DNA from: Styela clava
Lineage: Eukaryota > Chordata > Ascidiacea > Stolidobranchia > Styelidae
Assembly (NCBI RefSeq): GCF_964204865.1
Contig: NC_135263.1
Location: 6,078,501 to 6,142,500, forward strand
Direction: 5' to 3'
DNA length: 64,000 nt
How positions within the stretch are numbered: the stretch's first letter is position 1; every line of letters begins with the position of its first letter. Below the pieces are notes generated by a model, which searched no databases, was not told the origin of the DNA, and was given only the letters and a program-made list of their open reading frames with translations. Below are positions 1 through 64,000 of the stretch, piece after piece. Both the position numbers and the translations under genes were made by a program.

Positions 1-75
1 CCGTGGTGCCCCTCTTTGCTTGGTGCCCTAAGCACGTGCTTATATTGTTTAATGGTTAATCCGGCGATGTATCCG
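1..75 (-). repeat. terminal fragment of a hAT-like DNA transposon
   Basis: The first 75 bases hold the motif TAATGGTTAATCC preceded by GTGCCCTAAGCACGTG. The reverse complement of this arrangement reappears at 2588-2660, where CAGGGCTGGATTAACCATTAA leads into a GTGC-rich stretch. I read both as ends of one repeat family. The element runs off the left edge, so its size and target duplication cannot be seen. Confidence 0.4.
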
Positions 76-373
76 GCGACCAGGTATAATATATGTAATT
101 GTTTATTATAACTATGTTACAAACATGTTATTTGTGGTATATAAATATAATTACGTAATCTCTAAATAAATGTTTTTTTTACAATCCACCCACTTTTAGC
201 TCACCTTGTTCATACACACACACACACATATAAATATATATATACAAGCAAATGGAAAAGAAAAATCCACAACACCATGCATAACATTTTGTCTCATTCA
301 TACAAGATGCAAACAGTGTGCTTCTAATAAATTTGCTTATAACTTATTTAAACACACTTTGAAAATAAAATAC

Positions 374-1172
374 TTATATACCCTTTTCTTTTGCAGTAGC
401 CACGTTTTTCTTGAGCGTTTTCACGAGTTCAGAATCTATAAAATTTTGTCACGGTGAATGGAAATTTAAGGATCGTGTTATGTCTCCCTTACTATTTTAA
501 GTTTATATTTTGACTACATTTTTATATTTTTTTGATTGTTATATTTATTGATTATATTTTCAAACTTTGGAAAATGATCTGATTTGATCTGTAGGACGGC
601 TACTCGAGAATCTCTCTTCATTTGAAATCTACATTGCGCACATTTATTTTTTCAAATATAGGGGTATTTATAACGTAAAAACATCTGTAAAAACTGAAAC
701 AAGTACAAAATACATCGTTCGAATGCAAGTATCTTAAACAGTATTAAATTTTACTCCATTTTTATCCTTCCATTACGAAGAAGTCCTACTTTTTAAAGAC
801 TATAAAAATGTTACCTTCCGGGTCTGTATTTTGGCAATCTCCAACAGACACGAAACGTCCGTTCTTCCACTTTGTGACACAATAACCATCTAAATTAAAA
901 TTTTACTATTCAAAATTTGGGAGGAAAAATTCTATTTGTCAATATATCAGAAATTAAGTTCGGATATCCAAACCTGGCTTTTTTTTAATCCAAAGTTCCA
1001 ACGACAAGGCCATCGCGTCCACAAACTGAGTTGACAAAAACCAATTTTTCCATGCGTCCATACTCGACTTCAGATGCGATAGTTTGAGGAATTTACCTTT
1101 GCTGACCAATGCAATATTTGCCACAGTGAGAATGATAATGCCAAATACGGCAGTATGCATCATGTTCATCAT
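374..1172 (-). CDS. small secreted peptide, three exons, two cysteines in the mature part
   Basis: Predicted exons are 1172-1097, 889-815 and 435-374, both junctions in phase 1, giving 70 residues and an in-frame TAA. Donors are GTAAAT and GTAACA; acceptors are TTTAATTTAG and TTTTATAG. Exon 1 (start at MMNMMH) encodes a hydrophobic core, AVFGIIILTVANIALV, typical of a signal peptide. An upstream in-frame ATG at 1196 would add eight polar residues, so I prefer the inner start. The mature part begins near DGYC, has a second Cys in VGDC, and ends in a Lys-rich tail (KTLKKNVATAKEKGI). I recognise no family. It could be a peptide hormone, a host-defence peptide or a small extracellular factor; the sequence does not decide. 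The exon chain rests on phase agreement and splice signals only. Confidence 0.5.
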
Positions 1173-1775
1173 ACCGCAGTCGGTTCGATCTGACACGGAT
1201 ATTGTGATGTGGCAACTTATATTATCTCCGGTATCACCTAATTACCACTAGTAAGCAGGACAAAGTGTGGATGTAGATGTGATTCATTGTTTACGTGAGT
1301 AATTTTGGTAAAAAAAATCGGGCCCTATCTATTGTGAATATACGTTGGCCGGGGATTTCAGGTCCGTCATGAATGCAGAGCTGATGCAGAGATCGAGTTT
1401 GACTCAGTTCCGACTTCCGCTCTTTTGACAGCGGAGCAATGCACATGTGATTAAAAATATCACGAACCATCAATTTTGTTCTCAATTTGATCCTAGTTCG
1501 TGATTCCAAATGCAAAACACCAATGCTGCGCCTTATTCAACCGGAAAACATCAACGACTTGTTACTGATGAACCCAAATTATAGCACCCAACTATTTTAA
1601 AAATGATAATTTGACGGCCTCTGGATATTGCGCATTTCCAAAAACTGCGCAACCGTGTTGTGATTTTACCTTTGTGTACTGTACACACAGACGAGTATAC
1701 CATTCTTGTTTGGAGTTATAATCACAGGATGACTCACTTAAACAACAAAAAGTGAACTTACGAATACGGTTCGAT

Positions 1776-2024
1776 CAGTGGCGTATCTAGGGTGTGGCAG
1801 GCAATGCTCATGTCATGGAGGCGCAAAAAGGGCGAAAAGTTAAGATCGTGAAATGTTTCAATATAATTTCAAATTGGAAATAATTTAAACTCGTATTTTT
1901 ACTAGAATAATAACGTACAAGTATCTCAATTTCAACAACAGTCGTTAAAAATTTCCATTAAACGATCGAGGGGACGCATTTTTAAACTTTGCCATGGGCG
2001 CCATTTTACTTAGATACACCACTG
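1776..2024. mobile_element. 249-bp non-autonomous hAT-type element
   Basis: It begins CAGTGGCGTATCTAG and ends CTTAGATACACCACTG, forming imperfect terminal inverted repeats. The flanking 8-mers are ggttcgat (1768-1775) and ggctcgat (2025-2032), an 8-bp target duplication with one mismatch. No ORF is present. An inverted relative is at 41778-41992. Confidence 0.75.
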
Positions 2025-2587
2025 GGCTCGATCAGTATTGATAGTTCTCAGCGTCATAAAACTTCTCTGGAATCTGATCTCACTTGCTTAATATGAACTC
2101 AATCGCATACCAAAATGGGTTATGGTTATGTTAATACTAAAATCACACAATCAAAATGACACCGATAGTTCAGTTTCCTGTTACTTAACGATAATCACAA
2201 TCGCATTTAAGTAAGAAGAAGTACAACCCCGAAAGGCCCATACAAAAACCCGAAGACAACTTCAGGGAAGCACATGGGGCGAATACATTAGAATAATTGG
2301 TTGTAGTATTTGGATATTTAGAAACACGAATTGTTTAATATAAAGACGAATATATATATATCAATGTAAAGCTTTTTTTGTCAAGTTGTTGTTTTGGACC
2401 TCTTGATATCTGGGTGGGCGCTACTACAGCGTGGGAGGTCTCTGTTAGGGTGAAACTACTTTTGAGGTATCTGGAATTGCCCCAAATTGACGTTACCTAG
2501 TCCAGGCCGAGAGTCAGTACAGTACGGACAATTTGGTCACCGCATCATTCACTCGCTCTATAATATCATACCATGTATAACTAGCAT

Positions 2588-2660
2588 CAGGGCTGGATTA
2601 ACCATTAAGCAAAATAAGTACGTGCTCGGGGCACCGAGGGAAAGGTGGCGTCACAGAAAT
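2588..2660 (+). repeat. hAT-like transposon end, same family as 1-75
   Basis: CAGGGCTGGATTAACCATTAA is followed by GTACGTGCTCGGGGCACC. It matches the reverse complement of the left window edge. The other terminus is not found nearby, so this looks truncated. Confidence 0.4.
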
Positions 2661-2864
2661 TTCACGACTAACATCTCAATATTGGCCCGGTTGAAATAAA
2701 ATTTTGCTTATTTTTCGTTCTGAAGTACCATCTTACAGCTCTATTATTTGTTTTAGGCATTAGAACTATTTCCAAAAAATATCATACAAATTAATCATAA
2801 TTTGGCCTTCAATCAGTAATACTGTCAGAAAGTCTCCGATTAACCTAAGCTGTTCACTTTCCGT

Positions 2865-3002
2865 GACTTCCTTCACCATTAAGTTCGTACAGCTGAGTTA
2901 TGGTGCGAAAGGATTGTTGGACTCCTCGCAGTCGTAGGGTGGGGGTTCACGTAACAGCTAATCGCTTGCGACTTCCTTCATCATCAAGTTCGTGCAGCTG
3001 AC
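2865..3002 (+). repeat. SINE tail fragment flanked by a 30-bp direct repeat
   Basis: The segment GTTATGGTGCGA...GGACTCCTCGC...GTAGGGTGG (2897-2955) matches the tail of the tRNA-derived SINE at 49310. It is bracketed by two similar stretches (ACTTCCTTCACCATTAAGTT at 2868 and ACTTCCTTCATCATCAAGTT at 2970). The bracket may be a local duplication or an oversized insertion-site duplication. Confidence 0.45.
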
Positions 3003-3804
3003 ACAAACAACAGATTGACTATCTTCATACCGGACATGGACTGTGACGAAATACCGTGGTTTGCCACATGATTAGGCCGTCTTTTCTACTTTTCGCTCTC
3101 TTGATATATATGAAATTCTGTCCTAATTTTGTCTGAATCGTAATACAGCAAGCGGGACAGGGTCAGTCTATAACTATATTCGACTTTGTCGTATTTGTAA
3201 CCTTTATACATATCTTAGTATAATTTATTTTTTTTGGTTGAATACTAGAAGAAACATTTTTCTCGTTTTTTTTTTGTATTGTTTAATTCAAAACAATAAA
3301 TACTATATACCATATTGAATTGCATAAAAATACTGTAAGCAATTTCATTGTATGGTGCAAGAAAAATAAAAAAGAAACCACGTTCGAAAAGGTTACGAGT
3401 CCAAAGCCTATTTTGAATGCCAACAATTCGTTTCCTCAACAATTTGCTGATTGGTATTGTGATAAATCAGAGTAACAAGGTAACTGTTACTGTACATGAA
3501 AAAATAAATCAGTAACCCTCATGCATTGAGAATATGTGAAGTGCAGCTTCTCAAACCTGCTATTAAATGGAAGCCCAATATGCCCTTTAAATGGTGATTG
3601 ATACCATATAACCACGCCTAACTTTGATTATCAATTCGTGGTATAACAACATCATTCAGTTCATTTAATCCTCATTATGGATCAAATGCTAAAGAGTTTC
3701 AAACATCAGGTTCAATTGACGGTTGTTGAAATTCCATATTTGGGTTGGGCATTTTTACATTATGGTCGTATTCCGATTATTTTGTTTTGTGCTTTCTCCA
3801 ATGA

Positions 3805-6800
3805 TTAGGTATCATAAGGTATTGCTCCATCTAACACATTGCGTAGATCGTCACGAGCAACCTAAAACGAAAATATTAACACGTATTACAATGCTGTAAA
3901 TGCAATATATGGACACGGAAGTCAAAATAAAAGTGTTCCCTTGAATTAAATAAAATAACATATTTTGAGTGAAATATCGTAACCCCATGAGAAATTTGAG
4001 ATAAAAATAATAGTAATAGCCTTTTAGCGATTTTTTCTATCTTCAAGTATTGAAAATTAGATTGGTCGCCTTGAGGCGGAAAATGAAAATTTTTTCTTAA
4101 CAAAAAAAAAATTAAAACGTTTCATTATGAGAGTACAAAATTGTAATGCTCACAGTTGAGCATTTTTATCCATTTTCAAGCTTTCGGTTTCTCAGTAGGC
4201 GAGTGCTGCTACTCTAAATGTAATAGTGGCTTGAATCTCTGGCGACGATCTCAACTCAAAATTAAAGAGACTCAACTTGAGACCCAATACTGAAAAGGTT
4301 CAACTTCTACACCACCCACCCCATTGCGTTGACAATGCCAGCACAAAGAGATTCTGGTCTTCCTCGAAAATACACTTTATCAGTAATTCATGAACAGACA
4401 GACGTTTGTTTGAGTCGAAGATTTGAGGCCCTCTAACAATATTTTGGAGAATAATAGAGCAATAAAGATTTGACGATACCTGATAAACAATCCAGTAAAA
4501 TAAATTGAAGACAATAAACGAAAGAGGAAAGCAAACTCGTGAAATACGGTCAATTCTTTTTGCTTTCCACCTGTACCTCTCCTTCTTAGATTTTTCCTGA
4601 AAATGTTGTAGAAAATTTGGTAAAAGTTACCTCATTTTGTCTTTCTAAAAAGAGAAGTCAAACTTGTGCCAGAAGCTAATTCCAAACTAAGATACTGTTC
4701 AGTAAAAATACCATTTTAAATTCATTTGTAAGTGACAATGGGAGATATTTATTTTTATAAAACATAAGGATTAGGCAGGCTCGGAATCTGCAACCGTCAA
4801 AGAAGATATTTATCAGTGAAGTGAAGGGTCTTGAACCTGAATAGGCTACTTATACAAGTCTTGCAAGCAATAGTTACAACAGAGCTCTTTTTTACATATG
4901 TTAACTCTTCGAATCTTAAATTCTCAAACCTCATCGGGAATTTGTCCAATCATGGAGTATCGTGACGCACTGGTTGGTGTAGGTGACGTTGTACTCATCG
5001 CCTTCATTTCTGTCGATATTCCGTCTCCAGTTGTGTCGGAATGTACGTCTCTCCGCCTCTTTTTTGGCTTCAACGTACCCTGAATATATAAATGAAAAAC
5101 ATTATATATATTGCTGAACATACTGATACTACTAAGAAATGATGTGGAGTGTAAATACACATTTATTTAATCAGTAATGAGTAGTTAACTTTTTCACCTA
5201 ACTGAAAATAGAATTCGACTAACAGAACATAGAAAATACAGTGAAAATGGCAATTCAGGGTGAAAGGGGACGAAAAAAACAATACAGGCCGAGTAGCAAC
5301 ACCCGTGAATAATGTAGTTTCAATGGCTCCAAGTCTTAGCAAATGTACGTCGACTAAATACAGATGACGAATGCAAAATCCTAATCGCGAGTGCTAATCA
5401 AACAGAACAGTCCTTCGCAAGATCAATCATATAAACAAATTTTCTAACAAAAGTAGTCAATTTTATGATTATTTTCGGCATCTTCATAATTTATATATAT
5501 ATATATATATATATATGGGACAATCTGCAAAAAATATATAACCAGAACTTTTTAGTCATACAATGAACATGAAGAATAGTTAAAGTGCATTACCATTCAA
5601 ATAAAAATAATGCATGATGCTCATGCTGCACTATATATGATGCATTCTTACAACCCTATTTTTTACCTATTCTGTGCCGTAATGGACATTATTGGTATCA
5701 AAAGAAGAAAATCATTACGAAGAGTTAACGGAACCACGAACTATGATTCCAATGACATTAATTACATACACTGATACAATTGCGCCATCGTTTCATGGTG
5801 TTTAGTTATTGGAACACCGGTTCTTATAAGTGACGTAAACAGTCCATTTTGGACGCGAAGTGTTCGTTGAATTGCTTTTCTGGATCGTTGTTGGTATTGT
5901 TCTTAGACTTACCGATTACCCAATTTCAAGTTTCACGTACTCGAAGATGAAAGAAGTCGCTAGAGGGCTTTTATTTTAGTTTTGTTAGGCCGACAATTCA
6001 TTGAAAAGTTTGCTGTTTTTCATTTTATTTATGGTGACACTTGTTTTGACGTTGAACTCTTTGTGTCCATAGATACGCATTTTTCAAAAAATGCATTTCG
6101 TACAACAATAATGTACCTGCATTAGATTAAAGTCGATAGCCTATACGCAGTCGTCGAAATACTCCATCCGACTATTCCAGATTTGGAAAAAAATGACTAC
6201 TTTTCCGAAAAGAAAGTTTTGAAATTTCAAATTTTGCAGTTGTGTGCCCTTTTAGTTGTCATCTGGGTTTAAGTATTTGCTCAGATAAATTTCTGAGTAT
6301 ATATATACACAATTGCGCTCATTACCTTGTGTGACGAAAATGTGTAGTAACAAATTACCATAAAATAAAAGTTACTTCCAAAGTTAATACTTTTTGGTTA
6401 TTTGACAATAAACGGCGCTCCCGTAGTATGTGTACCAATATGGAACTAATTTTGTTCTCGTACTTTACATCAAGTTGTGTAAAGGGACTGGAGCCTATGG
6501 GCAGGGAGATATTCACTTGGCTAACACAGACAGTCCCCTAACTCGTAATAGAACTTAAATAAGAAAAATCGGAATAAAATTATGGCCTAACTCTAACCTG
6601 ATACACATACTATGAGAGTGCCTAAAAAAGATACATTACAGTTAGCAGTGCTTCAATGTAGAACTTGATATTCATTTTGTTAACAGCGATATTTTGTAAT
6701 ATCGGGAATAGTTTATTACGCTTGTTGTCAGATGAAAATAAAAGTGACTTCGCTGAAAATGAGCTTTGACGGAGGTAAATGTATTCTATATGAAATCCAA

Positions 6801-9800
6801 CTTAGATTGTTATCACTTGGTGTCGTCATCGCCTCGATCCGGCAATTTGGAATAATTCGATTCAAAATGGTTTTTATTATTCATGACATTCGACTAAATA
6901 AGGTCAGTCATGCGATTATTATGTGGCAAATATACACTGGAAAAAGGTCAAAATGCGCTTCTTTCAGCATTCGTAGCCATTCCCACATATACAATTCTCA
7001 AATATGACCGATTATCTAGGTAGTAGAGATTGCAACAGTTCCAACAATTAGGTTTCATGACCATGCATTGTAACTGTTCTGCGTGCTTTTATTATTGCTT
7101 TGGATGATTTTGTTAAGAGGAATCAACGTTAGTGTTATGGCATTTACCTGTTCATCGAGTTCTTCCTCTTTCTGTAAATATGTCAAATAAAATTATATAC
7201 AAAGGCGGTTGGGATCCTTTGAATGGTTAAAATGCGAGGTGATTATGTTAGTATCACAAATGAACTGTAATCGACTGGAACTTTGTTCTTATCATTATAA
7301 AGAATCTACCTGATCCAGCGATCTCCCTGCACTACATATAGGATGAACACACCAAAATAATTTTAAAAACATTCAGGTTGATTTTACACATGCCACCACA
7401 ATGATACGTCCGATTTGAGGCCATTCTAACATTATCGCATATACTCGAGCAGTCAAGTATCCACCGGGTTTATGGAGAATAAATTGCAATCACCGATGAA
7501 AAATAATAATAGCGGTACAGTGAATTACGTTACCTTAATATTTGCAAGTTGCATTCCCAATTTGAAAAACGATTTTTCCTGTCGAGATAAAAAGTTGACA
7601 ACAGCAAATTCAATGAGAGCTGCGAATACAAATATGAGGCAAACGGCAAACCATACGTCGATAGCTTTGACATAAGATACCTGAAAGAAGTAACGAAAAG
7701 TTCTTATTATGTCAAAAACCATCCATCGGCAACATCCGACACTTTGGCTATATCACGATCGGTTCTAAGTACATATAAATGTAGCAGGACTTTCCATAAT
7801 CATATCGAAAAGTCATCCTTACACGTGCTATAACATCCCTTTGTACAATAATAAATATTCAATCCACTCGTGCAAAAGCAGAGAAGCAACAAAATTAATT
7901 AATCCTTCAGAAACCAAATCCGTGGTAGATTTTGAATTTGTATGATCGGATATCTACAACATTTAAAATCATCGCGCAAAGCACCTTCGAGTGGATATGA
8001 ACGTTATAGACTCTGATAGTGATTTTACCCATGTACTGAATATCAGCGGTTTATGATTGTCTTACAATTTGATGAATGGAAGGTTTATTCAAGTCATACT
8101 TCTTTTATATGATAGGATTGTCTTAACCATATAGCGAATCACGGCCTTTCGCGTGGTCCAGTCCATGTCGGGTATGGTAAGCCAGCTATTTGTTTCAGAA
8201 TCAGGGCCTACAAATTTGCTATATAAACGTAGGCCAAAAGTAAAATAGTAAAGATACATGAACATGTATATTTCGAATAACCGTACGTACCTTCGGTAAC
8301 GAAGCTCGAGCTCCGGAACTTTGAGTTGTCATAGTAAGTACAGTAGTTATTCCCAAAGCTGTTCTCGCAGGTGCAGCATCCATATTGATCCAAAATGCAA
8401 CCCACGATAAAATGACAATCATGAGAGATGGGGCGTACATTTGAATTATGTAATAACCCATTTGACGCTGCAGAATGAAGTCAGCTCCAAGACAAGTGAA
8501 CGAACCTTCAACCCAACAAAGAGATGAAACTTGTAGCGGTGCTATTAAAGCTAACTTGAGGTTTATTGTAAATTAGGTTGGGGGAAAGTAATTTCAAGTT
8601 TTGCAAAATGTAAAAATTAAGTGTTTATCAATAAATAAAGTGATATTTAGTAAGGATGGGAAATGGCATGCTATAGTGTGCTATCCAATCGCCCTTATAG
8701 CAACAGTGAGTCTAGCTGAATACCACTCTCATTAAAACTTGCATTTAGCAAAGTAGGATATATTGACAGACCGTGTTTTGATCGTGACTATGCTGAACAG
8801 CAAGTATATACTGAGTAGGCCATGAGTACAGAGTGAACCCAAAAGAAAAAATAATCCAGGTCATTCGTAACACAGTAACGTAAGTTTGAGCAAAGCGTGC
8901 TATATTACTGTAACGTTTGGGTACAATCATAAACAAACATATAGTAGGCTATAGTAACCATCATTTTGATGGTTTAGAAATATATCAATAACATTTAATA
9001 GTCTAACCTGTGCTGTATACTTTTGTGCAGGTATTCAACCTGTATCCACGGATTCGAAACTGAGGTAGTGCAAGTGTTTTGGGAAGTTGCACGGCATGTG
9101 GTCCGTCCCAATCGAATATTAAATCCTTCATGTCATAACCAACTGAAAATAGAAATGCGAAATCTGTGTATTTTTCACAATGCCTACACACGTAAGAGTT
9201 TCTCTGATTAGCTCTCAATCAACAGCAGATCTCTTGACTACTATTCGAAGAAGAGCGTCGGCATGTAACAAAACGTTGCCCCTTTTAAATAAGGTAACTT
9301 GGATATTGAATCGGGCTGCTATGAATCGAAAGAAATACTTAATTATAATTCAGTCTATCAGAGCCGTTTATCGAACTGTCGTCATGGGTCCTACCTATTG
9401 ACAGAGATCCGTTGTTTTTGTCACTTGCACGGGATCAACGAAATGTAGGCCTATCATAACATAGGTTGTTAAGGGGTATAAAGTCAATGCCAGGGTAGAG
9501 TTGGAATCCTGATAGCTTCGCGGCGATTAGAATTTATTTGATAGGTACTACTTACAACTCTCCATTTCCATGTTACAAATCTGTACATCCATTGGAAAAT
9601 TCCTCAAATGCATAGCACAAGATAACGTAAGAGTCAAGCGAACGCTGGAATAAACATCGCCATTAGTATACACCCTCAGTAATTTGTTCTCTGTTGTGAC
9701 CTAAAAAAACAATAATATATCTTTACAAAAAATATGATTTCATATGGAAAATAAAAAACTACAAACAGCACATCTTGATCGTTTCAAACGAAAAGGTAAA

Positions 9801-12800
9801 AATATTTTGTCATAACAACACAAATGTATTTCTGTAAAGTTTCGCCGGAGCAAGGTTACAAAAATACAAATCCACCAGCGAGAAAGCATAAAGGAAAGGA
9901 GTTGTCTCGCGAAAAATTCAACTGATAGCAGTTTGTATTAAGACCCCAGAAATAATTAAAAATAGTAACTGGTTATTTCAGAAAAGTTGTGCAAAAACAA
10001 CATAGGCAACCACAATTTAGCGAAGCGGTAAAAGTTCATAGTTTACCAAACAATTATCATACTTACTGAGTGGAATGCAGCATGCTTTTCATTAGAAAAG
10101 AAAACATCCGGCTTCCATATTTTTCCTAACATTGATGGGTGGAGAGCAACTGCTTTGTCATTGAAGTTGTGAGCCAACCGTGGGTCATTCCACCGAAGAC
10201 GCAAAAATATATTCAATTTGTAATCCTGTAACAAATATATATATTCACAATTCTGATTCGTTTTTTCTTCGGAGAACGCTTTAAAATCTGAAGCAGGAAG
10301 TAACACTGATGTGATATAACAAAACTGCATCAATCTGACATTGCATGGCGATCTTGACTAATACTTTATAGTTTCCAATTATCTCTTTTCGCATTAGTGG
10401 TGACCACTGCTCGACTATTTTTCTTATGATATGTTATTTTCACTTCTATACGTTTTTTTCACTTTGTCTTGGGATGAAAGCAGAGAAAAAACAGAATAGC
10501 TTGGATTTGCCACTGTACCATAACTGCATTAAAAATTCTACCCCACAAAACATACGTAGGCTACTCTTAACTAGATAGAAAATTTCAGTATAGAAAACCC
10601 CAGTACTAATCTCTGATATCGTATCTATCATTGCTAATTTTACATATATATAATAAAATAACGAAAAAATAATAACACATGAAATTGCAACACAGTTCAC
10701 AAACATGCATACAGATAACAAGGGTTGTCACAGTAACTTGATCCAATGTTTAATTATCTTTTCATCGTGATCAGCAGAGAAGCTTCTGTACGTTTTGAGC
10801 TGAATCTTGGGAATATACACTTGTTTTGTATTTAATAGAAAATCAAAATGAAAGAACTGAGTATAGCAACGACCAATATTCGCAAACAAGAGTTTCCATT
10901 CCATTGATATCGATAAAATAACAGTTGCTCAAATGTAGGCTACATGCACCAATAAACCACCTAATACATATGCATGCATTTGGACATAAACGACTATTAT
11001 AAATTGCAATTGTTAAAATAAATTGTCCAACGTGTTTTTTTTTTAATAAAATGCGAATGTTAGACTTTAAATGTTAGTTTTCTACTCTTAGTTTACTGTT
11101 TTAGTGAACATTGACAGAATAATTGGAACTTTAAGAATCGGCATTGTCACCAGCAAGCAAGCAAGTACAAGTTACCGTTTTTCAAGCTGCTTATGTGGGT
11201 CAATTTGTCTGTTTGTTGATTTCAGGCCGTGAAGAAATGCTCTTTTCAATTAAGAGCAAATTAAAAAATCAGAATCAGCTCTTGCTTTAAACCACGGGCT
11301 CAAAATATTTCAATTTTCGACCCGGCGATAACAAATTTAGACTATCTTTCAAGTATCAGTTAAAATTGTATCTCCGCCATCCAACTTTTACAATTTTGAA
11401 ATTTAGACAATAACCTTCGGATTTTGAGACTGAGGGAAATTCAAAAATCAAACTTCAAAAATGATGCCCAGTCTGACTACGTGACTAATTACCACAAAAC
11501 GCCAGCTACTCAGCTTTGTTTAAGTTGATATGTATTCTTGAAAATTGCAGAGAAACCCCCCAAAAATTAAAGATTTTAATCAAACAGATCAATGAGAACG
11601 CTAAAATGTTAGTTCGAAAGCTTATTTCAGCTTCTGATCTGACTGGGCTTACGATTCAACTAATACTATATTCATTCTTGATAGCGTTGTTTCACGCCAA
11701 GCATCAAATTATAATCAAAATCACTCTGCAATGAATCAAAGCAAACGCGATAACCCACCATGGAAGCTTGTATCACTGAATAGAAGCTGTTCACATATAT
11801 TTGAACGAGAGTTTTTACAGGCCCGTCTAAATTGAGATATATAATTTGATGAATTTAGAACATTTGCTGACTTTGGTTAACTATCGTTATAAACGCATGT
11901 GCTTGTCTAGGTGTGAAAATGTGCGTTCAGAAGTAGGCCTACCGCAATGGCGGTATCTTAGTGTCAGATTGGTGACACGCTAGGGATTGGGGTTCGTATT
12001 TGTGTTAAAACACCATTTATTTCGTGCGGGGTGTTGGATTTTATCTATCTCAGCTCAGTCAAATTATTTGTATATAGGCCTACTTATTTATATTTTTACG
12101 TATTTTCAAGAAAAGCGGAAAATTCTAATGTCAATATCAACTTTATATTCAATGGATTGAGCTACTTAAATATGTAATATTGTTTTGGTAATGTAACTAT
12201 TATTTTGTGTACAGTACAGTTTGAGTTTTTTTTTAATATGAAAACCGTTATTTCATAGGCTGGTTTACGTAGAAGCTATAGGTATTTAAAAGCAATTGTA
12301 TTTTGCCAAATAGAAAAGCATGGCAAGATTACATAGAATAGGTAGAAAAAATTTCTTCAGTGAGCAGACTAACTTAACATTATATATAAGAGAGAAAAAT
12401 GGCAACAGTGTTAACTGTTACCTCAAATAAAAAACATCACCCACGTAATAGATAACGTTACGTTCGAAGTGAAAATGAATTCAAGTGCTGTTATAATGAA
12501 ATATGTATTTGCAAAATGCCGCGCATCTGGCTCATATTATCATTAGCGCATGCAGTGAACGAATATAAAAAGCAGTTGTGCTCTACCATTGTCTGTTCGT
12601 TGACCGAATAGAAAGAATTAACGAAAATCGACACATTAGCCCTCACAGGAACACCTAGATATGGAATAAATATAGCATCAATCATGAAAAAAGAAATGAT
12701 TGAAAAAATACGAGAGAACTACGTTATTGCGTATATAATGTAATGTGAATAACTCCCGACTCTCGAGGCAGAATGGCCGAGCGGTCTAAGGCGCTGCGTT

Positions 12801-15351
12801 CAGGTCGCAGTCTCCCCTGGAGGCGTGGGTTCGAATCCCACTTCTGTCATTACAGTTTTGCAAATAATAGAACTTCAGAAAACACACGCTGGAATTGCAA
12901 ATGCCATCTATTTGTGTATAGATATAATGAACAAGTCTGCTCAAATCGACTAAAAATGTCTTTACACAGTGACTGAACGAAAACATTCAAAATCTTTAAT
13001 TCATTTTCTTAACAATAGAATATAAAAAATCCTTAAATTAATAATGAATGAAGAAGCGGTTTCTGAATTAAGACAAATTGCGATTTTTCGGTGTTGTTCT
13101 TCATTGGTGATAGATAACACCGGTTCAATCGATAAGCAACCAACCACCTAACGTGTAATCATTGTTTAATTTTATTTTACCGTTTCCCTGTTTTGGTAGC
13201 CGGGTGTGTATTATTTTGTACGTTTTTAGCTTTACGCCAAGTTATGCTCGCTTAAAGTATTTCTGCATTTTGTTATTGTTATGTTGATTCGTTTTTTTGC
13301 CAGGGCGACCGAAATAAAATTGATTGATTGATTGTTGCCTATAATTGTGGAATCGAACGCTTACCATTATTATTTGGCCTTATCCGTTGGTCATAATTAA
13401 TCAATAATCCTTCAAGAAACTCGATTTCATTCGTATCTCTTGCTTTGTGTTCGGCAGCCATGAGAGTTTCACCGTTCATGCTCGATCCGGCGTTTTGGCC
13501 TTCCACCTGTGTAGCATTGATACAAGTTAGTCTATGACATAATCTTAGTCTTAGATATATATAATTTTACTAAAAAATATATCCAATTGGTATGCTATCA
13601 CAATGCAATTGAAAAAATTTACCTAGAAATACTAAGATTTTATGGACGTCAAAGATAAATCTGGCAAGTAGGTAGTTAAAAAATAGGATGATTCATGTAC
13701 GCCTTGTACGGTAATTATGTGAAATTGGTATACAGGCTACAGCACATTTAAGTCTATGCTGAAATGTCCTCTTATGAATTATCAAATAGCATTAAAACTG
13801 GGATTGTTTTGGCAGTACACGACGTATATATAGGTGTCAAAATCAAGTCTGTTGTCCATGTCACGGATCAATTACCCTCTACAGGTGAGAGTATTCAAGC
13901 GACGACTAAGACCGTATTATCTATCCCCATTCTCGAGGTTTTATTTTTTATATTTGTCCGAATACTCGGTCAAATTTCTGTAAGTATAAGCCGTTGTTTA
14001 CAGAACAGATGTCTGGACAGTCATCTGATGAAATGCCATATTTCAAAGTAATTTTATCTTTATCTATCCAAAGAATGGTTGATATTAAATACACCTTTTT
14101 CGCAGTTCTTAGGAACTGCATTTGAATAATAAATATTTCATGTTTTCTTAATCGTCTTTAAAATTGCAACTTCGGTAACATTTCAAATATATACTGTATA
14201 TGAGAGAGAAGAAATACGAATGGATACTGATACCATCGTTGTTGGATATGGTTTCGCAGAGTAAATAAATACTTTGCGCATTTGATTAGAAAAAAAAAAT
14301 TATTTCACATATTTGACACAATTTAAAAACTCAATAGAAAAATAAGGGAAATGCTATTATTTACCAATGTCAATTATATAATGTGTTCATCCTTATAGGT
14401 TGTCAAATTCCGGCGACATAGCGAACAATTTATGTAATAAATGATATTATCATTCTTTTTGGCCGAAGTTAGCGCCTATATGGTAGGAATACCGTGCAAA
14501 ACATGGCACCAATGCCAGCAGTCATAATGTTATGCGTGTGCAAGCAGTCAATTGAATAAAGGATAAAATACATTTATGCGATATACTGTTATTACTGTAT
14601 TACACTCCTTTCAATAATTGGCAACGAATATATTTTAATTCAATGTAATATTGGTAGTACTTCTTGGGAGTATGGTGGCATTCGTCGCGGTGTATACAAA
14701 TGACTGGTATGGAATATTAAAAAACCGCACATAAATGACCTATGCGGAAAAGATATGCTTAAACGTTTGGAATTAGAATCAAAGCACGTCGCTTGATAGG
14801 ACGGACTGGGCATCTGCAAATTTTCCTCCAACACGTGTCCATAAGACAGATAGCCACAAAAGTTACCATGAAAAATGCATGCCGCAAAGAAAAGAATCTT
14901 AATTAGGATAAATCTGACAAGCGTGTCAATAGAACTTGAACATTTGTAACGTATGTAACATTTGAAGTGTGGCGACTGTTGATGCGCAACTCGAGAACAT
15001 TGGTAGTGCCCAACTGTTTAGTTTGAAATATAAATCTCGTCAAAAACTCAAATATAGCAGTTATATGTTCGAAATTGCGGATGTCAAGACTCTAATTAAA
15101 TATGGTATATATATATATATACTAAAAAATATAATGCATTAAATATATATATAACAAATATTCACCCCTTTATTATCTGGCGGTGTATAAAAATAATTAT
15201 ACTCGTATTCATATCCACTGTTACCCGCTGGTGTTGACTCGTCATTACCCGTTGGAAAACCTTCGATGCTGCAATTAAATACAAAGAATAACGAAAAGCA
15301 ATGATTTGAAAGCATATACCTCCAGAAAAAAAATATGAGCACATTCTCCAT
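3805..15351 (-). CDS. glycine receptor alpha-like Cys-loop chloride channel subunit (12 coding exons)
   Basis: Exons: 15351-15166, 13506-13365, 12654-12587, 10225-10067, 9700-9556, 9142-9008, 8505-8291, 7680-7534, 7171-7148, 5079-4930, 4596-4480 and 3861-3805. All phases join, giving 514 residues. Seen: the loop motif [24 protein letters not shown]; the Cys-loop pair in [29 protein letters not shown] (loop B); the second disulfide pair [12 protein letters not shown] (loop C); M1 ending [10 protein letters not shown]; the anion-filter/M2 segment [20 protein letters not shown]3; a basic M3-M4 loop (KPKKRRR) including a 24-bp exon KEEELDEQ; and M4 ([21 protein letters not shown]). The PAR motif and M2 mark a chloride channel of the glycine-receptor branch. 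It should act as a plasma-membrane pentamer at inhibitory synapses. The exon of 68 bp equals the size I recall for vertebrate GLRA exon 3. The least certain part is exon 1: its hydrophobic start could be a signal peptide, or the exon could begin at an internal AG near 15276. Confidence 0.9.
5492..5516. repeat. (AT)n microsatellite
   Basis: An uninterrupted run of about 12 AT dinucleotides lies in the glycine receptor intron between the 24-bp exon and the M3-M4 loop exon. Confidence 0.9.
6418..6618. mobile_element. 200-bp MITE (Ciona-type CTCCCG family), full copy
   Basis: It starts CTCCCGTAGTATGTGTACC and ends with the inverse ATACACATACTATGAGAG. The interior reads ...CATCAAGTTGTGTAAAGG...TATGGGCAGG...AAAATTATGGCCTAA. 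Related copies are at 18258-18450, 45317-45500 and 47672-47735, with a shorter relative at 54057-54274. I remember this family from Ciona intestinalis genomic sequence; the name was not checked. Confidence 0.75.
12767..12849 (+). tRNA. tRNA-Leu (anticodon CAG)
   Basis: The 83-nt gene folds with acceptor stem GGCAGAA/TTCTGTC (one G-T pair), A box TGGCCGAGCGG, anticodon stem CTGCG/CGCAG with loop TTCAGGT (CAG at 12801-12803), a long variable arm as expected for a type II leucine tRNA, and B box GGGTTCGAATCCC. There is no intron. A TTTT run at about 12856 can terminate RNA polymerase III. It sits on the opposite strand within an intron of the glycine receptor gene. Confidence 0.95.
13180..13335 (+). 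repeat. 3' end of a LINE-like retrotransposon with (ATTG)n tail
   Basis: The stretch ends GACCGAAATAAAATTGATTG followed by more TTGA/ATTG units. Short tandem tails of this type are usual for CR1/L2-class LINEs. A second, diverged end is at 20400-20558. The 5' boundary is not visible, and no reverse transcriptase is present. Confidence 0.45.
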
Positions 15352-15687
15352 TAATTATCATAATATAAACGGTATAGCTTTTCCATGCCAATAACTAGTG
15401 AAAGTAAACATTGCGATTTTCAAAATTTCACTGCTTGGCTTCGAAATCAAAACTGCAAGCCTGTGTGAGGATCAGGTCCCACAATTTCAAATGTAAAGCA
15501 GTCACGTTAACTTGAACACATTGGTATAGATCAGGGGTGGCCAACACGTCGATGGCAATCGATCACCTCGCTGAAATGATCGATCGCACCTGATTTTAAG
15601 TCAACTTCATTAACAGCATGCTAAAAAAATTGTCTTCAACTATAATTCACGCAGCGACCGCTGATTTCTAAAAAGAGGAATACGTAC

Positions 15688-16271
15688 CATAGGCGTAGCC
15701 AGGGGGGGGCCAGAGGGGCCATGGCCCCCCCCAAAATTTTCAAGAATTCCATTCCTAATCCACCAGTTTTGTGGCATCTTGTCTCGTCTAGCGTGTACAC
15801 CGCAATACAGATCGTTATGACGCTACTAGCAACCACCGTTGAGGCTGAGCGGTCTTTCTCATGCATGAAACGGGTAAAGACATGGCTGCGCTCATCAATG
15901 ACGTCCAATCTCCTTTCTGATTTGTGTGTGCTTCACTGTCACCGTGAAATGGTCACCGAGGAGAAAATTAATCGAGTTGTGTCGAGCATAGTTGGCGGGA
16001 AGCGAAGGATGGACTTTTAATTGGGGCGATGTATTTTACTTATTCAAATTGCGTTGTTAATATTTGTTGTTTCAAATAAAAAATTGTTTATTAATGGATT
16101 TTGTATTCACAAAAATCCAGCTGAGTAATTGAATCAGTTTGCTTGGTGACCAACTGTTGTTGTTTTGCGCTTAAAGAACGGGCGCTTGAAGAACGGTGTT
16201 TTAAACCCAATATAATTTCTAAAATTTTCAAATTTGGCCCCCCCCAAAATTTTGGGCTGGCTACGCCACTG
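15688..16271. mobile_element. 584-bp hAT element nested in another transposon
   Basis: The termini are CATAGGCGTAGCCAG and CTGGCTACGCCACTG (13 of 15 complementary). They are flanked by a perfect 8-bp duplication atacgtac at 15680-15687 and 16272-16279. Poly-C/poly-G stretches followed by AAAATTTT lie inside each end. It keeps only the last part of a transposase gene, so it is an internally deleted copy. A sister element is at 38087-38581. Confidence 0.85.
15721..16020 (+). pseudogene. hAT transposase C-terminal dimerisation domain, fragment
   Basis: About 80 residues read in frame to a stop. They include TTVEAERSFSCMKRVKTWLR and LCVLHCHRE, the conserved C-terminal hAT dimerisation motif (E-R-x-F-S followed by K-T/LR...L). 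The apparent ATG derives from the terminal CCATGG-poly-C sequence, so it is not a natural start. The catalytic domain and BED finger are absent. The fragment cannot encode an active enzyme. Confidence 0.8.
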
Positions 16272-16412
16272 ATACGTACTGCACTTGCCCAAAAGACCGG
16301 AGACAAGCATATTAAAACGTAACAAATACAAGTTTGTCATCGTCAAGGTTTAGAAATGAACAAACAGAGTGAGATGTTGTTGAGCGACCAACAATTCTAC
16401 AATCTATATATA

Positions 16413-17230
16413 TCGTCACGCTAATAACCGAATTGCGTAAGTCATTTTTGGCGATTTTGAGTTTTTTATAAAATAGGTATTTATGTGATGCTGCGCACCT
16501 GTCTGTTAACTCAGATTTTATTTTAAGAATTCCGAAACCCATAAAAATGGAGATTTAGTATGACATGCACATTTGTGCAATTGTTTCGTCATAATGAATT
16601 ATCATCGTTACCGCAGGACTATTGTGACGTCACAAAGTCAAAATAGCCTCTGCGAAGTATTTTCGAGTTTCCGCATCTCGGATTCTAGCTTAGCGCGTAT
16701 TAATTTGAATTTATACTACAGTATAGGAAGGCGTGCACTTGTGATATTCACTGTCCGAGTCCAATTCACCTTGGTTGGCTTTTATTTTGGGTGCATTGCT
16801 GTTTTATTCTTTATATTTAATCTTAGTCTTATTTCGGTGGATGTGCAGAACGTGTTATATTGATGAAATATATATATTTAAACATAAAAAATAATGCAAT
16901 TGAAACTGATTAGCTATTTTGGGGATAAGACATTGTAGATACTGAGAATTACATTCGTTTTTGGAATGTTTAGTTTTCAGGACTGGTGCATATAGTAAAG
17001 TTGCAAAATTGCGTATGTCCCCATGTCATAAACACATTTCTGCCTAAGTCACAGTGCGCCATTATGACGTCACTTCACTGCGTCATACAAATTAGCTTAA
17101 ATCCGACTACGATCAAAAAATTGAACCATGGCAAATTATTGACTCTCAATGGCATAACAATATCATTAGGAAGTTTTTTACGTTTTTCTCAAAACTGCTA
17201 TTTATTGCAATTCGGTTATTAGCGTGACGA
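16413..17230. mobile_element. 818-bp element with long inverted ends and TA duplication
   Basis: The left end TCGTCACGCTAATAACCGAA recurs as its reverse complement at 17210-17230. TA dinucleotides flank both ends (16411-16412 and 17231-17232), as in the Tc1/mariner superfamily. Two TGACGTCA palindromes occur inside (16625 and 17065). No transposase is present. The ORF at 16573-16863 has no recognisable domain and I do not call it a gene. Confidence 0.6.
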
Positions 17231-18257
17231 TATTTCACTTTGCCTTTAACTTCTCCACCATCATGAAAATTTTTCTACCCTACTGTGCTTTATATTTTGT
17301 TTCCAGCAGTAGCAGCAACGCCAAAACATCCCTATTAGTACTGATTCATTTTAGATTTTAGTCTATCTCATGCAGTCGAAAAGAGGTTGGCCACCCCTAA
17401 TATAGATATATATATTCATTTTTTGTTGGTTTGGTCAAGTTAATTCATACTTATACCCGAGACGGAACATTTTGTTTGACTTGCGCCGAACGAAATAAGT
17501 AAGGTATTGAATTTAAGTAAATTGATATAACCAAGGTCCAAGAATTTGCGAGCTAAGTTTCTATAAAGAGAATTTTGAAATTTTTGAATATTTTGGATAT
17601 ATATATGGTTTGACATATATCTATATAAACTACATTTGACGGTGACAGCTCTCAAAAGTTGGTTTTATTTTCCTAAAATATCGTCCATGAATTCTTAAAC
17701 GCGTGTAATCAATATTAGTTATCAAATAACATGCCACGTGATATGTGACAAAATATTCTTGATAACTGTTTTCCTTTTAAACTTATTATTATTCTTGCGA
17801 AATTATTGTGTATTATTAAAACTCTGCTTTGTAAAAAAGCAACCATATTTATATTTGTTTCACACTTTTACAAAAATATAAAAGCTTTTGAGCGTCAGAT
17901 CCAAACAATAATAACTTTCGATTGGTTATAGCGTGACAGGATACGTATATCTATTTACAACAAATGATATTCTCTTTTCATTCAGTAAAGATGTCCGTAA
18001 CAGTAAATAAGAAATATAAAAAATCAATCAATTTCAAAATTTAATCGAGGTAGAGAGATATATTTATTGAAATACAGTGAAAACGTGTGAAACATAATAG
18101 GCTACGCTTCGTAAAGTCGACGATGCGAATGAAATTTTGTTTCTTTGCCTAAACTTGTTATCGTCAAAATCAAGATGCAGGATCATAATCAAAATGCTGG
18201 ATCTCTGTTTCGGACCACGCTCAGTCACGTACAAAAATCAAGCGTTTAATTTGGCGT

Positions 18258-18450
18258 ACCAGAAGTGTGTGTACCAATATGGAGGTAACTAATTTTGTTC
18301 GCCTACTTCACATCAAGTTGTGTAAAGGGACGGAAGCCTATGGGCAGGGGGTATATTCACTTGGCCGAGACAGACAGTCCCCGAACTCGTAATAGAACTA
18401 AAATATGGAAAATCGGAATAAAATTATGGCCTAATTCTAACCTTGTACTG
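18258..18450. mobile_element. MITE copy, same family as 6418-6618
   Basis: It shares GTGTGTACCAATATGG, CATCAAGTTGTGTAAAGGGA, CCTATGGGCAGG and AAAATTATGGCCTAA in the same order. The right terminus is degraded (CTTGTACTGGAG). Confidence 0.7.
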
Positions 18451-20399
18451 GAGTACCTTTAATTTGAATATATCATTTCCATTTTTTGAAAATTATATTT
18501 AAAATTTGTCACCATATTATCAAGTTTACATTGACAAGCTTCTACATAGTTCGCTCTTCTTAACAAAATATTATGCAACACTCACCTTACGAATACAAAA
18601 AGTTGAAACGCCACTAAAATATAATATACAAAAACCATGGTGCCAGGTCTTTGGATTGTCCAGTTTTCCTTTTATTGCAGCGATAAATCCAGAAATGAAG
18701 TAAATCTGGGAAATATTATGATTATAATACTACGAAAAGATAAACAAAAAAATTAGTTAGGAATTCAGGTATGCATTCATTGAGTTTAGACTCAACAGAA
18801 AAATCTTGAAGAAACTACAAATACGTGAAAGTGAAAAGTACAAAGTAAATTATCTCTATCTAAATATATATCTTAAAATTTCCATTTCAATTGGTTGAAA
18901 AATCAGAATTGTTCCTTCACGTACTAATGAACGTACAAATATAACTAGTTTCCAATACAATATACATTACTGGTTTCTACAGTCGTGGGGAATTTTATAA
19001 ACCTTTGATTGCACTTAATCACCAACCAAGAACGACGACCTTCGGAGAATAGATCTTTCAATTATTTATTCTTTTGATATCATAAATCAGTCAAAACTGC
19101 AACTTTAAATCCCGTTCAAGCCTTTCAAACTATTGTTTAAAAGGTCGACTGTTAGTTCAAATCGAATGACTACCTGAATATGCTAGAAATACCAGATTCC
19201 TGATACCGAAGCATCATGAAGAGCGTGGTCTGGGCCGAGGAAGTATTTGTGATTGAGAACTGAGTGCTTTTAGCTACTGGTATCGAGAAGATTTTTACTT
19301 AGTTTAAATACCGGTTTGACTAAGGGTAGGTTTGTTTGTTGCGGTCAGAGATGTACAAAAATATTTAATCTGGAAATTTCCCTCAGCTAATCTAAAGATG
19401 ATTGCGCTCGCCAAAGACCTTATGTTCCATTCTTTCCACTTTTCTCCGAAGTTACCGCGGCCCCATCGGGCCCTATACTAGAGTTATACAAACTGTCAAT
19501 GTTTCACAACTTGCTATTCCGAGATTCACACTCCAATACAAAACACCAAAGTGGCACATAACTATCTATTCGAGTTTTTATACATCTCTTCCTGCAATTG
19601 TAAGTCATTATCGAAGAATGTGTAAGCGATGACAGCGGCCATGCAACGCGAAAGTAACTGTCAACAAATCGCGTGTGCACTAACACCCGCTCCACTCAAA
19701 ATAGACATCGATGTGTTTATTCGGTGAATATCCTATGTCGCGTGGTCGCTATCTAACCGCCACAATATCCATAACTAATTGACAAAACGCTATCTGAATC
19801 TCTCAATTTCCCATGGGTCCAAGCCGTTCAAATCACTCACACGTTATAATTGAGTTTTCCGTAAAAATGCCATAACAATCTGCCAAAAAGATGACATTGT
19901 CTATGTGGAGTCCGTTGTTTTCAATCACAGTTCATTTGGTGCAAAACCAAAGCAATTAACACCGTTCCCCAGACGGAGTGGTCGAGTTTTTCAATCAGAA
20001 CTTTATCGATTTCACTAAATTTATCGAGCGCGCAATTAAGAAGAGGTGTGTGAATTCATTTCGTCGTACTTCAGCTTAATCTAGAACCTTTGCCACGATT
20101 TCAAGCTTTTAAATTCAATCAGGCTCGAAGGGAAACAACAAGGACAGATATATTTTTCGATCTTATTGAATTCACTGCCAAGACTCGGGATGGCAAACCT
20201 GCAAAGCCAAGTGAACACGCCACAATAGAATAATTGTTTTAATGATGATAGCACTATAGTTTCAGTTTGGAGTATATTTAATTGTGAGCCACAACGCATT
20301 GGATTTTTTCACTTCAAACCCCCCTGCGATCATGATGTAACCCAAATCCTCATTAATTTTTTTTTAAACTTCTGTCTCCACCTCGCAATTTATTCGCCC

Positions 20400-20558
20400 G
20401 TGCAACCTTGTTAACGGCACATATGGGTTAAGAATATAGACATAAATACCTAAATTATTAGTTGTGTGCAAAGCGCGACAGGTATATATAAAACCGCACT
20501 TGAAATAATGCGATTTAAATTGTGTTGACGAATAAATGATGATTGATTGATTGATTGA
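20400..20558 (+). repeat. LINE-like 3' end with (TGAT)n tail
   Basis: AATAAATGATGATTGATTG and further TGAT units end this stretch, in the same style as the tail at 13318-13335. The body is too diverged to align by eye. Confidence 0.35.
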
Positions 20559-23071
20559 ACACCGAAACTCTGTTTATAACCAAATTTAATTATTCTCTTA
20601 AATATCCGACTATAATTATGGTGCAGTTTTAAATGAAATAATTTAATTACGTACTTGCGGAATTTGTAATGCACATCAAGCTTTCTAGCAATATATAATA
20701 TATATTTACTTGAACTAACGTTACGTCCATCGCCATATGTCGCCTAAATGCACTGTTTGCTCGCTTTCTAGAAAGGCATGTTTTTCATTGAAACATGACA
20801 GTGAACACAAAATTATCGTGAAAACAATATTTGAGATAGGCTTGGCTTATTCCCTTGACATCCTTATCGTGACCGTGAGATTTACCTCAAGTTGCTGTAG
20901 CATGAGGTCTACAACTGTATTTAGGCGACATGCAGCAAATTCAGTTTGTTCGAGACAGTGGCATACAGGACCAGAATGCGATGAAGCGGGAACCTAGAGC
21001 AGTAATTTATCGACCGGTGTTCAAGATATCTATCAATTTTCAGAGCTGTCATGACACACACACGAACTGATACAAGACACTAGAATCTAGCGCTAGTTTT
21101 TTCTTTAATTTTCAACTTTTACGTCATATTTATACTATCAATCCTCATACAAACTCAGAATTATATCTGAGATATATCAAATTCTATAACAAATTAGACT
21201 TGAAAAATATTTTCAGAATTCACACCCTTGGGCGATAGAAATATGACGAACTCTGAAATACATAAAACCAGTAATTGGGCATAATTATTATACGCATTTC
21301 ATAAAATAGCGTGCCCTGAAAAGAGTTTGAAAAAAGGCAAAAACGAAAACGTTAAGGCAGCATAGCCTACATCTGAACATGCTTTGCCTATTAAAGCTGA
21401 AGTAACCTCAATTTGTCTGTAATTCCTAACTAATTAAAAAAGTGGTGAAATACTCAAGAAGTACCGAGTGGATAATTATTAACCTGCTATCACGTGGCTA
21501 GTTCGCAGACTAAAAAAAGGTTATATCCCGAGACGAAAACCCGAAGCTTCCCTTCCACTCGGGCTTTGTCTATTTTTGTTTCCCTTTTTCCTTTACCATT
21601 TATTATCAAGACCCTTTGATTCAGGTGAACAAGCATTAGAGCACCTTCACCAGAAACTAATACTTCACTCCCTACAATACTGAACGATTTTTGTCATAAA
21701 AAAAATCAAAATATCTTGCTACGTAACTGGGTTTACTATTCAAAAACTGATCCCATGATTCAACACGTAATACCCTGTACAGGGTTGTATGTATAGAGTT
21801 GGACGATATTGCTGTATGAAATATAAAGCGTCGATGATTGATTTTTGAAGATTATAAAATATATATGTTATTTCATTGGGACTTAGACAAGATATACAAC
21901 TGGCACACACATAGAGACGTGTTTATATCGATTCGGAATATGGAGTATCCAATAAAATTCGTCGTTCGATATAGTATATTTGAATATGAAGCAAGAAGAT
22001 GAGTATTAAACTATCACAAGTCACAACAAGAGATCAGTCTTTTAATATGGCACAAAGACGAATCGGTACCGGTAAGGTATGAGCACGTAGTTTGCTGAAT
22101 AGATCAACAGACAAGCGCTAGGAAATGATAAGTTCCCACACATCATAAAACGTGTTCCCGTGAATCAAAATATAATCGGAACCCATAGGACGCAGGGTAA
22201 TTTTAAAAAGTAAAAAAAAATAATAGCTTTTTAACGACTTTAAGTTCTGAAAATGTGAAATCAATTATTTCATTCCATTATAAAAAACGGATTTATTTTC
22301 ATATATCCTTTGTGTTGAATAAAATATAGTCATATATTTATTGGTCTGAGGCAGAGCATCATTATTTGAAACGCAAGGAACCTAGCATACCGTATTATTC
22401 GGGACCAGATATCAGACACAGTATTTCCACGGACCCTTCGAACCTACAAGCTCCGTTTCTATTTTCCCCAAAAACTTCAATTATATAGAATGCACTATCG
22501 CATAGCTGTTTTATTATTATTTTTTATCTGAACCGCTCCTGGGCTGGCATCTGTTACGCCACCATATTTATATATTGTTTCAGTACCGTTAGGTCCATTC
22601 CAGTCGTCTCCCTAAATTTTGCTCAGAGGTGAGTTTCCTTTACTGGATAAATGAGTGACCTTGCTTTGATCAAATAGTCTAAAATAGTCTTGCTTCGTCT
22701 GAATCAAACTCTCTTAGATTTTAAAACTTTGACGTTCCATAAGACCGGGATTGGCAAGCTATGGACTACCTATGTCCCAATCGCTGAAAATAATCTCAAT
22801 AGAATCGATTCTCACATTTTAAAGACCCCCGAAATGCCCTCTATCAATGGATTATTAGCGACATCTCGCGTTTCAAAAGGCAGACACAAGAATTCTGGTG
22901 TGGTATTGAAAAGAGCGCTGCGGAGTCTGGAGCCTGGCATGTTTTCATTCGAGTCCAGCTGTATTTCCACATCCCCCGGAGTCTGGATTCGGAATCGAAA
23001 TTTTGGGTTCCTCGGGACCAGGATTTCGATTCAATAATCGAAGCCCAAATTTTTCGACAGAAACTCAAGGC

Positions 23072-23593
23072 CAGTGGTTCAAAATTTTTTGAAAAAAAAT
23101 CCAAGACGGACCCCTTGCAATATTTTTAATGATTCCCGGCCTTGTGCACTAAAACAAAACATTAAAAGATCACAACAAAAAATCAATGCGCCGTATAGTG
23201 AAGCAAACAAAAGAATATAAAGTGCAACTCCAATGACATGTGTGGCATTCAGTCTGTTTCGATATTTGGTAAACGTGCAAAAGGGCAGCGTCGGCAACAG
23301 CTCTGCAGTTAGTATACTTGTGGTGGCATGAATTGAACTCTCTCTGTGATATCACAGGCCCACAGCTCTGTGACATCACAATGGAGCAGCGTGATCGAAA
23401 CAGAAAGTGGAGAATCGGTGTCTCCAGCGGTGATTGCGAAGCAGCAAAAGGCGACAAATGTGCATTTTCAAATTTAGGCGCTTAATTTCTTTGTTTTCAA
23501 GCTATTAGCCTTATTACAGATTTGTTTCGCGGACCCTCCCAAAGTGCTTCACGAACCCCAAAAGGTCAGCGGACCCCAATTTGGGAACCACTG
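23072..23593. mobile_element. degraded non-autonomous hAT element
   Basis: The ends are CAGTGGTTCAAAATTTTTTG and CAATTTGGGAACCACTG. The flanking octamers ctcaaggc and gactaggc agree at five of eight, so the target duplication is decayed or wrong. The CAGTGGTTCCCAAA end class recurs at 55961 and 60427. Confidence 0.55.
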
Positions 23594-25491
23594 GACTAGG
23601 CGTTCCTAATAGTTTATTGAAATAGCTAGCACGTGCCAAAAATTTTGTTATCAAATTTAATTTCCTCGAGAGTTCGGTGCGGGATTTGGAGTTGACTCAT
23701 ATTTTGCGATTAGGTATTTTAAACTGTGATACTGAAAATCCCTTCATAGCCTTGTAAATATCCCAAGATAATCTCACACAGAGATGTTCCAGTAATACCA
23801 AATACCTCAAAACTGCGACTCTTTGTATACTATGAGTTGACGCTAATAAAATGTACAGATCCATAAAGAGTGAATGAAGTACTGACTGTTATTAAAAAAA
23901 AGTATATTAAATGTTTACACACTCAGAGAATACACACTCATTATGCTGAATTATTTGAAAAATTAAGTTAAATTTACAATAAAAAAAAGGAATTTCAGCA
24001 AATGATACATGTCCAAAAACTTCGCCCGATGCAGTGGTAACAATTGAAGAAATTTCTTTGTCTTTGTTTAATAATAGTTCTTATTGTGCTTGTAGATCTC
24101 ATTCATCATAAAATAAAATCTATTTAAACTTACAATTGTTATCACTATAAAATCGTTCTTGCTGTGGGTTCGAGCAAAATCTTTTGGACACCCTGAATAA
24201 TACGAATACGAACACTTAAAAATAGATTAGTAACCTGATATTTAAAATATTTGAGCAAAGTTGTGTAACTGGACACATAAAAATTTTGTGAATAACACTC
24301 CTGATGTCTTTCGAACTCCGAGGCCAAGATTTTTGAATGAAAATTTTATGTAATTTATCTCCGAATAGTGGTAGGCAAGGCAGGATTAAGAAGGGCCTGT
24401 AACTCCAATTGTTTCAATTTTTAAATGAATGCACAGACTTAAATGCAAGAGAACTGAGCGCCTGCATCTGTTTAAAAAAATGATGTGTTGTTAACGCTAC
24501 GAAATATAATTTTATAATATATTACTAATAATTAAGTGAAAAACAATAAATTATTCCAGTTTAAACGTAATTTAGGATTTACCAAAATATCATAATTAAT
24601 ATTGCACAACTTCCAAAGCAATACTCTGATGTAAATTTAAAATATTATAGGATAGAGTATATGTTCTAAGTTCTAACAACAATAACATAGCGAGTAAGAA
24701 AGAGCAGTAAGATGATGGTACATGTAGCACTTAACCAACAGATCTCTTATTCGAAATACGGGAAAACAAATGTGAATAAAAAGCAATTCAAAACGCCAAC
24801 TGTCATGGGCGACATGCAATTATATGAAAGTCTAAGCTAATTTTAACTTCGGATACTTGCATAATGTATTGTAAATGTAATAAAACTGCTTTTTTTGATA
24901 CTTGTGCGTTGATATTCTCCAAAAATGTAGTGTGAAACTATAGATGTGTAAGGCCGCAATATTCTTTATAACCATTTAAAATATCCATTCGATTAAATCT
25001 AGACTTCGAACATTCAATTTACAATTTTGCGCTGCCAGGTTCTGAAGCTTTGATTGGCTTGCGATAATAAAGGGTTTTGTAATTGGATTACGCCCTGCAG
25101 GTATGTTCGCCCTGTCGTCGCAGACCGCTTAGCGATGATAAGTAGGTTATAAGAAGAGTCTCATCTACTTTACCGTTCAGTGTGTTGCACAAAACTAGAA
25201 AAAGAATTTGTTTTCTGAAGTAAAATATATCCATTTCATGCCTTCAAATATGTTGTATTTCATTAACGTTCATTTCCTCGTTCTTTTCTCAACTTTGGTG
25301 TGTATAGTATGCAATAGTATTTGGATATGACACTCAATACCCGTTAAGTGATGAATGGTATTCGCGCGATGTTTGCTTATTTCGCTTGTTGCATTCCAAT
25401 TGACTTTTTCTTCGTGCAAATCTTGCACACGCGGCAATTTGCGTCATCGCTTCTGTTACGTGACAAAGTGCAGTTCATCGTAATGTAAGTG

Positions 25492-27477
25492 TCATATGTA
25501 TCGATGTACAGTTACATAGTCTGAAAAGGAAATGACTCTCTTTCTACCAGTCTGTAATGAGTCTTGGGATTCGCAACAGCTTTCTCCGTCATCATGCCAT
25601 TCCTTTATAGTTTCATGGCTCTCGCTGACCGGTGTAGGGTCATCGTTTTCGTCATCAGAAACTTCGGATAATCTTCGTATTCGTGGCACTTTAGGTGACA
25701 ATAGTACTTCCTTTGGTTTTTCTCGACTTCTCAAAGATTTTGACTTTTTTCTTTTGGACTTGCTTGAATATTTGTCTGCAATGGAACGGGAGACATATGA
25801 ATAATAAATAACTCAGAACATACAGAGAAATATGCAAAACATGGTTGTCTAACATTGTTTTATTACTAGTATATTTTTGAATGAAAAAAAAAGAAATGTG
25901 CGCGAAACCACGGCAAGTCTGAACATGGGAAAAATTAAATTAAAAACACAACAATTAGTTATGTTGTCAAAAAGTCACACTGAAAATTCATAAACACAAC
26001 TTTTTCACTAAATTTGGTACAAAAATTTCAACTTGTGCCTATAGCCGTATAGTTATTATATCCTAAAGCAGGGCTACTCAACTATTTTTATCGAAGGTCC
26101 GCAAACAAAACTTCAAAATTATTTGGGTCCGGTCTTTCCAGAAATGATATTTCGGCATCCTTAAACGAGAACTTCCTCGACCGACTAATGATTAGTAGGA
26201 AATTAAAATTGTTTATTATGGTGTTATAGTTCTTTTCGTATATATTCAAAACTATGAAAGTCATTTTATAATAGGAAATCCAAAAAGTGGGGCTAATGAT
26301 CCAAAATAAATAATTAGGTGCGGTCCAAATCCAATACTCGAAAGGTCCGGATTCGGACCGCGGTCCGCCAGTTGAGTAGCCCTGTCCTAAAGTATGCTCA
26401 AACTATTTTCACTCAAAAGTTTATGTTAAATATCGTTGTTATTGTTATCAATAAGATAGGTTTTAAAAAAGTTTGGAATGTTACATTTAAAATCGTCCGA
26501 AAGCAAAAATACAAGCCCGTGCCAACTCGTAGTTTATACCACGAAAACGCGTACATGACTCGCTGCAGCACCGATATCAGTGCTATGAATATTAGCGGAA
26601 AGATTACGTATCGTTGTGAATTACATCGTGTCAAATCAACTAATCCAACCCTCCCTAAGGCAGCACATTTTGGTTAATCAGATGACACTGTTTGCTATCA
26701 ATCAGATGGATTCATAGACAACAGCATGCCGAATATTCCCGCGGAATAAAAATTAAATGTTTCATAAATTTGCTCAAATTACGCTGACAATCACAGCATC
26801 AGCAATTTCTGAACCACAATCCAAATTGAATCCGTTTATTACAAATTGTAGACTAGTTCCAAACCCGCCTGGCCTTAGACAGCTTCAGATGGGAAAGGTC
26901 GATGGTATATTGATCAAAAATTTTATCACTTTAAAATATCATTTTCCCCTACATAGAAATACCGAAACGTGCAGTAGCTAACTAAATTTAGGTTTTCTCA
27001 TTCGAAGGAATTAATCAAACGTCGACGTGAGATCAATATGTTGGTGTGCATTTTAAAATTGCGTATTATTTCATAATGACTATAAACTGCGATTTTTTGC
27101 AAAGTTATTTGCACAATTACATTTATTTAAGCGCGTCGTTGCCGAATGATTGCAAACATACAAAGTCTTCAACGATAAAAAAAAGTCAAGACGACTTCGA
27201 ACAGGCAATATCACATATATATATATATGCCTACACAAATATGATATCAAAGTGTTTGAATTATTTTTAATACCGATAATGTTACACTTTTGATCCGCTT
27301 CAGAATTTTTGACCACTGATATCTTCAATGCCCATGTTCTGGGCAACACCTCGCAATTCACCCTTCATTGGGCTATTCTCTAATATAGTATATATACAAA
27401 ACTGATATGAACTTACCGCCGAAGGATGGTCTGTTATGAAAACGCCAAATTCCCATTGCTGAAAAGATATCCACCAT
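25492..27477 (-). CDS. gene A: small basic protein with GADD34-like C-terminal PP1-docking motif
   Basis: Two exons, 27477-27417 (donor GTAAGT) and 25775-25492 (acceptor TTGCAG), join in phase 1 to give 114 residues. The N-terminus is short (MVDIFSAMGIW...). A Lys/Ser/Arg-rich stretch (KYSSKSKRKKSKSLRSR) and an acidic stretch (SDDENDD) follow. The protein ends RKRVISFSDYVTVHRYI. The tail R-x-[VI]-x-F followed by S-D-x-V-x-V-H resembles the PP1-binding segment of PPP1R15 proteins (known: RVxF, then hydrophobic V-x-V-H). Unlike genes B-D it lacks the DPRD motif, so it is the most diverged member. A TATAAG box lies 87 bp upstream of the ATG. Function beyond possible phosphatase docking is unknown. 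Exon 2 is well supported by its relatives; exon 1 rests on phase and the TATA position. Confidence 0.6.
26069..26384. mobile_element. 316-bp hAT MITE in the intron of gene A
   Basis: The ends CAGGGCTACTCAACT and AGTTGAGTAGCCCTG are perfect inverted repeats. A perfect 8-bp duplication, tcctaaag, flanks it (26061-26068, 26385-26392). It is clearly related to 50616-50914 and 39373-39567. Confidence 0.9.
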
Positions 27478-27558
27478 TGTTGTAGATAATAACGCGCTGG
27501 TATAGTACTGTATATCCAAACTGGTACTGAATTAATGCTGACGCAGGTCAACAACTTT

Positions 27559-27564
27559 CTTATA
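27559..27564 (-). promoter_or_regulatory. TATA box of gene A
   Basis: TATAAG on the minus strand begins 87 bp before the predicted ATG of gene A. Gene C has its TATA box at the same distance, and gene B at 95 bp. Confidence 0.5.
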
Positions 27565-27569
27565 AGTGT

Positions 27570-30500
27570 CGATGCTCGCTAGCCTGCTGGCAAACTTTTT
27601 TCGTTTGGTAACTGTTACGGCGTAGCTGATCGAACTCAACGCACTGTCAAAACATGTAGAGACGATTATGAAAGCATCGGGCGTCGTTCCTGCTTATAAT
27701 GCGGCTTGGCTCATATTGCGTTCGCGTCTGTCTGAAAACAACGAAATACTGTTTAACAAAGAGTAGTGACGTTATGTTGCCCGAAGCTTAAAACGCTCAT
27801 TCCTATCAGGGTGTTACATGTTCACCCACGGACAAAGACTATAATGCGCCTTCAACGCGTGTCCACACTGGACCCATGCCAATAAAACAAGACTGTAATT
27901 TGCAGAAACATAATGGATGGTTTTGGGTTTCGGTAAATATGCTTTCGATTATGATCGATGTCGGTTTATTAAGATCTTGCCATGGTTTCAATACCTTGAT
28001 CGGTTGCACACAAAGCGACTTGTTGTAACTTTATTTTGCTCGCAAGGGATATTTACTTTGCGCCTGCTGAATGAAAACAGCTCAATTAAATATATATTCA
28101 GTGCGATTAAATATTGACTTCTAGGGGCGTGCCATCCTGTCCCAAAATATTTGTAACTGAGGAAAATTTATATGAGGCGCTAGAAGTCATTCTTAAATTA
28201 TAAACCGTTTTTATGCAAAAGAAATCAAAATTTGGCAATGTGCTTTAGAATTGATAGGTTTGTGTATTTGTTTGCCCACCGCACATATTTATATGTACTA
28301 CATCACTTCTCATCTTAGTCTGGCGGCTTTGTTCACTGATATTTCGTGAGCTTCCGAACGAAAAAAGTCGATTTCTGGTGGCTTACGTCAGTAGCCTATA
28401 TTTTTGTTCTCTGGTAACGCAGCGAGTGAAAATATGATACATTATCTTGTCTATGACGCGCGCACGATGTGAAATACCCGCGATTTGAACAATTTTAAGG
28501 TCCAATTCATAGGAAAATTATGTGTTCATTTATCCACGGGAAACAGTAGCCAATTTACTCTCACACTTAGTCAAGACTATTTTCGATAGCGCAGTTTATT
28601 AATCAGAAATTCTGATTTTGTGGCGTAGTTTAAGCCTCTCGATTAAAAAACAACGTGTGTATTGTACGATAGCATGTCCACAATACCAATACACCATTAC
28701 TCCAGGGTTGGTTACGCTGAAGGTATACGCTTGGAGATAGGAATAAATTAACCTCTTCAATATGGCAAATTCCCACGAGTTGGGCTTGTGTAACGCAAAC
28801 CATTTCCGGAAAATTATAATCTATTCTAGCTACAAGTAGTAAACGACAATCGTACTTGTACTATTTTCCTGAAACAAATTTGTTCAAGTATAGAGAAACA
28901 CGTTTCATGTAATAATATAACCAATTTATTGTAATTATTTTGTTTACGCATTTCCTTTCTCATTCACCTGAAATGTTCGCCGGCGGCAAAGTCGTTCTAA
29001 CTCAAAGTTCTCAGAACGCCGAACTTGCGAGTTTCACATTTCGCGCTTTATCAAAGACTTTTTACCAGTTACTCACCTAAAATTTAGTATGATAACTGGT
29101 ATGTGCTCGCTATTACAACCGTAATGTTACTTATATTTTAATATGACGAATTTGATTAGTATAATTGTCAAACATGGACCGACGTAACTTCATCGGCTTT
29201 ATGACACAACGCCAAAACTTCACATGATTGGTTGAAAACTACCAATGGGTATGTTAAACAAAATTGTTTGTACTGTTAAATGTTTGCAAATCTTATGTTA
29301 TTTTATAGCAGACTCGCGTACGGCTATCAAGATCTGGTTACATACTGCACTACTAAAACGCGCATTATTTGAATTACAGCTTTGAACTTTCAGCGTCATT
29401 GCCCGAGCGAGTATGCGAAACCGTATAGGATGTCATGTTGACTATTTTGCGTCGCCCGAGAGAGCTAAACAAAGTCCAGCTATGGTATAACAAAGACTGA
29501 TTGTTTTTCCCTGCAGTTGTTTATTCCGATTATTATTGTGCTACGCTATACGATAAATCAAATATTATTGTTTGATCATAGTTAGAAGCTGTTGTTTCAT
29601 CGTCCAGCATGATTCATAGTATGAGCATACGCGGTAAGTATATCAACACTTTGGGTGTTTGCTCGTGGTTTCGATGACGTCACAGTACATCAATACGGAT
29701 ATTTGTGGTTTAAGAACTCAGTTCATACTGCGGGGTACGCAGGATAAAAACGTCAAGTACTGATAAAAATCATTAATTACAGTAAAATTTTACAGGTAGG
29801 TGTAGGAATGGTAATATAGTACTAATCGACGCTTGAATGCCCTCTTTGAAGCAGGTTTGAATTTTGGAGCAGCTGTACACAAAAAGTGGTCAATACCACA
29901 AAATATTTTTGAGTCATAGACTGATCGCGTTACGGTGATACTATATATTATTGAACAATACTAGAACCTATTTGGTACAACAATAATTGGGGACCAAATC
30001 GATACTTAATGTATGTATAAATAAACAACCAGTGAAAGCGCAATAACTATTAAACATACCTAATCATTCTCAATATGTCATTGAAGCTCAATGACTAATC
30101 TACCAATATGATGATTGTTTTTATACAGCTTACAGCCTCGAGTAATGATTTCATTCAACTCTCACGATTTTTATACGAAGATGATGTTCTTTAAAATTCT
30201 AAATCTCGTTTATAGTTGTTCCAAACGTCGACCACCAGTGTGAAAAATTAACTGGTATAAGAAAATTGATATCTCTAGCATACCCAGGTTTAATTTTTTA
30301 CTTAACAACGAAGCAATGAAGCACAAAAAAAATGGAAATAAATACCACTGGGAGCAACAAGGAAGCAATATGAAAAATAAATGAAATTGGTAATTAAACT
30401 GAGAATGCATTTAATCTGAAAAATATATTGAAAAAGCATTTAATGTTTCCAGCATACATTGCATCAAACACAGTTCTTTGCGATGTATAAGCGAATATGG

Positions 30501-30930
30501 GTAACGTGGTATCGCTCAAATGTGAATTTTCTTGGTATTTCACACATATTTGGGTGACACATATCGTGAGGTTTACAGCTGCATTTACCATGCCTAATGG
30601 ATACCACATGTTTTTTGGTACATTTAATTTAGCAACAAACAACTAATTTGTAATTATGTTGGGGTTAGAGGCAGTGGACCTCACTCTAGATAGTCGATAT
30701 ATAACAGTAGCACTCATTTTTAGATACTTAATTTGCCCTGAACCCCAAAAAATAATCCTGAACCGGAAATTTCATTTATCTGAAACTCCAAACAAAATAA
30801 ATAGTGCTGATCAACATTCTCAGTGCGCCCACACGAGAATCCGATCTGCTAAGGTGTATAGAAAGTTCTCAGGCACATTTTCCGTAAAGCTCAATGGTTC
30901 ACAATATCACTTCCGAAGGAAATAGAATGG
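27570..30930. other. intergenic stretch between genes A and B
   Basis: No gene is recognised. It contains a TGACGTCA palindrome at 29675-29682 in a 24-bp context that reappears inverted at 35067-35090. The remaining sequence shows no clear repeat ends. Confidence 0.5.
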
Positions 30931-30932
30931 AT

Positions 30933-33688
30933 CTAATATCGATGAACAATAACATATTCTGAAAATGTTATCGTAGTGGTTTTTACTGGAACATCACAAT
31001 ATTGCTTTCTTTTATCTGAAGTTTGATTATACTTTTCTGTTCTATATTGTTTGGTGGTTGTTCGCAGCAACTTTGAGGTCGTATGTTTACGGACAGCAGT
31101 ATTGTCTCTAGGGTCAAATACTCTACGCGATGAACTCATAGGCGTTTTGTTTCTTTTTTCCGCTACATCTCTTGGATCTGCAATTCGTAGGATTCGGTGT
31201 TTTGCTGAGTCGTTGTGGTGTCGACGACAATTTTCTAAAAGATATAATTAGGGTAAACTTAAAATTTAACCAATTCCATATGAAAGACTGTGAATAAAAT
31301 AAAAAGACAAGAAAAATTGTTTTCGACAAATTCTTAGATCCTGTTTCCTAAATATCTAATTAATTAAGTTAAATTTTTATTCATCTCATATGAACTTTGC
31401 AAATGGGAAGACCAAAACAAATTGTCGGCAAATAAAGTGCCTTTAAATACGAATTTTTACACCCCGTATTGCAACTAGACATGTATCGGGTATCGGTATC
31501 GGCAATATCGGCCATTTTTTCGGTATCGATCATATATCGGTATCGGCTGAAATAATACCGATATTTCCGATATATTTATTTACCTTTTTAATATGATCCA
31601 GAATGTTTTAAAAGATAAGTTAAAATATTACTTTTTAATTAATTTTTTGTCTGGAGAGATCCTGAACTATGGGCCATGCATATCCCCACCCCCGCGAGTA
31701 GTAACGGGAATAGGATTCACCTGTTTTTAAATATTTACTAGCCAAACTAGCTCAACTAATTTGGCTATTTTCGCTGCCAAATTTTTATATTGACATTTTA
31801 ATATTACATACTATACATAGTAATTATGAAGAAATATATCAACACAGCCCAGAAAAATGAGCAACTAGGCGCCCAGTTTTAAATCATACAGTGGAATCGG
31901 AGTTCTTTTTTACAGCACATGCACTTTTTGGCACTGCTATAAATTCTGACTATTTATCGTCAAGCGCAAGTGTTATTTAGTCCGTCGACGTCGTTAAACT
32001 AAATCCAACACAATCATTCCCCTACGCAGGTATTAAATAGTGTGATTTCAGTAATTTTTAATTTCGTTAAAAAACACAATTTCTCCATTGATTTATTGGC
32101 GTGGCGGCCTAAATTGTCTCAAGATATACGATAGTAATTGTGAAATATTATAAAATAGTAAAATAAAAAACATTCTCGACGTATTATAGGTACTTCTAGT
32201 CGGCGCTGATTGATATCCTATTATTTTGACTGTAATTTATTGCCGCGACGATTACGATTAGACACAAAATAAAATATTTTAAAAATGCTTTAAATTAAAA
32301 CGTAGGACGGGGGGCGCTAGAATGCGTGGGCGATATTCGTTATTCTTTTAAACACGAAAAACGATATTCGAATGTCACGATATTAATATTAAATTGAAAT
32401 TGCACATCCCGGCCTATAAGTTTTCTAATTGAACACCGAGATTACTAGCGTCGGTGCACAACGAATCTGAACCAATTAATGCATCTGGATACCAAACATC
32501 AATTTCATATTATGTGATATATTTCTTTTTCAATCTGAAATATTGTGTACTATGAATAATGCTCAAATACCATTGTTTTAACCCGTCTGCCCTACACAGC
32601 ACACTTAATTAGGGTAATAATTACTAAATGTCTAATTTATTATTTTACAATATTAAAATGACGAACAAAAACTTGACCATTACAAAATGCGACTTCAGTT
32701 GCCTTATTTCAGATTCATAAATATCACAACGAAATCTACTTTTCTATCCTTGAAGCACTCGTTCCATTTTTTAATATTAAATGAATTAACCATTTCAAAT
32801 AATTCATTTGTATATGTTTATTTTGAACAATTGATGCACAACTGTTGCTTAATTACTAAACTCAATGCTTCCAAGTGAATGTTCGTTATTTAGATTTGGG
32901 CGAACAATGAAATTTTATCGATGCTCAGCTTTGTATAAATTGTTTCGAAACCAAGCAAGAGTAGTCGGCTATAGTATTATTACTAATAGATTACCTGTAG
33001 CATTCATCTCCGAGATTGCTTGAAGTTTTTTTTAGCACAAAATGTTTTGCTAGCAAATTTCTTTAGCACTGACTTGTTTGATAGAAATTTTCAGTTCCAG
33101 TTTTCCCCCATCATATACTGATAATAAAGTTTTGTGCATTCCAGCGTCATTTATATAAAAAACTTATTTGTGGTCGCTAGGTAGGAGTGAAAACATTGGT
33201 AACTAACAATGTTGACTGTTCAGACGCTAACAATGTTTAGACATTCAGGAAATGAGAAAGTGGGTGGGCCAATTGTGACAACTAAATTCGTCAGATTGTC
33301 ACGTTCGCCGAACTCATATTTTACAACTTGTAAAAATTGTAACGTAAATGCAGAATGCTACGGTATACGTCTGCTGTCCGGCATGTTTATTGAACTATCA
33401 TATGATGTACCGGTAGCTAATCTTGGATACATGACAATATATATCATATAAAGATTTTTTTTGTAATCATGACCTCCCAATACATACCATTGCAAAGCTA
33501 TATTGTGTTAGTTAGAGAAAGACTATCTACAGATAGGTTTCAAAACAGAAAAGCATTGCTTCGTTTCTCTTTAAAGGCTAATATCTATTATAAGTAGACA
33601 GCCTCTTACCTTTTAGAAGTTTGGATAAGTTGAAGATATTTGTAGAAGTGATAAAGTTCTTTAAAAGTTTTCGATTATTTAACAACAT
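30933..33688 (-). CDS. gene B: small basic protein with DPRD motifs and GADD34-like tail
   Basis: Exons 33688-33610 (donor GTAAGA) and 31234-30933 (acceptor TATCTTTTAG) join in phase 1, giving 126 residues. The N-terminal exon reads MLLNNRKLLKNF.... Exon 2 carries LRIADPRDVAEKR, then a second RRVFDPRD, a basic Thr/Lys-rich middle, and the end TTTITFSEYVIVHRY. The first DPRD block matches gene C (LRIADPRDLADNR) and gene D (LRISDPRDVAEFR). The tail matches all three relatives. In B the usual basic residue four before the Phe is Thr, which would weaken a canonical RVxF site. A TATATTTA box starts 95 bp upstream of the ATG. The intron is 2.4 kb. No known family beyond the tail similarity comes to mind. 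Confidence 0.6.
31476..31620 (+). repeat. end of a GATACC-rich hAT-type element
   Basis: TAGACATGTATCGGGTATCGG resembles the reverse complement of the right end of the MITE at 47103-47302. Alternating TATCGG units follow for about 100 bp. The matching second terminus was not found with confidence. Confidence 0.4.
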
Positions 33689-33775
33689 TGTTTTGAGCTA
33701 GACCGGATAACAAACAATTACAGACCGGACAGAGTCTACCGACAAGTCAAAAGCGTAAGGAGAAAAAACCACATC

Positions 33776-33783
33776 TAAATATA
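33776..33783 (-). promoter_or_regulatory. TATA box of gene B
   Basis: CTATATTTAG on the minus strand lies 95 bp upstream of the predicted ATG, close to the spacing in genes A and C. Confidence 0.45.
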
Positions 33784-33789
33784 GATGAG

Positions 33790-36150
33790 AAAACATCAGA
33801 GTGATGCGACAAAATAAACCGTAACCAGGTGACGTGTACAAGGCAAAAATTTATTTGGCAAAACATTAGACATCGCAATAGTCTAATAAGCACATTATTT
33901 GACATGGACCGATTAAGACTGTCTTTATACGATCCTGTACAAAAATGGTTAACAAATTGATGAGATACCACGAAATAACAAGAGAGCAATATAAACGAGA
34001 AAACCATCTATCTATCTCTACCGGCGCCACAAAGATTTGCCCTTTACCAGCGGTAAAAAAGGGAATATTCTATGTGTTTTAATCCATTTGAGACAATAAA
34101 AATTGTAAACTAATAGAAAATTTGCCCCACCGGCGTTAACTGCTATAGGTACGGACATTCAAACGAAAAATTTCTTTATGAACCGAATCATAATAATTGG
34201 AAATAATTTTCTTTGATTATAATATAAGTAAGTCACAATCTATTTTACAGTGACCTATGAGTAAGCTTCATTTAGGAATGGTGATGCCATAAAATAATAA
34301 ATAAAAAAACTATAATAAAAGTTGAAAGGCATAAACTTATATTAGTCATATACTGTACTCAGACTCTGAGTAAGAGCAAAGAAAACTTCAAATGTCAAGA
34401 TCTAGTGCTAATTCAACATATGATGGATAGATAATTCATTCGTACCACAAACAATTTTTAAAGAGTATTAGCACCAATACATTTAACAATATAATCTAAA
34501 TGTTGCTAGTTCCAATCTACAATTCAGATTAATCAGCCTAAAATTTCCCAGAACAATCCTTATTTATTCCTCCAGCTTGAGAGAAAAGTTTATTTTAATT
34601 TTATGAAATTCCTATTATAACAAAAACAATCGGATAATTAACAATAATAATGAAATAATAGTAGCATGAAAGCATAGGAGGTTTGGTTGCTGCTTAACGA
34701 ATGGTGTTCCGAATATATTGATTTTCGAATAAGAATTGAAATCAGAAACAATAATAATAATGAACTAGACTTAGAGAATGAATGAAGTTTGAAAAAAGTA
34801 ATTTTTATAATTGCATCAAATGCATAATCTGTTACGAATGAGGAACAATACCAGTTGTATGGTGATCATTTACTCCTAATATTGGAATTCAACCCGAAGC
34901 CTTTCCCGGTAAACGCCGGAATTCATCCAAAACAAGAGCTTTTATGTGACGACGTATTTGCAAAACTTCTAAACATTTCAAGTATAGTCAAATAAAACTG
35001 AGCAAAATTATATGTGCCCACATATTACGACTTTGGAAAGGCTGTAAACGCCAGGAAATGATGGCGTATTGTGACGTCATCGAAACTACAATCACACACT
35101 CCAGTAACGATTTGTTTAATTATGTCATGTCAAGTGTGATCTTTCCATGAATCATGATTTCATGAAAACGAATTATTCTTAAACAAATTCAAACAATATT
35201 ATATACTGAGGGAAACATGAGTCACACTCAAACACGAAATGTTTTTGCTCCAACATCCTGTCTGCTATTTTGTGGAATGGAATGGATTCAACTACGAGAA
35301 TTTCACCATTATTTAGGTTTTTGAGTCGTTGTTGTTATTGAGACATTCATCGCTTTTCTTTTCAATCAGTGAATAAATGACTTTTGAGATGTTCTGTGGT
35401 TAAGAACGGAAACTAATTTCATCTCAAGTTTTGAGATTTGATTTCACTGAGAACTTCAATATATTACTTCACTTACTCCTGCGTTTTGTGGAGGGAAACC
35501 TTCAGACCCATTTAATGTATTAAAATGAAAGTATTGAAATTGCTTGATAATCACAGCAAACTTCATTTTATATTTATATACTGGATTGTCTACCTCAAGT
35601 GACAAAATTTGATCTGAGCGATTAAATCAAAAATTTACCCAGTATCTAATGTATCTAATTTTTCATATATATGATATTATTTTACGGAAAACTTTTCTAA
35701 ACCCCTTGATTGATTTCTACTATCATTATTTACAAATTGTTTCGGAAATAGTCTCATCTAAAGGTAATCAAATTTTCAATAACAAAATATGAAGAATCAC
35801 AATAAATGACTTTAGCAATAAAACTTTTGGAGAAGACCCTTTTCGATCAGCACTCCTATACCCTGCTGCCATAAAAGAATTATATTGCATCTTTAAGTGT
35901 TTTACTTTATTTGATTCATAAAATAATTTAAAAATATATAAAAACAATAAATATATGACTGAACGAATAAGACAGCCTGAGCTAGGTAGAATAAAGAAAC
36001 AAATTGCAATAAATGAGTATAAAACGGTCATTCAAGTGTTTTCCCCAACTTACTGCAAAAATGATAATATTGATGATGAGTTATTGTAAAATAAAAGTTC
36101 AATTGATGAACTCATTTTTGCATAACGAATTTTCTTTTGCAAACTGAGAA
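33790..36150. other. intergenic stretch between genes B and C
   Basis: No gene is recognised. A TGACGTCA palindrome at 35072-35079 sits in a 24-bp block that is an inverted near-copy (22 of 24) of 29665-29688. Confidence 0.5.
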
Positions 36151-36152
36151 TT

Positions 36153-36661
36153 TTAATATCTATGAACCACGACATATTCTGAGAAAGTTATGGCTCTTTT
36201 TCTAGATTGCAAATTGAAACTTTTTTTTGTATCAGGGGGAGGCGAAGAGCACTCGGCAGCTGTTGACTCAAACTTTGGTGAAGTCGTTTTTGGCAATTTT
36301 GAAGATGTACGATAAGAATTGTGGAAAGCTCTATGGTCCCGAGGATCAGATACTTTGATGAACGTTCTTGTTGCATTTTCTTTTCGTCGCCTTCTGTTGT
36401 CTGCCAGATCTCTGGGATCTGCGATTCTTAACATTTTTGGCTTTGAAATATTTCGCTTTTCTTTGAGACTTTCTGGATAAAAGAAAATTGTACAGAATGT
36501 AAAATAAATTCTGAAATCTATTCAACCATAAAACAAAAAAGGAAAATGGAATTAATAACCAATTTTATATCAAAATTACCTTGAAATTTTCTATCGTTGT
36601 TTAAATGAATTTCTTCAGCGCACTGATATGTCGCCAAAACTTTTGTCCAGCCTTGTTTCAT
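36153..36661 (-). CDS. gene C: small basic protein with two DPRD motifs and GADD34-like tail
   Basis: Exons 36661-36580 (donor GTAATT) and 36472-36153 (acceptor TTTATCCAG) join in phase 1, giving 133 residues; the intron is only 107 bp. The start reads MKQGWTKVLATYQ. Exon 2 contains LRIADPRDLADNRRRRKE, then IKVSDPRD, a Ser/Pro-rich part (SSPPPD), and ends RKRAITFSEYVVVHRY. This is the most compact and best-supported member. R-x-I-x-F fits the RVxF consensus for protein phosphatase 1, followed by S-E-x-V-x-V-H as in PPP1R15. A canonical TATAAATA starts 87 bp upstream of the ATG. The many Arg/Lys residues suggest a nuclear or nucleic-acid-associated protein, but this is inference. It is third in the tandem A-B-C set. 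Confidence 0.65.
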
Positions 36662-36740
36662 TAGCACAATTTTCTTCAGTAACACAGGACAAGAGTACAG
36701 GAAGCTTTTACTGTTATGGGTATCGCATCACTGTTGGCAC

Positions 36741-36748
36741 TATTTATA
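36741..36748 (-). promoter_or_regulatory. TATA box of gene C
   Basis: GGTATAAATAG on the minus strand is a textbook TATA box 87 bp upstream of the predicted ATG. Confidence 0.65.
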
Positions 36749-36759
36749 CCACAAATGTG

Positions 36760-38078
36760 TTTGTGTCGCTGCTAGGCATTGTACAACAGACTATCGTTGT
36801 TGACTGTGTGGACCGATAATAGTGTTTAAACATATATATATATAGGAAATTATAAAAAATCTGCGACGATCGCTGAGTTTGGTCGTCATACAGTCATGTT
36901 CGACAAACTCGTGTTTACGATTGGCAAACATTGGCTACTCTAGCTAATATGAGAAACATAGTCAGTCTTTTGCCATGTGACGTACATTACAGAGGAGAAC
37001 ACATTACGTCGATGCTATTTGTGCAGCTTTCGTTTGCAGGTGGGCGAAGAGCACCAACACATTTCCTCTAATTTTAATTTACGATTTGTAATAAATCAGT
37101 AAATTATAAATTGTATTTTTTTACAAATTTGGCTGGAATAAAATAAACGCAAAAATTTGTATTATCTTAATACTTGCGGGATTGTGATCGTATAACTTAC
37201 AGACATAAAGTTACGTAGCACTTACATAGCAAACGCAATAAAAGGGTTACCAGCTTTCTAAATTACTTGAAAAAACTACCCGAAAAAAATCGTGTGTTTT
37301 CCGGAACTAAATAAAAACGTGAAAATGTAGATAATTGGTACTAATTGATATTGCGTCGTACTAAAAACATGAAATAATGTTTTACCCACTTGATTAGAGC
37401 AGTGTGTTTCTAACTATGTGTGATTGAAGACTTAACCATGTATTAAGAATTTACCATTAACGAATACAGGCTGCTGTGGGATGTATGGTCGATGCAAGTT
37501 CATTAGAGGAGCAAAATGTCCATGGTCTAGTTTTTTCACCATTAGAAAATATACTGATCCTGCAAAATAATGCTTGTATTCGATTTTCGGTTTATCGTTT
37601 TGGAAATAGTGGTGGCGTATGTATATCTAAGCTTTGTCGTTATATAAAAGTAAAAAGAATATTTTTTATTCGTTTATCTTTTACAGCATTAATTACCTGG
37701 ATGATTACTTCTCATACAGCAATAATATTTAACATATCGTACAGTGAAGACACGTGCTTTATGTATCTACGTATTCTTTACGTGTTTGACTTGATAAATA
37801 TTAGCTGTCAATGTTTTAATAGCAATCAAAGAGAAGTAGTGACCGTCAGCTTTGACGAGCAATGACACAAATTACTGTAACTGTTGACGCTTAATAAACT
37901 TGTTGTTTAGTTAAGAAATGTATTGAATTACGGCAGTTTGTACGAGGTATAATGACGCACCGAATGATATATACATGTCAAACCACTTCATAAAATTACT
38001 TTTTATTATATTGAAAAATTGTAATGTTTAAAGTAAAAATTATTCTTGTTATGTTGAATAAATGCCAAAGTACCAAGG
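36760..38078. other. stretch upstream of gene C without a recognised gene
   Basis: An ORF of 129 codons at 37476-37865 (plus) has no domain, signal peptide or splice context I recognise. I treat it as chance. Confidence 0.5.
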
Positions 38079-38086
38079 AGGAAAAG

Positions 38087-38581
38087 CAGTGGCGTAGCAA
38101 GACTCTCGTGGGCCCCCCGCAAAAATATTTCGTGGAAATGACCCTAAAAACTCTCGGACATAAGCTAAAACAACGCTTTTTTATTTTGTCAAAAAGCATA
38201 ACATGTCGCCATAAAAAGGTAGTGGTAACCTAAAATTTGCAGTTTATCTTAGTTACTTTATTTTTTTCGTATCTTCTTCCTCTTCTGCCCTTTTTCTGCG
38301 TTTCTGTGCGCCACTGAGAGGTTTTGCCTTCGACATCATTCTGACAGCCTTCGTATTTTGCCGGTGCGATCAAACCACAAGACGCCGAAAATCGACGACT
38401 CCTTAGCATTGTTACGTAACAAAACGATTTGAGCAGAACTGACATCAACGTTATAAGATGTGCAGTACTTGTTTTGCACTGCAGCATTTGGTTTGCGGCC
38501 TAAATTTTCAAATTCTAACCGCTTGGGCCCCTTTGCGCTGTGGGCCCTCCCGCGACCGCGGGGGTATATGCTACGCCACTG
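38087..38581. mobile_element. 495-bp non-autonomous hAT element
   Basis: The ends are CAGTGGCGTAGCAAGAC and GCTACGCCACTG. A perfect 8-bp duplication, aggaaaag, flanks it (38079-38086, 38582-38589). The terminal sequence is shared with the nested element at 15688-16271, and each has a G/C-run just inside the ends. No transposase motif is visible. Confidence 0.85.
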
Positions 38582-39372
38582 AGGAAAAGACTATCCCATT
38601 TTCTATAGAGAATGACATTGTTATTCTGCACTGGTTCGGTATCGATATAAAATATACATGCTTTGATCTACAAGAGTAACTTATTTTTTGACTTCAGGAC
38701 AAGGCTTCACACCTGTTATGGACTAGAATGTTTGTAGGAATGACACTTTTCCCGATCGACATAGTCTGCCCAAGTTGGAAAATAAAGTGTGATTTGCTGT
38801 TTGGAACTGACTGACTGCGCTATAACAAGTTAACCACAAGATCATCCCGTTTGTTTCCTTGGACTGATTTTTTTTGTTCATATATATTTTTATCCCATTA
38901 TTATGGACGTTCCAATAGTCTCATTTTTATGCAATAATTTGCATTAGTTCATTTTAATACGTACAAAATGCTCGCAAAGTTCGTAAAACCCTCGGAAAAT
39001 ACCGTGTACTACGAAGTCATACAATGGTGTACTTTATCATTGCAAAATTTTGGTGACCGTACATTTGAACCCATGTATATATCCGCGGGTTTAATCTATA
39101 TGCAAGTGCTTAAACCCATGGGTTAGGGTTAGTATGGGTTCAAATATCCGTAAAACAAAAATCAATTTCCATAGGTGCAATAGTATGCAGATGTAATTGT
39201 CGTGGGTTCAAATGTAATGGTACCCAAAATTTTATTTCCTTATTCTAGGAGTGGTTTCGCGAGTTGGCGCTAATAAACCGGTTTATATGTTTTAAAAATT
39301 TGAACCATCTTTTTGATTCAAAACATTCAACAACCTGTCATCTGAATGTACTAGTTGAAAAATTTAGCCTAG

Positions 39373-39567
39373 TCCAGGGCTACTTAACTGGCGGACCGCG
39401 TCCGAATCCGGACCTTTCGAGTATTTGATTCGAACCTAATTTTTTTTATTTTAGATCATTAGCCATACTTTTGAAGTTTCCTTTTATAAAATTACTTTTA
39501 TAGTTTTGAATATATATATATATATATATATATGAAAAGAATTGTAACACCACCATAACGGTAATAA
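39373..39567 (-). mobile_element. truncated hAT MITE, family of 26069-26384
   Basis: It begins CAGGGCTACTTAACTGGCGG, is inverted relative to the copy at 26069, and includes GGTCCGGATTCGGAC-type sequence on the other strand. An (AT)n run at about 39510-39533 lies inside. The other terminus is missing; the LTR element starts shortly after. Confidence 0.65.
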
Positions 39568-39603
39568 AGCAGTGTGCAAAAGATTTAGTTGAGAGTATGA
39601 TAT

Positions 39604-41702
39604 TGTAGCAAGTACATAAGGATAGTTACTGTGTATTTTAATATTTTCACCACTTATTGTTAGTAGTGCATGTTATTTGCCTGAAACAAGGTCGTTATCC
39701 CAATTCATTTCCTTTATGATATATTTTTCTCGCTCAGTGTAGCTTGTCTTTGCCGTTCTTTGTTAGTTAGAAATTTGGTTTCATCACATATACTTGCTTT
39801 AAGGTTTCAAGTGTAATTCGTTATTTGGATCAATTCGATTGTGCAACTTTACAATATAACAATTGGCATTCAATACACTGTGTGCTTTTTGACCTCTGAA
39901 GGAGTCAAGATCGGAGTTACACTCTGTTAGCGTGTGTTTAATAACACGGGAGTGTGGACACGCAGATAGGGTCGAATCTTTGTTGCCCTATATTTTGGTG
40001 ATACCCGTTCGTGATCAATAAGCAATCAACTTCAATTCAGCAACTGGAATTTCGTCAATCAAAATGGAAAAGAAATTCATCACTAATCGAGTCAATGGAC
40101 AATACGTCAGCATTTCAGGAATCAAGCAACCAACCAAATTGCAGTCTTTGGCGGTATGTCAATTTATAAAGCAGTCAAGAAGGCCAGAACAAGGTAGATT
40201 TTTGACTCAAAACGAGGAATCTGGACCAGGACCTCCTACGATCAGACAGCACTAACTCAACTTCAACTCTTCAAGTTTAACGTCCGAGTTCACGCTCGTG
40301 TATTTTCATTTTCCAAGCATCAACGCCCAAATTCTTTGAATTTGTGTCTCATTATCAACCTATATATTACAACTATATGTTTTGTGTGTCAACCGGATCA
40401 GGAGATATGGACTTCAGCAGATCAATTCGCCTCATTACAATTTAAAGTTACCAGGACAACTTCATATTATTACTGGATTTTCAAATGTGTTTATCGACAA
40501 AGCAAGCTACGCCGGAAAAAACATTGATATTATACGCAAGCCGATTTTTTTACACCAAGAAGCAGCATTTAGCGACCTATTGTTTGACGAACGTACGAAC
40601 GAACATCTACTTTATTCTCTCAAGTCGATCATCATCTATTTCAGCATCATTGGAAACCAAGTCGAAAACCAATACTCGTGGCCCGCGTTAAAGGGTCCTC
40701 TCTACTTCAATCACATAACACGAAAACTTCAATCTCCCCTAGCTGATTTAAGCCAATGCTCACCCAATTCCGTGTTTTGCCGGAAAGGTGCGTTTACATT
40801 TGTCTGGAACGTTGATGATACGAAAGTTTGCACGGCCGGCAACTCTCCGAAATTCAACGCTACCACACTCTTGTTACATTTCAATCCATCGGACAATCTT
40901 CCCAGATTGAAAAATCCGAGAGTTGGACAGGATTTCAAAGCTTAGAAGAATGTTTTCAACGAACGAAATCTTAACGTCAACAATATTCTTCAAATCAACT
41001 ACTACGCTCATTATTTTACAAAACAGAAAGAAGTCGATTGTCCAAACGCAATGGCTTAGTTCTGGGTGTTATCGAAGATTTCGTGAAAATCTGTAGATTT
41101 CACCGCAAAAGATCCTTCAACCGGAGGTATCTCAATCAAATTGGTTTTCCTGTGTCGTTGCATTAGTTGGTCATCAGCGACTTTGATGCAGAATTAAATA
41201 CACCAATACATGGCAAATTTTACGACATATTATTCAATCAGAAATCGTTATTAGCTAGTCTTACAAAATTTAAAAATTAGCAAACTAATTTTTTTCATTG
41301 TCGGGGGGAATTGTGTAGCACGTACATAAGGATAGTTACTGTGTATTTTAATATTTTCACCACTTATTGTTAGTAGTGCATGTTATTTGCCTGAAACAAG
41401 GTCGTTGTCCCAATTCATTTCCTTTATGATATATTTTTCTCGCTCAGTGTAGCTTGTCTTTGCCGTTCTTTGTTAGTTAGAAATTTGGTTTCATCACATA
41501 TACTTGCTTTAAGGTTTCAAGTGTAATTCGTTATTTGGATCAATTCGATTGTGCAACTTTACAATATAACAATTGGCATTCAATACATTGTGTGCTTTTT
41601 GACCTCTGAAGGAGTCAAGATCGGAGTTACACTCTGTTAACGTGTGTTTAATAACACGGGAGCGTGGACACGCAGATAGGGTCGAATCTTTGTTGCCCTA
41701 TA
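39604..41702 (+). mobile_element. young LTR retrotransposon lacking pol
   Basis: Two 389-bp direct repeats, 39604-39992 and 41314-41702, start TGTAGCA and end GTTGCCCTA(TA). By eye they differ at five positions (about 1.3%) with no indels, so the insertion is recent. A candidate primer-binding site, TGGTGATACCCGTTCG, begins at 39996. A purine tract, GGGGGGAA, precedes the 3' LTR. Flanks share ATAT (39600-39603, 41703-41706), a possible short target duplication. The 1.3-kb interior has no protease, reverse transcriptase, RNase H or integrase motif, so the copy depends on other elements to move. The superfamily cannot be assigned. Confidence 0.85.
40382..40945 (+). CDS. ORF of unknown function inside the LTR element
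   Basis: It has 187 codons from ATG to TAG and fills much of the element interior. It includes patches such as LHQEAAFSDLLFDERTNEHL and QCSPNSVFCRKGAFTFVWN. I see no zinc knuckle, protease DTG/DSG or reverse transcriptase YxDD. It may be a gag-like remnant or captured sequence. A second ORF (40064-40255) precedes it in a different frame (MEKKFITNRVNGQYV). Whether either is translated is unknown. Confidence 0.35.
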   Translation: MCVNRIRRYGLQQINSPHYNLKLPGQLHIITGFSNVFIDKASYAGKNIDIIRKPIFLHQEAAFSDLLFDERTNEHLLYSLKSIIIYFSIIGNQVENQYSWPALKGPLYFNHITRKLQSPLADLSQCSPNSVFCRKGAFTFVWNVDDTKVCTAGNSPKFNATTLLLHFNPSDNLPRLKNPRVGQDFKA

Positions 41703-41777
41703 ATATGCAAAAATTATGTTTGCAGCATAGAGGCGAGCGACATGGCAGAGTATTGCCAAAATGAAATTAATTAATTG

Positions 41778-41992
41778 CAGTGGTTTATCTACGTAAAATG
41801 GCGCCCATGGCAAAGTTTAAAAATGCCCCCCCTCGATCATTTAATGGAAATTTTTAACGACTGTTGTTGAAATTGAGATACTTGTACGTTATTATTCTAG
41901 TAAAAATACGAGTTTAAATTATTTCCAATTTGAAATTATATTATTGAAACATTTTTACGATCTTTACTTTTCGCTCTTTTTGCGCCCCAATC
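41778..41992 (-). mobile_element. hAT MITE, inverted relative of 1776-2024
   Basis: CAGTGGTTTATCTACGTAAAATGGCGCCCATGGC is read here in parts: CAGTGGTTTATCTACG, AAAATGGCGCCCATGG and CGTTATTATTCTAGTAAAAA each match the reverse complement of the 1776 element. The other end diverges after TTTTTGCGCCCC, where transposase-like sequence begins. Confidence 0.65.
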
Positions 41993-42450
41993 CAAACGGC
42001 ACCCAAAACTCGGCCATTCACTGCTTTTTGCATCGACATGCCCTGGCAGCGAAGCGCATGCTTTCTGATTTAGCTGAAGTGATGGTAGATGTGACAGGAC
42101 TGCAACTTGAGTCATCACTTACAAAGATCTTACTTCATCTAATGGGAAAAGATATTCTTCCTAAAGCAAATGAATGTACTTTCCTCACACAAAAAAGACG
42201 TCGTTTTAGGCCGCGAGCCGAGGCCCTGAAAAACGCCTAGAAAGTGAGTTTCGTAGCGCACATCAGGAAACTACCTGAAAATGATGATAAAATGTTCCTT
42301 AAAAATTTAGTAACAAATATTGCCTTGTTCCCACTTCCAAAAGTTGCACGTTTTACGGAAAAGACGTTTTTACTACAAAAAATATGTGCTACGATCTGTC
42401 CTATATTCTCTACATTTCCGGCAATGAACAATGACTTCAGCATGACGTAA
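41993..42450 (+). pseudogene. hAT (ZBED5/SCAND3-like) transposase fragment
   Basis: The frame reads IHCFLHRHALAAKRMLSDLAEV, which resembles the conserved C-x-(I/L)-H-R-x-A-L-A motif of ZBED5/SCAND3-type hAT transposases. Stops and frame changes follow. The next stretch (KMFLKNLVTNIALFPLPK) may be more of the same gene. The apparent N-terminus comes from the neighbouring MITE. A diverged direct repeat of 42210-42275 recurs at 42636-42700. Confidence 0.5.
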
Positions 42451-43317
42451 CAATTGAATCGAATCAGCTGTTAGCGAGCGGATGAATCTTAGTTATTACT
42501 GCTCGATCTTGCGTTGAGTTAGGCAGCCTTTCCATAGCCCCGTTTAGTTGTTATTATTAGTTAAGTTATGCTAAGACGTTGTTAAAAAGTATAAGTAAGT
42601 TATTAAACACTTGTAGATCCTTATCACGGATATGGGCCGTGAGACGAAGCCTTTAAAACGCCCATGAAATGAGTTTCGTAGCACACATCTGGTAACTAAA
42701 TAAATTCTTCAGTTGTGTGTGAAAATGAACATTCTGAACGCATTACAGCTTGTTCCACAATCCTGATGCGAAATTGAATATAAGAGGTTCCCGGATATTC
42801 AATAACCATAACGTTTACAAACATACATAAGAACTATGCAATTCGAGAGCCCTACAGCACACTAACACAAATGTATTCCTGTAATGTTTTGCCTGAACAA
42901 AATCAGACTTCCTCAGTCAATCAGAATTTATTAGGTAGATTACGAAAAATAGGGCATACATGTCGCGAGTGACCTCGAAAGGTCTTCAAGCAGCGACACC
43001 AACAACGCTGATTCACATTAGCGAATAAATTTATGTAATAACCACAAGCAGTTTACAACAAGCACAGCATAAAAAGCTACATCCATTTTATAGAAGCTAT
43101 CAAACGTATTTATTTTTAAGCAATGAAGTCACAAATTAACATCGTGAGCACGAAAACACAAATAAATCGGGTATTTCCCACTTAGAAATTTGACGGAAAA
43201 GTCAAGAAAATTAAATGAATGTACATAACATATTAAACAGAAATATTACAATTAGTCTTTTTTTAGTTTATGTGGTTATGTATTTGAACAAAGGCAATAT
43301 TATTTCTAGAAACAGGA

Positions 43318-43995
43318 CTACGACACTAACAAATGTCCGAAATAAAACAAATAAATGATACTTAATAAATCAACCTCAATATCTAATTCACTTTCTTCTG
43401 AATTGTTTTCGAAATCCACTATCTCGAAAATCGACTTTTTCTCTATAAGTGTACTGCGATTTTTGCAGTCAATGCAAAAACAAAAATCTGTGCAATTTAA
43501 TTTGATTTTGGCACACTCGCATAAATTATTTTGACTATTTTTCTTACACTTGCAGTTTGCCAACTAAAGAACTGATTTGAGGGCCACATGCTTTTTCAGT
43601 GAATCACGGTTGGGTGGACTGTATAATCCTTATGTTTGCCAGTGTTAAATAGACGTGTCCTGGTATCAATTACATTCTTCATATCCTCTTCATACAGTGA
43701 ACAAAAATATTCCACAGCTTTATTTATTAATGCCTCGTTAACCTCAAAAGAGCTTCATAGTTGAGAAAAAAATGAATTGAAAACCTCAATGAAGTCTCCA
43801 ACATGAGTTTGATGGGCAGTTCCAATTGCAGAAAAGTGCTAAAGTATTTTAATATGAATAGCCCATCTAAGCTGTTTGCAACTATTATGATTCTCATATA
43901 CCTTTACGCTTCAAGACTTCTTGTTTAATCCATTTTATAGCACTGATATCAGCAGGGATTAGAGCCTGCGTTAGGTCGGATTGGTGGAACATTGC
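43318..43995 (-). pseudogene. decayed repetitive gene with Cys-rich (CxC-like) C-terminus
   Basis: The Cys-rich block NCKCKKNSQNNLCECAKIKL...CTDFCFCIDCKN (43455-43563) follows the C-x-C-K-K...C-x-C...C-T-x-x-C-x-C...C-x-N pattern. From memory, that pattern ends a large multicopy, transposon-like family in tunicates and cnidarians. Upstream on the same strand, in other frames with stops, are VNEALINKAVEYFCSLYEED, a Cys-Leu-Tyr segment seen in the same family, and ADISAIKWIKQEVLKRK. Frame breaks between pieces mean this copy is dead, unless several short introns are real. Confidence 0.5.
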
Positions 43996-44049
43996 CATTT
44001 TCTTTTGTAGTACAGTATCTAAAATGAGGAAGAAAATCATATTTGGAAC

Positions 44050-45310
44050 ATCATGAGTGTAAAAATACCACTAAATACTAACTAATACCTTGAATACATA
44101 ATGTATTTTATCTGATGTACTCAATGAGCGTATATGTGCTCATTGCATGTACTACAGTCCAGCAGTGTTTGCATACCATTACTAGACTATATCTACACTA
44201 AATTTTGATATAGACTATTACAGTCTGAAATGCCCTATGACAGTATGAGTATGGACTACGGTATAGACTATATTTTAAAACATCTTTCCACCCCGGCAGA
44301 ACTTATCATTGCTTCGCAGGTTCTTGTCGACTCTATGAATTTAGATTTAGACCAGTAATAGGTAAAGATGCCATATTTGGGTCATACAAGTTAATTGAGG
44401 TCTAGTTTATGTCGAAAAAATTTCGTCACGGTTGAGTGATCACGGGCCCTAAAATTAATAAAACTTGATTCCCATTGGGGGTGATCAGTTTCTAACCTGG
44501 TATTTAAACTATTTAATGAACTAAAAAGGTCGGGGGCACTGCGCCGGACGAATGCCGCCATTCATCCGGCGCAACGACCAGGGTCTTCCAACAAAATCAG
44601 AACAAACACCTACTTTTTACCTTACTAAACACATTTCTTTACATTTCCCCCCGCGGGTAGCGAAGCGACCGACCCCTGGATTGCTGTAAATGAGATGTGC
44701 ACATTCTAATTGGCATTGTTGTATTTTCATGTGCAGATATTGTTACTATTTCTTTAATGAAAAGGGGATGTAAGATGATATTTATGACGTACGTCATTAT
44801 TAATGCTTGATGTCAGTGTTGAGCTTCCTTGCTGTACTGTATGCTGCTTAGTGCTTTGATTTATGATGTCCATACTCAAGCACTCCCGACCAGTTGTGTG
44901 TTTACTCACAAACAAACACGGTTCACGTTGGGTATAGGATTACAGATGCATGGACTTTTGTTTTCGACTTCTTCATAACGGTTATAAATTAGCCTACTTA
45001 CAAACAGCCCCTATGTGCTGTTTTCCATGTTGTCCACATTTTAGAGTTGAAAATTATCTCGTTCATAATATAAACATTAGTCACGCATAATATGCTTTCA
45101 TAGTGCAAAGTTCTCAATAACAACAAGAGAGCAATGCTTGAATTCCAATACACGAAGATCGCTATCGGTACGGCAATATAAGGTCTTAGCTGAGCACCGG
45201 AGTCGAGCTTCTTTCATCGTCAAGTATTGAAACCGATAAACAACATGGCCTAGTTTTGCTGTGAGTGTGCAGCAGAATTTTGTATCAAATCAATCTTGAA
45301 ATGGTTTTTT
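44050..45310. other. stretch without a recognised gene; contains a GC-rich palindrome
   Basis: Apart from the hairpin at 44541-44572 I see only AT-rich sequence with no coding signature. Confidence 0.5.
44541..44572. repeat. GC-rich inverted repeat (hairpin)
   Basis: GCGCCGGACGAATG pairs with CATTCATCCGGCGC across a four-base loop (one mismatch). It stands out in an AT-rich context. No flanking duplication was found, so it may be a transposon remnant or a structured RNA stem. Confidence 0.6.
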
Positions 45311-45316
45311 GAAGTC

Positions 45317-45500
45317 GCTCCAGAAGTGTGTGTGCCAATATGGAGGTAACTAGTTTTGTTCGCACACTTTGCATCAAATTGTGTAAAATTAAAGGGACGG
45401 AAATCTATGGGCAGGAGGTATATTCAGTATTATTCACTTCATAGTCCCCGAACTTGTAATAGAACTAAATTAAGGAAAATCGGAATAAAATACCTACCTG
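45317..45500. mobile_element. MITE copy, same family as 6418-6618
   Basis: CAGAAGTGTGTGTGCCAATA opens the copy and the order of internal blocks is conserved. It has small insertions relative to the copy at 18258 (for example AATTAAAGGGACGG). Confidence 0.7.
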
Positions 45501-46167
45501 TTCGAATACGTTCTGATATCAAGTACATGAGAATGATTCAATTTGCTGTGCATTCACATCACATTAGATGTATATGCATATTGAGCTAGCTTTATATGGC
45601 ATAATATGTATTATGTATATATATGTATATACATTTAAGTTGAATGTATTGTATATCTATTATTTTGACCGTATACGCAGAAGAACTTACTATATCATGA
45701 CTAACGTAAAAAGGTTAGAATGAGTTTGAGCCAAAATCAAACAAATACGAACATAAAACTTTTTCGAAAACACAAACACGAATACATGTTTGCTTGCTTG
45801 GAAAATGCCATTCTACTAAATAGTAACCTTATACCATGTTTATTCAAACAATACTATTTATTAAGTAGGATTCGAGACAGAGTGATTTATTAATCGATTT
45901 GGCGAAGGAATAATTCGAATACGTTGACCAACAGTCTGTTAAACATTAATAACGCTCCCTTTTATACAATGGGAATGCAGCCTTGTTTTATTTCCAGTTT
46001 TACAATGTGTTTCTGTCAACATGAAATTTATCGCTTTGTGGACCGCAGCCATTATGAATCAAACAAACAACATAGCTGATAACTGGATTAGTTCAAAATA
46101 AGCTTAGTAAATCTAAATATTTTGTATAACTTTGGAATTGAGTAGTGAACATTGAATAACGTTGAAA

Positions 46168-47101
46168 ATGGAAAAGACTAAAAGTGAGTAAAGTTCTTAA
46201 ATAATGGCTGTATAAATATTTACGACTGTTCTGTAACGATCCCAAGGATTGCGAAAAACAAATAACTTGACTGTGATGAAATCGAATACAAACAGACAGT
46301 ATGTGACGATACCCACTCTATTCAAAAGCTTCGTCATTATTTAGCCGCATAGGATACTATATTAATTTTAAACGCGAAACCTAATTGTCTGGAAGAGCAG
46401 TATGAGGTCAGAGACTCGTTCCGACCGACCTCACAAAGTCTCGTTCCGACCGATGTTTATGGCAAATGCATATTTCAGTCAAGTGTTCCCGAAGCCACGA
46501 GTAGAAGTCTCGAAGCCACAAATCGAGACACGGGTCGACCATTATGCCAAAGTTCGTTGGTATTTTGTGCATGTAGGCTAATTTGTGAATTTTGCTGAAG
46601 ACTTCAAGCTGGGGTTGGAAAATACTGTAAAGAGCATAACCGGCATTGTCCGAGCAATAAGATCAAATGGCAACTAATACATCTATATGTTCCATTTCAG
46701 CAGTATCAAAACAACAACAACAGCAGAAATCCGAGCAGAAAAAAATAAAGCCACGATTCTTAAGAATATCAGACCCAAGAGATGTTGCGGAGTTCAGAAA
46801 GAAGAAAAGTGAACAAAGAAGAGCTTCTAGAAGAGCTAGTGATTCTAAAGTTGACAAACCAAACAAATGTACACAAACTAAAGAAACGGATATTTCAGAA
46901 GTCACACAGACATTTAATGCTATAAAACTTTCAACACTTGAAAATGTGGCAAAAGATGCGAACATTATAAATGATGATGACGTTTTTTCTTCAGAAACAA
47001 TAGAAAAGACTGAAACCAACGTCAGTGTGAGAAAAACGGGGAGTGTAACCAGATCTAGATCTATAAAATTTTCAGATTCCATTGAAGTACACAGGTATTG
47101 A
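46168..47101 (+). CDS. gene D: basic protein with DPRD motif and GADD34-like tail
   Basis: The main exon 46701-47101 follows a TTTCAG acceptor in phase 1, as in genes A-C. A candidate first exon is 46168-46183 (MEKTK, donor GTGAGT, phase 1), giving 138 residues. Alternatively the ATG at 46667 could start an unspliced form of 144 residues. The protein has a Gln run (QQQQQ), LRISDPRDVAEFRKKK, Arg/Ser-rich SEQRRASRRASD, a long acidic/Thr-rich middle, and ends SRSIKFSDSIEVHRY. R-x-I-x-F then S-D-x-I-x-V-H keeps the phosphatase-docking pattern. It is on the opposite strand and 9.5 kb from gene C, separated by the repeat block. The stop codon abuts a hAT MITE. Confidence 0.65.
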
Positions 47102-47102
47102 A

Positions 47103-47302
47103 CAGAGATGTGCCGATACCGATACTAACGAAAAACATCGACGGAGGGTAATGCAAAAAATAATTTCAACATCGGTATTCTAACTTATTTTTTAAAACAT
47201 TCTGGATCCGATTAAAAAAATGAATATATAGGAATATCGGTCTACACTTAGCCGGTATCGATACAAATACCGAAAAATTGGCCGATACCCGATACATCTC
47301 TA
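47103..47302. mobile_element. 200-bp hAT MITE directly after the stop of gene D
   Basis: The ends CAGAGATGTGCCGATACC and GATACCCGATACATCTCTA form inverted repeats. A perfect 8-bp duplication, gtattgaa, flanks it (47095-47102, 47303-47310). The left duplication copy includes the last Tyr codon and TGA stop of gene D. Confidence 0.85.
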
Positions 47303-47671
47303 GTATTGAATTCATTCATATCATTGAAAGATTGATTTTAAGAATTGAATGTCATAAGCAAAATTATAAAAAAGGGCATAAGAAGTGCAATGAAAATTTG
47401 AAATGAAATCAACAAATCACCGTGCACTCATGGGACTTTATACTCAAGAATCTACCAAGCGTTACTTGCCAGGGTTCACTATATTCTAATACTTTTTTCT
47501 TTATATTACAGTAAATAAGTATAACAATACATATTACCTTTTATTGCTATTTTATTATATTTCAAGCAGCTTAGCTTATATGTATACACGTGTGTGTGTT
47601 TTGAAGTATGACCTTCTGGCAACTGTTTTTTGAGGTTTCTCAGTGCCGATTCTGAATAGCTATAAACAGCA

Positions 47672-47735
47672 GCACCAAAATAAGGAAAATCGGTAAAAAA
47701 AATTATGGCCTAATCTGGTATACACACTACGGGAA
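47672..47735. mobile_element. truncated MITE end, family of 6418-6618
   Basis: AAAATAAGGAAAATCGG, AAATTATGGCCTAA and TACACACTACGGGA match the right third of the 6418 element. The left part is absent. Confidence 0.6.
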
Positions 47736-47739
47736 AACC

Positions 47740-49300
47740 AAAAGCAATGTCACAACTCAAGCAACATATTTCATAATTTTTAATGTCATTTACGCCCTTT
47801 AAATATTTATTTTTATGTTTTCTGAAGACGCTTGGGCGCCAGTGCAACATTACAATAAATTACGATGACATTCCGCTTTTTTTGACTTGGTGAAAGTAGC
47901 ACGTATATCACGTACGACGGAATAATAAAATAAGACAGTCGTGAAATTTATGAGTGATTTGTTAGTTGAGTGTTCAACAATTTAGTTTAATCTCTCGATA
48001 TATATAAATATATTGAATTGACGTTTAGTTTTGTTGTGCTCCACACGGATGGTTTATCATTGGATAGAAAATGTCTGAAATATGTGTCAGTGTTTTTTCA
48101 TAAGAACTCCTTTAATGTCGAATTCAACTGCTTCAAGGTCCACTTCGGAAGGTATATTGTTTGCTTGCGCTAAATACATAATCCTGTACTGTATGGTTAA
48201 TAGTATATATATAGTTTCAGTAGTCTCGGCCTATTGATAGTCGTCTTTTTTTATTACTATTACGGATCTGGACTGCACTGTTGGAATTCAGAGCAAAGCT
48301 TTCATGGACTGTATGTGCCAGAAGCTAACAAAAAAAACATTACCACATCCGCGATGGGTTCGTCTTTACTGCTACACTTGGTGGTGTGCTTCCCATCGTC
48401 ATTTCCGCGTGTCTGTGTTTGATTTTCTTATTATTATATATTAAAAATTTGAGACGGCATTTTCTATATTTCACGATCGTTATTGTACTAGCTCGTATCC
48501 GCTTAGAATTATCTTCTAGTACTGGACTATTCCCAGGAACTGGGTTTCTTCCTGTTTATATTGTATTCTGCTGAAGTATTTCTTGTAATTTTTGATTGTA
48601 ACTGTTATTTTATTTTATTCGTTATTTTCAAACCAAGCCAAGAGTTTGTTTGTTGCTATAGATGGGGGTGCCGAGTAACTATTATAGTATATATTGTTGT
48701 TCGTTGTTTCAATCTTTTGCTCGATATCTCCTTCAGTAGACGATAGGAATGCAACTTGAAAATTGCAAATCCGAACCGGGCTTGAATGTCAGAATCCATA
48801 ATCGTTTTTTGATTTCGAAAAGTCCGTTAATGTAGCACCAATTGCAAAAGTCTCTGATTTGTAGCTAGATTCAGTGTGTTCAATGAGGTTTTAAATTCCG
48901 CGTCGCCTTCTACCTCAACAATATGAGATCGTGGTGTATAATTCCCTATTGGTTTTCCAATGAAGCTTGTAGTTGCCGCGATCTATCCATGAAACATATT
49001 CATTCCAGAATATAAGTGTTTTTATTCCAAAAATTCACTGCTAGCGGGTACCTAATACTGTCTCCAGCACATCTGGTTGTCCAGCATCTTTTAGCCGATT
49101 GGCTCCACATCATCCACTGTATAATTAGAATATATATTATATATATATATTAGATTAGAGTAATATTCGTAACTATTGAGATAGGACCAGCGAGTTTCAA
49201 AGTACCTTAATTAAACAACAAATAATAAATTGCCTGTAACAATGCTGTTAGGGAGTTTCTGTTACTCCATATGACCTATTCGTAATTACCGTAATTAGGC
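47740..49300. other. stretch without a firm gene; one membrane-spanning ORF
   Basis: At 48350-48574 (plus) a frame reads FVFTATLGGVLPIVISACLC then LIFLLLYIKNLRRH, a hydrophobic span followed by basic residues. It opens just after a stop and has no clear splice partners. It may be a lone exon or chance. Confidence 0.35.
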
Positions 49301-49309
49301 CATATAATT

Positions 49310-49455
49310 ATGCTGTTAGGCGCGGCGGTCGTTAGGAATACGCTCGCCACCGCACCTCTGATTACTCTGCGTGGGTTCGCAGGTTCGAATCCCATGCAGG
49401 GATGGTTATGTGCGAGAGAATTGCTGGACTCCTCGTCGCCGTAGGGTGGTCGCCA
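49310..49455 (+). repeat. tRNA-derived SINE
   Basis: The tRNA-like head (about 49318-49397) has a degenerate A box and a B box, GGTTCGAATCC, at 49382-49392. The tail reads GTTATGTGCGAGAGAATTGC, then TGGACTCCTCG and CCGTAGGGTGG. Two relatives, at 2897 and 61780-62020, share the tail. I remember this tail from Ciona genomic DNA. Confidence 0.7.
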
Positions 49456-49489
49456 AAATATTGCAATGGTGAAATATATATATTGGGTT

Positions 49490-49890
49490 GTCAGCACATC
49501 TGCTACGGCTACGAAAATAAGTCTGGGCCTTATTTCAAGTTTCTGTCGAAAAATAACACTGGGGCTTATTTTCGGGGATGTCTTATATTTTCATTTAACA
49601 AAAACAAAATTACAAAGTACAGAATTACGAGATTTTCAAATGAACAAACTATGAAAACCAATATCCATTTACTTATAAATAACACGTTTTTAGTCAAAAT
49701 AACTGCAAAACATAGATTATCGATCATTTAGAACGTGTAGGAAAGATTTTTTGCTATCGACCAGGTCAAAAAAAAATTCGCGGTATTGACTAGGTCTTAT
49801 TTTAAGAGGAGAGCTTATATTAAAATCATTTTTAAATTCAGGCTTGGTCATATTTTCAGAGTAGGTCTAATTTTTGGGGAAACACGATAG
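49490..49890. mobile_element. probable MITE with GAAAATAAG termini
   Basis: The left side has ACGAAAATAAGTCTGGGCCTT and the right side has TAATTTTTGGGGAAACACG, whose complement CGTGTTTCCCC-AAAAATTAGAC mirrors it imperfectly. CTTATTTT/AAAATAAG motifs repeat internally. No clean target duplication was found. Confidence 0.4.
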
Positions 49891-50469
49891 ATAAAGTATC
49901 AACAAGTGAACAATACTCAAATATATGAACACGAAAGCCCAAAAACGAATCGCAGTGCCTGTACCTCGGAATCCGTTACCGTGATCTTTCGAGTGCCCGA
50001 TTAAATAAAAATCGCAAATCATACCAACCGTGAAAGCAATCGGCGAGGCCTTACTTAGTACTGTTTTTTTTTTTGAAAAGATGGTCTGGCGTGACAGCGC
50101 GATATTCACGAAATAGCAAAATTTTGGGTAATAATTCGAGCTCCACAGGACTCATAGAAAATTTGAAAAATAAAATAAAAGCGATAGCCTTCTTGCGACT
50201 AGTTCTTCAAGTGTTAATAATTTAAAATCGATTGGCCCATTAATTTTGAAGAAAGGTTTTTTTTTATAACAACAACAACAAGGCCCCAAACAAAACATGT
50301 GGTCACAACTGCGTGGGTGTGAGATGCGCGTTTCATATTGTCACGTGACCCAAGCTCCTTTTCGTGGCAAGTTGCGTTTGCATGTTATTGTCGTTATATT
50401 TTGTCAAATAATTCGAATGGTGAGAAATTGATGTTATTTTGAATTACTAAGAAACTCTGTACTGCAGCC

Positions 50470-53400
50470 ATGGCCGAGAATTTGTTTGTTAAACGAGCGA
50501 AACTGACTGATGAAAAAATAAAGATTCTTACTCAACAAGTCGAAAAGCTGAAGCAAAAAGCGAGTATGTTGTCATGGCGTAGGCCTAGTTTCATATTGTC
50601 ATATGAAGTCTTTAACAGGGCTAATCAACTGCTTTTACTAAAGATTCGCATACAAAACTTTAAATTATTTGGGCCCGCTCTTTCCAGAAATTATATTTCG
50701 GCATCCTTAGTCGCGCACTTCCTGGGTCGGCTAGTGGATTGTTTATCATGGTGTTGTAGTTCTTTTCATATATATTCAAAACTATAAAAGTTATTTTATA
50801 AAAGAAAATTTTAAAATTGGGGCTGATGATCAAAAATAAAGAATCAGGTGCGGTCCAAATCAAGTACTCGGAAGGTCCGGATTCGGACCACAGTCCACCA
50901 GTTGAGTAGCTCTGGTCTATAATATCTTTATATTAGACCCATCGATGAGAGAGGTAGTCTCTGCCCAGTCTGACAATCCTATCCCCAGAACCCGGTAACC
51001 ATTGTTTGAACAAAATCAGATTGCCTGCTTCAGTGCTTTTTTCACTGCTGCTGTATCACAGTATTACTATTAGGCAGTGCAGTATGGCACAGTTCTCCGA
51101 TTCCAAGAATAGCCTCCACATTAAGTGCAAACCCCTCCATTTCGACCCAAATGGGCAATCAGGCACTGTACAAAAGACTTAAAAAAACGTAACCATTGGA
51201 TTCGTCAAAAAACAATCCGATTTACTGAAGAAAGAAAATTTTATCTCTGCATTCGAGAGTTTATAGCAAAAAAACACAATTTTGGTCTGGTAACTTGTAA
51301 TATAAAACTGACTGATTTGCAGTTGCTGTGGCCATCGAAAAAGAAGAGCAAAGATTGAAACATGAGAATGAGAGACTTAAAGAGGATGTGGAAAACCTAA
51401 AAACAAGACTAATAATAGCTGAAATAAAAAATGGAAAGATGCAGGTGACTGCTATGGAGAAATTAGACATACCAAATCAAACGTTTACAAATTTGTACTT
51501 TTTTCCACTCAACATTATGATCAATTTATTCTGGCCACCATGCCTCAATGCTTCCTGATTTCAAATGGTCGAAAATGATTGAACCAATTTATATACAAAT
51601 TTTGAACTTGTACTGAAAGCTATAGTCAAGTTAAATGCGATCTACCTACTTCCATAGAAATTCTGAAAAATTTACAATTTTTCTACTTTTTGCCTATACT
51701 GTATAACTAACTAGTTATATTTTTAAGGTTCAACTGCCTTCCAGGAAATCTACAGGCTCAAAAAAGAATGTTCCTCCTTCTGACTCATCTAAACCAGCCC
51801 AGGCCAAGAGCAATGTTGATCCAGATGCAAAGAAACAAAAATCAGAAAGTAAATTAAATGCTTTTTGTTTATGATATAAACATCGACTTTTGTGTGCGTA
51901 CTGTACCCTATATTATCATTCATTGCGAATGAACTGGGTCTTTGATCTCAGATTTCAATGCTTCTTTTTGAAATCAGGTTTGATATTTACCAAAAAGGGC
52001 TGCAGTGCAAACTCAAAATATTATTTATATGTTGATATGTAAATACCTACTATTTTTGGACAACAGGAATCTTTCTGGTTCAGCATTGCCCACCCCAATT
52101 TTTACACCCTTAACCTAATCCTCCCGGTTTGACGCATGCGCGACGTTTCAGACGTTTTGCAATGCTGTGTGTATACCATGAGGTCTGGAATGTTTGTTAT
52201 GGTCTTGCTTGAAAGGAAATCTTATTCCCCACACAACGATATGAGAATGAACCTTATATGACATTTAGAAGTGATAAAATTTCGCTTACATATCACGCGT
52301 GTACTTCCCGCTGCGATATAAAAACGTCGCACAACAAGAAAATGATTCCATAAACCTTGGCGTTAAGCGCTAACCAATAACAAAAGCTAGTATGATAAGG
52401 TCTTATTTTGAAGGTCATTTTATATGCTACATAACATAGGAGAGTGGACATCTCACAACGTCAGGAAGTTATAAAAATATCGAGTCGTTTGATCGCAGCT
52501 GCCTCACCGAAAAAAAGTTAGGCGTTTTATCTCGCAAATTCTCCTTGTCTGACGATTATAAGCTTTTATGATTCATAATAAATGTTTTATTATGACTCAC
52601 AAAAGCTTTCAACGCGATAAAGCACAAACAAACAACCGATCGATCTATCAAGCTTAGCCTGGCCTGATTCGATGTGGTGACTTCTCAAACGGAAAATTTC
52701 CAAAACGCTTGAACAAAGCGCGCTATGGAAAAGCGTTTAGTACCATATGAAAGAGAAAACCAATGTGCAGTCAACTGTATAGTTACATTTCAGCTTTACA
52801 ATAGCTGTAGACGTCCAACAGCTGTTAGAATGAGAGAGTGTAAATATTTTTGTTATTTTTTGACGTTACGAGAGACCTCTTGAAAGAGGTGTTTTAGTTT
52901 ACGGTCCTCCAGTGACATCTAGCGTATAGTACTCTAAAATACCTTTCCAATGGTATATAATTATTGTATATTGGGTAAATTTTGGGGGTCGTATGACATT
53001 AATAAAAATGTATTCAAAATTGGGCTCGATTGGGCGTCTGAATCAGGTTAATGGAGTCATTGGACGTTAACTATGATGATATCACAGATTAAAATCCTCA
53101 TACCCACTACCTTATCCATAGTGTTATAAATTAGGTAGGCAATTACCAATTCCTTCCAAACTATTGTGTGTCTAGCAATGGCTGATCAGAGAAAAGGCGC
53201 TTAAACTGGTTATATAAGTGATTTTTTAATCTTATATTATTGCTTAGAACCATCGAAAAAGAAGGCCGCGGCGCAAAAGCCAAAGGGGGAAGAAGGTCCT
53301 GTTGATGTGTCGCGACTGGATTTTAGAATTGGAAGAATAGTAAAGGCAGAAAAACATCCTGATGCCGACAGCCTTTATATAGAAGATGTTGAAACCGGGG

Positions 53401-54699
53401 AAGAAAAAAATAGAACTGTAATCAGCGGCCTGGTCAAATTCATTCCTATTGAAGAGGTAAATATAATACGACAAATTACATTATTCTTTTTATTCCATTT
53501 TGGAAATTATAATGCAGTATGTTACCATGGTGATCTCTGACTGTGGTAATATGACTAGGTGGGATTATTATGCAAGCTATTGCATAAAGAATTTTAAGCA
53601 AACTGAAAATGCATAAATACATTTAGTTCAATTTTTGTTTTGTTACAAGAATCTTTTGCTCAGGGATGGCTGAAAGAGATATTTCTGAATATAAATATCG
53701 AATATTTCGTAATCATGTATCTTACATAAAAGCTCAACATCTTAACTGGAGACATGGTATGAAGCAACTGTACAAGTTGAGGGATATTGTTTTTCATTTC
53801 ATTCTGTTGAATAATAGATGCAAAACAGGATGGTGATACTGATGATGAATCTTAAACCAGTGAAGATGCGAGGAATCTTGTCTCAAGCTATGGTGATGTG
53901 TGCGAGTTCTCCAGACAAGATTGAAATTCTGGTTCCTCCGCCTGGGTGTGTTCCTGGGGATCGTGTCACGTTTGAAGGCCACTCGGGTAAATATACTGAT
54001 ATACATCTAAGGGCTCCTAAGACTGTGATTGTAACCCAGAATAGGCCGTGTGGGTGCTCCCGAAGTATGCGAACCAAGATGGCGGACATCGGAACGTAAC
54101 AGGTTAGGGTTAGGCGATAATTTTTTTCCAATTTTCCTTATTTTAGTCCTATTATTAGTTCGAAGACTAGCCAAGAGCCTCCCGTAGTATTTATACCTAA
54201 AATTACGGCTTACCCTAACCTAGTACACATATTACATTCTGATGTCTGCCATCTTGGTTCGCATACTTCGGGAGCCCCCGTGGATTTATGCTCAGGCTTT
54301 GTACCAACTGCTAACTTCAAGTTTAAGGTCACTAAAATCATGGGCTTTCCAGCCTCGGCACTATAAAACATGATTTTAACCTAGATACATTGCCAGACCG
54401 AAGAGTACAAAAATACCATCTGCTCTGAGCAAGGTCATCATGCAGAGAAAACTTATGTTCTCCAGCCAAGGACCAAAAATGTATGGCATAGTGCTAATCA
54501 ACATTCTTCTAACCTAATATTGAACATTCCAGGTGAACCAGACGCTCAACTAAATCCAAAGAAAAAAGTATGGGATCAAGTCCAACCAGATCTCAAAACT
54601 GACGCAAATAGAGTAGCCTGCTACAAAGGAATTCCTTTCACAGTTCCTGGAAAGGGCATCTGTACAGCACCAACTATGGCAAACAGTGCAATTAAATAA
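50470..54699 (+). CDS. AIMP1: AIMP1 (p43/EMAP-II), multi-tRNA-synthetase complex scaffold
   Basis: Six exons, 50470-50563, 51323-51444, 51728-51848, 53248-53456, 53818-53986 and 54533-54699, join in consistent phases to 293 residues (human 312 from memory). The ATG lies in a strong context (GCAGCCATGG). Residues 1-72 are a heptad-rich coiled coil ([34 protein letters not shown]), which in the family binds arginyl-tRNA synthetase. A Lys/Ser/Pro-rich linker follows. The C-terminal EMAP-II-like tRNA-binding OB fold begins at [11 protein letters not shown], with [44 protein letters not shown] and the end [14 protein letters not shown]. It acts in the cytosolic synthetase complex and delivers or holds tRNA; secreted cytokine activity of cleaved forms is known in vertebrates only. 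It converges with GSTCD. Confidence 0.95.
50616..50914. mobile_element. 299-bp hAT MITE in AIMP1 intron 1
   Basis: The ends CAGGGCTAATCAACT and AGTTGAGTAGCTCTG are inverted repeats. Flanks gtctttaa (50608-50615) and gtctataa (50915-50922) match at seven of eight. The interior (CTTTCCAGAAAT, ATTTCGGCATCC) matches the copy at 26069-26384. Confidence 0.85.
54057..54274. mobile_element. 218-bp MITE with long inverted ends in the last AIMP1 intron
   Basis: CTCCCGAAGTATGCGAACCA followed by AGATGGCGGACATC returns inverted as GATGTCTGCCATCTTGG then TTCGCATACTTCGGGAG. The arms are about 34 bp with few mismatches. The interior shares GGTTAGGGTTAGG and the CTTATTTTAGT block with the 6418 family. Confidence 0.85.
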
Positions 54700-54764
54700 A
54701 CCAACGTTAATAATACACACAATAAGTTCAACTAAAAATCCTTTGCACAAATTCGCTGCAAGTT

Positions 54765-54770
54765 AATAAA
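54765..54770 (+). terminator. AIMP1 polyadenylation signal
   Basis: AATAAA lies 66 bp after the AIMP1 stop. A near-duplicate of its context (AATTCGCTGCA...TAATAAAAACAAT) follows at about 54796-54823, giving a second candidate signal. Confidence 0.6.
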
Positions 54771-54830
54771 AACAATTGTATTAAATTTGTTTGCAAATTC
54801 GCTGCACACTAATAAAAACAATACACATCA

Positions 54831-57800
54831 TTATAATGCTGGTGCTATTCCGACCAACATATTATTTTTTGGGGAGCAGGTGTGGGGTTGCATAGTATAT
54901 AGCTCCGTGTTATAGCCATGTTCTTTCGCTGCATTCATTCTATCGACATCAACTAGTCCCATACAGAGCTTGCCTGCAAATATAAATTGAATAGATGGGA
55001 TGACCCAGGGGGATCACGACCTACTCTTGGGAATAAGTAAGGTTCAGATGCATGGACACTACAGCCCAGCACAAGGGACAATTTTCACACACAGATTCGC
55101 TGAGTTAACATCGAAGAATTGGCCTTCATAAGCAAATTCACATTTAATCGTTCAAGCACATGGAAAAAAAATAGGTTTATCAACAGATGCATTATTTGAA
55201 GAAACAGGATTAATAGCTGGAAACACGCTTTGGTAGAGTTACTTTGCAACTTCATGCTTTTTTAGCATGCAAATTTGTTTGTCACACTCTTGAAGCAGGA
55301 GAAATAATTCAGTTCAAAAGAAGTTTTAAATTTTGTCAGGGCGATAGCGACTGAATCTAACCACTAAAATAAGTTTTATGGTTAGATTCATTCATCCTTT
55401 TATATTATTAATATCAGGTAAAAATCCTGGACCTGTTGAGTCAAGAGTTATTTCATTTGCATGACTTCAGTCGCTTGGAGTATTATGAATATTAACCAAA
55501 GTCAACCCATCATTAATATAAATGTGCTGTCAGTTAGAAAGTAAGTAGGAACATAATAAGGGTGGGTTGTACCTTCAACGGCATGTTTATTTTCAAAATT
55601 CCAGGATGTTTTGTCTGCAGCATGTCCAAGCAATAAACTTTCCTCAAACAAAACTGGAATTCTTCGGAATAATTTACTGTATTAAGAAATAACACATATT
55701 AATACAAGACCAGAATAATCATTGGGTCAGCAACACCTGCTTTAGTCCACAGGATTCTATTCGAAGGTGTGAGTATGCAACCAGAAAAGTTATTGTGGTA
55801 CTTTGTCTTGTCAAGATCAACAGATACCCCTTGCTCTATAGGTGCCAGTAATTAATCATACACATGACGGATAGAATAACATACAAAATTAGATGGAATA
55901 AAGTGTAATGACGATCTTAAAATCCCCTAAATATGCTGTGCACCATCTTATGGCCTACGCCAGTGTTTCCCAAACTGTGTTCCACGTCTTCCGTGGAAAA
56001 CAAATCAAAATGGGTCGCCATGGCAATCTAGGGAGTTCGTTAAGTTTCCAGCAATCCTTTTGGTTTTGCTATGGGCAGACAAGTAGGTCTAAAGAATAAA
56101 GGCAAATGGTCAACTCTTCTTCCGCCATCTCTGTCTGGTTTTACTTTGAAATGCTGAAAAAATTACTGATGTTCACTAAACTGCAGCTCGAGAAGTTGCA
56201 ACAAGTACTTCTATCTCCCTTGGACGTAACATTAGAGGCAAACACTACGTAATGGAAAGTAAACGACATAGAAAGGTAAAATGAATTTGCTGATTCATAT
56301 ACACAGCATTCAAATTAAAAAACAATAAAACATTTATAATAAATGATATATGCTAAATATTCAATCATATTTTAGGTATGTTTAACACAATTCTGTTAGT
56401 TTTCGCGGCGCATTTGGCAACTCGCCACGACGAACCCATTGGAATCCGCTACATTACACCGTTTTTCTTTATCAATTTTACCTTTTTATTTTTTGATGTT
56501 CCGCGAGGCGAGATAAAAAGTGTAAGTGTTCCGTAGCCGAAAAATTTTGGGAAACGCTGGCCTACACAGATCAAAATATTCAATGGGTAGAAGCATCCTG
56601 TCTGCTTTACGCTAGGATATCATACTCATATGGCAAAAATTTTAACTAGTTTTTTAAAAACCTACCTTTGTGGATAATTTATCCAGTGACAATTTCTGAC
56701 TTTTCCGTAACAGCATGGACTAATTACAAAAGATGCTTTTCTTGATATGCATGTTTGTACAACCATATCACTTGCAACACCACATGCATGAAGAGCGACT
56801 CCAATTTCAAAAGAACCCCTGAAAAGCAATTAATGCAACGAACGTATTCAGACACATTGCTATGAAAAAGGCTCTGCACAAGCGGCCACTACTGACTATA
56901 AAGCTACTATAGTTTGAAAGCAACAGTTCAGTTGCCTACCTCCATTATTGCACCCTAGGCGAGGTGGCAATCTCATAGTAGTGTAGCCCTCAAACTGTCA
57001 TTAGGTTACAGAGAATAAATTCATTAACCACCAAATCAAGTCTTATAAATAGCAATTTTCAAGTCTAAATGAAGTTCCTCTGCTATATCAGCTCCTGGGA
57101 GGATTGCAATATTTCTGGTCCTTCCCTAATTTTCATACATTCAATGATGATAAAAAAATTTGGTTTTAGAAATGAAAAAAGCATCAAATGGGAAAAAAGT
57201 TTACCAAAGTCTGGTAACGAATTGAAGTCAAATTTTTTTAACGGTTGTGAACTTCCTTTGACTCCACAGTCCTGGTCCTAATCATGTGTAAGGTGATGGT
57301 GCAGAAGAAGGGCTTGAGAGGTCATGCGCCCCCCCCCCCCCTCCCAAAATTTTAAACATTTTTTCAAATGCAATTTTGAAGCATTTAGTGAGATATAAAA
57401 TCTTACCATCTTTTTCAACACTATTTTGCTTTTTAAGATATTGTTAATGTTAGATATCAGTGGCTGCCTTCATCTAGTCTTGTCCGGAGCAAAATGCACG
57501 AGTAAGCATCATATTACGTCATCATACGATAAAAAATAAATCCTAGTTGGGTCCAGGCATGATAACTACCTGTACCAGACCATCGCAATTAATAGTCAAA
57601 TATTACCTTACCTGAAATATTCAAGATTGCACTGATAAATTGTAATATTATTTAGTTTTAAAGCGGATATTCTAGCTCTGGCTCTGTCCAAAGATTCTTC
57701 TTTATTTTCAACCAAAATTATTTTGCAGTTTGGAAGCAAATGAGCCAATACTATTCCAACATGTCCCTGAAAAAGAGTGTGCATAAATCAGATAGCATAC

Positions 57801-60800
57801 AAGAGCCGTGATATTTTATTTTTGTGATGGCTTAGCATTTCATATTCCACTATATTCATATTCTGTATGGAAAATCAAGAAATAAAGGCAATCTCAATAA
57901 GTGTTTGATTCTCAAATACAACTTGAGGGATATTTTGATTATGAATTGCCACAGGTCAGTGATGAGATGGAAAAATCGTAACAAGAACGCTTTTAATTCG
58001 AGAAAATAGATTATTATATACATTACAAGAACTCAAAAACCTCTTCAAAATAAGTATGAAAAATATTGTAACGATGAGGTATTATTGGACATTGATATAC
58101 GAATTGAGGCAAATGAATTGCACTCAATATTTTCAGAATTTGATTAGAAATAACAACAAAAGTAAGACTTACACCGCCACTACAGAAATCCACAATCCGA
58201 TCTCCTTCTTTGGCAATATTTTTAACAACATGAGCCAAGTTTTCAATCTGATGACATTTTCTCATAGCTCTTAACGATGATAGTTCACCCTGGTAATGCC
58301 AATATTTAGGTTATTGAAACGGAGACCGTCTTATTTTCGGAAAAACACAGTAGTATCTTTTATAATAATGTAAAAGTGTGTCTTCAATATTACCAGCTCT
58401 TATTCAACATGTTATACATTCGCACCTCAATTGGATGTAATTCTTTGGGAAAAGATTTCCATTCCAATAATATCTCATCTTCATTAAATTTAGAAAACTC
58501 AACTGCTATATTATATAAATTGAATTTTTGTAGCAACGCTGGTAGATCACGACGAATTGTCATTTCAATTCTTTTCTTTCTGAAATAAAGTAGAAAATAA
58601 AACAAGTGTTATTCTTAATTAAAATAGAATATCATATTAAGCTGTAGGGTTGATACTTTTTGTGGGATTTGAGGGCATATTTTGAAAATTAGGTCATGTT
58701 TAATTTGAAGGTCTATTTATAGGCCATTTAAAAACAACCCACTCATCATTGAAAAAAAATTTTGACTCATGAAGGAAATTTCGCTTACGCGAGCCCCTAT
58801 TCAAACGTCTGTTGAGAATGTTTAGTCGAATTGATGTTATTTAGCTTCCATCAGGAATCTTGGCTTCGACTACCAACATTAAAAATAGAAAGTTCCAGAA
58901 TTACACCCTGTTTTTATTAAATTGAAATGAGGTGGTTAAAGTAGTCTAAACTTTAGATTGATTCAGTATTTATGCCCACTTGTTTTATTCAGATACTGAC
59001 ACTCTGCAATCAAAAATTGCTGTGCCGAGATCTATTTCATCCAACATATTGCATTTTATATTTATATGCCAATACAGCCCAATTAGTGTTGGAAATACCA
59101 ATGAAAGAGTCGATGTCTATATAATAAATCTCTAGATACATATATTATCAGTGGTGCTGCAGTTTGGGGGTAATATTTCATTGTTCAATGATCGCTTTCA
59201 ACCTTTCTATCAATGCTGTTCTTGAGTGCAATCTTACTTTAATCAAAATTGCCTAAAAGCACTAAATTCCTCAGTTTAACCTTCAAGAAATATTTCAGTA
59301 TTTATGCGACAACGCTATCTAGGAGAAGGTATATCAAGTGAAAAGGTGAAAAAATTCTCATTTGGATAAAATTTATGAGTTTGATGGAGAAATAAGAACT
59401 ACTAAAATATGTTAACTCACCCATCTTTTTTATCCTCTGAATTTTCACCAGTTGCAAGTTCTATCACTTCAGTTCCATTTGACTCTGGATGGGAGTCGAG
59501 TTTTTCACCGCCATCATTCTCAAAATGCAGAAAACTCTCACCACATTTGAACAGAGCAGTTTTTAACCTTGGTAGTACTTTCATTCTCTTGTACCATTTT
59601 AATATTCCCGGAATTTTATCTTTTATCAAAGAAATATTTGTGGTTTTTAAGAAGTAATGAACGCATGGAAAAATGCAAATGTCTGATATTGAGAAATCGA
59701 CTCCTTCAGCAAAAACATGTTCCAATTGTGGCAAGTCTTTTGTCCAAACCACTTGTTTTTCTTTCTTGGAAATTAAACTATCTTTGATTGGCTCGTTACC
59801 AATACTCTTATCCAGTTTTTGAAGCAGAACTCGTTGTCTTTTGTCCATATTATGAATAACCACAGGCTGCTTCATTAAATTTTCGAATAAAACAATGCCT
59901 TCTGGGATATCAATTTCATTGTTTCTTTTTGTGTCCGACAGAGCATTATTAACAATCAAAGGCATGTGAATTTCACACATTTTTGTTCTTGGACTAACTT
60001 CTGAACATGCTTTGAGGCAATACAGTCGATGACCAAGTAGCGATAGCAGTTTGGATTTGTTTCCCACATCTGCTGACATATTAGCCGCTCTTTTCAACAC
60101 AAATCTCAAAACTGTGCAGAGGCCAGAATATATATTTGTCTAAAAATACATGAGTATATATTTATGTGCAAGTTCGCTTAAAGCAAATAACTTTATGTAC
60201 TACTGGGTCAAATATACACATTTCCGGTGGCGTCTAGGCCATATTAATTTTCACCCTTAAACAATCGTCACATTCAATTTCAAATTATGACACAACAGCC
60301 ATTGTTACGACACAAATATAAGATCAGATAATAATAAATCAAGAGCAATTTTTGTTTTTATGCATTAATCTGTTTGCAGGCCACGTTTGAATCGCAGGCC
60401 ATGGTTTGCAGACCACTGGTCTAAAGCAGCGGTTCCCAAACTATGGGTCGCGACCCACTGTTGGGTCGCAAAAGGAATCTTAGTGGGTCGTGAAAAGATG
60501 TAAAAAGCTTTGATTAATTATACTTGTTATTAGAATCGGTATCGACTCGAATACGTAAATCTTCAAAAAAGCAAAAGAAATAAATTGAATTTAAATTCTA
60601 ATCTGTGAAAGCTTCCTTTTTACGATCTTCTCAAAGGAACAAAGAATGACCATGTGGCTTTTTTACGCATAGCAGTTTTGTACTCTGTAAGCACTTCTTA
60701 CCGTGTTTCCCCGAAATTTAGACAGGATTTCGATTTATTTCTTTTGAAGAAGAACACTATGTTTTTGTTTTAGAAGAGGTCTGTTGTGTTCATTTATCAA

Positions 60801-61507
60801 AAATAAAATTAAATTGTAGAAAATCATGAGATGGGTCGCCATAAGCTGTAGTAATAAATAGTGGGTCCCAACTCTAAAAAGTTTGGGAACCACTGGTCTA
60901 AAGTATTCCAAAGATTACAGATATATGTTATTGGACTACATATGCATAAAAGCAATATATGGGAAATTCTTCCAAAAAAGGAACGTTAAATATGTTGACA
61001 TTGCAGGATATACATCTTGGATATATCCCCATGCCCCCACCCCACCCAGGGTGTAATACATTTGGTTGGCAATGTCAAAACGGAAATATGTTGTTTCGTG
61101 CAATTACTAGAAGCTCCTTACATATAGTTAGATACGAGTAGATGCTTACACAGAGCAATGCGAATAAACATCGCATAGACAAAATCATTCCTAAAAAAAC
61201 ATAAAAAACCTACTTGATCAGAAGAGCATACTGCAGGTAGCCTACAATCTCTAATGCAGCTTGGAATCTCGTGATCAAGTTTATTTTCAATGGAAGAAAA
61301 ACAATCATCAGGCACTTGAATTCCGTTCTTTAATTGTCCTTTATTCAAGCACACTTTCGTCACCAAAACAAGACTTAGTTGAATTTTAGAACAATATGAG
61401 GATAATAAAAGAATGGATTGTGTTTCTGCCTTGAAACATTGTCCATGTTCTGTATATTCTCCATCCAAATACAGAGTATCTTCATGCGCTGTGATATTTT
61501 TAGTCAT
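54831..61507 (-). CDS. GSTCD: GSTCD, glutathione S-transferase C-terminal domain-containing protein
   Basis: Eight exons, 61507-61214, 60139-59421, 58579-58426, 58289-58173, 57766-57612, 56818-56666, 55676-55573 and 54973-54831, join in phase to 612 residues (human 633 from memory). The N-terminal half is the GST-like region, with SGLCTVLRFVLK and LEHVFAEGVDFSISDICIFP. The C-terminal half is a Rossmann methyltransferase-like domain: GDRIVDFCSGGGHVGIVLAH (SAM-binding motif I, split by an intron), LVENKEESL, FEIGVALHACGVASDM, SPCCYG and TCSPKNNMLVGI. The protein is presumed cytosolic. The enzymatic reaction is not established for the family; the C-terminal half suggests an RNA or protein methyltransferase. 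The middle (FENKHAVEG) is the most diverged piece. The gene is tail-to-tail with AIMP1, 131 bp between stop codons, and its introns carry two hAT elements. Confidence 0.93.
55400..55560 (+). repeat. possible LINE ORF2 start fragment
   Basis: One frame reads ILLISGKNPGPVESRVISFA, resembling the L-L-L-S-G-D...N-P-G-P signature that opens the endonuclease ORF of CR1/L2-type LINEs. NVLSVRK follows further on. It is short, lies in a GSTCD intron, and has stops. The upstream stretch 55135-55225 (HGKKIGLSTDALFEETG) is open but unrecognised. Confidence 0.35.
55961..56559. mobile_element. 599-bp non-autonomous hAT element in GSTCD intron 6
   Basis: The ends CAGTGTTTCCCAAAC and TTTTGGGAAACGCTG are inverted. 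Flanks gcctacgc (55953-55960) and gcctacac (56560-56567) match at seven of eight. No transposase motif is visible. Confidence 0.8.
60427..60895. mobile_element. 469-bp non-autonomous hAT element in GSTCD intron 1
   Basis: The ends CAGCGGTTCCCAAACT and AGTTTGGGAACCACTG are inverted, with a perfect 8-bp duplication gtctaaag (60419-60426, 60896-60903). Subterminal repeats GTGGGTCG and GTGGGTCCC lie inside. The left flank ends GGTTTGCAGACCACTG, which looks like the end of an older hAT element, so this may be a second insertion at the same site. Confidence 0.85.
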
Positions 61508-62189
61508 AATTTTAAAAACTGAAAATGAAAGAAATATTGGTTCAATTTTGAGGTGAAATAATGAACATCTAGAACTGTTATTTGTACAAAATATTCAAAA
61601 AAATAAATCGCATAATGTGAAGATTATTCCCCAAAAATAGATAACCAATTTGTATAAAAATTGGACACACAAATTCAATTTTATCACAATGTCTCATGGA
61701 TTTCTCATTTTCATCATCAGTCTAGATAATATAGATGTCATCAGAACATGGATGTGATAGGATTTTCCTATTCACCCCGGGAGAGAGAAAAGGGGATTAG
61801 CCGGCTTGCCTACATAGCAAACCATGACCTCTCTCAGGTCTGGTTATGTTGGGTATGGGAGGATTTAGCAAGTTATTTGACGGTGAACTACCCTACAACA
61901 ACAAGAACCCAACAATCCTATCCCAAATAATTATCCCACGCAGGTTCTGAACTCGAGAACCTGTGTAGGATAATCAGAGTAACGCTCGACACGATGCGCT
62001 AAGCCACACTCACGAACAGGAAATAAAAATCTGGTAAACATAGACTTGTGAAATAACTTTTGTCCGCCTTTTATGCTTTATACACCCAACCGGCAGTTTT
62101 ACAATATCTGAAGAAGATTCAACATTTAAGAGATAAATACAAATAAAGAAATACAAACGGTAGCAAATCTTAGTTGTTATCCTTTCAAT
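61508..62189. other. 5' flank of GSTCD
   Basis: No clear TATA box or CpG-rich promoter is visible. The stretch holds the minus-strand SINE at 61780-62020. Confidence 0.4.
61780..62020 (-). repeat. tRNA-derived SINE, minus strand
   Basis: On the minus strand, GTGTGGCTTAGCGCATCG (A-box-like), a GTTACTCTGATTATCC middle and GGTTCTCGAGTTCAGAACC (altered B box) form a tRNA-like head. The tail GGATTGTTGGGTTC, GTAGGGTAGTTCACCG corresponds to the tail of the SINE at 49310. Confidence 0.6.
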
Positions 62190-63807
62190 TAGGGATGGGC
62201 AATGTAGAATAATTTACTATTCTAGAATATTCTAGAATAGTTAAATCGAATCCAGAATACCGAATCCTATTCTATTTTCATACTTATTCAAATAGTGGGA
62301 ATTTCCACATTGCTGGATTTAGATGTTGTAAAATTGCAAATGTATTACTTACTATGAATGTATTATTTATTTGGAAATGTCCTGAACATTGGATTTCATT
62401 TGATACTAAACAGGCATTTCCCAGGACAATAAAATTGGGGAATATTACAATCTTTTTTGCCTCCAATTGTTCCAAATGTATGTAATCCCTAAATACTAAT
62501 AAATACTGATATCCTAAATTAAGACACGCTTTACACACTTTAATAGTAAGCGGTTAAATACGAAAATAGACATGAAACGGCGTTAAATCAGTGTTAATGT
62601 AAGTCTGCCGAGTGTACTGAAACACACCCGCTGAGAATTAATTAGATGCAGTACCAGCGTGTGGCCACTGCAACCTATGCGCCGTTGTAAAATATTAAAT
62701 TTAACCACTATCAATTAAAATCAACTTTTATTCTGTGCGAGCAAGACACGTAAAACCAAGTTCCCGTAAACGCGATTTCGTACTTAGTTATTAGGTAATA
62801 ACATCTAAAGACTAATCCATTTTCTATGATTATCGTTACGTATCATTATCTACCCAGACTTGGCCCTACTCAAATTCAATACGTCACTAGCTTCGCCAGA
62901 TGCGGCAACTTTTTTTTTTAATTTATCGGCGACAGAAATATTACAGACACTCGATCAAGCGTGCGTCTATCTTGAACGATAAAAACGTTATCATATCATT
63001 ATCTACACAGGCTTAGTCCTACTCAAATTCAATATGTCACTATCTTCGCCAGACGCGGCAACTTTTTTTAAAGTTTATCAGCGACTAAAATACTACAGAC
63101 ACTCGATCAAACGTGCGTCTATCTTGAACGACAGAAACGGACTGGGAAATATGTAATCTTTTGAGAGTGAAATTTAAATGTGACAGATGTTCGCGTTTTG
63201 CGATATAACTTTGTATTTCGGAAAATGGTATGATAAAATTATTCGTAACTGATATTTGATCTAAATCAATCGCAAGTAATGTTATAACATTTAATGCCTG
63301 GCTTTTGGTTTACGTGCATCATTTTTTGGGAAAACTCGTAGGTCGCGAAAAATCAATTTAAAATGAAGTAAGGCACGTCTGTAAACAATTAAAGATTGTT
63401 GCATTCAGATTATCGGAATATCACCAGTAAGTCGGCACAAATAATTATTATTATTATACGCTAGCTAGATAGCGAAGCGGGAAAACGCAAAAATGGTGCA
63501 ATAACGAGTCTTCGCCGTGAGGTTATATTGCCGACATCTTGTCCTGAATATGCCGATTGAAATTACAGTGTCTGATGTTTACCGATTTACGGGTTCTTTG
63601 CGAGCAGACACAAGTTTAATTAAACGAGAGAGATTTCCACGCGAATAAAACGCTCGTCTATAATTGATAAATTAGAAACCCGAAATACAAAAATTGACGC
63701 ATGGCGCCGGAGAGGCGGAAACCGAATCCTGTTATCGAATCCCGTTGGATTCGAATACTTTGGGATTCGAATCCTCCGGATTCGGTATTCTATATTGCCC
63801 ATCCCTA
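62190..63807. mobile_element. 1.6-kb hAT element with internal tandem duplication
   Basis: The ends TAGGGATGGGCAATGTAGAA and TATATTGCCCATCCCTA are inverted, and a perfect 8-bp duplication ctttcaat flanks it (62182-62189, 63808-63815). Subterminal regions repeat ATTCTAGAATA and GGATTCGAAT. A roughly 150-bp unit (about 62838-62988) is duplicated at about 62990-63138, each holding CCTACTCAAATTCAATA and ACACTCGATCAA. No transposase is readable, so it depends on another element. Confidence 0.8.
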
Positions 63808-63815
63808 CTTTCAAT

Positions 63816-64000
63816 GACACCTACAATCTCACGATATGTTTGTTACACTGATAATGGTCTCGCATTTACCACATTTTACAAAATGTTGCAATAGGAGAAA
63901 TATTTGAGACATATTATTAAAATAAGAATAAGTCTCCGAATATTAACCTATAAATAGTCTTGTTGTCATATTCCAAAAACTTAATGTGCAAAGTGAGTGA
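63816..64000. other. right edge, nothing recognised
   Basis: Short AT-rich sequence after the hAT element; no coding or repeat signature. Confidence 0.5.

What the first reader, a model, noticed from the sequence alone, without database searches (positions are those of the whole stretch)
25492..47101. Undescribed four-member family of small basic proteins ending in a GADD34-like PP1-docking tail
Genes A, B, C and D end VISFSDYVTVHRYI, TITFSEYVIVHRY, AITFSEYVVVHRY and SIKFSDSIEVHRY. Seen: the shared F-S-[DE]-x-[VI]-x-V-H-R-Y at or one residue from the C-terminus. Known: PPP1R15A/B bind protein phosphatase 1 through an RVxF motif followed by S-x-x-V-x-V-H. Inference: these are compact PP1 recruiters, perhaps with the DPRD-rich basic part as a targeting module. 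A PP1 docking segment at the extreme C-terminus, without the eIF2alpha/actin-binding part of PPP1R15, would be a new arrangement.
Basis: partly seen in the sequence, partly recalled or inferred. Interest (0 to 1): 0.88.

Follow-up and report, generated by a model that had tools for sequence, protein, structure and literature searches.

The report
Sea-squirt proteins with phosphatase-docking tails
A sea squirt carries four neighbouring genes for small, probably unstructured proteins that all end in a segment resembling the hook other proteins use to grab protein phosphatase 1, so they may be a local, fast-changing set of phosphatase helpers whose binding has not yet been tested.

Summary
In Styela clava (the tunicate this window comes from), four paralogous genes within 22 kb encode proteins of 104-138 aa. 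Each corresponds to a public S. clava protein record, and they share one layout: a short first coding exon, a phase-1 intron, then one exon ending in I-x-F-S-[DE]-x-[VI]-x-V-H-R-Y at, or one residue from, the C-terminus. The tails look selected: synonymous sites are near saturation, amino-acid changes few. Searches of the genome found no further copy, and three protein searches found no relative in another species. The tail profile against PDB sequences returns five hits; four are PP1-docking segments in register (three Phactr, one PPP1R15A/GADD34). No E-value is significant alone (0.051-0.89); the reversed profile gives one hit (E 0.3), not a PP1 regulator by name. So PP1 docking is the best reading, but 'GADD34-like' is too narrow: Phactr matches better. 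The RVxF and phi-phi positions are present; the Arg and Trp motifs and the actin-binding part are absent, because the protein ends there. Gene B lacks the basic residue of the RVxF consensus. AlphaFold of D alone gives low confidence overall, highest around the DPRD block and the tail. PP1 binding is inferred, not shown.

The parts
25492..25775 (-). gene A, exon 2 (coding, ends RKRVISFSDYVTVHRYI-stop)
   Evidence: record P0004
27417..27477 (-). gene A, exon 1 coding part (MVDIFSAMGIWRFHNRPSFG + G), donor GTAAGT, phase 1, intron 1641 nt
   Evidence: matches P0004
30933..31234 (-). gene B, exon 2 (two DPRD, ends TTTITFSEYVIVHRY-stop)
   Evidence: record P0003
32995..33007 (-). gene B, exon 1 coding part (MNAT + G), phase 1, intron 1760 nt
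   Evidence: matches P0003
36153..36472 (-). gene C, exon 2 (two DPRD, ends RKRAITFSEYVVVHRY-stop)
   Evidence: record P0002
36580..36661 (-). gene C, exon 1 coding part (MKQGWTKVLATYQCAEEIHLNNDRKFQ + G), phase 1, intron 107 nt
   Evidence: matches P0002
46168..46183 (+). gene D, exon 1 coding part (MEKTK + A), donor GTGAGT, phase 1, intron 517 nt
   Evidence: matches P0001
46701..47101 (+). gene D, exon 2 (one DPRD, ends RSRSIKFSDSIEVHRY-stop)
   Evidence: record P0001
25498..25539 (-). tail of A: RVxF-like R-V-I-S-F, then S-D-Y-V-T-V-H-R-Y (one further I before the stop)
30936..30977 (-). tail of B: T-T-I-T-F (no basic residue in the RVxF place), then S-E-Y-V-I-V-H-R-Y
36156..36197 (-). tail of C: R-A-I-T-F, then S-E-Y-V-V-V-H-R-Y
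47057..47098 (+). tail of D: R-S-I-K-F, then S-D-S-I-E-V-H-R-Y
36408..36419 (-). DPRD block 1 of C (LRIADPRDLADNRRRR)
36336..36347 (-). DPRD block 2 of C (IKVSDPRD)
31167..31178 (-). DPRD block 1 of B (LRIADPRDVAEKR)
31104..31115 (-). DPRD block 2 of B (RRVFDPRD)
46772..46783 (+). DPRD block of D (LRISDPRDVAEFRKKK)

Best explanation
The four genes are a tandemly duplicated, fast-evolving family of probably disordered PP1-interacting proteins. The C-terminal strand docks on PP1: I and F of I-x-F fill the RVxF pocket; V-x-V-H-x-Y runs on as a beta strand along PP1, with H (F+7) and Y (F+9) at the phi-phi positions; and the chain ends there. PP1's Arg and Trp contact sites and its active site are left free. 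The divergent front part, with the LRI[AS]DPRD block in three of the four, would carry PP1 to a substrate or place. Shown: genes, shared gene structure, conserved tail, selection on it, in-register likeness to known docking segments, absence of anything after the phi-phi positions. Inferred: binding to PP1, recruitment, the role of the front part.
For: Tail profile against 177,635 distinct PDB sequences: 4 of 5 hits are PP1 docking segments, each aligned F to F (Phactr chains 6zef_C, 6zee_W, 4b1z_M; PPP1R15A chain 4xpn_B); the reversed profile gives one hit, not a PP1 regulator by its name. A and C are identical to PPP1R15A at 7 of 14 tail positions, B at 6, D at 5. PMC4394352 (passages) places PPP1R15B V641 and F643 in the RVxF crevices and Y650 and I652 (F+7, F+9) at the phi-phi site; the family has H and Y there. 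PMC7599070 (section 7) reports that Phactr1's segment just after its RVxF adds a strand to PP1. Last 14 shared codons: pS 0.60-1.05, pN 0.12-0.28 in all 6 pairs. AlphaFold2 of D: mean pLDDT 58.9 and pTM 0.17, with the highest ten-residue blocks at 21-30 (73) and 121-138 (75, 81). A, C and D fit [RK]x(0,1)[VI]{P}[FW].
Against: No E-value is significant by itself (0.051 to 0.89); one of the five hits is an adenosine kinase (0.25), and the reversed control reaches E 0.3, within the same range. Single tails (C, A) and the full-length profile find no PP1 regulator in the PDB. B lacks the basic residue of the RVxF consensus, and the narrower form with V fixed fits 0 of 4. No relative outside S. clava. 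No binding, complex structure or expression data could be obtained.
Confidence: 0.57

Rival explanations
1. The proteins bind PP1 through the same tail but act mainly as inhibitors or decoys: small disordered proteins that hold the RVxF/phi-phi site and keep other regulators off, without bringing a substrate of their own.
For: The proteins are short (104-138 aa), with no Pfam domain above cut-off and, for D, no confident fold; the tail is the best conserved part common to all four.
Against: In B, C and D a second block (LRI[AS]DPRD) is conserved as well, which a pure decoy would not need. I made no search for a pseudosubstrate or active-site motif.
Confidence: 0.17
2. The resemblance to PP1 docking segments is coincidence; the conserved tail binds some other partner or is a C-terminal signal of another kind.
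For: The motif is short, the PDB E-values are weak and the reversed control reaches a similar E-value, B has T-T-I-T-F without a basic residue, and V-H-R-Y, the most invariant part, goes beyond what RVxF needs.
Against: Of the three distinct protein families that the profile hits, two are PP1 regulators, and in docking register; the reversed profile hits none by name.
Confidence: 0.22
3. The genes are shrunken descendants of a Phactr or PPP1R15 gene that kept only the docking segment.
For: The tail shares F-S-D-Y-V-x-V with Phactr1 and F-S-E-x-V-x-V-H with PPP1R15A.
Against: The S. clava Phactr-like locus (G000:C19:9825374-9825499) reads [27 protein letters not shown], by eye further from the tails than the Phactr1 of the PDB. 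No RPEL or PPP1R15 match in Pfam in the four proteins.
Confidence: 0.06

Closest known systems
Phactr1 (phosphatase and actin regulator), PP1-binding segment RKILIRFSDYVEV
   Same: Best profile match in the PDB: basic residues, I-x-F, F-S-D-Y-V-x-V in register; its PP1-binding sequence too lies in the C-terminal part (PMC7599070 passages).
   Different: Phactr1 continues with Arg and Trp motifs and a helix at the hydrophobic groove of PP1 (PMC7599070) and has RPEL actin motifs; the four proteins stop after the phi-phi positions and match no RPEL model.
PPP1R15A/GADD34 and PPP1R15B/CReP core
   Same: Same spacing of I/V-x-F and V-x-V-H; 5 to 7 of 14 tail positions identical to PPP1R15A, 1 to 4 to PPP1R15B.
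   Different: No Arg motif, no Trp motif, no actin-binding part after the tail. Whether S. clava has its own PPP1R15 could not be settled.
PP1-interacting proteins with RVxF plus phi-phi docking in general (spinophilin and PNUTS as named in PMC4394352; NIPP1 from recall)
   Same: Regulator that docks by a short linear segment along the same path on PP1.
   Different: Here the segment is the extreme C-terminus of a small protein; no likeness elsewhere was found.

Membership tests
PPP1R15 (GADD34/CReP) | RVxF followed by strand with phi-phi positions at F+7 and F+9 | tested here: met
   Gapless register; positions from PMC4394352 passages. By sequence only; B departs in the basic residue.
PPP1R15 (GADD34/CReP) | Arg motif and Trp motif after the phi-phi site | tested here: not met
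   The proteins end 9 (B, C, D) or 10 (A) residues after the Phe.
PPP1R15 (GADD34/CReP) | Actin/eIF2alpha-binding C-terminal half of the core; Pfam match | tested here: not met
   Nothing follows the tail; no PPP1R15 model among Pfam matches at E up to 10.
Phactr | RPEL motifs | tested here: not met
   No RPEL model among Pfam matches at E up to 10 (HMMER's filters drop most matches above about 0.1).
Phactr | RVxF-phi-phi-Arg-Trp string with C-terminal helix | tested here: not met
   Only the first two elements are present; the Phactr-like locus found in this genome is on another contig.
PP1-interacting proteins docking by RVxF | Regular expression [RK]x(0,1)[VI]{P}[FW] (recalled) | tested here: inconclusive
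   3 of 4 (A, C, D) match, B does not; a narrower recalled form with V fixed matches 0 of 4.
PP1-interacting proteins docking by RVxF | Direct binding to PP1 lost on replacing the Phe | not testable with these tools
   Needs protein or a two-chain model; the structure tool takes one chain from the window or from relatives.
PP1-interacting proteins docking by RVxF | Intrinsic disorder of the docking region in the free protein | tested here: inconclusive
   D only (1 of 4 proteins, 4-row alignment): mean pLDDT 58.9, pTM 0.17, no strand or helix in the tail, but the tail has the highest pLDDT of the chain, 75-81.

The most novel reading that the evidence does not exclude
A tunicate-lineage family of PP1 recruiters that ends exactly at the phi-phi site. 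It would be a minimal C-terminal docking strand that leaves the Arg, Trp and active-site grooves of PP1 free, joined to quickly changing front parts, so that one cluster of duplicated genes yields four different PP1 holoenzymes in one animal. In A, B and C the x of I-x-F is Ser or Thr (Lys in D), so docking could be switched by phosphorylation in three of the four.
Probability: 0.35. Interest if true: 0.6.

Novelty: new member of a known kind. Interest (0 to 1): 0.48.

Why it matters
PP1 gets its specificity from many partner proteins that dock by short segments, and how new partners arise is, to my knowledge, little understood. A four-gene cluster in which one docking tail is held fixed while the rest diverges, apparently in one lineage, would be a natural experiment on how new PP1 regulators are made. 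It would also test whether RVxF plus phi-phi alone, at a free C-terminus, is enough for a working regulator.

Tried and rejected
A fifth member: FSEAVKVH at 10016-10039 (+) has the short pattern F[ST]..[VI].[VI]H, but it lies just beside the antisense of a glycine-receptor-like exon frame (10043-10357), scores only E 0.26 with the tail profile, and the short pattern is expected 0.53 times by chance; rejected. Four compact single-exon genes: rejected, as the protein records show a first exon in each. Strict SILK motif in the LR block ([GS]IL[RK], recalled; compared by eye): K-M-L-R, R-I-L-R, R-F-L-R and K-S-L-R are near but none fits; left as a lead. PPP1R15 in this genome: the Pfam family search was silent in the 14 control genomes too and the protein query found nothing (no positive control); inconclusive. 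Whole-protein PDB search with D: nothing; with the full-length profile A1: 5 weak hits (Msh6, a zinc metallopeptidase, three V-ATPase subunit C chains; E 0.071 to 0.78), none a PP1 regulator. Literature: 0 papers with any of the four gene names and 0 with 'tunicate', 'PP1' and 'RVxF' together; five other searches were seen as listings and showed no title on these proteins; only this open-licence library was searched. PMC8500838 was seen in passages and not used further. C and A differ between the window and their records at 11 of 133 and 7 of 114 residues, none in the last 18; the chance of that is 0.19 and 0.29, jointly 0.055, with the length 18 chosen after looking, so it is only suggestive.
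Full report
What is there. The window lies in a genome of 376,610,584 bases in 379 contigs (G000:C18:6078501-6142500). The matching protein records are named Styela clava, and two of them (B, D) come from a contig of 20,054,287 bases, the length of contig C18. Styela clava is a stolidobranch ascidian. The four reported tails are at the stated places.

Chance. F[ST][DE].[VI].VHR is found 4 times in six frames of the window and 0 times in 60 single-base shuffles; VHRY with at most two more residues before a stop is found 4 times, against a shuffle mean of 0.15.

Gene models. A, B, C and D correspond to the public records P0004 (114 aa), P0003 (104), P0002 (133) and P0001 (138). With their help the first coding exons were placed in the window: 61, 13, 82 and 16 nt, each ending in phase 1, with introns of 1641, 1760, 107 and 517 nt, GT donors and AG acceptors. 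The same intron phase in all four, and the same kind of final exon, speak for one ancestral gene that was duplicated. A, B and C lie on the minus strand at roughly 5-kb steps, D on the plus strand 10 kb further. First exons of 13 and 16 nt would hardly be called without transcript evidence; that is inference, since the evidence behind the records could not be seen.

How many copies. Protein searches of the whole genome with D, C, B and A, and with a short D query, give only these four loci (at E up to 0.001, the others at E up to 10). The tool scores only its best candidates, so this is a lower bound. Three searches of 5.8 billion proteins give 4, 1 and 4 proteins at E up to 10, all S. clava, out of 515, 4 and 23 candidates. 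Candidates must share exact five-letter words, so distant relatives may be missed.

Conservation. Identity to C over the last exon is 39, 29 and 25% for B, D and A, but the tail keeps I, F, S, V, H, R, Y in all four. Over the last 14 shared codons, pS is 0.60 to 1.05 and pN 0.12 to 0.28 in all six pairs: old duplicates with a selected tail. Synonymous sites are near saturation, so no ratio is given. B, C and D also share LRI[AS]DPRD; A does not.

What the tail resembles. In the full-length records Pfam gives nothing at E up to 10 except a chance ribosomal-protein match in D (E 2.8; 0.56 with the stop-to-stop frame; both below its cut-off). The 20-column tail profile against all PDB sequences returned five: Phactr three times (E 0.051, 0.11, 0.24), an adenosine kinase (0.25), PPP1R15A (0.89). 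The four PP1-regulator hits align the family's I-x-F exactly on the RVxF of each. The reversed profile returned one hit, 'diphosphonucleotide phosphatase 1' at E 0.3, which from its name is not a PP1 regulator. None of these E-values is significant alone, and the control's lies in the same range; the weight lies in which proteins came up and in their register. Single tails as queries find nothing, and the full-length profile finds no PP1 regulator.

Docking geometry. PMC4394352 (passages) describes PPP1R15B with V641 and F643 of the RVxF motif in hydrophobic crevices, Y650 and I652 at the phi-phi site, R658 in the Arg site. Counting from the Phe, phi-phi is +7 and +9; the family has H at +7 and Y at +9 and ends there (A has one more residue). 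PMC7599070 (passages; section 7) reports that Phactr1's EVAD, five to eight residues after the Phe of LIRF, adds a strand to PP1, and that F522A costs about 650-fold in affinity, an Arg-motif change over 300-fold and W542A about 40-fold. By that scale the family's tail, lacking the Arg and Trp elements, should bind less tightly than Phactr1; this is inference. 3 of 4 tails meet the common RVxF expression, B does not; a narrower form meets none.

Structure. AlphaFold2 of D with the four-row alignment: mean pLDDT 58.9, pTM 0.17; two helices (31-47, 71-91); confidence is highest in 21-30 (73), just before and at the start of the DPRD block, and in the last 18 residues (75 and 81), which have no helix or strand. 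This fits a disordered protein with two motifs, but only one of the four was folded. Fold searches were not run because the model is of low confidence.

Not a Phactr. The genome has its own Phactr-like locus on another contig, reading [39 protein letters not shown], with RPEL-like, Arg and Trp parts by eye. PPP1R15 was not found, but the searches had no positive control.

Mechanism. Most likely the tail docks on PP1 and the varied front part chooses where the phosphatase goes. In A, B and C the x of I-x-F is Ser or Thr, a place where phosphorylation is known, from recall, to weaken RVxF docking, and in A and C an Arg lies three residues before it; D has Lys. A decoy or inhibitor role cannot be excluded.

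Surroundings. Pfam places a ligand-gated channel (glycine-receptor-like by eye) at 8.2-10.4 kb, a tRNA-binding domain (AIMP1-like by eye) at 53.2-54.1 kb and a weak GST C-terminal match (GSTCD-like by eye, below the Pfam cut-off) at 59.4-60.1 kb (10 chosen frames of the window were scanned). None bears on function.

Verdict. A real family of probable PP1-docking proteins, not described in the literature searched: a new member of a known kind. It is of moderate interest until binding and phylogenetic reach are tested. On checking, the confidence of the best explanation was lowered from 0.58 to 0.57, because the reversed control reaches an E-value inside the range of the real hits.

Noticed in passing
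window 8222-10357 (-): Exons of a Cys-loop ligand-gated channel, glycine-receptor-like by eye (Pfam Neur_chan_memb E 2.9e-21, Neur_chan_LBD E 1.3e-09).
   Followed up: partly
window 53205-54096 (+) and 59420-60139 (-): tRNA-binding domain exons (AIMP1-like by eye) and a weak GST C-terminal match (GSTCD-like by eye, below the Pfam cut-off); from recall, AIMP1 and GSTCD are also close together in human, so this may be old synteny.
   Followed up: no
window 12767-12849 (+): tRNA-Leu (CAG) by ARAGORN, and a tRNA match in Rfam.
   Followed up: no
window 39604-39992 and 41314-41702: 389-base direct repeat, 98.7% identical, 1.7 kb apart between genes C and D: a recent duplication or young element.
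   Followed up: no
window 15646-16017 (+): hAT transposase dimerisation domain match just at the Pfam cut-off (E 2e-4).
   Followed up: no
genes A (25492-27477) and C (36153-36661) against records P0004 and P0002: Proteins recorded for the same species differ from the window at 7 of 114 and 11 of 133 residues, high for one species: very polymorphic genes, two lineages, or other copies.
   Followed up: partly
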